In this document: positions 1-64,000 of the stretch, piece by piece
Position numbering within the stretch: position 1 is the first letter of the stretch
Layout of the letters: every line of letters begins with the position of its first letter
Assembly (NCBI GenBank): GCA_963669155.1
Contig: OZ022577.1
Location: forward strand, 12,891,395 to 12,955,394
Reading direction: 5' to 3'
Source of the DNA: Arbacia lixula
Lineage: Eukaryota > Echinodermata > Echinoidea > Arbacioida > Arbaciidae
Length of the DNA stretch: 64,000 bases
Notes under the pieces: generated by a model
What the model was told of the DNA's origin: nothing
Seen by the model: only the letters and a program-made list of their open reading frames with translations
Databases searched by the model: none
Made by a program: the position numbers and the translations under genes

Positions 1-387
1 AGTACAAACGTATGAATTGAGAAGCGTACTAATCACGTACAATAGGTTTACTGTTTGATCTGGATATGATACAGTTGTGATAACGTCACTCGATCCATTT
101 GTACAAGTTTAAGCTAAGCATCATGTAATTTGATTCATTAATGAGAAGATATCGGACTGATTTGAATAACTAAAATGTTAATTCAGCTTAGCTTTTCCTC
201 ACGAAAACCAAACTCAAGCCATTTAAAAATAACACAAAACGCAAGGTCTGTGGAAAAATTCTTTATTTGACAGGAACTTGCCCATCTTTCAAACAGTTAA
301 TGGGTTACCGTTCAAGTCATTGTGCTTAAATGAGAAAAGGAGTAAAAAGGAAAGCCCAGTTTTAAATTTTGTGAGGATTCTAGGACT
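1..387. other. Noncoding, nothing recognised
   Basis: AT-rich sequence without a convincing reading frame, RNA gene or repeat structure. It ends where the C-rich minisatellite of the foldback element begins. Confidence 0.5.
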
Positions 388-1285
388 ACCCCTTGGACAA
401 CTACCCCCTTAGGACAATACCCCCAGGACAATTACCCCCAGGACAAATACAGCCAGGAAAACTAACCCCTAGGACAATTACCCCCAGGAAGCACTCGTTA
501 TTCCGAAGGTTCGTTATTCCGAACGTTACGCGACAAATGCTCGGATTAACGAACCCTTTTCGTTTTCGGACTAACGAGCATCGAGGTATAGGCAATTTAA
601 GTGTTTCGAAATTACGAACCTTCGGAATAACGAACCTCCGGAATAAAACGAACCTTCGGAATATCGAACTGTAACCAGGACAACTACCCCCAGAAAATTG
701 TCTATAGAGCAATTAACCCCCTTCCACACTTCCCCCCCCCCCCCACCCCCCACCCCCGGACAATTACCCCCTAGGACAACTACCCCCCAGACAATTACCT
801 CTAGAGCAATTAAACCCCTCCCCCTCCCCCACCCAGAAACTAGCCCCTCCCCCAACTGGAAGATTGTTGGGACTTGAGATAATCGCTAGGGAGTGAAGAA
901 TCCGCGGACCCCCCTCCCCCCACACACATACAAACCATATCCGCGGATTCTTCACTCCCTACCGATTATCTCAAGTTCCAATAATCGCCCAGTTGGGGGA
1001 GGGGCTAGTTGCCGGGGGGGGGGGGGGGCGAGGTGGAAAAGGGGGTTAATTGCTCTAGAGGTAATTGTCTGGGAGTAGTTATCCTGGGGGTAGTTGTCCT
1101 AGGGGTTAATTGTCCTGGGGGTAATTGTCCTGAGGGATAGTCGTCCTAAGGGTAATTGTCCTGGGGTACGTCCTAGAAGCTAGTTATCCTGGGGGTAATT
1201 GTCCTAAGGGGGGAGTTGTCCAGGGGGTAGCAGTCCGGGGGTAGTTGTCCGGGGGTAGTTGTCCAGGGGGTAGTTGTCCGGATAC
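388..1285. repeat. Foldback element with C-rich and G-rich minisatellite arms
   Basis: The left part (about 388-840) consists of degenerate ~15-bp units of the type GGACAATTACCCCCA. The right part (about 1010-1285) consists of the reverse complement (GGGGGTAATTGTCC and variants). The two meet in a well-matched stem: 843-908 pairs with 940-1008, both arms ending at TCCGCGGA around a 31-nt loop (909-939). The whole can fold back on itself as a long imperfect hairpin. The arms differ in length because the left arm holds a second inverted-repeat insertion (495-668). Long homopolymer-like C tracts (730-760) and G tracts (1013-1028) lie in the arms. No transposase is present. It may be a nonautonomous foldback transposon; the family is not identified. 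Confidence 0.7.
495..668. repeat. Nested inverted-repeat (MITE-like) insertion
   Basis: Left arm 498-530 (units of CGTTATTCCGAAGGTT) is nearly complementary to right arm 607-645, with a further partial unit at 646-668. The spacer is about 76 bp. It breaks the 15-bp minisatellite of the surrounding foldback element and has no counterpart in the opposite arm, so it was probably inserted later. No coding capacity is seen. Confidence 0.6.
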
Positions 1286-2206
1286 GATTCACCCTGTTAT
1301 TTTAGATTCCTCCTTATATAAGAGTAATACCGGACAACATGGGACAATAACGTAGGCCGTCCGCTTTTACACCACGTTGACCTTTGACCCATGATACCTT
1401 TATACAGTCTAGACCGCTCATTCATTACAATTAAAGGGTTACTAAATTAGAAAAATAAGTTTCCACTAATCTATGTAAAATTATCCATTAAAAACGAATT
1501 TCACATTCATTTGGCGCAATAACGTCTCATTTTGAAGAAAATTTGAAAAAACGCACGTCTCGATCCAGTGACGTCAGAGAAGTCAAAATGACATACATGC
1601 CAACGGCATGAATAAAATATTTTATTCACGCCGTTTAATCAATGCGTTACTAATGGGAACACCAAAGCTTGTCCGAGGTTTGTCCGTGTAGCAACAACTA
1701 ATAGATTCAAAGTGCATTCCATCCATTGAATCTGAATGACAAGATACAGGTGAATGCAATAACGCGTTAATGCGCAGTTAGGGGGAAAGTTGTGAAAACA
1801 TTACGAAAATGGTATATTGGTTATTACAATTAAAGGTGAACATTTTGTTGTAATCATTGTTGTCTGGCCTCAATGAGGTGGCATTTATTTGTTTTTTAAT
1901 GAAACGGTTATTGGAATGTATGCTTAAATATTCCCTCTATCTAGTTTTATGCCGGTTATCTATTCAAATGCACAAAAATATGACAAAAGTCAATAGGCTT
2001 AATACATGTATGAATAGTCATGAGCAACTCATTTAGTGGGTTCTAGTTGGGAAAACCCATATAAGTTAAATAAATGAAAAGACGTGTCCCTAAACCATTT
2101 TACTCATAAACAGTTTACACTCAAAAGCCTCTAGTGTATTTCCAATGTTGAACATCTTATTGTTCGCAAGACAGGATCACAGGACCGACAGAGCATATTT
2201 TTCTGA
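1286..2206. other. Noncoding stretch with one perfect-centre palindrome
   Basis: No supported gene. The one structured item is the spacer-free palindrome at 1604-1633. The rest is AT-rich intergenic sequence. Confidence 0.4.
1604..1633. repeat. 30-bp spacer-free palindrome
   Basis: The sequence around AATAAAATATTTTATT reads the same on both strands over 30 bp, except for one mismatched pair near the ends (CGGCATG against CACGCCG). It could form a cruciform or be a dyad protein site; nothing else indicates function. Confidence 0.6.
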
Positions 2207-2461
2207 TTGGTTAGATGCATTTGTGTCCCCAACACAGGATACTGGCATTGGGGGCACCGCAGTTGGGTTGATATTCACTATTTCATTCCGACGGCCCTGC
2301 CTGTAAAATACGCTAAAATATCGTCGATTGATAGATCTCCAAGAAATAGGTCCATGGAGATTAACAGAGCCAGCTATACACAGTGTTTGGCTAACTTGGA
2401 TTCAATTGGTACCAACATGGTGCGTGTTGCTTTGTTGGTCAAGCAGATAACAAATGAATAA
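2207..2461 (+). other. Unrecognised open frame, possible exon or relic
   Basis: An open frame of about 84 codons ends in TAA. An in-frame TGA immediately precedes it, so there is no ATG start at its head; an AG at 2212-2213 could serve as a splice acceptor. The C-terminal half (…CLANLDSIGTNMVRVALL…) looks protein-like and amphipathic, but I do not recognise it. No polyadenylation signal is evident just downstream. It may be the last exon of an unknown gene, a retro-relic or chance. Confidence 0.2.
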
Positions 2462-2809
2462 TATATATCGACATGACGGTTACTTATTTAAACCGAGTTG
2501 GCTAAAATCTGCATGTGTATAGATTTATTATTGGTGGTTCTGGTAAGAGCACCCTCTATTGGCTGATTTGATTAGGTTTGTCATTTTGTCAACATATACT
2601 ATCATCATCCTATTCCTAGTGACTCGAAGCCAATATTTTCCTGTGGCTTTCCCATATTAGGGGGTGGGACGCTGAGAGTGAGCTGCAGAGAGCACGGGGT
2701 CACATCATCTCATACTAGTGCATTATCATAGGATTTAGCAAAATGAGTGGAACTTGTACAAGGACTATAGATTAGTACTGATTACAGATTGAGCGTTTCA
2801 ATAATTTGG

Positions 2810-3695
2810 CACTCTGACAGGATAATTTACTCTGTTTACAACTAAACAATCTGCACCAAAATCCTATCATTCGTGTGGCAATTTATATTTAAAAGTTCGT
2901 ATTTACCAGTTTCTCCGTAAATCATGCAACTTGCTGTTGATTTATTTACCTTCAAAACATTTCTAAAGAAAAATCGATAGAAAATTTCAACCTGCGTAAT
3001 ATCTTCAAACCCCAAATCTCACTACCATAATAGTATGGGAAGCACAACCTTATCAAATAGTTCGCAGGCGATATCTTGTGGCAGAAGAAGTTGTCTTATT
3101 TTACCAAGAATTTGAACATTGCTTGACTCACTTGTTTTGATATGGCCTTTTTATATCGGCCATTATAGTTCATGGTTATTCCAAGATAAATGTAGTCATC
3201 AACTATCCGTTCATCACCGTTCGAAGGGAAAAAATGTTTTCTTACAAATTTTCCCACGAGAAAAAAAAAATCATGACTTTGGTTTTCGAGGTATTAGCCC
3301 ATTGTGTGCCATAATTTCCTTTTTCATAAGTAATGCACAGAGATCCCATAGAGCAGCGGTTTATCTGGCACACAAAGTGTGAACAGTAAGATTCCAAATT
3401 CTTTAAAGCATTAAGAGCTGTACGTAAATCTGCAGGATTTTCAGCCATAATGATAGTGTCATCCGCATACAACAATACATACATTCGTAGGTATACCTCA
3501 ATTTCATCTTGAACATGTTCTTATCTGATCAGCAACATAACTTAGACCAATATGAACGAGTGATATAATATTTAACATCATTTAGATATGTTGCAAATGG
3601 TACAGGAGACAAATTATCGCCTTGGCGAACGCAACGATTACAGTCAAGCAGAATGAATGTCTCATTGGTTTATCTTACACAAGATTTTGATTTGT
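2810..3695 (-). pseudogene. Decayed LINE reverse-transcriptase fragment
   Basis: Read on the minus strand, successive frames give the hallmark order of a non-LTR retrotransposon polymerase. These are a palm segment VRQGDNLSP near 3605-3630, the catalytic box LLYADDTIIMAE (YADD at 3458-3469), then VVDDYIYLGI and NYNGRYKKAISKQVSQAMF near 3100-3190, GSEIWGL near 3025, and a C-terminal stretch with NVLKVNKSTASCMIYGETG near 2900-2960. Frameshifts (around 3250 and 3080) and stops separate these blocks, so it is not functional. The motif spacing fits CR1/L2/jockey-type LINEs; the clade is my inference. Endonuclease and 5' parts are missing. Confidence 0.8.
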
Positions 3696-3699
3696 CATA

Positions 3700-3932
3700 A
3701 AAAATATATATATATACTGTAGACTGTACACAACTGAAATTATTTTACCATTGACATGATGGATACCATTTACAATGACCTACAAATAGCATAGTACAGC
3801 GGCAGTGTGTGCCTGTATACACTTCCTATATCGTAATTTCTGGCTTGTTATTTTTCAAATATAGCTGGACAAGCGTTTACAGCCGTTTTATTACACGGAA
3901 GACGGAAGGATTTGCGGTTTAGGGCTAAAGGT
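3700..3932. other. Noncoding, short TA microsatellite only
   Basis: Contains a short (TA)n run near 3703-3716. Nothing else was recognised between the LINE fragment and the minus-strand open frame. Confidence 0.4.
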
Positions 3933-4208
3933 TTACGTTTTCTTGATCAATTTTCGCGTTTTTCTCACAACAACAGTACTTCGTTTGTCAAGACGCGCAG
4001 GTGGTGAAGCGAGATCTGAGACTGAGGAGTCTAAATTGTCAACAATTTGCCATTGAAGTTCAGAGCTAGATCTCGGTAAGTTTTGTGTAATAAGTTTCAT
4101 TAATCGATCTGTATAATTTGGAGGTATCGCGATGTTGTTTGCGTTACAGTTTGCTTTAGAGAAGCCGAACTCTGTCTCTGAAACTAGTAAGCCACGAACG
4201 ACATTCTA
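3933..4208 (-). other. Unrecognised minus-strand open frame with stop
   Basis: About 90 codons are open on the minus strand and end in TAA at 3933-3935. The tail is basic (…VVVRKTRKLIKKT) and a serine/proline-containing middle precedes it; an FGF tripeptide lies near the N-terminal side. The frame starts after a stop that lies inside the inverted-repeat element at 4202-4334. Beyond that element, a minus-strand ATG (about 4343-4345) lies in a frame that would join this one if the element were absent. I cannot assign a family. It may be a disrupted gene fragment or a chance open frame. Confidence 0.25.
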
Positions 4209-4334
4209 ATGCACGTGCTCTTTACGAACCTCAACTTCGAGACAGCCTTGGCTTTGTCGATCTTGTCCAGACCAGGCCAGGGTAGATCTAGACCGAAAAA
4301 TTAGTCTCCATGGGCCTGTTTCTGCATTAGAATG
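4202..4334. mobile_element. 133-bp element with perfect 12-bp inverted ends
   Basis: CATTCTAATGCA at 4202-4213 is exactly complementary to TGCATTAGAATG at 4323-4334. Small size, no coding capacity and perfect ends suggest a MITE-like insertion. A clear target-site duplication is not visible, so the assignment is tentative. Confidence 0.45.
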
Positions 4335-4483
4335 CCAGTGACATCTTACTCAGAACTCGAGCTTGTTGTAGTATTATGTAGACAGAATTAACCGGGGCAT
4401 TTTTTTAATCCAAATTATTTTTTGGACATACCACTGAATATGAATATAGCCCGGTCCTGAGCCTTGAGGGCTCGCCACCAATT

Positions 4484-5065
4484 TCTTTATTACCTTTATT
4501 ACCTTTATTACCGGATCTACTGGAAAAATACAGTTGTTTCTGCAGTCGAGTTTCCAGGTCTATCTTGTCTTCCTAACTTGGATGTGTCTGTGCTGAAGTG
4601 TCTGTGCTGAAGTGCTGTACCTATGCAGTAACTATTCCCATGCGTGAACGTAGTGCTATGCGGCCCAAAACTTGTCTAGCTTTGTCTTGAAGCCGTTGAG
4701 AGTTGATGCTGTGACTACTTCAGCAGGCAAGGAATTCCAGTCGTTGACCACTCTGGCACTGAAGGTGTTCTGTCTCACACTCAGTCTACTCCTTCTCATA
4801 TACAGCTTGTAAGGATGACCACGCGTTGCTTGAGTTGTAGCTGAGGTGAAAAACAGGTCTTTATTCAAATGATCAATACCATGAACAATCTTGTAGGTTT
4901 GTATCATGTCTCCTCTTCGCAGTCTGTACTTAATGGAAGGTAATCTCATTGCGCGAAGCCTTCTGCCATAGTCCATTTCCTTTAAGGTGGGTACTAGTTT
5001 GGTGGCATGTGGTGGCAAGTTTCCTTGCATGTCGGGTCCGACAATAGACAGGAATAACCGTCTCA
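4484..5065 (-). pseudogene. 5'-truncated LINE 3' end (CR1-like C-terminus)
   Basis: The minus-strand frame that stops at 4656 encodes the typical C-terminal region of CR1/jockey-type LINE polymerases. It includes HATKLVPTLKE, then the dense RLRAMRLPSIKYRLRRGDMI block, YKIVHGID, TRGHPYKL and FSARVVNDWNSLPAEVV, ending TKLDKFWA. The residues before HATKLV do not look like LINE, so the element is 5'-truncated near 5010-5065. On the same strand the 3' end runs to three copies of GGTAATAAA (4484-4514 on the plus strand as TTATTACC units), the kind of short tandem tail seen in this LINE group. The frame is open, but it is a dead fragment without catalytic domains. Confidence 0.8.
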
Positions 5066-5113
5066 TTCGGGGCATTCTTTTATCGAAATGACACTTTTGG
5101 ACATACCCCTGAG

Positions 5114-5460
5114 TAGAGACGGTACATCCACACCGAATGCACAATGGCAGGTTTTATACAATGTACAAGCAAATACAAGGTTCCCATGCTTGAGTAGAAA
5201 GTTGCCCGATTTTAATGCAAAGTCTAGGAAAACGGATTTTGAGATAAATATCAAAGCTACTTTGTCTAAAAAAGTAAAATTTTAACATCTTTCAAGCCAT
5301 GATGCAACAAATCTACTTAAATCAAAATTAGATCTATATCATAAATTTATAAATTCTAGGACTAAAATCCCCTCGTAAAAAATCGAAAGGTGAAAATTAA
5401 AGACTTCCGCCGATCACACGTTTATCGCAGACATTCTCAATCTACTCGAGTCTGACATAA
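5114..5460. other. Noncoding, nothing recognised
   Basis: AT-rich sequence between the LINE fragment and the promoter-like stretch. Open frames here are short and show no family character. Confidence 0.4.
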
Positions 5461-5464
5461 ATTT

Positions 5465-5529
5465 GACCAATCAGATTGTTCGACGGGTTGTTGGCTATGA
5501 ATATTGAAATCACAATTACGCTATAAAAG
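5465..5529 (+). promoter_or_regulatory. CCAAT box and TATA box pair, candidate promoter
   Basis: GACCAATCAG (CCAAT at 5467-5471) is followed about 50 bp later by TATAAAAG (5522-5529), a spacing typical of animal RNA polymerase II core promoters. The expected start would be near 5550-5555. It lies about 590 bp upstream of the PRPF39 ATG and points toward it, but it could equally belong to a transposable element. No transcript evidence is available. Confidence 0.35.
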
Positions 5530-5558
5530 ACGCGCGCAGCGACTATTGTCCACATTGC

Positions 5559-5596
5559 CTGACGAAGACTAGCAGTAGCGGTCGAAACGTCGCAAT
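5559..5596 (+). other. CTGACGAAG-hairpin-CGAAAC motif
   Basis: CTGACGA (5559-5565) is followed by a short GAC…GTC hairpin and GAAAC (5584-5588). This resembles motifs found at ends of some retroelements and superficially resembles the hammerhead ribozyme core. An extra A stands between the CUGANGA box and the stem, so a strict hammerhead is not supported. Confidence 0.3.
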
Positions 5597-5599
5597 CTC

Positions 5600-6115
5600 C
5601 AGTTTGCCTTTTCGTGAGACAAGAGATTACTACTCTAGCAATATTGAAATCATCAATCGGTTCGACGAAAAACAAATAGCACACGACAAACGAGCGGGAA
5701 AAAAAATGTGAGCTGGCCATGCACTGAAATCTAGCTCAGCGAGGTGGCCGTGGGGTGGGGTGGCATTGAAAAAAGTGGCTCTCAAAAAGAATAAAAAAAT
5801 AAAAAGAACGGACAAACATAAATATATGAAATGTAATTTATCCCCCAAAATAAAGATTGACTAATAATGAAATAAAAATTGGAATATTAAATCTTATTAG
5901 GTTGTGAATCCAAGTGATAGAGAAGTTGTAAATAAAGACATATTTACAATCACAAGGATCTGAGATTCAGAGTTTGAAAAAATATCGTGAAACACCACTG
6001 CGTAATTGCCAATTTTCAAGTATGTTTCTGACAAGTAATTGTGGGTAAATGATACTGCCTTGTTTCTAATGAACATTCCCTTCATCTTTTCTCTCCCATC
6101 TTGATTTGGTAAGAT
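5600..6115 (+). other. Upstream region and presumed 5' UTR of PRPF39
   Basis: No recognisable gene on either strand. The segment just before 6116 is the likely 5' untranslated sequence of PRPF39, with a TAA stop in frame six bases before the ATG. The transcription start cannot be placed from the sequence. Confidence 0.4.
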
Positions 6116-6182
6116 ATGGCCCGCAAACGGCAAACAGCTAGACAGAAGAAGGCCCAAAAGGATGCAGAGGGAGAGGAGACAG
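6116..6182 (+). CDS. PRPF39: PRPF39 exon 1 (start codon)
   Basis: Encodes a short basic N-terminus ([20 protein letters not shown]…). The start is chosen because it has G at -3 and +4, an in-frame TAA lies six bases upstream, and the frame runs into a GTAAAC donor in the phase needed by exon 2. An additional upstream coding exon cannot be excluded but is not needed. Confidence 0.75.
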
Positions 6183-9100
6183 GTAAACTACTTTACCTGT
6201 TATATAACTAATCATTCACTTTTTATATAACTCCAGAAAATATGTACCCTTTAACTATATAACTTTATCTTTTAAATTACCAAATGCAATCAAATATGAA
6301 AGGGAAGTCCACCCTAAAGTAAAGTTTGCGTTGATAAAAGCAGAAACATGAAAGAAATTTGATGAAAATCCAGCAAAGGATAAGAAAGTGCAAGATGCTC
6401 TCCCATATATTGTGTACTATTTTTTTTTTTTTATATGCAAGCCACTAATTCTCACTAGTTTGTGCTGCTGTTTTTATCTGAATGAACCATTATCAATTCA
6501 ATCATTTCAACTCAAAATATAGGAAATGTGGTGAAATTATGTTTGGATAAGCGAGCCTTCTTCGGCTTCATTTTCAGAATGAGGAACCGTGTTTCATTTT
6601 CAGAGAATTGAGTGAGGGAACATAGGAATAACAAACCTGCTTATCTATGCATAGTGAAAAAAATAATGGTTATAGTTTGAAGATCATATCCCTAAAATAA
6701 AAACTGAGATTGCTTCTCTTTTAGGTGATATTGCATTAGTAGAGGGAGAGGAAGAGGAAGGCATTGCAGACGATCCAGTAGCAGAGGGTGAGGGAGAGGA
6801 AGAGGAAGGCATTGCAGATGATCCAGGAGCAGAGGGAGAGGAAGAGGAAGGCATTGCAGATGATGCTCCAGAGGAGGAGGAAGGCATCGCAGACAGTAAA
6901 GAAAAGGAAGAGGAGACACCTGTGGTAGAAGACAAGGAAATGCGCATGGAGACTCAGGAGCCAGCCCAGGAGGCTCCTGCAGAGGAGCCAAAAACCAAGG
7001 AGCAAGCAGAAGAAGAGCCAGCAAAGACGGAAGGAGGCAAAGTGGATGCTGCAGAAGAGTCGGAGACGGCCAAGACAGAGGCTACCGAAGACAAAGAGGA
7101 GAAGAAGGATGACGAAGAAGAGACCAAGAAGGATACACCAAAGAAGGAGAGGAAGAAGAAGAAGGAGCGTACCAGACCTTATGAGCTGGAGAAGTACTGG
7201 AAGGCGGTGAAGACAAACCCTGCAGATTTCACTGGCTGGACGTATCTGCTGCAGTTTGTGGAGCAAGAAGTAAGATTAGTCATTCTTCTTCATCTTTACT
7301 CCCCCCCCCCCCTTCCATAGCATGTAATTTCCAGGCATACAAATCTAACATGCAATACCTTCATTGATTACTCTTTAGAACTATCGATTATGTTTAATTT
7401 TCAATACATGAATCATAATTGGTTAATGATTTAAAGGCAGGGTATCCATTTTGCAAGTCAAACAAGGGTGATTCCACAGGGTTGAGGCAATTTTTGTGAC
7501 ATACCACAACTCCAAATCTATATCTTTTTGAAACCAGGCAAACAGTGTCCAACAAAGACCATGGCATATTGCAATTTGACTTAATGAAAATTTCTTGTCC
7601 ATGTAAAAACCATATGATGTCCATGTAACGGTGGTTGATTTTTGTACGCCTGTTGCTTCAAATCCATGAAAGATTTCCAATTTTAACATCTATTACTGAG
7701 AAAAGAGAGCAATTTTTTTTCATTGACAGCTCAAAACTTAACCACATCTGAATTGGTGAACACATCATGGTTGATACCTCCGTTACATGGACATTGCATG
7801 AAAACTTTGCCCCAACCCCATGGAATGACCTACAAATTAAAACCTGGAAAATGGAAGAGGATAGTAAGAGCTTTCCTCTCAATAATAGAACTGGAAACTG
7901 ACTTTGAGTGAAATTATAACGATCGCTAGATTTTGTGGAGGTTTTGGGAAGTTCGTCAGAAACTTATAGCCTAGAGACCGGAGAGCGCTGTGTGCTATGA
8001 TCCACACTGGTCCGCTCCACCATGCATGCGTTCAATGAGAGCAATGCTCGCAGTGCTCACTGACAGGGAAAATTTGATTATGAATGTAGACTATGGTTGG
8101 TGTGTTTCAAACATAACAAGGATAGTTTTCACTTTTCCTGAAAGTATTTGTGAAGCTATAACTGTGAGATTTCATATATAGTAGTGGATACTGCTGATAC
8201 CTGCCGAGTTTCAGTACTTTTGCAAATGGGACTACTCTGTCTTTAATTTTAACAGGCTTTACAAGTATGTACCAGTGTCATATTGCAAATCTTTTTGTTA
8301 TCTTTCTAAAGCATGACAAAAAAGCAAAATATATTTCTGTGACCTTGTTGAAAGACCATACTCTTTTTGGAGCTTTAAGCTCATGTTTATTGGACATACA
8401 GTAGAAAATGTATAGAGCCAGCCCACATATGATATCTTCATAAATGTGAGGTGCCATGCCCATCACTTTTCCTGTGGAATTCTTCTAATTATGTAATATT
8501 TTCAAATCAGGAAGTAATTTGCCTATTTCATTCATATATGTTGATGGTATTGTGAAAGGAAGCTTAGACCATGGAGTTGATGCGTAGATCAGATGTATTC
8601 CCTAAATAATCCTTTTCTTACATGAATATGTCTTTGAGTAGTTTTCTTCCATTTTTATACAATGATGTGTACCTAATATATTTCCTGGAATCTTAATTTT
8701 ATTTCATTGTTATATTATATTTATCTTGATTGTATTATTTTTTTCTTAATTTCAGGATTACATGCCCTTTTATCGAGAGGCCTTTAACGCCTTCTTTGAG
8801 CATTACCCCTACTGCTATGGCTACTGGAAGAAGTATGCTGATTCTGAAAGGAAGAAAGGCAACCTTGACAAATGCTGGGCAGTAAGTATCGTCTTTCTGA
8901 TGAATATGATGAGAAATTGTACATGAAATTTAGAAACACACTTAAAGACTATTCAAGACTTGTTATTACTTTTTTTTTTTAGAATAAGTATTTTTGGAAT
9001 AAAACCAATGTTAGTAGTGAACATATTTGCTGGCAAATTCAACTCATGTGACTTACAATCACATAGAAGAAAAGACATCATTGACAAACTATGTATCATT

Positions 9101-12100
9101 TCAGGAAACATAATCAGCATAGGTTTTCTGAAGTTTTAATGGAGATATGTCTGCAAATGTACATTTGATTAAATATGTGATACATCAATGATTATTTCAA
9201 ATCATGCTGTGTGAATTTGTAATATAGTAGTTGAAAGCCAACAAATACAATGAACATATCATGGAGTATACAGGAAACACAGTATCTAGAATAAAGTAAG
9301 CTATGATATAGTACATAGATATTTGTTGTGCTATTTGAATAGTGCATATGAGGTGTGTCATCTCTTTACCTGATGAGCAATTTTTAAAACGCAATGGAAT
9401 TCGAAGGTAATATTTGAGGAAATTATGATTAGAAGTGTCTCTCTTCATCATATCATTCATATCATTCTTAATTGTGGAGTGGTCAATGCATAGTATTAGT
9501 GAAATTAGATAGACAGATAGTTGGAAAATATTTTGTCATGGATAAAACAGATCTTCATGATCAAGTTTTAGTGCAAGGGGGCATTCTCAGATTGAAGATG
9601 TTAGGAGTAAGAAATGGTGTCTTATTTTTGAAATACAACCATTGTTTAAAGTGTTTTTTTTTTTTTTTTTTTTTTGGAGGGGGGGGGGGGTGAGCAATGG
9701 GTGTGTGTAGCACAGAATAAAATGAATGTCAGTATTGACATTATGTTTGTATTATCGACATGCTATCACTTTCACTTCACAGGTCTGCGTCTAAGGTAGT
9801 TTATCATTAGAAAATAGGCTCAAAACACAAGGACCATTTCTCAAGTACACACGCTTCCAGAAACATTCAGTGTTCATTGTATTTTCCCCAGAAAATGCTC
9901 ACATGGCTTGAGGGGAAATTGCTGCGCAGACAAAATATTTTTGTTGCTCTGTTTCCATTTTGATTTTATGATTTGATCTGCCTGTACGTAATCTGGGCAG
10001 TTGGAATGATGTTTGTGTGTTTGTGTATGGCTGGATTTATGCACCAATGTATGTAAGTATTGAACTTGAATTCTGCTAGACTGATGCTACATTCGTTGTA
10101 ACTACAATATCAAAGGTAAGTTCAGCAATGCAAGGTACATTTTACAATATATGTGTGTAATAGAAATATACTGCCCATTTACCTATGCTCGATATTATTC
10201 GTCTTTCGTGCTGTGATGAAAGCTAGGATTTAGAGCCACTAGTTTATAAATAATGTCTGATTTTCTGCTGCAGGGTGTAGAATGGAATATTTACGATGAG
10301 TATGAAATACATGTACCAAGGTGGTACATTATTTTTCTTGTTATATTTCATAGTGTGCTTTGTCACACATTGTATTGTATTATCCATTATATTTGATTCA
10401 TACAAGGCTGTATGATGTTAATGAACACTGATCGTTTCTTTGGAAGTGGCTACTTGAGAATGGGCTCCCTGATAGTTTAGAACAATTTGGGTAGAATGGT
10501 CTGTAAATACGGAACGGACAAAGTCGACAGATGGTCTTATGGTGGAGAAACAGCTGACGATGGACGGATCAATATTCACCTTGTCATCTGAACGGCAGGA
10601 AATACTCACGAGATGAAGGTTGAATCAATGAGTTTATGAGATTATGTCAGCATTTATGGATTGATTTACCCGGTACTAGACTTGTGACATTCGCGTTTGT
10701 CTTATATATATACATCTGAAATGTCGTGCTTGTGTTGATATTAAAATGGGACTGCAATCGCATGGTGTGATTGACCATCAGTATTCTACCTTGGGTAGAA
10801 TCAAACATGGACATGTGATGGATGTGATTGCTTGCATGATAGGGTGTGTTGAGGCGATTCAGTCCCAGCTCACAGCGTGCAAGTGTTAATCCTTGGGAGG
10901 GGCTTTTGTTTTGTTTGGTCAGGTATTTGATAAGGGCTTGAAGGCCATCCCACTCAGCTCGGACCTGTGGCTTCACTACATTAGTGTGACCGGTCAGAAC
11001 ATTCCCAGGAGTGATCCGGAGAGAGCAGACAAACTCAGAGGGTAAGTTGCTCAAGTCTATCATCCACGTTTCCATACAATGATGTGAGCTAGCAAAGCAA
11101 AGAGTTATCGTCTCACTCTATCCATGTGACCATAGATTGATTTGATTGGTTTTAGTTTTCAACTTTAAGGGATAGTTCACCCTGAAATTTAGTTGGACGA
11201 TTCTATGAGCCATACGTTGAAGTCTTGTCCTCCACTGTGACACGCAGGCTGTACGAGAGGGCCGTGGCGGCAGCAGGGATGGACTTCCGCTCGGACAAGC
11301 TGTGGGACCAGTACATCACCTTTGAGAAGAAAGAACAGAAGGACTGGAAGAGGGTCATGCAGCTCTACGACAGGATCCTCAAGATACCCACCCAGCTCTA
11401 CCGCCACCACTTTGATAAGTAGGTCACCCCAGTCAACTTTGAACTTTGAACCTTGCCCCTGGGCTTACCTAGGCAGTATTTCACATATAGTTGTGATAAG
11501 TTGCACAGAAATACCCAGCATATCTTTAGGGACCATTTTGATGAGTAGCACTCCCTAGTGAACTTTGAACCTTAAGTTTGGCTTTCCTAGGTCACCCCAA
11601 AAGTCACCCCATGATGCACTGCACAGCCACATTCATATTTTGTTTGTAATCATGTCCACCTCCGGTCTAGTGTACTAGTGTATGAGACTGGAAGCAGACT
11701 ATAAAAATAATCTGGATGTCGCTGGGCAGTGCGTTAAAGGACGCCTCTCCCATATGTGATATGGAGAAGTGCACATTTTGCACCAACCTACTAGGGCAGC
11801 TACCTCTATGACTATTTTTTGTGAAACATTCCATTAGAAGCAAGCAACAGTAGAAGTTGAAGTCCACTATGATGCATGGCCCTTCTAAGATGTGATTTAT
11901 TCATTGCTACCTGCGCTGGTGAAAAATGGGTATTTTATAAGAAACAAGCTCTTCATCTCTTGCCCCAGGCTGAAGGAGTTTGTGAATAGCCATTTGCCAA
12001 AGGACTACCTGGACTTCGATGAGTTCCTCACCTTCCGGGAGCAGGTGGTCGCCGAGGCCAGCCTGAAGGATGACGGCGAGATGGAGGATGATGGGGGCAT

Positions 12101-15100
12101 CCCCGGGGAGGATGCCCCTCCTGGAGAAGAGGGCCCCCCAGGGGAAGATGCCCCACCTGGTCTGGGAGCGCCCTCTTCTAAGGTCAGTACGGGGGACCAT
12201 TCCTGGAGGGTGTTTCACCAAGCTGTTCTTCAGCTACGAACGACTTTACGCACGACTGGGGACCCTTTCTTCTGCTAAAAGAGATTCTCAATTATTTTTT
12301 CTTCCATCAACTTAAGTTCAAATCTGATCTGAATGAATTAATCTTCTTGTTGTTAACAAGTGTCAGAATACAAATGTTGTGATTTGTCAAATTTGATTAG
12401 GATTATTGGAAATTTACTCCAATGTACGACAGGTACATATTGGGGTATGTAAATAAGCACAAGAAATGGTCACCCGTTGTGCATAAAGTAATTTGTAGCT
12501 TACGACCAGTTTGGTGAAACACCCTTTAGCCCCGTATCAGAAAGATATGAACTATTTTATTCTGATGTTGCAGTCTGCTGTATAAGCCAATCTTTTTGCT
12601 ACTGACTTTTTTGCGAGATGTTCTTTATGTGATTGACACCCTGGCAACTTCTATGGCTATTGCCTGATAACAATCACACCCACTACTTACTGCACTAATA
12701 TGCACATGGACATCCACTGCTGTGTGTTACTACACGATCTTGATGTGGAGCAAATACAGCAAGAATGACATGAATATTGGTGTGCTGCATATGCATTTAA
12801 TGTTGAGCGTCAATATTTTGCATGGTGTTAAATTTGTGACCCTTTAGAGGAGGAAAAGTAAAAGGAAAAAAGGAAGAGGTAAAAGAAACTGTAAGCAGTC
12901 ACTGCTGCTTGAAGAGACATGTATAGTTTAGGAATTGTGAGAGCCATATGTTACAAAGTTGACAATTATGTAATATCTCTACAGATCAGCTGTTGCTATT
13001 CCCTGCAATTAGCTGAAAATGAAATAACAATGCCCTATTAATGCATCTGTCACCCACACACTAAAGAATGTTAGTGCTAAAAATCACAATGTGTTTGTAC
13101 TTGCGCTGTTCTAGGTCATTGAAGGAGAGAACAAGCTGATCCAAGAGAAGGTCATTGAGTCTCGACGCGCCATCTTCAGGGAGACGGAGAAAGAAGTCAG
13201 CAAACGTTGGGCTTATGAGGAAGCGGTAAATTACACTTAAAATCATTCTGTGCTCTATGTCCAAAAAAGACTCTCTAAATGACTAAGTGCCTTTTTAGCA
13301 CATACATCATTACAAAGAGATTGAGGTTATGAGGTGCTTGTGTATGTATATTTTATGCCTCCGCCACGTAGGTATTTTATTATGCCTCCGCCACGAAGTG
13401 GCCGGAGGCATTATGTTTTCGGGTTGTCCGTCCGTCCGTCCGTCCGTCCGTCCGTCCGTCCGTCCGTCCGTCCGTCCCGAATCCGTTTAGGCAATATCTT
13501 GAGAACCGTTCAGCAGATTTGCTTCAAACTTGGTACATGTATGTATTGCATAAAACTAATGAAGTGTGTAAAATTGGGGTCAAATCTGATTGAGGTCAAA
13601 GGTCAGAGGTCAAGGAACTTTGTAAAAATTGCCCAAAAATGACCTTTTCCACAATAAATCCAAATCCAAGGATGCTATTCTCATTAAACATGGTACAAAG
13701 ATGGATCACTACTTGGGGATAGACTGGTGACATTTTTGGTAAAATTCCTGAAAGTTCAGAGGTCAAAGTTCAATGAACTTTGCCAAAATTGGCTAGAAAT
13801 TGCCCCAAACCCTTAATTTTTCACAATAAATTCAAATCCAATGGTGCACTTCCAACCAAACACGGTGAAACGATGGATCACTACTTTTGGGTAGAATGGT
13901 GACCTTGTTGGTGAAATTGCTGGAGAGTTCAAAGGTCAAAGGTCAATGAACTTTGCCAAAAATTATCCAAAAATTGCCCTCAAAGTGATAATTTTCACAA
14001 AATATCAAAATCCAATGGAGCAATACCAACCAAACATGGTGCAAAGATGGATCACTACTAGACTGATGACATTTTTGGTGAAATTTCTCAAAGGTCAGGG
14101 ATCAAAGGTCAATGAACTTTGCCAAAATTGGCTAAAAATTGCCCCCAAATAGATATTTTTCACATTGAATACAATACTAATGATTCAATTCAAACCAAAC
14201 ATAGTACAGAGATATATCACTTCATGGAGGTAGACTGGTGAAGTTTAGGTAAAATTCCTGAAAGGTCAATGAACTTCACCCAAAATTGGCTAATTTTAAA
14301 CAAACTGATACAAGGATGGATTTAGACAGACTGGTTAGATTAGAAGTCAAAGAAGTAAGAGGTCAAAAGTCAATGAACATTGCCAAACTTGGTTTAACTT
14401 GAAAAAACAGACTGTGATATTTTCATTTCACATAGGAGCAATGGTACATTGCCCACCAAACATACACATTTTCTGAGAATAGCAAAGAGGCGGAGGCATA
14501 TTTATCGACTGCGTGGCAGTCGAATTGCTCTAGTTTTTGCTTTGTCTCTCTGTTTGTCCATTCCGAATCCATTTACGCAATATCTTTTGAATTGTTCAAT
14601 AAATTAGCTTCAAACTTGATAACTGCATGTTATTTATGAAACCAATGAATTGGTGTCAAATTGGACCGAGATCAAAGATCAGTGAACTTTTCAAGAAATT
14701 GCCAAAAAATGTTTATCTAAAAACCTTTTATACAATATCTTTAGAACTGTTTAATGGATTTGTCTCATACTTGGAAACTGCATCTAATTCATGAACCAAT
14801 TAATTTAAATTGATATTTTTTCATAGTAGACACAATTCCAATTGTCCACTTCAAATTGAATATGTTTCAAAGACAGGTCACAACATGGAGTTAAATTGAT
14901 TTTAACTTTGTAAAGGATTGTAACTAAAGGATTATATTTATGTACATTTCTGTTCAATATGTTGTCATTGAAATCTGGGAAATAAAGGAACTGAATAAAT
15001 AAAATATCATTTATCTGATGTTTCTCCTGCAGATCCGTCGGCCATACTTCCATGCTAAGCCACTGGAGAAGGGTCAGCTGAAGACCTGGAGGGAGTACCT

Positions 15101-15965
15101 CCAGTTTGAGGAGACGAATGGAGACCACGACCGCATTGTGTTGCTTTATGAGAGATGCCTCATCGCATGTGCACTCTACGAAGAGTTCTGGCTCAAGGTG
15201 AGAGGCCATGAAAGTCCTACTGATGTCAGGCCTGGGCCTCGTCTCTTTAAGAATTGCCATTGATCGCAACTTGACTTGTGATTGATATCAATCGTAACTC
15301 TACATTAGAGACGGGGAATTGGGCTTGTGATTAATTCAGATCCAACCAAATTCTATCTCAGATGAAGCCCTGACTCAATTGGAATTCAAATCCCCATCTC
15401 TAGTGTGCAGAATTACGATTGACAAGGCCTCGGTTTGATTGCCGTGTGGTCTTGATAGCAACACCTTGAAACTACCCTGACTGAATCTAACACCAAACTT
15501 GACCCATACCTTTATATTAAATTGAATCATTAACAATAAACAATAATGGACAATGGTCAATGACAATCACACCAAATGATGATTTGATAGGTTATCCATT
15601 CCAACGGATTGAAGAAGATAAGTGTCAGTGTGGACCAAACCAAACAATCGGAGAATTATGAATATGTCATTATTTGACCCAAGAGATCCATCGGCATGGC
15701 ACAGAGCTGCCAACCAGTAAAGATTTCCCGTATTTCTTGTGGAAATTAAACAAGGATGCCCAACGATGTATGCTTTGCAAAAGACTGCACTTTGAAAATC
15801 TAACAATTAGATTTATGCTATGACATGTTGACTTGCAGTATGCCAGATACATGGAGAAGAAGAGTAAGGCGGATGCCTCTGCCGTCTTCAAGCGAGGCTG
15901 TGGTACTCACCTCCCAAACAAACCTGCCATCAACATCCAGTGGGCTGCCTTTGAAGAGCAGAATG
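6116..15965 (+). CDS. PRPF39: Pre-mRNA-processing factor 39 (5' nine exons, incomplete at 3' side)
   Basis: Joined exons: 6116-6182, 6725-7269, 8756-8881, 10923-11041, 11248-11418, 11969-12182, 13115-13225, 15033-15197, 15839-15965. Together they give 1645 coding nt (548 codons plus one base). PRPF39 is a nuclear helical-repeat (HAT, half-a-TPR) protein; the family associates with U1 snRNP and promotes 5' splice-site use, and the yeast paralogues are Prp39/Prp42. The diagnostic HAT region begins near residue 176 (ELEKYWKAV, then [10 protein letters not shown]). It continues through [90 protein letters not shown] and [15 protein letters not shown] to [13 protein letters not shown]. All junctions keep frame and use GT-AG. 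An acidic, repetitive N-terminus (residues about 24-160) is longer than I expect for vertebrate orthologues, and a basic [10 protein letters not shown] stretch (162-171) could be a nuclear localisation signal. The remaining C-terminal HAT repeats and tail are not in the window: intron 9 runs into satellite to the window end. Confidence 0.93.
6183..6724 (+). other. PRPF39 intron 1 with dispersed-repeat-like sequence
   Basis: GT-AG intron. The part from about 6300 to 6400 (GGGAAGTCCACCCTAAAGT onward) resembles a dispersed repeat style I associate with sea urchin introns. A related opening, GGGATAGTTCACCCTGAAA, stands at 11170 in intron 4. A poly-T run lies at 6421-6433. Confidence 0.4.
6725..7269 (+). 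CDS. PRPF39: PRPF39 exon 2: acidic repeats, basic stretch, first HAT helix
   Basis: Largest coding exon, acceptor TTTTAG and donor GTAAGA. It begins with an in-frame minisatellite giving four copies of EEEEGIAD (DNA core GGCATTGCAGA at 6760, 6808, 6850 and, with one change, 6883). A Glu/Lys/Ala-rich low-complexity region follows, then [10 protein letters not shown], and the first conserved HAT sequence ending FVEQE. Confidence 0.9.
7434..8243. mobile_element. 810-bp DNA-transposon-like insertion in intron 2
   Basis: AAGGCAGGGTATCCATTTTG at the left end is imperfectly complementary to the right end (CCCATTTGCAA…TACTCTGTCTT on the opposite strand), and TA stands directly outside both ends. Inside, 7619-7635 and 7776-7792 form a 17-bp inverted repeat with one mismatch (GTCCATGTAACGG core). 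There is no transposase frame. It is probably a nonautonomous TIR element; the superfamily is not determined. Confidence 0.5.
8756..8881 (+). CDS. PRPF39: PRPF39 exon 3 (HAT repeat)
   Basis: Phase-0 exon following a long pyrimidine tract and TTTCAG, with donor GTAAGT. It encodes residues 205-246 including the highly conserved [17 protein letters not shown], the clearest single marker of the PRPF39 family in the window. Confidence 0.95.
8882..10922 (+). other. PRPF39 intron 3, poly-T/poly-G tract
   Basis: About 2 kb without recognised genes. It contains a T run at 9654-9675 directly followed by a G-rich run to 9690. Short open frames on either strand here show no family character. Confidence 0.6.
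10923..11041 (+). CDS. PRPF39: PRPF39 exon 4 (HAT repeat)
   Basis: Starts in phase 0 after GGTCAG and ends two bases into a glycine codon at GTAAGT. It encodes [20 protein letters not shown] and then a linker with [13 protein letters not shown], joining directly to exon 3 (…KCWA|VFDKG) as in the family. Confidence 0.93.
11248..11418 (+). CDS. PRPF39: PRPF39 exon 5 (HAT repeats)
   Basis: Acceptor CACGCAG, donor GTAGGT. Encodes residues about 286-343: [29 protein letters not shown] and the conserved [18 protein letters not shown]. The last codon is split AA|G with exon 6. Confidence 0.93.
11969..12182 (+). CDS. PRPF39: PRPF39 exon 6 (HAT helix and Gly/Pro/acidic loop)
   Basis: Acceptor GCCCCAG, donor GTCAGT. 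Encodes [20 protein letters not shown], then a flexible loop rich in Asp, Glu, Gly and Pro (three PPGE/PPGL units: [19 protein letters not shown]). It corresponds to the shorter Gly/Asp/Pro loop that I recall from vertebrate PRPF39. It ends in phase 0. Confidence 0.92.
12183..13114 (+). other. PRPF39 intron 6, no genes
   Basis: About 930 bp of intron without recognised repeats. A purine-rich segment at 12848-12878 is flanked by AG and GT but is not a supported exon. Confidence 0.6.
13115..13225 (+). CDS. PRPF39: PRPF39 exon 7
   Basis: Phase-0 to phase-0 exon of 37 codons (acceptor TTCTAG, donor GTAAAT). Encodes a charged helix [18 protein letters not shown], then [13 protein letters not shown], the conserved entry to the second HAT block. 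Confidence 0.92.
13354..14533 (+). mobile_element. Helentron/HINE-like nonautonomous element (intron 7)
   Basis: The 5' end carries a near-perfect hairpin (ATGCCTCCGCCAC…GTGGCCGGAGGCAT, 13382-13413), preceded by a short duplicate of its first bases at 13354. A (TCCG)n block follows at 13427-13477. The body holds roughly four degenerate subunits of about 165-175 bp, each with ATGGATCACTAC-like and AGGTCA-rich segments. Near the 3' end GGCGGAGGCATA (14489-14500) is the inverted copy of the 5' start. It is followed by a hairpin with 7-bp stem (CGACTGC…GCAGTCG, 14506-14522) and CTAG at 14530-14533 next to T. A subterminal inverted repeat, internal microsatellite and repeats, a 3' hairpin and a CTAG end match the described architecture of Helitron-type nonautonomous elements (HINE/DINE style). 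No Rep/helicase is present. Confidence 0.65.
13427..13477 (+). repeat. (TCCG)n microsatellite
   Basis: About twelve uninterrupted TCCG units just after the 5' hairpin of the Helentron-like element. The relative at 16367-16389 has about five units and the one at 16874 has none, so the block expands and contracts between copies. Confidence 0.9.
14545..14900 (+). mobile_element. Older, diverged relative of the Helentron-like element
   Basis: Starts with TTTGTCCATTCCGAATCC and continues through CAATATCTTTTGAATTG and GCTTCAAACTTGATAACTG, parallel to the body of the element just upstream but much diverged and lacking both ends. It sits directly after the 3' end of the intact copy, so the younger copy landed in or beside an old one. 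Confidence 0.5.
15033..15197 (+). CDS. PRPF39: PRPF39 exon 8 (HAT repeats)
   Basis: Acceptor CTCCTGCAG, donor GTGAGA, phase 0 at both ends, 55 codons. Encodes [30 protein letters not shown] and [16 protein letters not shown], all strongly characteristic of PRPF39. Confidence 0.95.
15288..15422. repeat. Imperfect hairpin in intron 8
   Basis: TCAATCGTAACTCTACATTA… (15288-15317) pairs with 15391-15422 (TCCCCATCTCTAG…ACGATTGA) with a few mismatches around a 73-nt spacer. Weaker similarity continues outward. Probably a foldback-type repeat; it lies 90 bp after the exon 8 donor. Confidence 0.5.
15839..15965 (+). CDS. PRPF39: PRPF39 exon 9 (last one in window)
   Basis: Acceptor ACTTGCAG, donor GTAAGA; 42 codons and one base. 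Encodes [20 protein letters not shown] and [13 protein letters not shown]. The family continues for roughly another 200-250 residues after this point, so further exons are required, but none is visible in the remaining 48 kb. Confidence 0.92.
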
Positions 15966-16320
15966 GTAAGAAGCTATCTCTCTGACTATTGTACCGGTAA
16001 TCAGGGATGCCAGTGTGCCGGCAAAAGCCTGCAATCAGAGCTCAGGCTCTTTTCTTTCTGTGGTGGTGGGTTGATGGGTCAGTGTTCGTGCTCGGGTATG
16101 ATAGAGGGTTTAACCTTTTTTTTTTCATTTGCATGAAGACTGCATAGATTATGCGGACACTAAAAATTATTGCAACACGGCACTTTCACTGATGAACACA
16201 AATAGGTTTAGGGAGACTGTAGAATTATATAAATATGACAACATTTCATATTACCTACATCCAGTGTTTTTGCTGGAAATGTTTGCAAGAAGATTGGTCC
16301 TCTGACTTATGACGTTTTTT
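15966..16320 (+). other. Start of PRPF39 intron 9
   Basis: Non-repetitive intron sequence with a poly-T run near 16119. No exon for the next PRPF39 segment was found. Confidence 0.6.
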
Positions 16321-16872
16321 TATGCCTCCGCCACTAAGTGGCCGGAGGCATTATGTTTTCGGGTTGTCCGTCCGTCCGTCCGTCCGTCCCGAATCTGTTT
16401 TGGCAATATCTTGAGAACCGTGAACCAGATTTGCTTCAAACTTGGTACATGTGTGTATTGCATAAAACCAATGAAGTGTGTAAAATTGGGGTCAAATCTG
16501 ATTGAGGTCAAAGGTCAAAGAACATTGAGCATTGTGAAAAATTGCCCAAAATTGACCTTTTTCACATTAAATCCAAATCCAAGGATACAATTCTCATCAA
16601 ACATGGTACAAAGATGGATCACTACTTAGCGGTAGACTGGTGACATTTTGGGTAAAATTCCTGAAAGGTTAGAGGTGAAAGGTCAATGAACTTTGTGAAA
16701 AATTGCAAAAATTTCACCTTTTTCACAATAAATCCAAGTCCAAGGATGTAGTTCTCATTAAACATGGTACACGGATGGATCACTACTTGGGGATAGACTG
16801 ATGAAATTTTTGGTAAAATTCCTGAAAGGTCAGAGGTCAAAGGTCAACGCACTTTGCCAAAATCGGCTATTT
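16321..16872 (+). mobile_element. Helentron-like element, 3'-truncated copy
   Basis: Begins with the same TATGCCTCCGCCAC hairpin and a (TCCG)n block (16367-16389), and runs through two to three body subunits. It ends abruptly at AAAATCGGCTAT where another 5' end begins. No subterminal repeat or CTAG end. Either the next copy inserted into it or the two were joined by rearrangement. Confidence 0.65.
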
Positions 16873-16873
16873 T

Positions 16874-18146
16874 TATGCCTCCACGAAGTGGCCGGAGGCA
16901 TTATGTTTTCGGGTTGTCCGTTCCGAATCCGTTTAGGCAATATCTTGAGAACCGTTTAGCAGATTTGCTTCAAACATAGTATATGTGTGTATTGCATGTA
17001 ACTAATGAAGTGTGTAAAATTGGGGTCAAATATGATTGAGGTCAAAGGTCAAAGGTCAATGAACTTTGTAAAAATTGCCCAAAATTGACCTTTTTCACAA
17101 TAAATCCAAATTCAAGGATGCAATTCTCATTAAACATGGTACAAAGATGGATTACTACTTGCGGATAGACTGGTGACATTTTTGGTAAAATTCCTGAAAG
17201 GTCAGAGGTCAAAGGTCAATGAAATTTGTGAAAATTTGCCAAAAATTGACCTTTTTCACAATCTCATTAAACATGGTACAAAGATAGATCACTACTTGGG
17301 GATAGACTGGTGATATTTTTGGTAAAATTCCTGAAAGTTCAGAGGTCAAAGGTCAATGAATTTTGCCAAAATTGGCTAGAAATTGCCCCAAACTTTAAAT
17401 TTTTCACAACAAATCCAAATCCAATGGTGCAATTCCAACCAAACATAGTGAAACGATGGATTACTACTTATGGGTAGACTGGTGACATTGTTGGTGAAAT
17501 TGCTGGAAGGTCAAAGGTCAATGAACTTTGCAAAAATTGATATTTTTCACAATAAACCCAAATCCAATGGCGCAATTCTAACCAAACATGGTACAGAGAT
17601 GTATCACTTCATGGAGGTAGACTGGTGAAAGTTTGGGTGAAACTCCTGAGAGTTCAAAGGTCAAAGGTCAATGAACTTTGCCAAAAATTATCTAAAAATT
17701 GCCCCCAAAGTGATAATTCTCAAAATATATTTTCAAAGCCAATGGTGCAATGCCAACCAGACATGGTGCAAAGATGGAGGACTACTTGGGGGTAGACTGA
17801 TGACATTTTTGGTGAAATTTCTCAAAGGTCAGAAATCAAAGGTCAATGAACTTTGCCAAAATTGGCTAAAAATTGCCCCCAAATAGATATTTTTTCACAT
17901 TGAATCCAATGCTAATGATTCAATTCAAACTAAACATAGTACAGAGATGTATCACACCATGAAGGTAGACTGGTGAAGTTTGGGTAAAATTCCTGAAAGG
18001 TCAAAGGTCAATGAACTTCACCCAAAATTGGCTAATTTTAAACAAACTTGATACAAGGATGGATTTCGACAGACTGGTTAGATAGGAAGTCAAAGACGTA
18101 AGAGCTCAAAAGTCAATGAACATTGCCATACTTGACTAAACTTGTT
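16874..18146 (+). mobile_element. Helentron-like element ending at the satellite
   Basis: Starts TATGCCTCCACGAAGTGG (hairpin with 3-bp loss), with only a single TCCG. It then has about seven body subunits, more than the copy in intron 7. It aligns with the intron 7 copy down to GTCAATGAACATTGCCA but lacks the last ~130 bp (subterminal repeat, 3' hairpin, CTAG). The 65-bp satellite begins where those should be. Confidence 0.65.
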
Positions 18147-18742
18147 TAGCTCTGTTATTCATGGTGACTTTTTTCTTATAAGACATTATTTAACCTTTGA
18201 CTCCACTGTTAAGCTGTGGTATTGAGGGTGACTTTCCTCTTGTAAGACATTGTTTAACCCTTTGACTTTCCTCTTGTAAGACATTGTTTAACCCTTTGAA
18301 TCCACTGTTTAGCTGTGGTATTCAGGGTGACTTTCCTCTTCTAAGACATTGTTTAACCCTTTGATTCCAGTGTTGAGCTGTACTATTCAGGGTGACTTTC
18401 CTCTTGTAAGACATTGTTTAACCCTTTGAATCCACTGTTTAGCTGTGGTATTCAGGGTGACTTTCCTCTTCTAAGACATTGTTTAACCCTTTGATTCCAG
18501 TGTTGAGCTGTACTATTCAGGGTGACTTTCCTCTTGTAAGACATTGTTTAACCCTTTGAATCCACTGTTTTGCTGTGGTATTTAGGGTGACTTTCCTCTT
18601 GTAAGACATTGTTTAACCCTTTGACTCTACTGCTAAGCTGTGGTATTCATGGTGACTTTTCTCTGAATAAGACATTGTTTAAGCCTTTGACTCCACTGCT
18701 TAGCTGTGGTAGTCAGGGTGACTTCCCTCCTGTAAGACATCG
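18147..18742. repeat. Satellite array, diverged left edge
   Basis: About nine monomers of about 65 bp containing GACATTGTTTAACCCTTTGA and CAGGGTGACTTTCCTCTT. The first units are truncated or altered (TTCTTATAAGACATTATTT, a 36-bp partial unit near 18255), as expected at the edge of an array. Continues after the insertion at 18747-19855. Confidence 0.9.
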
Positions 18743-19859
18743 TTAACTCTTTGTGCGTTCACCTGTGAACCCCCTGTGCGTTGCATTAATTTGAGTGTGC
18801 GCATATTCCAATGAACTCTTGTCGGAGTAGTAGCTTTCAAGGGCTATAACTTTTTATTAGATTGTCGTGAGGAAAAATAGTGTACATATAAAATATAGAC
18901 AATTTCATGGGCTTTCCACTCATATGTATTTTGTCTGGCAGTTGAGGAGCTACTGTATCACAGGGCTTTACTTGTGCAGAACATTTGAAAAAAAAATGTC
19001 AACGTTTTCAGTAGTACTAATGTAAATGATATGTTGGACTCTTCATTTGCTGTAAATTGCAGGGAAATTATTACCTTTATTTTGCTAAGACCATGACCTT
19101 TCTATTGATATCAAAATCAATAAGTTTTGAAAAGAAGAAAGTTTGATGCAGGAAGTGCATAGAAAAGCCTGTATGGCCAAGAATTTGGCTTGATTAGGAC
19201 TCTAGGAGCTCTTTGTGTTGTAATACAAAAAGATCGCCTACAATGCGTACATGTACACGCACCCACTAAGACCATGACCTTTCTATTGATATCAAAATCA
19301 ATAAGTTTTGAAAAGAAGAAAGTTCGATACAGGATGTGCATAGAAAAGCCTGTATGGCCAAGAATTTGGCTTGGTTAGGACTCTAGGAGCTCTTTGTGTT
19401 GTAATACAGAGAGATCGCCTACAATGCGTACATGTACACACACCCACATAATCACAGTACAATAACAAGGAACTTGTGTGATTTTCTTCTGTACTGTTAT
19501 AGCTTAACATGTATACACATCATTTGTTGTTGTTTTCCATATACATGCAATCCATAATAACCCAGACTTGTGTACAGGAGAATACATTGTCAAAAAGGAA
19601 GTGCTTGTGTGTATGATGACAAGATGGAAAAAATACCGAAACAAAATGATCAAAATTCTCTGAAATCTTCTATGTAACCCTATGCTCCAACGCGAACGAG
19701 CAGAAAGCCTATTACAGTGACGATCGCGAGCAATAGTACCGAACAGTGTTACGGTTCGCAGTACGCACATATTTCCATTCACATGTATTCTGTGCAGAAT
19801 TGCGAACAAAACGTGTCCACGGTTGTGCATTGATGCGAACGAAACGTACAAAGAGTTAA
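18743..19859. mobile_element. TTAA-flanked insertion in the satellite (piggyBac-like nonautonomous?)
   Basis: A 1109-bp unrelated segment (18747-19855) interrupts the array. TTAA stands at 18743-18746 and again at 19856-19859, and the satellite itself has a TTAA at that point of its monomer. The ends are inverted: CTCTTTGTGCGTT on the left against CTCTTTGTACGTT read from the right. TTAA target duplication is the hallmark of the piggyBac superfamily; the terminal bases differ from the classic CCC start, so the superfamily is inferred. Inside lies a 181-bp tandem duplication (19085-19265 and 19266-19446). No transposase frame. Confidence 0.6.
19085..19446. repeat. 181-bp tandem duplication inside the insertion
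   Basis: Two consecutive copies start at CTAAGACCATGACC and end at CGCACCCAC/CACACCCAC. They differ at a small number of bases, so the duplication is fairly recent. Confidence 0.85.
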
Positions 19860-22800
19860 ACCCTTTGAATCCACTGTTTAGCGGTGGTATTCAGGGTGAC
19901 TTTCCTCTTGTAAGACATTGTTTAACCCTTTCACTGCATTGATAGTACATTGTTTAGCTCTGCTATTCATGGTTACTTTCCTCTTGTAAGACATTGTTTA
20001 ACCCTTTCACTGCATTGATAGTACATTGTTTAGCTCTGCTATTCATGGTGACTTTTCTGTCATGAGACATTGTTTAAGCCTTTGAATCCACTGTTTAGCT
20101 CTGTTATTCATGGTGACATTTCTCTGAATAAGACATTGTTTAACCCTTTGACTCCACTGCTTAGCTGTGGTAGTCAGGGTGACTTTCCTCTTCTAAGACA
20201 TTGTTTAACCCTTTGAATCCACTGTTAAGCTGTGGTATTCAGGGTGACTTTCCTCTTGTAATACATTGTTTAACCCTTTGATTCCAGTGTTGAGCTGTAC
20301 TATTCAGGGTGACTTTCCTCTTGTAAGACATTGTTTAACCCTCTGAATCTACTGTTTAGCTGTGGTATTCAGGGTGACTTTCCTCTTCTAAGACATTGTT
20401 TAACCCTTTGACTGCATTGATAGTACATTGTTTACAGTGTAGCTCTGCTATTCATGGTGACTTTTCTCTGTATGATACATTGTTTAACCCTTTGACTGTA
20501 CTGCTTAGCTGTGGTATTCAGGGTGACTTTCCCCTTGTAAGACATTGTTTAACCCTTTGACTCTACTGCTAAGCTGTGGTATTCAGGGTAACTTTCCTCT
20601 TCTAAGACATTGTTTAAACCCTCTGAATCTACTGTTTACTGTAGCTGTGGTATTTAGGGTGACTTTCCTCTTGTTAGACATTGTTTAACCCTTTCACTGC
20701 ATTGATAGTACATTGTTTAGCTCTGCTATTCATGGTGACTTTTCTCTGATGAGACATTGTTTAAGCCTTTGAATCCACTGTTTAGCTCTGTTATTCATGG
20801 TGACTTTTCTCTGAATAAGACATTGTTTAAGCCTTTGACTCCACTGACTTTCCTCTTGTAAGACATTGTTTAACCCTTTGACTGCATTGATAGTACAATG
20901 TTAAGCTCTGCTATTCATGGTGACTTTTCTCTGTATGAGACATTGTTTAACCCTCTGAATCTACTGTTTAGCTGTGGTATTCAGGGTGACTTTTCTCTTG
21001 TAAGACATTGTTTAACCCTTTGATTCCACTGTTAAGCTGTGGTATTCAGGGTGACTTTCCTCTTCTAAGACATTGGTTAACCCTTTGATTCCACTGTTAA
21101 GCTGTGGTATTTAGGGTGACTTTCCTCTTCTAAGACATTGTTTAACCCTTTGACTCTACTGCTAAGCTGTGGTATTCAGGGTAACTTTCCTCTTGTAAGG
21201 AATTGTTTAACCCTCTGAATCTACTGTTTAGCTGTGGTATTCAGGGTGACTTTCCTCTTCTAAGACATTGTTTAACCCTTTGACTGCATTGATATTACAT
21301 TGTTTAGCTCTGCTATTCATGGTTACTTTTCTCTGTATGAGACATTGTTTAACCCTTTGACTCTACTGCTTAGCTGTGGTATTCAGGGTGACTTTCCTCT
21401 TGTAAGACATTGTTTAACCCTTTGAATCTACTGTTTAGCTGTGGTGACTTTCCTCTTCTAAGACATTGTTTAACCCTTTGACTGCCTTGATAGTACATTG
21501 TTTAGCTCTGCTATTCATGGTGACTTTTCTCTGTATAAGACATTGTTTAATCCTTTGACTCCAGTGTTTAGCTGTACTATTCAGGGTGACTTTCCTCTTG
21601 TAAGACACTGTTTGACCCTTTGAATCTACTGTTAAGCTGCGGTATTTAGGGTGACTTTCCTCTTGTAAGACATTGTTTAACCCTTTGACTGCATTGATAG
21701 TACATTGTTTAGCTCTGCTATACATGGTGACTTTTCTCTGTATGAGACATTGTTTAACCCTCTGAATCTACTGTTTAGCTGTGGTATTGAGGGTGACTTT
21801 CCTCTTGTAAGACATTGTTTAACCCTTTGACTCTACTGCTAAGCTGTGGTATTCAGGGTAACTTTCCTCTTGTAAGACATTGTTTAACCCTCTGAATCTA
21901 CTGCTTAGCTGTGGTATTCAGGGTGACTTTCCTCTTGTAAGACATTGTTTAACCCTTTGAATCTACTGTTAAACTGTGGTATTTAGGGTGACTTTCCTCT
22001 TCTAAGACATTGTTTAACCCTTTGACTGCCTTGTTAGTACATTTTTTAGCTCTGCTATTCAAGGTGACTTTGCTCTGTATAAGACATTGTTTAATCATTT
22101 GACTCCAGTGTTAAGCTGTACTATTCAGGGTGACTTTCCTCTTGTAAGACACTGTTTGAACCTTTGAATCTACTGTTAAGCTATGGTATTGAGGGTGACT
22201 TTCCTCTTGTAAGACATTGTTTAACCCTCTGAATCTACTGTTTAGCTGAGGTATTTAGGGTGACTTTCCTCTTGTAAGACATTGTTTAACCCTTTCACTG
22301 CATTGATAGTACATTGTTTAGCTCTGCTATTCATGGTGACTTTTCTGTCATGAGACATTGTTTAAGCCTTTGAATCCACTGTTTAGCTCTGTTATTCATG
22401 GTTACATTTCTCTGAATAAGACATTGTTTAACCCTTTGACTCCACTGTTTAGCTGTGCTATTCATGGTGACTTTTTTCTGTATAAGACATTGTTTAACCC
22501 TTTGACTCCACTGCTTAGCTGTGGTAGTCAGGGTGACTTTCCTCTTCTAAGACATTGTTTAACCCTTTGAATCCACTGTTTAGCTGTGGTATTCAGGGTG
22601 ACTTTCCTCTTGTAATACATTGTTTAACCCTTTGATTCCAGTGTTGAGCTGTACTATTCAGGGTGACTTTCCTCTTGTAAGACACTGTTTGACCCTTTGA
22701 ATCTACTGTTTAGCTGTGGTATTGAGGGTGACTTTCCTCTTGTAAGACATTGTTTAACCCTCTGAATCTACTGTTTAGCTGTGGTATTCAGGGTGACTTT

Positions 22801-25800
22801 CCTCTTGTAAGACATTGTTTAACCCTTTGATTCCACTGTTAAGCTGTGGTATTGAGGGTGACTTTCCTCTTGTAAGACATTGTTTAACCCTTTGATTCCA
22901 CTGTTAAGCTGTGGTATTGAGGGTGACTTTCCTCTTGTAAGACATTGTTTAACCCTCTGAATCTACTGTTTAGCTGTGGTATTCAGGGTGACTTTCCTCT
23001 TCTAAGACATTGTTTAACCCTTTGACTGCATTGATAGTACATTGTTTACAGTGTAGCTCTGCTATTCATGGTGACTTTTCTCTGTATGATACATTGTTTA
23101 ACCCTTTGACTGTACTGCTTAGCTGTGGTATTCAGGGTGACTTTCCTCTTGTAAGACATTGTTTAACCCTTTGAATCTACTGTTTAGCTGTGGTATTCAG
23201 GGTGACTTTCCTCTTCTAAGACATTGTTTAACCCTTTGACTGCCTTGATAGTACATTGTTTAGCTCTGCTATTCATGGTGACTTTTCTCTGTATAAGACA
23301 TTGTTTAATCCTTTGACTCCAGTGTTTAGCTGTACTATTCAGGGTGACTTTCCTCTTGTAAGACACTGTTTGACCCTTTGAATCTACTGTTTAGCTGTGG
23401 TATTGAGGGTGACTTTCCTCTTGTAAGACATTGTTTAACCCTCTGAATCTACTGTTTAGCTGTGGTATTCAGGGTGACTTTCCTCTTGTAAGACATTGTT
23501 TAACCCTTTGATTCCACTGTTAAGCTGTGGTATTGAGGGTGACTTTCCTCTTGTAAGACATTGTTTAACCCTTTGATTCCACTGTTAAGCTGTGGTATTG
23601 AGGGTGACTTTCCTCTTGTAAGACATTGTTTAACCCTCTGAATCTACTGTTTAGCTGTGGTATTCAGGGTGACTTTCCTCTTCTAAGACATTGTTTAACC
23701 CTTTGACTGCATTGATAGTACATTGTTTACAGTGTAGCTCTGCTATTCATGGTGACTTTTCTCTGTATGATACATTGTTTAACCCTTTGACTGTACTGCT
23801 TAGCTGTGGTATTCAGGGTGACTTTCCTCTTGTAAGACATTGTTTAACCCTTTGAATCTACTGTTTAGCTGTGGTATTCAGGGTGACTTTCCTCTTCTAA
23901 GACATTGTTTAACCCTTTGACTGCCTTGATAGTACATTGTTTAGCTCTGCTATTCATGGTGACTTTTCTCTGTATAAGACATTGTTTAATCCTTTGACTC
24001 CAGTGTTTAGCTGTACTATTCAGGGTGACTTTCCTCTTGTAAGACATTGTTAACCCTTTCACTGCATTGATAGTACATTGTTTAGCTGTGCTATTCATGG
24101 TGACTTTTCTCTGTATAAGACATTGTCTAACCCTTTGACTCCAGTGTTTAGCTGTACTATTCAGGGTGACTTTCCTCTTGTAAGACACTGTTTGACCCTT
24201 TGAATCTACTGTTAAGCTGCGGTATTTAGGGTGATTTTCCTCTTGTAAGACATTGTTTAACCCTTTGACTGCATTGATAGTACATTGTTTAGCTCTGCTA
24301 TTCATGGTGACTTTTCTCTGTATGAGACATTGTTTAACCCTCTGAATCTACTGTTTAGCTGTGGTATTCAGGGTGACTTTCCCCTTGTAAGACATTGTTT
24401 AACCCTTTGACTCTACTGCTAAGCTGTGGTATTCAGGGTAACTTTCCTCTTCTAAGACATTGTTTAAACCCTCTGAATCTACTGTTTACTGTAGCTGTGG
24501 TATTTAGGGTGACTTTCCTCTTGTAAGACATTGTTTAACCCTTTCACTGCATTGATAGTACATTGTTTAGCTCTGCTATTCATGGTGACTTTTCTCTGAT
24601 GAGACATTGTTTAAGCCTTTGAATCCACTGTTTAGCTCTGTTATTCATGGTGACTTTTCTCTGAATAAGACATTGTTTAAGCCTTTGACTCCACTGACTT
24701 TCCTCTTGTAAGACATTGTTTAACCCTTTGACTGCATTGATAGTACAATGTTAAGCTCTGCTATTCATGGTGACTTTTCTCTGTATGAGACATTGTTTAA
24801 CCCTCTGAATCTACTGTTCAGCTGTGGTATTCAGGGTGACTTTTCTCTTGTAAGACATTGTTTAACCCTTTGATTCCACTGTTAAGCTGTGGTATTCAGG
24901 GTGACTTTCCTCTTCTAAGACATTGGTTAACCCTTTGATTCCACTGTTAAGCTGTGGTATTTAGGGTGACTTTCCTCTTCTAAGACATTGCTTAACCCTT
25001 TGACTCTACTGCTAAGCTGTGGTATTCAGGGTAACTTTCCATTTGTAAGGAATTGTTTAACCCTCTGAATCTACTGTTTAGCTGTGGTATTCAGGGTGAC
25101 TTTCCTCTTCTAAGACATTGTTTAACCCTTTGACTGCATTGATATTACATTGTTTAGCTCTGCTATTCATGGTTACTTTTCTCTGTATGAGACATTGTTT
25201 AACCCTTTGACTCTACTGCTTAGCTGTGGTATTCAGGGTGACTTTCCTCTTGTAAGACATTGTTTAACCCTTTGAATCTACTGTTTAGCTGTGGTGACTT
25301 TCCTCTTCTAAGACATTGTTTAACCCTTTGACTGCCTTGATAGTACATTGTTTAGCTCTGCTATTCATGGTGACTTTTCTCTGTATAAGACATTGTTTAA
25401 TCCTTTGACTCCAGTGTTTAGCTGTACTATTCAGGGTGACTTTCCTCTTGTAAGACACTGTTTGACCCTTTGAATCTACTGTTAAGCTGTGGTATTTAGG
25501 GTGACTTTCCTCTTGTAAGACATTGTTTAACTCTTTGACTGCATTGATAGTACATTGTTTAGCTCTGCTATACATGGTGACTTTTCTCTGTATGAGACAT
25601 TGTTTAACCCTCTGAATCTACTGTTTAGCTGTGGTATTGAGGGTGACTTTCCTCTTGTAAGACATTGTTTAACCCTTTGACTCTACTGCTAAGCTGTGGT
25701 ATTCAGGGTAACTTTCCTCTTGTAAGACATTGTTTAACCCTCTGAATCTACTGTTTAGCTGTGGTATTCAGGGTGACTTTCCTCTTCTAAGACATTGTTT

Positions 25801-26599
25801 AACCCTTTGACTGCATTGTTAGTACATTTGTTTAGCTCTGCTATTCATGGTGACTTTTCTCTGTATGAGACATTGTTTAACCCTTTGACTCTACTGCTTA
25901 GCTGTGGTATTCAGGGTGACTTTCCTCTTGTAAGACATTGTTTAACCCTTTGAATCTACTGTTAAACTGTGGTATTTAGGGTGACTTTCCTCTTCTAAGA
26001 CATTGTTTAACCCTTTGACTGCCTTGTTAGTACATTTTTTAGCTCTGCTATTCAAGGTGACTTTGCTCTGTATAAGACATTGTTTAATCATTTGACTCCA
26101 GTGTTAAGCTGTACTATTCAGGGTGACTTTCCTCTTGTAAGACACTGTTTGAACCTTTGAATCTACTGTTAAGCTATGGTATTAAGGATGACTTTCCTCT
26201 TGTAAGACATTGTTTAACCCTCTGAATCTACTGTTTAGCTGAGGTATTTAGGGTGACTTTCCTCTTGTAAGACATTGTTTAACCCTTTCACTGCATTGAT
26301 AGTACATTGTTTAGCTCTGCTATTCATGGTGACTTTTCTGTCATGAGACATTGTTTAAGCCTTTGAATCCACTGTTTAGCTGTGTTATTCATGGTTACAT
26401 TTCTCTGAATAAGACATTGTTTAACCCTTTGACTCCACTGTTTAGCTGTGCTATTCATGGTGACTTTTTTCTGTATAAGACATTGTTTAACCCTTTGACT
26501 CCACTGCTTAGCTGTGGTAGTCAGGGTGACTTTCCTCTTCTAAGACATTGTTTAACCCTTTGAATCCACTGTTTAGCTGTGGTATTCAGGGTGACTTTC

Positions 26600-29500
26600 C
26601 TCTTGTAAGACATTGTTTAACCCTCTGAATCTACTGTTTAGCTGAGGTATTTAGGGTGACTTTCCTCTTGTAAGACATTGTTTAACCCTTTCACTGCATT
26701 GATAGTACATTGTTTAGCTCTGCTATTCATGGTGACTTTTCTGTCATGAGACATTGTTTAAGCCTTTGAATCCACTGTTTAGCTCTGTTATTCATGGTTA
26801 CATTTCTCTGAATAAGACATTGTTTAACCCTTTGACTCCACTGTTTAGCTGTGCTATTCATGGTGACTTTTTTCTGTATAAGACATTGTTTAACCCTTTG
26901 ACTCCACTGCTTAGCTGTGGTAGTCAGGGTGACTTTCCTCTTCTAAGACATTGTTTAACCCTTTGAATCCACTGTTTAGCTGTGGTATTCAGGGTGACTT
27001 TCCTCTTGTAATACATTGTTTAACCCTTTGAATCTACTGTTTAGCTGTGGTATTGAGGGTGACTTTCCTCTTGTAAGACATTGTTTAACCCTCTGAATCT
27101 ACTGTTTAGCTGTGGTATTCAGGGTGACTTTCCTCTTGTAAGACATTGTTTAACCCTTTGATTCCACTGTTAAGTTGTGGTATTGAGGGTGACTTTCCTC
27201 TTGTAAGACATTGTTTAACCCTCTGAATCTACTGTTTAGCTGTGGTATTTAGGGTGACTTTCCTCTTGTAAGACATTGTTAACCCTTTCCCTGCATTGAT
27301 AGTACATTGTTTAGCTGTGCTATTCATGGTGACTTTTCTCTGTATAAGACATTGTCTAACCCTTTGACTCCAGTGTTTAGCTGTACTATTCAGGGTGACT
27401 TTCCTCTTGTAAGACACTGTTTGACCCTTTGAATCTACTGTTAAGCTGCGGTATTTAGGGTGATTTTCCTCTTGTAAGACATTGTTTAACCCTTTGACTG
27501 CATTGATAGTACATTGTTTAGCTCTGCTATTCATGGTGACTTTTCTCTGTATGAGACATTGTTTAACCCTCTGAATCTACTGTTTAGCTGTGGTATTCAG
27601 GGTGACTTTCCCCTTGTAAGACATTGTTTAACCCTTTGACTCTACTGCTAAGCTGTGGTATTCAGGGTGACTTTCCTCTTCTAAGACATTGGTTAACCCT
27701 TTGATTCCACTGTTAAGCTGTGGTATTTAGGGTGACTTTCCTCTTCTAAGACATTGTTTCACCCTTTGACTCTACTGCTAAGCTGTGGTATTCAGGGTAA
27801 CTTTCCTCTTGTAAGACATTGTTTAATCCTCTGAATCTACTGTTTAGCTGTGGTATTCATGGTGACTTTTCTCTGAATAAGACATTGTTTAAGCCTTTGA
27901 CTCCACTGACTTTCCTCTTGTAAGACATTGTTTAACCCTTTGACTGCATTGATAGTACAATGTTAAGCTCTGCTATTCATGGTGACTTTTCTCTGTATGA
28001 GACATTGTTTAACCCTCTGAATCTACTGTTAAGCTGTGGTATTCAGGGTGACTTTTCTCTTGTAAGACATTGTTTAACCCTTTGATTCCACGGTTAAGCA
28101 GTGGTATTCAGGGTGACTTTCCTCTTCTAAGACATTGGTTAACCCTTTGATTCCACTGTTAAGCTGTGGTATTTAGGGTGACTTTCCTCTTCTAAGACAT
28201 TGTTTCACCCTTTGACTCTACTGCTAAGCTGTGGTATTCAGGGTAACTTTCCTATTGTAAGACATTGTTTAATCCTCTGAATCTACTGTTTAGCTGTGGT
28301 ATTCAGGGTGACTTTCCTCTTCTAAGACATTGTTTAACCCTTTGACTGCATTGATATTACATTGTTTAGCTCTGCTATTCATGGTTACTTTTCTCTGTAT
28401 GAGACATTGTTTAACACTTTGACTCTACTGCTTAGCTGTGGTATTCAGGGTGACTTTCCTCTTGTAAGACATTGTTTAACCCTTTGAATCTACTGTTTAG
28501 CTGTGGTGACTTTCCTCTTCTAAGACATTGTTTAACCCTTTGACTGCCTTGATAGTACATTGTTTAGCTCTGCTATTCATGGTGACTTTTCTCTGTATAA
28601 GACATTGTTTAATCCTTTGACTCCAGTGTTTAGCTGTACTATTCAGGGTGACTTTCCTCTTGTAAGACACTGTTTGACCCTTTGAATCTACTGTTAAGCT
28701 GCGGTATTTAGGGTGACTTTCCTCTTGTAAGACATTGTTTAACCCTTTGACTGCATTGATAGTACATTGTTTAGCTCTGCTATTCATGGTGACTTTTCTC
28801 TGTATGAGACATTGTTTAACCCTCTGAATCTACTGTTTAGCTGTGGTATTGAGGGTGACTTTCCTCTTGTAAGACATTGTTTAACCCTTTGACTCTACTG
28901 CTAAGCTGTGGTATTCAGGGTAACTTTCCTCTTGTAAGACATTGTTTAACCCTCTGAATCTACTGTTTAGCTGTGGTATTCAGGGTGACTTTCCTCTTCT
29001 AAGACATTGTTTAACCCTTTGACTGCATTGTTAGTACATTTGTTTAGCTCTGCTATTCATGGTGACTTTTCTCTGTATGAGACATTGTTTAACCCTCTGA
29101 ATCTACTGTTTAGCTGTGGTATTCAGGGTGACTTTCCCCTTGTAAGACATTGTTTAACCCTTTGACTCTACTGCTAAGCTGTGGTATTCAGGGTAACTTT
29201 CCTCTTGTAAGACATTGTTTAAACCCTCTGAATCTACTGTTTACTGTAGCTGTGGTATTTAGGGTGACTTTCCTCTTGTAAGACATTGTTTAACCCTTTC
29301 ACTGCATTGATAGTACATTGTTTAGCTCTGCTATTCATGGTGACTTTTCTCTGATGAGACATTGTTTAAGCCTTTGAATCCACTGTTTAGCTCTGTTATT
29401 CATGGTGACTTTTCTCTGAATAAGACATTGTTTAAGCCTTTGACTCCACTGACTTTCCTCTTGTAAGACATTGTTTAACCCTTTGATTCCACTGTTAAGC

Positions 29501-32500
29501 TGTGGTATTGAGGGTGACTTTCCTCTTGTAAGACATTGTTTAACCCTCTGAATCTACTGTTTAGCTGTGGTATTCAGGGTGACTTTCCTCTTCTAAGACA
29601 TTGTTTAACCCTTTGACTGCATTGATAGTACATTGTTTACAGTGTAGCTCTGCTATTCATGGTGACTTTTCTCTGTATGATACATTGTTTAACCCTTTGA
29701 CTGTACTGCTTAGCTGTGGTATTCAGGGTGACTTTCCTCTTGTAAGACATTGTTTAACCCTTTGAATCTACTGTTTAGCTGTGGTATTCAGGGTGACTTT
29801 CCTCTTCTAAGACATTGTTTAACCCTTTGACTGCCTTGATAGTACATTGTTTAGCTCTGCTATTCATGGTGACTTTTCTCTGTATAAGACATTGTTTAAT
29901 CCTTTGACTCCAGTGTTTAGCTGTACTATTCAGGGTGACTTTCCTCTTGTAAGACATTGTTAACCCTTTCACTGCATTGATAGTACATTGTTTAGCTGTG
30001 CTATTCATGGTGACTTTTCTCTGTATAAGACATTGTCTAACCCTTTGACTCCAGTGTTTAGCTGTACTATTCAGGGTGACTTTCCTCTTGTAAGACACTG
30101 TTTGACCCTTTGAATCTACTGTTAAGCTGCGGTATTTAGGGTGATTTTCCTCTTGTAAGACATTGTTTAACCCTTTGACTGCATTGATAGTACATTGTTT
30201 AGCTCTGCTATTCATGGTGACTTTTCTCTGTATGAGACATTGTTTAACCCTCTGAATCTACTGTTTAGCTGTGGTATTCAGGGTGACTTTCCCCTTGTAA
30301 GACATTGTTTAACCCTTTGACTCTACTGCTAAGCTGTGGTATTCAGGGTAACTTTCCTCTTCTAAGACATTGTTTAAACCCTCTGAATCTACTGTTTACT
30401 GTAGCTGTGGTATTTAGGGTGACTTTCCTCTTGTAAGACATTGTTTAACCCTTTCACTGCATTGATAGTACATTGTTTAGCTCTGCTATTCATGGTGACA
30501 TTTCTCTGATGAGACATTGTTTAAGCCTTTGAATCCACTGTTTAGCTCTGTTATTCATGGTGACTTTTCTCTGAATAAGACATTGTTTAAGCCTTTGACT
30601 CCACTGACTTTCCTCTTGTAAGACATTGTTTAACCCTTTGACTGCATTGATAGTACAATGTTAAGCTCTGCTATTCATGGTGACTTTTCTCTGTATGAGA
30701 CATTGTTTAACCCTCTGAATCTACTGTTTAGCTGTGGTATTCAGGGTGACTTTTCTCTTGTAAGACATTGTTTAACCCTTTGATTCCACTGTTAAGCTGT
30801 GGTATTCAGGGTGACTTTCCTCTTCTAAGACATTGGTTAACCCTTTGATTCCACTGTTAAGCTGTGGTATTTAGGGTGACTTTCCTCTTCTAAGACATTG
30901 TTTAACCCTTTGACTCTACTGCTAAGCTGTGGTATTCAGGGTGACTTTCCTCTTGTAAGACATTGTTTAACCCTCTGAATCTACTGTTTAGCTGTGGTAT
31001 TTAGGGTGACTTTCCTCTTGTAAGACATTGTTTAACCCTTTCACTGCATTGATAGTACATTGTTTAGCTCTGCTATTCATGGTGACTTTTCTGTCATGAG
31101 ACATTGTTTAAGCCTTTGAATCCACTGTTTAGCTCTGTTATTCATGGTTACATTTCTCTGAATAAGACATTGTTTAACCCTTTGACTCCACTGTTTAGCT
31201 GTGCTATTCATGGTGACTTTTTTCTGTATAAGACATTGTTTAACCCTTTGACTCCACTGCTTAGCTGTGGTAGTCAGGGTGACTTTCCTCTTCTAAGACA
31301 TTGTTTAACCCTTTGAATCCACTGTTTAGCTGTGGTATTCAGGGTGACTTTCCTCTTGTAATACATTGTTTAACCCTTTGAATCTACTGTTTAGCTGTGG
31401 TATTGAGGGTGACTTTCCTCTTGTAAGACATTGTTTAACCCTCTGAATCTACTGTTTAGCTGTGGTATTCAGGGTGACTTTCCTCTTGTAAGACATTGTT
31501 TAACCCTTTGATTCCACTGTTAAGTTGTGGTATTGAGGGTGACTTTCCTCTTGTAAGACATTGTTTAACCCTCTGAATCTACTGTTTAGCTGTGGTATTT
31601 AGGGTGACTTTCCTCTTGTAAGACATTGTTAACCCTTTCCCTGCATTGATAGTACATTGTTTAGCTGTGCTATTCATGGTGACTTTTCTCTGTATAAGAC
31701 ATTGTCTAACCCTTTGACTCCAGTGTTTAGCTGTACTATTCAGGGTGACTTTCCTCTTGTAAGACACTGTTTGACCCTTTGAATCTACTGTTAAGCTGCG
31801 GTATTTAGGGTGATTTTCCTCTTGTAAGACATTGTTTAACCCTTTGACTGCATTGATAGTACATTGTTTAGCTCTGCTATTCATGGTGACTTTTCTCTGT
31901 ATGAGACATTGTTTAACCCTCTGAATCTACTGTTTAGCTGTGGTATTCAGGGTGACTTTCCCCTTGTAAGACATTGTTTAACCCTTTGACTCTACTGCTA
32001 AGCTGTGGTATTCAGGGTGACTTTCCTCTTCTAAGACATTGGTTAACCCTTTGATTCCACTGTTAAGCTGTGGTATTTAGGGTGACTTTCCTCTTCTAAG
32101 ACATTGTTTCACCCTTTGACTCTACTGCTAAGCTGTGGTATTCAGGGTAACTTTCCTCTTGTAAGACATTGTTTAATCCTCTGAATCTACTGTTTAGCTG
32201 TGGTATTCATGGTGACTTTTCTCTGAATAAGACATTGTTTAAGCCTTTGACTCCACTGACTTTCCTCTTGTAAGACATTGTTTAACCCTTTGACTGCATT
32301 GATAGTACAATGTTAAGCTCTGCTATTCATGGTGACTTTTCTCTGTATGAGACATTGTTTAACCCTCTGAATCTACTGTTAAGCTGTGGTATTCAGGGTG
32401 ACTTTTCTCTTGTAAGACATTGTTTAACCCTTTGATTCCACGGTTAAGCAGTGGTATTCAGGGTGACTTTCCTCTTCTAAGACATTGGTTAACCCTTTGA

Positions 32501-35290
32501 TTCCACTGTTAAGCTGTGGTATTTAGGGTGACTTTCCTCTTCTAAGACATTGTTTCACCCTTTGACTCTACTGCTAAGCTGTGGTATTCAGGGTAACTTT
32601 CCTATTGTAAGACATTGTTTAATCCTCTGAATCTACTGTTTAGCTGTGGTATTCAGGGTGACTTTCCTCTTCTAAGACATTGTTTAACCCTTTGACTGCA
32701 TTGATATTACATTGTTTAGCTCTGCTATTCATGGTTACTTTTCTCTGTATGAGACATTGTTTAACACTTTGACTCTACTGCTTAGCTGTGGTATTCAGGG
32801 TGACTTTCCTCTTGTAAGACATTGTTTAACCCTTTGAATCTACTGTTTAGCTGTGGTGACTTTCCTCTTCTAAGACATTGTTTAACCCTTTGACTGCCTT
32901 GATAGTACATTGTTTAGCTCTGCTATTCATGGTGACTTTTCTCTGTATAAGACATTGTTTAATCCTTTGACTCCAGTGTTTAGCTGTACTATTCAGGGTG
33001 ACTTTCCTCTTGTAAGACACTGTTTGACCCTTTGAATCTACTGTTAAGCTGCGGTATTTAGGGTGACTTTCCTCTTGTAAGACATTGTTTAACCCTTTGA
33101 CTGCATTGATAGTACATTGTTTAGCTCTGCTATTCATGGTGACTTTTCTCTGTATGAGACATTGTTTAACCCTCTGAATCTACTGTTTAGCTGTGGTATT
33201 GAGGGTGACTTTCCTCTTGTAAGACATTGTTTAACCCTTTGACTCTACTGCTAAGCTGTGGTATTCAGGGTAACTTTCCTCTTGTAAGACATTGTTTAAC
33301 CCTCTGAATCTACTGTTTAGCTGTGGTATTCAGGGTGACTTTCCTCTTCTAAGACATTGTTTAACCCTTTGACTGCATTGTTAGTACATTTGTTTAGCTC
33401 TGCTATTCATGGTGACTTTTCTCTGTATGAGACATTGTTTAACCCTCTGAATCTACTGTTTAGCTGTGGTATTCAGGGTGACTTTCCCCTTGTAAGACAT
33501 TGTTTAACCCTTTGACTCTACTGCTAAGCTGTGGTATTCAGGGTAACTTTCCTCTTGTAAGACATTGTTTAAACCCTCTGAATCTACTGTTTACTGTAGC
33601 TGTGGTATTTAGGGTGACTTTCCTCTTGTAAGACATTGTTTAACCCTTTCACTGCATTGATAGTACATTGTTTAGCTCTGCTATTCATGGTGACTTTTCT
33701 CTGATGAGACATTGTTTAAGCCTTTGAATCCACTGTTTAGCTCTGTTATTCATGGTGACTTTTCTCTGAATAAGACATTGTTTAAGCCTTTGACTCCACT
33801 GACTTTCCTCTTGTAAGACATTGTTTAACCCTTTGATTCCACTGTTAAGCTGTGGTATTGAGGGTGACTTTCCTCTTGTAAGACATTGTTTAACCCTCTG
33901 AATCTACTGTTTAGCTGTGGTATTCAGGGTGACTTTCCTCTTCTAAGACATTGTTTAACCCTTTGACTGCATTGATAGTACATTGTTTACAGTGTAGCTC
34001 TGCTATTCATGGTGACTTTTCTCTGTATGATACATTGTTTAACCCTTTGACTGTACTGCTTAGCTGTGGTATTCAGGGTGACTTTCCTCTTGTAAGACAT
34101 TGTTTAACCCTTTGAATCTACTGTTTAGCTGTGGTATTCAGGGTGACTTTCCTCTTCTAAGACATTGTTTAACCCTTTGACTGCCTTGATAGTACATTGT
34201 TTAGCTCTGCTATTCATGGTGACTTTTCTCTGTATAAGACATTGTTTAATCCTTTGACTCCAGTGTTTAGCTGTACTATTCAGGGTGACTTTCCTCTTGT
34301 AAGACATTGTTAACCCTTTCACTGCATTGATAGTACATTGTTTAGCTGTGCTATTCATGGTGACTTTTCTCTGTATAAGACATTGTCTAACCCTTTGACT
34401 CCAGTGTTTAGCTGTACTATTCAGGGTGACTTTCCTCTTGTAAGACACTGTTTGACCCTTTGAATCTACTGTTAAGCTGCGGTATTTAGGGTGATTTTCC
34501 TCTTGTAAGACATTGTTTAACCCTTTGACTGCATTGATAGTACATTGTTTAGCTCTGCTATTCATGGTGACTTTTCTCTGTATGAGACATTGTTTAACCC
34601 TCTGAATCTACTGTTTAGCTGTGGTATTCAGGGTGACTTTCCCCTTGTAAGACATTGTTTAACCCTTTGACTCTACTGCTAAGCTGTGGTATTCAGGGTA
34701 ACTTTCCTCTTCTAAGACATTGTTTAAACCCTCTGAATCTACTGTTTACTGTAGCTGTGGTATTTAGGGTGACTTTCCTCTTGTAAGACATTGTTTAACC
34801 CTTTCACTGCATTGATAGTACATTGTTTAGCTCTGCTATTCATGGTGACATTTCTCTGATGAGACATTGTTTAAGCCTTTGAATCCACTGTTTAGCTCTG
34901 TTATTCATGGTGACTTTTCTCTGAATAAGACATTGTTTAAGCCTTTGACTCCACTGACTTTCCTCTTGTAAGACATTGTTTAACCCTTTGACTGCATTGA
35001 TAGTACAATGTTAAGCTCTGCTATTCATGGTGACTTTTCTCTGTATGAGACATTGTTTAACCCTCTGAATCTACTGTTTAGCTGTGGTATTCAGGGTGAC
35101 TTTTCTCTTGTAAGACATTGTTTAACCCTTTGATTCCACTGTTAAGCTGTGGTATTCAGGGTGACTTTCCTCTTCTAAGACATTGGTTAACCCTTTGATT
35201 CCACTGTTAAGCTGTGGTATTTAGGGTGACTTTCCTCTTCTAAGACATTGTTTAACCCTTTGACTCTACTGCTAAGCTGTGGTATTCAGG
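26600..35290. repeat. 4350-bp tandem duplication within the satellite
   Basis: Monomer-by-monomer variant order from about 26600 to 30940 repeats from about 30950 to 35290 with a constant offset of 4350 bp. Rare variants such as CACGGTTAAGCAGTGG (28090 and 32440) and CCCTTTCCCTGC recur at the same spacing. The two copies then diverge at the change from GTGACTTTCCTCTTG to GTAACTTTCCATTTG. Confidence 0.8.
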
Positions 35291-38215
35291 GTAACTTTCC
35301 ATTTGTAAGGAATTGTTTAACCCTCTGAATCTACTGTTTAGCTGTGGTATTCAGGGTGACTTTCCTCTTCTAAGACATTGTTTCACCCTTTGACTCTACT
35401 GCTAAGCTGTGGTATTCAGGGTAACTTTCCTATTGTAAGACATTGTTTAATCCTCTGAATCTACTGTTTAGCTGTGGTATTCAGGGTGACTTTCCTCTTC
35501 TAAGACATTGTTTAACCCTTTGACTGCATTGATATTACATTGTTTAGCTCTGCTATTCATGGTTACTTTTCTCTGTATGAGACATTGTTTAACACTTTGA
35601 CTCTACTGCTTAGCTGTGGTATTCAGGGTGACTTTCCTCTTGTAAGACATTGTTTAACCCTTTGAATCTACTGTTTAGCTGTGGTGACTTTCCTCTTCTA
35701 AGACATTGTTTAACCCTTTGACTGCCTTGATAGTACATTGTTTAGCTCTGCTATTCATGGTGACTTTTCTCTGTATAAGACATTGTTTAATCCTTTGACT
35801 CCAGTGTTTAGCTGTACTATTCAGGGTGACTTTCCTCTTGTAAGACACTGTTTGACCCTTTGAATCTACTGTTAAGCTGCGGTATTTAGGGTGACTTTCC
35901 TCTTGTAAGACATTGTTTAACCCTTTGACTGCATTGATAGTACATTGTTTAGCTCTGCTATTCATGGTGACTTTTCTCTGTATGAGACATTGTTTAACCC
36001 TCTGAATCTACTGTTTAGCTGTGGTATTGAGGGTGACTTTCCTCTTGTAAGACATTGTTTAACCCTTTGACTCTACTGCTAAGCTGTGGTATTCAGGGTA
36101 ACTTTCCTCTTGTAAGACATTGTTTAACCCTCTGAATCTACTGTTTAGCTGTGGTATTCAGGGTGACTTTCCTCTTCTAAGACATTGTTTAACCCTTTGA
36201 CTGCATTGTTAGTACATTTGTTTAGCTCTGCTATTCATGGTGACTTTTCTCTGTATGAGACATTGTTTAACCCTCTGAATCTACTGTTTAGCTGTGGTAT
36301 TCAGGGTGACTTTCCCCTTGTAAGACATTGTTTAACCCTTTGACTCTACTGCTAAGCTGTGGTATTCAGGGTAACTTTCCTCTTGTAAGACATTGTTTAA
36401 ACCCTCTGAATCTACTGTTTACTGTAGCTGTGGTATTTAGGGTGACTTTCCTCTTGTAAGACATTGTTTAACCCTTTCACTGCATTGATAGTACATTGTT
36501 TAGCTCTGCTATTCATGGTGACTTTTCTCTGATGAGACATTGTTTAAGCCTTTGAATCCACTGTTTAGCTCTGTTATTCATGGTGACTTTTCTCTGAATA
36601 AGACATTGTTTAAGCCTTTGACTCCACTGACTTTCCTCTTGTAAGACATTGTTTAACCCTTTGATTCCACTGTTAAGCTGTGGTATTGAGGGTGACTTTC
36701 CTCTTGTAAGACATTGTTTAACCCTCTGAATCTACTGTTTAGCTGTGGTATTCAGGGTGACTTTCCTCTTCTAAGACATTGTTTAACCCTTTGACTGCAT
36801 TGATAGTACATTGTTTACAGTGTAGCTCTGCTATTCATGGTGACTTTTCTCTGTATGATACATTGTTTAACCCTTTGACTGTACTGCTTAGCTGTGGTAT
36901 TCAGGGTGACTTTCCTCTTGTAAGACATTGTTTAACCCTTTGAATCTACTGTTTAGCTGTGGTATTCAGGGTGACTTTCCTCTTCTAAGACATTGTTTAA
37001 CCCTTTGACTGCCTTGATAGTACATTGTTTAGCTCTGCTATTCATGGTGACTTTTCTCTGTATAAGACATTGTTTAATCCTTTGACTCCAGTGTTTAGCT
37101 GTACTATTCAGGGTGACTTTCCTCTTGTAAGACATTGTTAACCCTTTCACTGCATTGATAGTACATTGTTTAGCTGTGCTATTCATGGTGACTTTTCTCT
37201 GTATAAGACATTGTCTAACCCTTTGACTCCAGTGTTTAGCTGTACTATTCAGGGTGACTTTCCTCTTGTAAGACACTGTTTGACCCTTTGAATCTACTGT
37301 TAAGCTGCGGTATTTAGGGTGATTTTCCTCTTGTAAGACATTGTTTAACCCTTTGACTGCATTGATAGTACATTGTTTAGCTCTGCTATTCATGGTGACT
37401 TTTCTCTGTATGAGACATTGTTTAACCCTCTGAATCTACTGTTTAGCTGTGGTATTCAGGGTGACTTTCCCCTTGTAAGACATTGTTTAACCCTTTGACT
37501 CTACTGCTAAGCTGTGGTATTCAGGGTAACTTTCCTCTTCTAAGACATTGTTTAAACCCTCTGAATCTACTGTTTACTGTAGCTGTGGTATTTAGGGTGA
37601 CTTTCCTCTTGTAAGACATTGTTTAACCCTTTCACTGCATTGATAGTACATTGTTTAGCTCTGCTATTCATGGTGACATTTCTCTGATGAGACATTGTTT
37701 AAGCCTTTGAATCCACTGTTTAGCTCTGTTATTCATGGTGACTTTTCTCTGAATAAGACATTGTTTAAGCCTTTGACTCCACTGACTTTCCTCTTGTAAG
37801 ACATTGTTTAACCCTTTGACTGCATTGATAGTACAATGTTAAGCTCTGCTATTCATGGTGACTTTTCTCTGTATGAGACATTGTTTAACCCTCTGAATCT
37901 ACTGTTTAGCTGTGGTATTCAGGGTGACTTTTCTCTTGTAAGACATTGTTTAACCCTTTGATTCCACTGTTAAGCTGTGGTATTCAGGGTGACTTTCCTC
38001 TTCTAAGACATTGGTTAACCCTTTGATTCCACTGTTAAGCTGTGGTATTTAGGGTGACTTTCCTCTTCTAAGACATTGTTTAACCCTTTGACTCTACTGC
38101 TAAGCTGTGGTATTCAGGGTAACTTTCCATTTGTAAGGAATTGTTTAACCCTCTGAATCTACTGTTTAGCTGTGGTATTCAGGGTGACTTTCCTCTTCTA
38201 AGACATTGTTTAACC
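32515..38215. repeat. 2828-bp tandem duplication within the satellite
   Basis: The blocks near 32847 and 34125 recur at 35675 and 36953, offset 2828 bp. The copy junction lies near 35340-35390, where AACCC changes to CACCC in the monomer. Confidence 0.75.
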
Positions 38216-41200
38216 CTTTGACTGCATTGATATTACATTGTTTAGCTCTGCTATTCATGGTTACTTTTCTCTGTATGAGACATTGTTTAACCCTTTGACT
38301 CTACTGCTTAGCTGTGGTATTCAGGGTGACTTTCCTCTTGTAAGACATTGTTTAACCCTTTGAATCTACTGTTTAGCTGTGGTGACTTTCCTCTTCTAAG
38401 ACATTGTTTAACCCTTTGACTGCCTTGATAGTACATTGTTTAGCTCTGCTATTCATGGTGACTTTTCTCTGTATAAGACATTGTTTAATCCTTTGACTCC
38501 AGTGTTTAGCTGTACTATTCAGGGTGACTTTCCTCTTGTAAGACACTGTTTGACCCTTTGAATCTACTGTTAAGCTGCGGTATTTAGGGTGACTTTCCTC
38601 TTGTAAGACATTGTTTAACTCTTTGACTGCATTGATAGTACATTGTTTAGCTCTGCTATACATGGTGACTTTTCTCTGTATGAGACATTGTTTAACCCTC
38701 TGAATCTACTGTTTAGCTGTGGTATTGAGGGTGACTTTCCTCTTGTAAGACATTGTTTAACCCTTTGACTCTACTGCTAAGCTGTGGTATTCAGGGTAAC
38801 TTTCCTCTTGTAAGACATTGTTTAACCCTCTGAATCTACTGTTTAGCTGTGGTATTCAGGGTGACTTTCCTCTTCTAAGACATTGTTTAACCCTTTGACT
38901 GCATTGTTAGTACATTTGTTTAGCTCTGCTATTCATGGTGACTTTTCTCTGTATGAGACATTGTTTAACCCTTTGACTCTACTGCTTAGCTGTGGTATTC
39001 AGGGTGACTTTCCTCTTGTAAGACATTGTTTAACCCTTTGAATCTACTGTTAAACTGTGGTATTTAGGGTGACTTTCCTCTTCTAAGACATTGTTTAACC
39101 CTTTGACTGCCTTGTTAGTACATTTTTTAGCTCTGCTATTCAAGGTGACTTTGCTCTGTATAAGACATTGTTTAATCATTTGACTCCAGTGTTAAGCTGT
39201 ACTATTCAGGGTGACTTTCCTCTTGTAAGACACTGTTTGAACCTTTGAATCTACTGTTAAGCTATGGTATTAAGGATGACTTTCCTCTTGTAAGACATTG
39301 TTTAACCCTCTGAATCTACTGTTTAGCTGAGGTATTTAGGGTGACTTTCCTCTTGTAAGACATTGTTTAACCCTTTCACTGCATTGATAGTACATTGTTT
39401 AGCTCTGCTATTCATGGTGACTTTTCTGTCATGAGACATTGTTTAAGCCTTTGAATCCACTGTTTAGCTGTGTTATTCATGGTTACATTTCTCTGAATAA
39501 GACATTGTTTAACCCTTTGACTCCACTGTTTAGCTGTGCTATTCATGGTGACTTTTTTCTGTATAAGACATTGTTTAACCCTTTGACTCCACTGCTTAGC
39601 TGTGGTAGTCAGGGTGACTTTCCTCTTCTAAGACATTGTTTAACCCTTTGAATCCACTGTTTAGCTGTGGTATTCAGGGTGACTTTCCTCTTGTAAGACA
39701 TTGTTTAACCCTCTGAATCTACTGTTTAGCTGAGGTATTTAGGGTGACTTTCCTCTTGTAAGACATTGTTTAACCCTTTCACTGCATTGATAGTACATTG
39801 TTTAGCTCTGCTATTCATGGTGACTTTTCTGTCATGAGACATTGTTTAAGCCTTTGAATCCACTGTTTAGCTCTGTTATTCATGGTTACATTTCTCTGAA
39901 TAAGACATTGTTTAACCCTTTGACTCCACTGTTTAGCTGTGCTATTCATGGTGACTTTTTTCTGTATAAGACATTGTTTAACCCTTTGACTCCACTGCTT
40001 AGCTGTGGTAGTCAGGGTGACTTTCCTCTTCTAAGACATTGTTTAACCCTTTGAATCCACTGTTTAGCTGTGGTATTCAGGGTGACTTTCCTCTTGTAAT
40101 ACATTGTTTAACCCTTTGAATCTACTGTTTAGCTGTGGTATTGAGGGTGACTTTCCTCTTGTAAGACATTGTTTAACCCTCTGAATCTACTGTTTAGCTG
40201 TGGTATTCAGGGTGACTTTCCTCTTGTAAGACATTGTTTAACCCTTTGATTCCACTGTTAAGTTGTGGTATTGAGGGTGACTTTCCTCTTGTAAGACATT
40301 GTTTAACCCTCTGAATCTACTGTTTAGCTGTGGTATTTAGGGTGACTTTCCTCTTGTAAGACATTGTTAACCCTTTCCCTGCATTGATAGTACAATGTTA
40401 AGCTCTGCTATTCATGGTGACTTTTCTCTGTATGAGACATTGTTTAACCCTCTGAATCTACTGTTAAGCTGTGGTATTCAGGGTGACTTTTCTCTTGTAA
40501 GACATTGTTTAACCCTTTGATTCCACGGTTAAGCAGTGGTATTCAGGGTGACTTTCCTCTTCTAAGACATTGGTTAACCCTTTGATTCCACTGTTAAGCT
40601 GTGGTATTTAGGGTGACTTTCCTCTTCTAAGACATTGTTTCACCCTTTGACTCTACTGCTAAGCTGTGGTATTCAGGGTAACTTTCCTATTGTAAGACAT
40701 TGTTTAATCCTCTGAATCTACTGTTTAGCTGTGGTATTCAGGGTGACTTTCCTCTTCTAAGACATTGTTTAACCCTTTGACTGCATTGATATTACATTGT
40801 TTAGCTCTGCTATTCATGGTTACTTTTCTCTGTATGAGACATTGTTTAACACTTTGACTCTACTGCTTAGCTGTGGTATTCAGGGTGACTTTCCTCTTGT
40901 AAGACATTGTTTAACCCTTTGAATCTACTGTTTAGCTGTGGTGACTTTCCTCTTCTAAGACATTGTTTAACCCTTTGACTGCCTTGATAGTACATTGTTT
41001 AGCTCTGCTATTCATGGTGACTTTTCTCTGTATAAGACATTGTTTAATCCTTTGACTCCAGTGTTTAGCTGTACTATTCAGGGTGACTTTCCTCTTGTAA
41101 GACACTGTTTGACCCTTTGAATCTACTGTTAAGCTGCGGTATTTAGGGTGACTTTCCTCTTGTAAGACATTGTTTAACCCTTTGACTGCATTGATAGTAC

Positions 41201-44200
41201 ATTGTTTAGCTCTGCTATTCATGGTGACTTTTCTCTGTATGAGACATTGTTTAACCCTCTGAATCTACTGTTTAGCTGTGGTATTGAGGGTGACTTTCCT
41301 CTTGTAAGACATTGTTTAACCCTTTGACTCTACTGCTAAGCTGTGGTATTCAGGGTAACTTTCCTCTTGTAAGACATTGTTTAACCCTCTGAATCTACTG
41401 TTTAGCTGTGGTATTCAGGGTGACTTTCCTCTTCTAAGACATTGTTTAACCCTTTGACTGCATTGTTAGTACATTTGTTTAGCTCTGCTATTCATGGTGA
41501 CTTTTCTCTGTATGAGACATTGTTTAACCCTCTGAATCTACTGTTTAGCTGTGGTATTCAGGGTGACTTTCCCCTTGTAAGACATTGTTTAACCCTTTGA
41601 CTCTACTGCTAAGCTGTGGTATTCAGGGTAACTTTCCTCTTGTAAGACATTGTTTAAACCCTCTGAATCTACTGTTTACTGTAGCTGTGGTATTTAGGGT
41701 GACTTTCCTCTTGTAAGACATTGTTTAACCCTTTCACTGCATTGATAGTACATTGTTTAGCTCTGCTATTCATGGTGACTTTTCTCTGATGAGACATTGT
41801 TTAAGCCTTTGAATCCACTGTTTAGCTCTGTTATTCATGGTGACTTTTCTCTGAATAAGACATTGTTTAAGCCTTTGACTCCACTGACTTTCCTCTTGTA
41901 AGACATTGTTTAACCCTTTGATTCCACTGTTAAGCTGTGGTATTGAGGGTGACTTTCCTCTTGTAAGACATTGTTTAACCCTCTGAATCTACTGTTTAGC
42001 TGTGGTATTCAGGGTGACTTTCCTCTTCTAAGACATTGTTTAACCCTTTGACTGCATTGATAGTACATTGTTTACAGTGTAGCTCTGCTATTCATGGTGA
42101 CTTTTCTCTGTATGATACATTGTTTAACCCTTTGACTGTACTGCTTAGCTGTGGTATTCAGGGTGACTTTCCTCTTGTAAGACATTGTTTAACCCTTTGA
42201 ATCTACTGTTTAGCTGTGGTATTCAGGGTGACTTTCCTCTTCTAAGACATTGTTTAACCCTTTGACTGCCTTGATAGTACATTGTTTAGCTCTGCTATTC
42301 ATGGTGACTTTTCTCTGTATAAGACATTGTTTAATCCTTTGACTCCAGTGTTTAGCTGTACTATTCAGGGTGACTTTCCTCTTGTAAGACATTGTTAACC
42401 CTTTCACTGCATTGATAGTACATTGTTTAGCTGTGCTATTCATGGTGACTTTTCTCTGTATAAGACATTGTCTAACCCTTTGACTCCAGTGTTTAGCTGT
42501 ACTATTCAGGGTGACTTTCCTCTTGTAAGACACTGTTTGACCCTTTGAATCTACTGTTAAGCTGCGGTATTTAGGGTGATTTTCCTCTTGTAAGACATTG
42601 TTTAACCCTTTGACTGCATTGATAGTACATTGTTTAGCTCTGCTATTCATGGTGACTTTTCTCTGTATGAGACATTGTTTAACCCTCTGAATCTACTGTT
42701 TAGCTGTGGTATTCAGGGTGACTTTCCCCTTGTAAGACATTGTTTAACCCTTTGACTCTACTGCTAAGCTGTGGTATTCAGGGTAACTTTCCTCTTCTAA
42801 GACATTGTTTAAACCCTCTGAATCTACTGTTTACTGTAGCTGTGGTATTTAGGGTGACTTTCCTCTTGTAAGACATTGTTTAACCCTTTCACTGCATTGA
42901 TAGTACATTGTTTAGCTCTGCTATTCATGGTGACATTTCTCTGATGAGACATTGTTTAAGCCTTTGAATCCACTGTTTAGCTCTGTTATTCATGGTGACT
43001 TTTCTCTGAATAAGACATTGTTTAAGCCTTTGACTCCACTGACTTTCCTCTTGTAAGACATTGTTTAACCCTTTGACTGCATTGATAGTACAATGTTAAG
43101 CTCTGCTATTCATGGTGACTTTTCTCTGTATGAGACATTGTTTAACCCTCTGAATCTACTGTTTAGCTGTGGTATTCAGGGTGACTTTTCTCTTGTAAGA
43201 CATTGTTTAACCCTTTGATTCCACTGTTAAGCTGTGGTATTCAGGGTGACTTTCCTCTTCTAAGACATTGGTTAACCCTTTGATTCCACTGTTAAGCTGT
43301 GGTATTTAGGGTGACTTTCCTCTTCTAAGACATTGTTTAACCCTTTGACTCTACTGCTAAGCTGTGGTATTCAGGGTAACTTTCCATTTGTAAGGAATTG
43401 TTTAACCCTCTGAATCTACTGTTTAGCTGTGGTATTCAGGGTGACTTTCCTCTTCTAAGACATTGTTTAACCCTTTGACTGCATTGATATTACATTGTTT
43501 AGCTCTGCTATTCATGGTTACTTTTCTCTGTATGAGACATTGTTTAACCCTTTGACTCTACTGCTTAGCTGTGGTATTCAGGGTGACTTTCCTCTTGTAA
43601 GACATTGTTTAACCCTTTGAATCTACTTTTTAGCTGTGGTGACTTTCCTCTTCTAAGACATTGTTTAACCCTTTGACTGCCTTGATAGTACATTGTTTAG
43701 CTCTGCTATTCATGGTGACTTTTCTCTGTATAAGACATTGTTTAATCCTTTGACTCCAGTGTTTAGCTGTACTATTCAGGGTGACTTTCCTCTTGTAAGA
43801 CACTGTTTGACCCTTTGAATCTACTGTTAAGCTGCGGTATTTAGGGTGACTTTCCTCTTGTAAGACATTGTTTAACTCTTTGACTGCATTGATAGTACAT
43901 TGTTTAGCTCTGCTATACATGGTGACTTTTCTCTGTATGAGACATTGTTTAACCCTCTGAATCTACTGTTTAGCTGTGGTATTGAGGGTGACTTTCCTCT
44001 TGTAAGACATTGTTTAACCCTTTGACTCTACTGCTAAGCTGTGGTATTCAGGGTAACTTTCCTCTTGTAAGACATTGTTTAACCCTCTGAATCTACTGTT
44101 TAGCTGTGGTATTCAGGGTGACTTTCCTCTTCTAAGACATTGTTTAACCCTTTGACTGCATTGTTAGTACATTTGTTTAGCTCTGCTATTCATGGTGACT

Positions 44201-45677
44201 TTTCTCTGTATGAGACATTGTTTAACCCTTTGACTCTACTGCTTAGCTGTGGTATTCAGGGTGACTTTCCTCTTGTAAGACATTGTTTAACCCTTTGAAT
44301 CTACTGTTAAACTGTGGTATTTAGGGTGACTTTCCTCTTCTAAGACATTGTTTAACCCTTTGACTGCCTTGTTAGTACATTTTTTAGCTCTGCTATTCAA
44401 GGTGACTTTGCTCTGTATAAGACATTGTTTAATCATTTGACTCCAGTGTTAAGCTGTACTATTCAGGGTGACTTTCCTCTTGTAAGACACTGTTTGAACC
44501 TTTGAATCTACTGTTAAGCTATGGTATTAAGGATGACTTTCCTCTTGTAAGACATTGTTTAACCCTCTGAATCTACTGTTTAGCTGAGGTATTTAGGGTG
44601 ACTTTCCTCTTGTAAGACATTGTTTAACCCTTTCACTGCATTGATAGTACATTGTTTAGCTCTGCTATTCATGGTGACTTTTCTGTCATGAGACATTGTT
44701 TAAGCCTTTGAATCCACTGTTTAGCTGTGTTATTCATGGTTACATTTCTCTGAATAAGACATTGTTTAACCCTTTGACTCCACTGTTTAGCTGTGCTATT
44801 CATGGTGACTTTTTTCTGTATAAGACATTGTTTAACCCTTTGACTCCACTGCTTAGCTGTGGTAGTCAGGGTGACTTTCCTCTTCTAAGACATTGTTTAA
44901 CCCTTTGAATCCACTGTTTAGCTGTGGTATTCAGGGTGACTTTCCTCTTGTAAGACATTGTTTAACCCTCTGAATCTACTGTTTAGCTGAGGTATTTAGG
45001 GTGACTTTCCTCTTGTAAGACATTGTTTAACCCTTTCACTGCATTGATAGTACATTGTTTAGCTCTGCTATTCATGGTGACTTTTCTGTCATGAGACATT
45101 GTTTAAGCCTTTGAATCCACTGTTTAGCTCTGTTATTCATGGTTACATTTCTCTGAATAAGACATTGTTTAACCCTTTGACTCCACTGTTTAGCTGTGCT
45201 ATTCATGGTGACTTTTTTCTGTATAAGACATTGTTTAACCCTTTGACTCCACTGCTTAGCTGTGGTAGTCAGGGTGACTTTCCTCTTCTAAGACATTGTT
45301 TAACCCTTTGAATCCACTGTTTAGCTGTGGTATTCAGGGTGACTTTCCTCTTGTAATACATTGTTTAACCCTTTGAATCTACTGTTTAGCTGTGGTATTG
45401 AGGGTGACTTTCCTCTTGTAAGACATTGTTTAACCCTCTGAATCTACTGTTTAGCTGTGGTATTCAGGGTGACTTTCCTCTTGTAAGACATTGTTTAACC
45501 CTTTGATTCCACTGTTAAGTTGTGGTATTGAGGGTGACTTTCCTCTTGTAAGACATTGTTTAACCCTCTGAATCTACTGTTTAGCTGTGGTATTTAGGGT
45601 GACTTTCCTCTTGTAAGACATTGTTAACCCTTTCCCTGCATTGATAGTACAATGTTAAGCTCTGCTATTCATGGTGA
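35360..45677. repeat. 5257-bp near-tandem duplication within the satellite
   Basis: About 35360-40420 recurs at about 40617-45677 with a constant offset of 5257 bp. Only isolated differences were noticed, for example ACTGTTTAGC at 38366 against ACTTTTTAGC at 43623. The ~200 bp between the copies match an earlier block at offset 8085 (2828 plus 5257). Confidence 0.75.
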
Positions 45678-48660
45678 CATTTCTCTGATGAGACATTGTT
45701 TAAGCCTTTGAATCCACTGTTTAGCTCTGTTATTCATGGTGACTTTTCTCTGAATAAGACATTGTTTAAGCCTTTGACTCCACTGACTTTCCTCTTGTAA
45801 GACATTGTTTAACCCTTTGACTGCATTGATAGTACAATGTTAAGCTCTGCTATTCATGGTGACTTTTCTCTGTATGAGACATTGTTTAACCCTCTGAATC
45901 TACTGTTTAGCTGTGGTATTCAGGGTGACTTTTCTCTTGTAAGACATTGTTTAACCCTTTGATTCCACTGTTAAGCTGTGGTATTCAGGGTGACTTTCCT
46001 CTTCTAAGACATTGGTTAACCCTTTGATTCCACTGTTAAGCTGTGGTATTTAGGGTGACTTTCCTCTTCTAAGACATTGTTTAACCCTTTGACTCTACTG
46101 CTAAGCTGTGGTATTCAGGGTAACTTTCCATTTGTAAGGAATTGTTTAACCCTCTGAATCTACTGTTTAGCTGTGGTATTCAGGGTGACTTTCCTCTTCT
46201 AAGACATTGTTTAACCCTTTGACTGCATTGATATTACATTGTTTAGCTCTGCTATTCATGGTTACTTTTCTCTGTATGAGACATTGTTTAACACTTTGAC
46301 TCTACTGCTTAGCTGTGGTATTCAGGGTGACTTTCCTCTTGTAAGACATTGTTTAACCCTTTGAATCTACTGTTTAGCTGTGGTGACTTTCCTCTTCTAA
46401 GACATTGTTTAACCCTTTGACTGCCTTGATAGTACATTGTTTAGCTCTGCTATTCATGGTGACTTTTCTCTGTATAAGACATTGTTTAATCCTTTGACTC
46501 CAGTGTTTAGCTGTACTATTCAGGGTGACTTTCCTCTTGTAAGACACTGTTTGACCCTTTGAATCTACTGTTAAGCTGCGGTATTTAGGGTGACTTTCCT
46601 CTTGTAAGACATTGTTTAACCCTTTGACTGCATTGATAGTACATTGTTTAGCTCTGCTATTCATGGTGACTTTTCTGTCATGAGACATTGTTTAAGCCTT
46701 TGAATCCACTGTTTAGCTGTGTTATTCATGGTTACATTTCTCTGAATAAGACATTGTTTAACCCTTTGACTCCACTGTTTAGCTGTGCTATTCATGGTGA
46801 CTTTTTTCTGTATAAGACATTGTTTAACCCTTTGACTCCACTGCTTAGCTGTGGTAGTCAGGGTGACTTTCCTCTTCTAAGACATTGTTTAACCCTTTGA
46901 ATCCACTGTTTAGCTGTGGTATTCAGGGTGACTTTCCTCTTGTAAGACATTGTTTAACCCTCTGAATCTACTGTTTAGCTGAGGTATTTAGGGTGACTTT
47001 CCTCTTGTAAGACATTGTTTAACCCTTTCACTGCATTGATAGTACATTGTTTAGCTCTGCTATTCATGGTGACTTTTCTGTCATGAGACATTGTTTAAGC
47101 CTTTGAATCCACTGTTTAGCTCTGTTATTCATGGTTACATTTCTCTGAATAAGACATTGTTTAACCCTTTGACTCCACTGTTTAGCTGTGCTATTCATGG
47201 TGACTTTTTTCTGTATAAGACATTGTTTAACCCTTTGACTCCACTGCTTAGCTGTGGTAGTCAGGGTGACTTTCCTCTTCTAAGACATTGTTTAACCCTT
47301 TGAATCCACTGTTTAGCTGTGGTATTCAGGGTGACTTTCCTCTTGTAATACATTGTTTAACCCTTTGAATCTACTGTTTAGCTGTGGTATTGAGGGTGAC
47401 TTTCCTCTTGTAAGACATTGTTTAACCCTCTGAATCTACTGTTTAGCTGTGGTATTCAGGGTGACTTTCCTCTTGTAAGACATTGTTTAACCCTTTGATT
47501 CCACTGTTAAGTTGTGGTATTGAGGGTGACTTTCCTCTTGTAAGACATTGTTTAACCCTCTGAATCTACTGTTTAGCTGTGGTATTTAGGGTGACTTTCC
47601 TCTTGTAAGACATTGTTAACCCTTTCCCTGCATTGATAGTACAATGTTAAGCTCTGCTATTCATGGTGACATTTCTCTGATGAGACATTGTTTAAGCCTT
47701 TGAATCCACTGTTTAGCTCTGTTATTCATGGTGACTTTTCTCTGAATAAGACATTGTTTAAGCCTTTGACTCCACTGACTTTCCTCTTGTAAGACATTGT
47801 TTAACCCTTTGACTGCATTGATAGTACAATGTTAAGCTCTGCTATTCATGGTGACTTTTCTCTGTATGAGACATTGTTTAACCCTCTGAATCTACTGTTT
47901 AGCTGTGGTATTCAGGGTGACTTTTCTCTTGTAAGACATTGTTTAACCCTTTGATTCCACTGTTAAGCTGTGGTATTCAGGGTGACTTTCCTCTTCTAAG
48001 ACATTGGTTAACCCTTTGATTCCACTGTTAAGCTGTGGTATTTAGGGTGACTTTCCTCTTCTAAGACATTGTTTAACCCTTTGACTCTACTGCTAAGCTG
48101 TGGTATTCAGGGTAACTTTCCATTTGTAAGGAATTGTTTAACCCTCTGAATCTACTGTTTAGCTGTGGTATTCAGGGTGACTTTCCTCTTCTAAGACATT
48201 GTTTAACCCTTTGACTGCATTGATATTACATTGTTTAGCTCTGCTATTCATGGTTACTTTTCTCTGTATGAGACATTGTTTAACACTTTGACTCTACTGC
48301 TTAGCTGTGGTATTCAGGGTGACTTTCCTCTTGTAAGACATTGTTTAACCCTTTGAATCTACTGTTTAGCTGTGGTGACTTTCCTCTTCTAAGACATTGT
48401 TTAACCCTTTGACTGCCTTGATAGTACATTGTTTAGCTCTGCTATTCATGGTGACTTTTCTCTGTATAAGACATTGTTTAATCCTTTGACTCCAGTGTTT
48501 AGCTGTACTATTCAGGGTGACTTTCCTCTTGTAAGACACTGTTTGACCCTTTGAATCTACTGTTAAGCTGCGGTATTTAGGGTGACTTTCCTCTTGTAAG
48601 ACATTGTTTAACCCTTTGACTGCATTGATAGTACATTGTTTAGCTCTGCTATTCATGGTG
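44680..48660. repeat. 1992-bp tandem duplication within the satellite
   Basis: Markers at 44696, 45099 and 46374 recur at 46688, 47091 and 48366, all offset by 1992 bp. The junction is visible near 46670, where the expected TTTTCTCTGTATGAG monomer is replaced by TTTTCTGTCATGAG. Confidence 0.75.
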
Positions 48661-51600
48661 ACTTTTCTCTGTATGAGACATTGTTTAACCCTCTGAATCT
48701 ACTGTTTAGCTGTGGTATTGAGGGTGACTTTCCTCTTGTAAGACATTGTTTAACCCTTTGACTCTACTGCTAAGCTGTGGTATTCAGGGTAACTTTCCTC
48801 TTGTAAGACATTGTTTAACCCTCTGAATCTACTGTTTAGCTGTGGTATTCAGGGTGACTTTCCTCTTCTAAGACATTGTTTAACCCTTTGACTGCATTGT
48901 TAGTACATTTGTTTAGCTCTGCTATTCATGGTGACTTTTCTCTGTATGAGACATTGTTTAACCCTCTGAATCTACTGTTTAGCTGTGGTATTCAGGGTGA
49001 CTTTCCCCTTGTAAGACATTGTTTAACCCTTTGACTCTACTGCTAAGCTGTGGTATTCAGGGTAACTTTCCTCTTGTAAGACATTGTTTAAACCCTCTGA
49101 ATCTACTGTTTACTGTAGCTGTGGTATTTAGGGTGACTTTCCTCTTGTAAGACATTGTTTAACCCTTTCACTGCATTGATAGTACATTGTTTAGCTCTGC
49201 TATTCATGGTGACTTTTCTCTGATGAGACATTGTTTAAGCCTTTGAATCCACTGTTTAGCTCTGTTATTCATGGTGACTTTTCTCTGAATAAGACATTGT
49301 TTAAGCCTTTGACTCCACTGACTTTCCTCTTGTAAGACATTGTTTAACCCTTTGATTCCACTGTTAAGCTGTGGTATTGAGGGTGACTTTCCTCTTGTAA
49401 GACATTGTTTAACCCTCTGAATCTACTGTTTAGCTGTGGTATTCAGGGTGACTTTCCTCTTCTAAGACATTGTTTAACCCTTTGACTGCATTGATAGTAC
49501 ATTGTTTACAGTGTAGCTCTGCTATTCATGGTGACTTTTCTCTGTATGATACATTGTTTAACCCTTTGACTGTACTGCTTAGCTGTGGTATTCAGGGTGA
49601 CTTTCCTCTTGTAAGACATTGTTTAACCCTTTGAATCTACTGTTTAGCTGTGGTATTCAGGGTGACTTTCCTCTTCTAAGACATTGTTTAACCCTTTGAC
49701 TGCCTTGATAGTACATTGTTTAGCTCTGCTATTCATGGTGACTTTTCTCTGTATAAGACATTGTTTAATCCTTTGACTCCAGTGTTTAGCTGTACTATTC
49801 AGGGTGACTTTCCTCTTGTAAGACATTGTTAACCCTTTCACTGCATTGATAGTACATTGTTTAGCTGTGCTATTCATGGTGACTTTTCTCTGTATAAGAC
49901 ATTGTCTAACCCTTTGACTCCAGTGTTTAGCTGTACTATTCAGGGTGACTTTCCTCTTGTAAGACACTGTTTGACCCTTTGAATCTACTGTTAAGCTGCG
50001 GTATTTAGGGTGATTTTCCTCTTGTAAGACATTGTTTAACCCTTTGACTGCATTGATAGTACATTGTTTAGCTCTGCTATTCATGGTGACTTTTCTCTGT
50101 ATGAGACATTGTTTAACCCTCTGAATCTACTGTTTAGCTGTGGTATTCAGGGTGACTTTCCCCTTGTAAGACATTGTTTAACCCTTTGACTCTACTGCTA
50201 AGCTGTGGTATTCAGGGTAACTTTCCTCTTCTAAGACATTGTTTAAACCCTCTGAATCTACTGTTTACTGTAGCTGTGGTATTTAGGGTGACTTTCCTCT
50301 TGTAAGACATTGTTTAACCCTTTCACTGCATTGATAGTACATTGTTTAGCTCTGCTATTCATGGTGACATTTCTCTGATGAGACATTGTTTAAGCCTTTG
50401 AATCCACTGTTTAGCTCTGTTATTCATGGTGACTTTTCTCTGAATAAGACATTGTTTAAGCCTTTGACTCCACTGACTTTCCTCTTGTAAGACATTGTTT
50501 AACCCTTTGACTGCATTGATAGTACAATGTTAAGCTCTGCTATTCATGGTGACTTTTCTCTGTATGAGACATTGTTTAACCCTCTGAATCTACTGTTTAG
50601 CTGTGGTATTCAGGGTGACTTTTCTCTTGTAAGACATTGTTTAACCCTTTGATTCCACTGTTAAGCTGTGGTATTCAGGGTGACTTTCCTCTTCTAAGAC
50701 ATTGGTTAACCCTTTGATTCCACTGTTAAGCTGTGGTATTTAGGGTGACTTTCCTCTTCTAAGACATTGTTTAACCCTTTGACTCTACTGCTAAGCTGTG
50801 GTATTCAGGGTAACTTTCCATTTGTAAGGAATTGTTTAACCCTCTGAATCTACTGTTTAGCTGTGGTATTCAGGGTGACTTTCCTCTTCTAAGACATTGT
50901 TTAACCCTTTGACTGCATTGATATTACATTGTTTAGCTCTGCTATTCATGGTTACTTTTCTCTGTATGAGACATTGTTTAACCCTTTGACTCTACTGCTT
51001 AGCTGTGGTATTCAGGGTGACTTTCCTCTTGTAAGACATTGTTTAACCCTTTGAATCTACTGTTTAGCTGTGGTGACTTTCCTCTTCTAAGACATTGTTT
51101 AACCCTTTGACTGCCTTGATAGTACATTGTTTAGCTCTGCTATTCATGGTGACTTTTCTCTGTATAAGACATTGTTTAATCCTTTGACTCCAGTGTTTAG
51201 CTGTACTATTCAGGGTGACTTTCCTCTTGTAAGACACTGTTTGACCCTTTGAATCTACTGTTAAGCTGCGGTATTTAGGGTGACTTTCCTCTTGTAAGAC
51301 ATTGTTTAACTCTTTGACTGCATTGATAGTACATTGTTTAGCTCTGCTATACATGGTGACTTTTCTCTGTATGAGACATTGTTTAACCCTCTGAATCTAC
51401 TGTTTAGCTGTGGTATTGAGGGTGACTTTCCTCTTGTAAGACATTGTTTAACCCTTTGACTCTACTGCTAAGCTGTGGTATTCAGGGTAACTTTCCTCTT
51501 GTAAGACATTGTTTAACCCTCTGAATCTACTGTTTAGCTGTGGTATTCAGGGTGACTTTCCTCTTCTAAGACATTGTTTAACCCTTTGACTGCATTGTTA

Positions 51601-52019
51601 GTACATTTGTTTAGCTCTGCTATTCATGGTGACTTTTCTCTGTATGAGACATTGTTTAACCCTTTGACTCTACTGCTTAGCTGTGGTATTCAGGGTGACT
51701 TTCCTCTTGTAAGACATTGTTTAACCCTTTGAATCTACTGTTAAACTGTGGTATTTAGGGTGACTTTCCTCTTCTAAGACATTGTTTAACCCTTTGACTG
51801 CCTTGTTAGTACATTTTTTAGCTCTGCTATTCAAGGTGACTTTGCTCTGTATAAGACATTGTTTAATCATTTGACTCCAGTGTTAAGCTGTACTATTCAG
51901 GGTGACTTTCCTCTTGTAAGACACTGTTTGAACCTTTGAATCTACTGTTAAGCTATGGTATTAAGGATGACTTTCCTCTTGTAAGACATTGTTTAACCCT
52001 CTGAATCTACTGTTTAGCT

Positions 52020-55000
52020 GAGGTATTTAGGGTGACTTTCCTCTTGTAAGACATTGTTTAACCCTTTCACTGCATTGATAGTACATTGTTTAGCTCTGCT
52101 ATTCATGGTGACTTTTCTGTCATGAGACATTGTTTAAGCCTTTGAATCCACTGTTTAGCTGTGTTATTCATGGTTACATTTCTCTGAATAAGACATTGTT
52201 TAACCCTTTGACTCCACTGTTTAGCTGTGCTATTCATGGTGACTTTTTTCTGTATAAGACATTGTTTAACCCTTTGACTCCACTGCTTAGCTGTGGTAGT
52301 CAGGGTGACTTTCCTCTTCTAAGACATTGTTTAACCCTTTGAATCCACTGTTTAGCTGTGGTATTCAGGGTGACTTTCCTCTTGTAAGACATTGTTTAAC
52401 CCTCTGAATCTACTGTTTAGCTGAGGTATTTAGGGTGACTTTCCTCTTGTAAGACATTGTTTAACCCTTTCACTGCATTGATAGTACATTGTTTAGCTCT
52501 GCTATTCATGGTGACTTTTCTGTCATGAGACATTGTTTAAGCCTTTGAATCCACTGTTTAGCTCTGTTATTCATGGTTACATTTCTCTGAATAAGACATT
52601 GTTTAACCCTTTGACTCCACTGTTTAGCTGTGCTATTCATGGTGACTTTTTTCTGTATAAGACATTGTTTAACCCTTTGACTCCACTGCTTAGCTGTGGT
52701 AGTCAGGGTGACTTTCCTCTTCTAAGACATTGTTTAACCCTTTGAATCCACTGTTTAGCTGTGGTATTCAGGGTGACTTTCCTCTTGTAATACATTGTTT
52801 AACCCTTTGAATCTACTGTTTAGCTGTGGTATTGAGGGTGACTTTCCTCTTGTAAGACATTGTTTAACCCTCTGAATCTACTGTTTAGCTGTGGTATTCA
52901 GGGTGACTTTCCTCTTGTAAGACATTGTTTAACCCTTTGATTCCACTGTTAAGTTGTGGTATTGAGGGTGACTTTCCTCTTGTAAGACATTGTTTAACCC
53001 TCTGAATCTACTGTTTAGCTGTGGTATTTAGGGTGACTTTCCTCTTGTAAGACATTGTTAACCCTTTCCCTGCATTGATAGTACAATGTTAAGCTCTGCT
53101 ATTCATGGTGACTTTTCTCTGTATGAGACATTGTTTAACCCTCTGAATCTACTGTTAAGCTGTGGTATTCAGGGTGACTTTTCTCTTGTAAGACATTGTT
53201 TAACCCTTTGATTCCACGGTTAAGCAGTGGTATTCAGGGTGACTTTCCTCTTCTAAGACATTGGTTAACCCTTTGATTCCACTGTTAAGCTGTGGTATTT
53301 AGGGTGACTTTCCTCTTCTAAGACATTGTTTCACCCTTTGACTCTACTGCTAAGCTGTGGTATTCAGGGTAACTTTCCTATTGTAAGACATTGTTTAATC
53401 CTCTGAATCTACTGTTTAGCTGTGGTATTCAGGGTGACTTTCCTCTTCTAAGACATTGTTTAACCCTTTGACTGCATTGATATTACATTGTTTAGCTCTG
53501 CTATTCATGGTTACTTTTCTCTGTATGAGACATTGTTTAACACTTTGACTCTACTGCTTAGCTGTGGTATTCAGGGTGACTTTCCTCTTGTAAGACATTG
53601 TTTAACCCTTTGAATCTACTGTTTAGCTGTGGTGACTTTCCTCTTCTAAGACATTGTTTAACCCTTTGACTGCCTTGATAGTACATTGTTTAGCTCTGCT
53701 ATTCATGGTGACTTTTCTCTGTATAAGACATTGTTTAATCCTTTGACTCCAGTGTTTAGCTGTACTATTCAGGGTGACTTTCCTCTTGTAAGACACTGTT
53801 TGACCCTTTGAATCTACTGTTAAGCTGCGGTATTTAGGGTGACTTTCCTCTTGTAAGACATTGTTTAACCCTTTGACTGCATTGATAGTACATTGTTTAG
53901 CTCTGCTATTCATGGTGACTTTTCTCTGTATGAGACATTGTTTAACCCTCTGAATCTACTGTTTAGCTGTGGTATTGAGGGTGACTTTCCTCTTGTAAGA
54001 CATTGTTTAACCCTTTGACTCTACTGCTAAGCTGTGGTATTCAGGGTAACTTTCCTCTTGTAAGACATTGTTTAACCCTCTGAATCTACTGTTTAGCTGT
54101 GGTATTCAGGGTGACTTTCCTCTTCTAAGACATTGTTTAACCCTTTGACTGCATTGTTAGTACATTTGTTTAGCTCTGCTATTCATGGTGACTTTTCTCT
54201 GTATGAGACATTGTTTAACCCTCTGAATCTACTGTTTAGCTGTGGTATTCAGGGTGACTTTCCCCTTGTAAGACATTGTTTAACCCTTTGACTCTACTGC
54301 TAAGCTGTGGTATTCAGGGTAACTTTCCTCTTGTAAGACATTGTTTAAACCCTCTGAATCTACTGTTTACTGTAGCTGTGGTATTTAGGGTGACTTTCCT
54401 CTTGTAAGACATTGTTTAACCCTTTCACTGCATTGATAGTACATTGTTTAGCTCTGCTATTCATGGTGACTTTTCTCTGATGAGACATTGTTTAAGCCTT
54501 TGAATCCACTGTTTAGCTCTGTTATTCATGGTGACTTTTCTCTGAATAAGACATTGTTTAAGCCTTTGACTCCACTGACTTTCCTCTTGTAAGACATTGT
54601 TTAACCCTTTGATTCCACTGTTAAGCTGTGGTATTGAGGGTGACTTTCCTCTTGTAAGACATTGTTTAACCCTCTGAATCTACTGTTTAGCTGTGGTATT
54701 CAGGGTGACTTTCCTCTTCTAAGACATTGTTTAACCCTTTGACTGCATTGATAGTACATTGTTTACAGTGTAGCTCTGCTATTCATGGTGACTTTTCTCT
54801 GTATGATACATTGTTTAACCCTTTGACTGTACTGCTTAGCTGTGGTATTCAGGGTGACTTTCCTCTTGTAAGACATTGTTTAACCCTTTGAATCTACTGT
54901 TTAGCTGTGGTATTCAGGGTGACTTTCCTCTTCTAAGACATTGTTTAACCCTTTGACTGCCTTGATAGTACATTGTTTAGCTCTGCTATTCATGGTGACT

Positions 55001-58000
55001 TTTCTCTGTATAAGACATTGTTTAATCCTTTGACTCCAGTGTTTAGCTGTACTATTCAGGGTGACTTTCCTCTTGTAAGACATTGTTAACCCTTTCACTG
55101 CATTGATAGTACATTGTTTAGCTGTGCTATTCATGGTGACTTTTCTCTGTATAAGACATTGTCTAACCCTTTGACTCCAGTGTTTAGCTGTGGTATTCAG
55201 GGTGACTTTCCTCTTGTAAGACATTGTTTAACCCTTTGAATCTACTGTTAAGCTGCGGTATTTAGGGTGACTTTCCTCTTGTAAGACATTGTTTAACCCT
55301 TTGACTGCATTGATAGTACATTGTTTAGCTCTGCTATTCATGGTGACTTTTCTGTCATGAGACATTGTTTAAGCCTTTGAATCCACTGTTTAGCTCTGTT
55401 ATTCATGGTTACATTTCTCTGAATAAGACATTGTTTAACCCTTTGACTCCACTGTTTAGCTGTGCTATTCATGGTGACTTTTTTCTGTATAAGACATTGT
55501 TTAACCCTTTGACTCCACTGCTTAGCTGTGGTAGTCAGGGTGACTTTCCTCTTCTAAGACATTGTTTAACCCTTTGAATCCACTGTTTAGCTGTGGTATT
55601 CAGGGTGACTTTCCTCTTGTAATACATTGTTTAACCCTTTGATTCCAGTGTTGAGCTGTACTATTCAGGGTGACTTTCCTCTTGTAAGACATTGTTTAAC
55701 CCTTTGACTGCATTGATAGTACATTGTTTAGCCCTGCTATTCATGGTGACTTTTCTCTGTATAAGACATTGTTTAATCCTTTGACTCCAGTGTTTAGCTG
55801 TACTATTCAGGGTGACTTTCCTCTTGTAAGACACTGTTTGACCCTTTGAATCTACTGTTAAGCTGCGGTATTTAGGGTGACTTTCCTCTTGTAAGACATT
55901 GTTTAACCCTTTGACTGCATTGATAGTACATTGTTTAGCTCTGCTATTCATGGTGACTTTTCTCTGTATGAGACATTGTTTAACCCTCTGAATCTACTTT
56001 TTAGCTGTGGTATTCAGGGTGACTTTCCCCTTGTAAGACATTGTTTAACCCTCTGAATCTACTGTTTAGCTGTGGTATTCAGGGTGACTTTTCTCTTGTA
56101 AGACATTGTTTAACCCTTTGATTCCACTGTTAAGCTGTGGTATTCAGGGTGACTTTCCTCTTGTAAGACACTGTTTGACCCTTTGAATCTACTGTTAAGC
56201 TATGGTATTGAGGGTGACTTTCCTCTTGTAAGACATTGTTTAACCCTCTGAATCTACTGTTTAGCTGTGGTATTTAGGGTGACTTTCCTCTTCTAAGACA
56301 TTGTTTAACCCTTTCACTGCATTGATAGTACATTGTTTAGCTCTGCTATTCATGGTGACTTTTCTCTCATGAGACATTGTTTAAGCCTTTAAATCCACTG
56401 TTTAGCTCTGTTATCCATGGTGACTTTTTTCTGAATAAGACATTGTTTAAGCCTTTGACTCCACTGCTTAGCTGTGGTAGTCAGGGTGACTTTCCTTTTG
56501 TAAGACATTGTTTAACCCTTTGAATATACTGTTTAGCTGTGGTATTCAGGGTGACTTTCCTCTTCTAAGACATTGTTTAACCCTTTCAATATACTTTTTA
56601 GCTGTGGTATTCAGGGTGACTTTCCTTTGGTAAGACATTGTTTAACCCTTTGAATCCACTGTTTAGCTGTGGTATTGTGGGTGACTTTCCTCTTCTAAGA
56701 CATTGTTTAACCTTTTGACTGCATTGATAGTACATTGTTTAGCTCTGCTATTCATGGTGCCTTTTCTCTGTATAAGACATTGTTTAACCCTTTGACTCCA
56801 CTGCTTAACCGTGGTATTCAGGGTGACTTCCCTCTTGTAAGACTTTGTTTAACCTTTTGAATCCACTGTTTTGCTGTGGTATTCAGGGTGACTTTCCTCT
56901 TCTAAGACATTGTTTAACCCTTTGACTGCATTGATAGTACAATGTTAAGCTCTGCTATTCATGGTGACTTTTTTCTGTATGAGACATTGTTTATCCCTCT
57001 GAATCTACTGTTTAGCTGTGGTATTCAGGGTGACTTTCCTCTTGTAAGACATTGTTTAACCCTTTGATTCCACTGTTAAGCTGTGGTATTTAGGGTGACT
57101 TTCCTCTTGTAAGACATTGGTTAACCCTTTGATTCCACTGTTAAGCTGTGGTTTTGAGGGTGACTTTCCTCTTGTAAGACATTGTTTAACCCTTTGACTC
57201 TACTGCTAAGCTGTGGTATTCAGGGTAACTTTCCTCTTGTAAGACATTGTTTAATCCTCTGAATCTACTGTTTAGCTGTGGTATTCAGGGTGACTTTCCT
57301 CTTCTAAGACATTGTTTAACCCTTTGACTGCATTGATAGTACATTGTTTAGCTCTGCTATTCATGGTGACTTTTCTCTGAATAAGACATTGTTTAAGCCT
57401 TTGACTCCACTGTTAAGCTGTGGTATTGAAGGTGACTTTCCTCTTGTAAGACATTGTTTAACCCTCTGAATCTACTGTTTAGCTGTGGTATTCAGGGTGA
57501 CTTTCCTCTTGTGAGACATTGTTTAACCCTTTGATTCCACTGTTAAGCTGTGGTATTGAGGGTGACTTTCCTCTTGTAAGACATTGTTTAACCCTCTGAA
57601 TCTACTGTTTAGCTGTGGTATTTAGGGTGACTTTCCTCTTGTAATACATTGTTAACCCTTTCACTGCATTGATAGTACATTGTTTAGCTGTGCTATTCAT
57701 GGTGACTTTTCTCTGTATAAGACATTGTCTAACCCTTTGACTCCAGTGTTTAGCTGTACTATTCAGGGTGACTTTCCTCTTGTAAGACACTGTTTGACCC
57801 TTTGAATCTACTGTTAAGCTGCGGTATTTAGGGTGATTTTCCTCTTGTAAGACATTGTTTAACCCTTTGAATCTACTGTTTAGCTGTGGTGACTTTCCTC
57901 TTCTAAGACATTGTTTAACCCTTTGACTGCCTTGATAGTACATTGTTTAGCTCTGCTATTCATGGTGACTTTTCTCTGTATAAGACATTGTTTAATCCTT

Positions 58001-61000
58001 TGACTCCAGTGTTTAGCTGTACTATTCAGGGTGACTTTCCTCTTGTAAGACACTGTTTGACCCTTTGAATCTACTGTTAAGCTGCGGTATTTAGGGTGAC
58101 TTTCCTCTTGTAAGACATTGTTTAACCCTTTGACTGCATTGATAGTACATTGTTTAGCTCTGCTATTCATGGTGACTTTTCTCTGTATGAGACATTGTTT
58201 AACCCTCTGAATCTACTGTTTAGCTGTGGTATTGAGGGTGACTTTCCTCTTGTAAGACATTGTTTAACCCTTTGACTCTACTGCTAAGCTGTGGTATTCA
58301 GGGTAACTTTCCTCTTGTAAGACATTGTTTAACCCTCTGAATCTACTGTTTAGCTGTGGTATTGTGGGTGACTTTCCTCTTCTAAGACATTGTTTAACCT
58401 TTTGACTGCATTGATAGTACATTGTTTAGCTCTGCTATTCATGGTGCCTTTTCTCTGTATAAGACATTGTTTAACCCTTTGACTCCACTGCTTAACCGTG
58501 GTATTCAGGGTGACTTCCCTCTTGTAAGACTTTGTTTAACCTTTTGAATCCACTGTTTTGCTGTGGTATTCAGGGTGACTTTCCTCTTCTAAGACATTGT
58601 TTAACCCTTTGACTGCATTGATAGTACAATGTTAAGCTCTGCTATTCATGGTGACTTTTTTCTGTATGAGACATTGTTTATCCCTCTGAATCTACTGTTT
58701 AGCTGTGGTATTCAGGGTGACTTTCCTCTTGTAAGACATTGTTTAACCCTTTCACTGCATTGATAGTACATTGTTTAGCTCTGCTATTCATGGTGACTTT
58801 TCTGTCATGAGACATTGTTTAAGCCTTTGAATCCACTGTTTAGCTGTGTTATTCATGGTTACATTTCTCTGAATAAGACATTGTTTAACCCTTTGACTCC
58901 ACTGTTTAGCTGTGCTATTCATGGTGACTTTTTTCTGTATAAGACATTGTTTAACCCTTTGACTCCACTGCTTAGCTGTGGTAGTCAGGGTGACTTTCCT
59001 CTTCTAAGACATTGTTTAACCCTTTGAATCCACTGTTTAGCTGTGGTATTCAGGGTGACTTTCCTCTTGTAAGACATTGTTTAACCCTCTGAATCTACTG
59101 TTTAGCTGAGGTATTTAGGGTGACTTTCCTCTTGTAAGACATTGTTTAACCCTTTCACTGCATTGATAGTACATTGTTTAGCTCTGCTATTCATGGTGAC
59201 TTTTCTGTCATGAGACATTGTTTAAGCCTTTGAATCCACTGTTTAGCTCTGTTATTCATGGTTACATTTCTCTGAATAAGACATTGTTTAACCCTTTGAC
59301 TCCACTGTTTAGCTGTGCTATTCATGGTGACTTTTTTCTGTATAAGACATTGCTTAACCCTTTGACTCCACTGCTTAGCTGTGGTAGTCAGGGTGACTTT
59401 CCTCTTCTAAGACATTGTTTAACCCTTTGAATCCACTGTTTAGCTGTGGTATTCAGGGTGACTTTCCTCTTGTAATACATTGTTTAACCCTTTGAATCTA
59501 CTGTTTAGCTGTGGTATTGAGGGTGACTTTCCTCTTGTAAGACATTGTTTAACCCTCTGAATCTACTGTTTAGCTGTGGTATTCAGGGTGACTTTCCTCT
59601 TGTAAGACATTGTTTAACCCTTTGATTCCACTGTTAAGTTGTGGTATTGAGGGTGACTTTCCTCTTGTAAGACATTGTTTAACCCTCTGAATCTACTGTT
59701 TAGCTGTGGTATTTAGGGTGACTTTCCTCTTGTAAGACATTGTTAACCCTTTCCCTGCATTGATAGTACAATGTTAAGCTCTGCTATTCATGGTGACTTT
59801 TCTCTGTATGAGACATTGTTTAACCCTCTGAATCTACTGTTAAGCTGTGGTATTCAGGGTGACTTTTCTCTTGTAAGACATTGTTTAACCCTTTGATTCC
59901 ACGGTTAAGCAGTGGTATTCAGGGTGACTTTCCTCTTCTAAGACATTGGTTAACCCTTTGATTCCACTGTTAAGCTGTGGTATTTAGGGTGACTTTCCTC
60001 TTCTAAGACATTGTTTCACCCTTTGACTCTACTGCTAAGCTGTGGTATTCAGGGTAACTTTCCTATTGTAAGACATTGTTTAATCCTCTGAATCTACTGT
60101 TTAGCTGTGGTATTCAGGGTGACTTTCCTCTTCTAAGACATTGTTTAACCCTTTGACTGCATTGATATTACATTGTTTAGCTCTGCTATTCATGGTTACT
60201 TTTCTCTGTATGAGACATTGTTTAACACTTTGACTCTACTGCTTAGCTGTGGTATTCAGGGTGACTTTCCTCTTGTAAGACATTGTTTAACCCTTTGAAT
60301 CTACTGTTTAGCTGTGGTGACTTTCCTCTTCTAAGACATTGTTTAACCCTTTGACTGCCTTGATAGTACATTGTTTAGCTCTGCTATTCATGGTGACTTT
60401 TCTCTGTATAAGACATTGTTTAATCCTTTGACTCCAGTGTTTAGCTGTACTATTCAGGGTGACTTTCCTCTTGTAAGACACTGTTTGACCCTTTGAATCT
60501 ACTGTTAAGCTGCGGTATTTAGGGTGACTTTCCTCTTGTAAGACATTGTTTAACCCTTTGACTGCATTGATAGTACATTGTTTAGCTCTGCTATTCATGG
60601 TGACTTTTCTCTGTATGAGACATTGTTTAACCCTCTGAATCTACTGTTTAGCTGTGGTATTGAGGGTGACTTTCCTCTTGTAAGACATTGTTTAACCCTT
60701 TGACTCTACTGCTAAGCTGTGGTATTCAGGGTAACTTTCCTCTTGTAAGACATTGTTTAACCCTCTGAATCTACTGTTTAGCTGTGGTATTCAGGGTGAC
60801 TTTCCTCTTCTAAGACATTGTTTAACCCTTTGACTGCATTGTTAGTACATTTGTTTAGCTCTGCTATTCATGGTGACTTTTCTCTGTATGAGACATTGTT
60901 TAACCCTCTGAATCTACTGTTTAGCTGTGGTATTCAGGGTGACTTTCCCCTTGTAAGACATTGTTTAACCCTTTGACTCTACTGCTAAGCTGTGGTATTC

Positions 61001-64000
61001 AGGGTAACTTTCCTCTTGTAAGACATTGTTTAAACCCTCTGAATCTACTGTTTACTGTAGCTGTGGTATTTAGGGTGACTTTCCTCTTGTAAGACATTGT
61101 TTAACCCTTTCACTGCATTGATAGTACATTGTTTAGCTCTGCTATTCATGGTGACTTTTCTCTGATGAGACATTGTTTAAGCCTTTGAATCCACTGTTTA
61201 GCTCTGTTATTCATGGTGACTTTTCTCTGAATAAGACATTGTTTAAGCCTTTGACTCCACTGACTTTCCTCTTGTAAGACATTGTTTAACCCTTTGATTC
61301 CACTGTTAAGCTGTGGTATTGAGGGTGACTTTCCTCTTGTAAGACATTGTTTAACCCTCTGAATCTACTGTTTAGCTGTGGTATTCAGGGTGACATTCCT
61401 CTTCTAAGACATTGTTTAACCCTTTGACTGCATTGATAGTACATTGTTTACAGTGTAGCTCTGCTATTCATGGTGACTTTTCTCTGTATGATACATTGTT
61501 TAACCCTTTGACTGTACTGCTTAGCTGTGGTATTCAGGGTGACTTTCCTCTTGTAAGACATTGTTTAACCCTTTGAATCTACTGTTTAGCTGTGGTATTC
61601 AGGGTGACTTTCCTCTTCTAAGACATTGTTTAACCCTTTGACTGCCTTGATAGTACATTGTTTAGCTCTGCTATTCATGGTGACTTTTCTCTGTATAAGA
61701 CATTGTTTAATCCTTTGACTCCAGTGTTTAGCTGTACTATTCAGGGTGACTTTCCTCTTGTAAGACATTGTTAACCCTTTCACTGCATTGATAGTACATT
61801 GTTTAGCTGTGCTATTCATGGTGACTTTTCTCTGTATAAGACATTGTCTAACCCTTTGACTCCAGTGTTTAGCTGTGGTATTCAGGGTGACTTTCCTCTT
61901 GTAAGACATTGTTTAACCCTTTGAATCTACTGTTAAGCTGCGGTATTTAGGGTGACTTTCCTCTTGTAAGACATTGTTTAACCCTTTGACTGCATTGATA
62001 GTACATTGTTTAGCTCTGCTATTCATGGTGACTTTTCTGTCATGAGACATTGTTTAAGCCTTTGAATCCACTGTTTAGCTCTGTTATTCATGGTTACATT
62101 TCTCTGAATAAGACATTGTTTAACCCTTTGACTCCACTGTTTAGCTGTGCTATTCATGGTGACTTTTTTCTGTATAAGACATTGTTTAACCCTTTGACTC
62201 CACTGCTTAGCTGTGGTAGTCAGGGTGACTTTCCTCTTCTAAGACATTGTTTAACCCTTTGAATCCACTGTTTAGCTGTGGTATTCAGGGTGACTTTCCT
62301 CTTGTAATACATTGTTTAACCCTTTGATTCCAGTGTTGAGCTGTACTATTCAGGGTGACTTTCCTCTTGTAAGACATTGTTTAACCCTTTGACTGCATTG
62401 ATAGTACATTGTTTAGCCCTGCTATTCATGGTGACTTTTCTCTGTATAAGACATTGTTTAATCCTTTGACTCCAGTGTTTAGCTGTACTATTCAGGGTGA
62501 CTTTCCTCTTGTAAGACACTGTTTGACCCTTTGAATCTACTGTTAAGCTGCGGTATTTAGGGTGACTTTCCTCTTGTAAGACATTGTTTAACCCTTTGAC
62601 TGCATTGATAGTACATTGTTTAGCTCTGCTATTCATGGTGACTTTTCTCTGTATGAGACATTGTTTAACCCTCTGAATCTACTTTTTAGCTGTGGTATTC
62701 AGGGTGACTTTCCCCTTGTAAGACATTGTTTAACCCTCTGAATCTACTGTTTAGCTGTGGTATTCAGGGTGACTTTTCTCTTGTAAGACATTGTTTAACC
62801 CTTTGATTCCACTGTTAAGCTGTGGTATTCAGGGTGACTTTCCTCTTGTAAGACACTGTTTGACCCTTTGAATCTACTGTTAAGCTATGGTATTGAGGGT
62901 GACTTTCCTCTTGTAAGACATTGTTTAACCCTCTGAATCTACTGTTTAGCTGTGGTATTTAGGGTGACTTTCCTCTTCTAAGACATTGTTTAACCCTTTC
63001 ACTGCATTGATAGTACATTGTTTAGCTCTGCTATTCATGGTGACTTTTCTCTCATGAGACATTGTTTAAGCCTTTAAATCCACTGTTTAGCTCTGTTATC
63101 CATGGTGACTTTTTTCTGAATAAGACATTGTTTAAGCCTTTGACTCCACTGCTTAGCTGTGGTAGTCAGGGTGACTTTCCTTTTGTAAGACATTGTTTAA
63201 CCCTTTGAATATACTGTTTAGCTGTGGTATTCAGGGTGACTTTCCTCTTCTAAGACATTGTTTAACCCTTTCAATATACTTTTTAGCTGTGGTATTCAGG
63301 GTGACTTTCCTTTGGTAAGACATTGTTTAACCCTTTGAATCCACTGTTTAGCTGTGGTATTGTGGGTGACTTTCCTCTTCTAAGACATTGTTTAACCTTT
63401 TGACTGCATTGATAGTACATTGTTTAGCTCTGCTATTCATGGTGCCTTTTCTCTGTATAAGACATTGTTTAACCCTTTGACTCCACTGCTTAACCGTGGT
63501 ATTCAGGGTGACTTCCCTCTTGTAAGACTTTGTTTAACCTTTTGAATCCACTGTTTTGCTGTGGTATTCAGGGTGACTTTCCTCTTCTAAGACATTGTTT
63601 AACCCTTTGACTGCATTGATAGTACAATGTTAAGCTCTGCTATTCATGGTGACTTTTTTCTGTATGAGACATTGTTTATCCCTCTGAATCTACTGTTTAG
63701 CTGTGGTATTCAGGGTGACTTTCCTCTTGTAAGACATTGTTTAACCCTTTGATTCCACTGTTAAGCTGTGGTATTTAGGGTGACTTTCCTCTTGTAAGAC
63801 ATTGGTTAACCCTTTGATTCCACTGTTAAGCTGTGGTTTTGAGGGTGACTTTCCTCTTGTAAGACATTGTTTAACCCTTTGACTCTACTGCTAAGCTGTG
63901 GTATTCAGGGTAACTTTCCTCTTGTAAGACATTGTTTAATCCTCTGAATCTACTGTTTAGCTGTGGTATTCAGGGTGACTTTCCTCTTCTAAGACATTGT
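52020..64000. repeat. 6685-bp tandem duplication, second copy cut by window end
   Basis: About 52020-58704 recurs from about 58705 to the window end at offset 6685. I noticed very few differences over the 5.3 kb available (for example GTTTAAC/GCTTAAC at 59352 and TGACTTTCC/TGACATTCC at 61393). This makes it one of the youngest events in the array. Confidence 0.8.

Follow-up and report, generated by a model that had tools for sequence, protein, structure and literature searches.

The reading frame of the splicing factor PRPF39 runs through nine exons of the DNA analysed here and is followed by satellite up to the end of the stretch. Where does the rest of the gene lie, and how did the satellite come to occupy this place? 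The window, by which we mean the whole stretch of 64,000 nucleotides (C2:12891395-12955394), was examined together with the sequence beyond it, and searches were run on the 607-Mb genome assembly.

PRPF39 on both sides of the satellite

The features of the gene and of the satellite are listed below, where positions without a prefix are counted from the first letter of the window.

6116..6182, + strand, PRPF39 exon 1, open frame, GT donor
6725..7269, + strand, PRPF39 exon 2, AG/GT, in frame
8756..8881, + strand, PRPF39 exon 3, AG/GT, in frame
10923..11041, + strand, PRPF39 exon 4, AG/GT
11248..11418, + strand, PRPF39 exon 5, AG/GT
11969..12182, + strand, PRPF39 exon 6, AG/GT
13115..13225, + strand, PRPF39 exon 7, AG/GT
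15033..15197, + strand, PRPF39 exon 8, AG/GT
15839..15965, + strand, PRPF39 exon 9, AG/GT, with GTAAGA directly after it
C2:12963599-12963807 (209 nt), + strand, PRPF39 exon 10, in frame, 8.2 kb past the window end
15966..64000 and on to C2:12963598, + strand, intron 9; exon 10 begins at C2:12963599
18144..64000 and on to C2:12963228 (C2:12909538-12963228), + strand, 65-bp satellite array, 53,690 bp
18743-19859, no strand assigned, 1.1-kb element inside the array, with 17-nt inverted ends

Exons 1-9 form a single open PRPF39 frame at 6116-15965. The initial annotation had ended exon 9 at a GTAAGA donor and had seen no later exon in the window, and both observations hold, as exon 9 ends at 15965 and none follows before 64000. 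The downstream search that it had proposed for the missing exons recovered exon 10 on the same strand, in frame and on the same ungapped contig, with no N run between the window end and this exon. Exons 1-10 constitute one frame, splice dinucleotides and frame are intact through exons 1-11, and exon segments 11-13 were found downstream of exon 10, with boundaries that for segments 12 and 13 were set by frame and are inexact. Pfam models HAT_PRP39_N (7e-74) and HAT_PRP39_C (3e-70) match exons 1-10 when the acidic N-terminal stretch is omitted from the query, and the PDB match of the gene product is 6g70, PRPF39. Two other readings were ruled out: a gene broken at exon 9, because exon 10 and further exon segments continue in frame, and an unrelated gene downstream, because exons 10-12 encode a peptide that matches residues 438-586 of PRPF39 in 6g70.

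Intron 9 of this copy measures 56,239 bp. At least 45 kb of satellite, nearly uninterrupted from 18147, had been claimed for it; the array is in fact larger, 53.7 kb, beginning at 18144 and ending at C2:12963228 (71834 on the window scale), and its sole interruption is the 1.1-kb element. It contains 966 motif hits, and its length is that of an assembly of near-identical segments, which may be mis-sized. The element at 18743-19859 begins and finishes in TTAA, its inverted repeat is 94% complementary, and it may be a piggyBac-like MITE. The satellite of this assembled copy is intronic, as the gene resumes beyond the array in the same orientation and on the same contig.

The empty site and the ends of the insert

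A second copy of the PRPF39 locus lies 91 kb away on the same strand, beyond a gap of 200 N. Its exon 9 is found at 12998427-12998553 and its exon 10 at 12998939-12999147, so that its intron 9 is 385 bp and the window copy alone has the long intron. The earlier expectation of an intron longer than 48 kb and mostly of satellite therefore holds for the window copy and fails for the second. Likewise, the suspicion that the gene is broken here by rearrangement or assembly was wrong as to the gene, whose exons, where checked, are intact in both copies, and right in so far as a second copy stands on the next contig. A query with the exon 8-9 region, for which the best 40 of 1600 candidates were scored, gave two full-length places, the window and C2:12997592 (94%); the other 40 matches listed are short (about 80-140 bp).

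Collinearity of copy 2 with the window copy extends from C2:12893208 to 12979502; each side has several insertions of kb size. Over thirteen exon segments the copies differ at 27 of 2338 nt without any gap, giving 15 synonymous and 12 nonsynonymous codon differences (8 of the latter in exon 2), and two large blocks show 1.84% and 3.96% mismatch at aligned sites. Upstream of exon 10, copy 2 reads GACGTTTTTTT followed directly by ACATGCATGC...TTTGCAG and the exon. In copy 1 the order is GACGTTTTTTT, then ATGCCTCCGCCAC...CTAGTT, then ACATGCATGC...TTTGCAG and the exon. The two copies thus diverge and reconverge at a T-run located 30 nt ahead of the exon 10 acceptor. Relative to this empty site the insert is 55.85 kb, and both the transposon-like ends described below and the satellite are absent from copy 2 at one point.

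The favoured and most likely explanation of the two copies is that they are alleles placed in tandem by the assembly. The contigs overlap end to start over the 200-N gap, with homology reaching to within 12 bp of the end of contig 1. Mismatches of 1.8% and 4.0% together with kb-size insertions and deletions are compatible with allelic variation if a sea star is taken as yardstick (5.16% k-mer heterozygosity in Patiria pectinifera, according to the accessible text of PMC10511450), and a third full-length place for the exon 8-9 region is absent among the matches listed. True tandem paralogues, of which only the upstream one carries the giant insert, are unlikely, but several observations speak for them. 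The copies share one scaffold and strand, both are intact, and the initial 680 bp of contig 2 are without a counterpart in the contig-1 stretch tested, as are further stretches of 1.2 kb and 2.2 kb near the start of contig 2 in the contig-1 stretches tested. Overlap of alleles alone does not account for these unmatched stretches, and further insertions or deletions are needed. Nor is an overlap of alleles seen at the two neighbouring gaps tested: at one there is no match of at least 150 bp between flanks of 5.7 kb and 32.7 kb, and at the other a single 161-bp match at 77% in the stretches compared.

The ends of the insert, and of a shorter element in the same gene, are as follows.

16322..18143, + strand, 5' part of the giant HINE (located by comparison with the empty site, by its fold and by end matches)
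C2:12963229-12963566, + strand, beyond the window, 3' end of the giant HINE (hairpin, CTAG)
13382..14533, + strand, short HINE in intron 7, no satellite (end matches)

To judge by these ends, the insert is a predicted non-autonomous Helentron-type element (HINE), the definitions used being those in the available text of PMC4067079 and PMC7492417. Its 5' part has a folded end, a short TCCG run and tandem repeats of about 137-175 bp; the last two, with the 65-bp array, are the microsatellite and central repeats of a HINE. The 5' subterminal palindrome ATGCCTCCGCCACTAAGTGGCCGGAGGCAT folds better than shuffled sequences (z -5.9). Its inverse, GGCGGAGGCAT, stands near the 3' end and is followed by an 8-bp hairpin, which terminates 10 nt short of the element end (fold z -3.5 against shuffles). 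The target was a T-run without target site duplication (TSD), as read from the empty-site comparison at PRPF39 only. A second HINE 5' end begins at 16875, so that the giant element has two 5' ends on its left side and one 3' end was found. The HINE of intron 7 carries a GTCC microsatellite array and 172-bp repeats, and parts of both its ends are present in copy 2 (C2:12996052-12996083 and 12997084-12997144).

Related elements and probable growth of the array

The 201-bp left junction between HINE and satellite has at least 8 other full-length matches of 91-98%, on C11, C16, C18 (2), C19, C20 (2) and C22; this is a lower bound, with the best 40 of 1419 candidates scored. For the junction of the satellite with the HINE 3' end, where the best 40 of 3189 candidates were scored, at least 25 other matches start at query base 1 and reach base 412 or further. 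A right end follows downstream of seven of the eight left junctions, on the same strand and at distances of 4.4-69 kb: 69.0 kb on C18, 20.1 on C11, 17.1 on C22, 12.9 on C16, 11.3 and 8.1 kb on C20, and 4.4 kb on C19, the right match being to the HINE part only for C11, the longer C20 span and C19. The left junction at C18:4667317 has no right-end partner among the matches listed. The interiors of the spans were judged from 1-kb samples, four from C18 and one from each other span, and all ten are satellite on the expected strand. They contain 275-462 unit 10-mers, where 60 background windows gave 1 at most. TT follows 16 of the 17 intact CTAG 3' ends that were read at other satellite-junction loci, and 6 of 7 such ends in the control HINEs. 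In the five left flanks that were read, a HINE 5' end is present in three and absent in two.

Within the PRPF39 array, an ungapped scan assigned 84% of the sequence to paired segments with an identity of 98.5% or higher over a length of 1.2 kb or greater. The longest pair is 7.3 kb at 99.75%, and the offsets, which are many, range from 2.0 to 25.8 kb. Neither edge of the array belongs to the near-identical segments. All seven 1-kb pieces taken from the array have a partner of 100% over 300 bp within it; for the ten samples taken at other loci, identity to it is 91.0-97.3% over 300 bp. Stretches of 100% identity link three of the four samples from C18, which lie 15-45 kb from one another; the best value for the fourth is 96.7%. 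Each array is homogenised on its own, in keeping with growth in place, and unequal exchange in place predicts locus-specific near-identical segments with the edges left out.

What is observed at this locus is a filled and an empty site, HINE ends, a HINE-satellite junction that recurs, near-identical segments private to the locus, and intact exons. Very probably, a satellite-carrying HINE inserted in one PRPF39 copy and its array then expanded in place. A non-autonomous HINE with the 65-bp satellite would have entered the T-run 30 nt upstream of the exon 10 acceptor, presumably by rolling-circle transposition, and the array would have grown there to 53.7 kb through large unequal exchanges, turning an intron of 385 bp into one of 56.2 kb.

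The array might instead have been amplified before or during insertion, through faulty rolling-circle replication of the HINE. We regard this as quite unlikely. The two 5' ends with a single 3' end recall the truncated-Helitron arrays of plants (PMC12628747, in the portion available), and locus-specific near-identical segments could also be produced in this way; however, the varied offsets of 2.0 to 25.8 kb and the spared edges are as under repeated unequal exchange, and the HINE ends are not multiplied along the array. It is very unlikely that a satellite block from elsewhere was misjoined into intron 9 by the assembly. Near-identical segments of several kb are difficult to assemble and the other copy has a short intron, but the insert is bounded on both sides by HINE ends and lies at a T-run, the flanks match the empty site, no N run lies inside, and the same architecture is found at other loci. 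An array already present in the intron, with HINEs inserted later on either side, could give two HINE 5' ends on the left. It is nevertheless extremely improbable, with HINE and satellite missing together at one point of copy 2 and with left and right junctions that recur elsewhere in fixed order and strand.

Host genes, predicted consequences and known systems

Close relatives of the PRPF39 insert are also found in or next to several other conserved genes. For five of the related elements the flanks were partly read on both sides, and in four of these, exons of one conserved gene stand on either side in the sense direction of the element. The first host is a mitochondrial carrier gene (Mito_carr 2e-23, in two stretches; intron about 73 kb), which we take to be SLC25A16-like. 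The second, with an intron of about 22.6 kb, is a PREB-like gene of the WD40 class (query residues 3-128 match 5tf2 at 2e-22), an assignment to be read with the fact that other WD40 proteins match too, some of them better. A DUF1308 gene, presumably C7orf25-like, is the third; its match (8e-35) is single and continuous across the element, its intron is 16.3 kb, and the insertion lies about 20 nt downstream of an exon. The fourth is NUP205, which matches 6lk8 (1e-18) in two stretches and has no Pfam match. Another exon may be hidden between the ones observed, so that the intron measures about 20 kb at most. The fifth element, C20:4962178, has no host gene in the flanks read, which contain a second HINE and, by eye, transposon-like ORFs.

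Orientation was scanned in 14 further right flanks of 1.40-1.48 kb each, in all six frames with a cut-off of 0.01; three flanks, at C20:4.15 Mb, C19:12.50 Mb and C20:4.97 Mb, come from spans given above, and the other 11 from loci outside the measured spans. The 42 sense frames gave Kelch (4e-14), TIP120 (7.5e-11), HPS5 (2.6e-10) and K319L-PKD (3.5e-9), besides four weaker Kelch models and a weak and unlikely Imm25 (0.0065). The 42 antisense frames gave no domain match at 0.01. HPS5 was traced to flank L066, and Kelch and K319L to ORFs of flanks L057 and L069. Among sense ORFs picked by eye, one in L059 matches cohesin SA-2 (5e-20), one in L064 has a weak WD40 match (9e-4) and is presumably AAMP-like, and three others have no match.

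As a control we used 10 flanks of HINEs from the left-junction list, of which L075 was excluded, as it carries satellite. The remaining nine gave GH31 (2e-11), Fe-S_biosyn (2e-7) and two weak hits (0.0012 and 0.0054) in sense and no matches in antisense; L072-L074 are not independent, because they are near-copies of one repeat. Since satellite-free HINEs also give sense-only host hits, the sense orientation looks general to the HINE family and no mark of the satellite. The simplest reason would be that T-rich sense strands of introns serve as targets. Avoidance of polyadenylation signals was ruled out as the cause, as the HINE body has sense signals of its own: 3 AATAAA and 4 ATTAAA in the left part and 1 AATAAA in the right part. 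The array itself has no AATAAA or ATTAAA in sense; in antisense it has 48 ATTAAA and 2 AATAAA, the latter located in the inserted element at 18743-19859.

A functional role was also considered, in which the long intron is a device linked to the part of PRPF39 in U1-dependent 5' splice-site choice. The sense strand of the array does hold 357 GTAAGA and no sense polyadenylation signal, but both derive from one repeated unit and count as one property; the HINE body has sense AATAAA and ATTAAA, and the other copy manages without the insert. We find this scarcely credible, and the connection with U1 drawn in the initial annotation is unsupported, as relatives of the insert occur in genes of unrelated function.

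The giant intron 9 is presumably still spliced. Its branch point would then have to be supplied by the element, since the native region has been displaced 55.85 kb from the acceptor. The insert also appears to add a competing AG, that of the element's CTAG, 32 nt upstream of the exon 10 acceptor. The frame would be shifted if this AG were used or if the 209-nt exon 10 were skipped. At usual elongation rates, a 56-kb intron would cost roughly half an hour of transcription. If the copies are alleles, one animal has a 385-bp and a 56-kb intron, and allele-specific RNA could measure the cost directly.

There is about an even chance that a single Helentron family repeatedly seeds sense satellite in introns of conserved genes, where arrays grow independently, up to about 70 kb, and intron length may differ about 150-fold between alleles. 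If this is true, a natural allelic series exists for transcription delay and splicing load. Growth of arrays in gene-rich DNA and tolerance of satellite by working genes concern processes that have mostly been studied in heterochromatin and Y chromosomes; at PRPF39 one can see the carrier and the empty site together with the grown array, and compare them with relatives at other genes.

The closest known systems are HINEs themselves. HINE or DINE-1-like Helentrons, as described in the available text of PMC4067079, have a 5' palindromic subterminal repeat, its inverse near the 3' end, a 3' palindrome, a preference for TT and, in some copies, microsatellite or tandem repeats. The PRPF39 insert has those ends and the TT target, and differs by its size of 55.9 kb. 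Cg_HINE of the Pacific oyster (PMC7492417 and PMC8268682, both in part) has HINE ends that enclose central satellite-like arrays of fixed orientation, a GTCC-type microsatellite, no TSD, T-rich targets, empty sites and some genic copies. The PRPF39 insert is alike in its central arrays, microsatellite, lack of TSD, T-rich target and empty site. In the accessible portions, however, the longest oyster array has 29 monomers (PMC7492417, 2020), and the maxima are 9-48 monomers for most inspected satellites, with one exception (PMC8268682, 2021), against 53.7 kb with 966 motif hits at PRPF39 and a span of 69 kb on C18. HINEs with central satellite arrays are thus already known, and it is this size and the genic setting that look new; in searches of the open-licence literature we found no report of HINE-bounded intronic arrays of tens of kb.

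Longer arrays are linked to Helitrons elsewhere. The plant rolling-circle and heterochromatic arrays in the part of PMC12628747 available reach several hundred repeats and share their length and the pattern of multiple 5' ends and a single 3' end with the PRPF39 element, but consist of whole truncated elements or lie in heterochromatin, whereas at PRPF39 a short unit is repeated within one genic element. In Drosophila americana a polymorphic 172TR insertion in a gene intron (PMC10783647, in part) is carried by one strain and missing in others, akin to the PRPF39 case, but it measures only 1.5 kb, compared with 53.7 kb at PRPF39, and HINE ends go unmentioned in the text consulted. The Drosophila Y genes kl-3 and kl-5 have giant satellite-filled introns (PMC6508621, in the text accessible), and the earlier comparison with such fly genes is apt in that satellite fills the intron of a protein-coding gene in both cases. 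It fails as to the carrier and the scale: the introns of these Y-linked spermatogenesis genes extend over megabases, while the satellite described here extends over tens of kb, is bounded by the ends of a Helentron-like transposon and lies in general cellular genes.

Coding and structural differences between the two PRPF39 copies

The PRPF39 locus that begins in the window (copy 1) was compared with the second assembled locus (copy 2). The coding sequences of the two differ at 27 positions, 13 of which lie in exon 2. The following features were recorded in and upstream of the gene:

Window 380-1281: short tandem repeats of the ACTACCCCCAGGACA type and, farther along, their reverse complement; 5' of PRPF39
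Window 6737-6914: acidic repeat encoded by PRPF39 exon 2, in units (14 protein letters)

The upstream repeats lie in a stretch for which the contig comparison gave no collinear match in copy 2. The two copies also differ by other kilobase-size insertions and deletions; one such case is a stretch of about 4.7 kb that copy 1 has and copy 2 lacks (C2:12968426-12973175).

Satellite and the TTAA-ended element

One further element was located within the satellite array of intron 9:

Window 18743-19859: element whose inverted ends are 17 nt long and start with TTAA

The TTAACTCTTTG end of this element is similar to TTAACCCTTTG of the satellite unit, so that the satellite may have descended from the end of such an element.

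Other HINE copies

In the nine right flanks of satellite-free HINEs, i.e. non-autonomous Helentrons (L071-L074, L076-L080), Pfam matches to the host families GH31 and Fe-S biosynthesis were found in sense frames only. The tenth flank (L075, at C6:5.967 Mb) carries satellite directly after the HINE end, and satellite-HINE ends on the same strand are found at C6:6.083 Mb. The two places lie 117 kb apart (C6:5966516-6083977), and possibly delimit an even larger array, or belong to two separate arrays.
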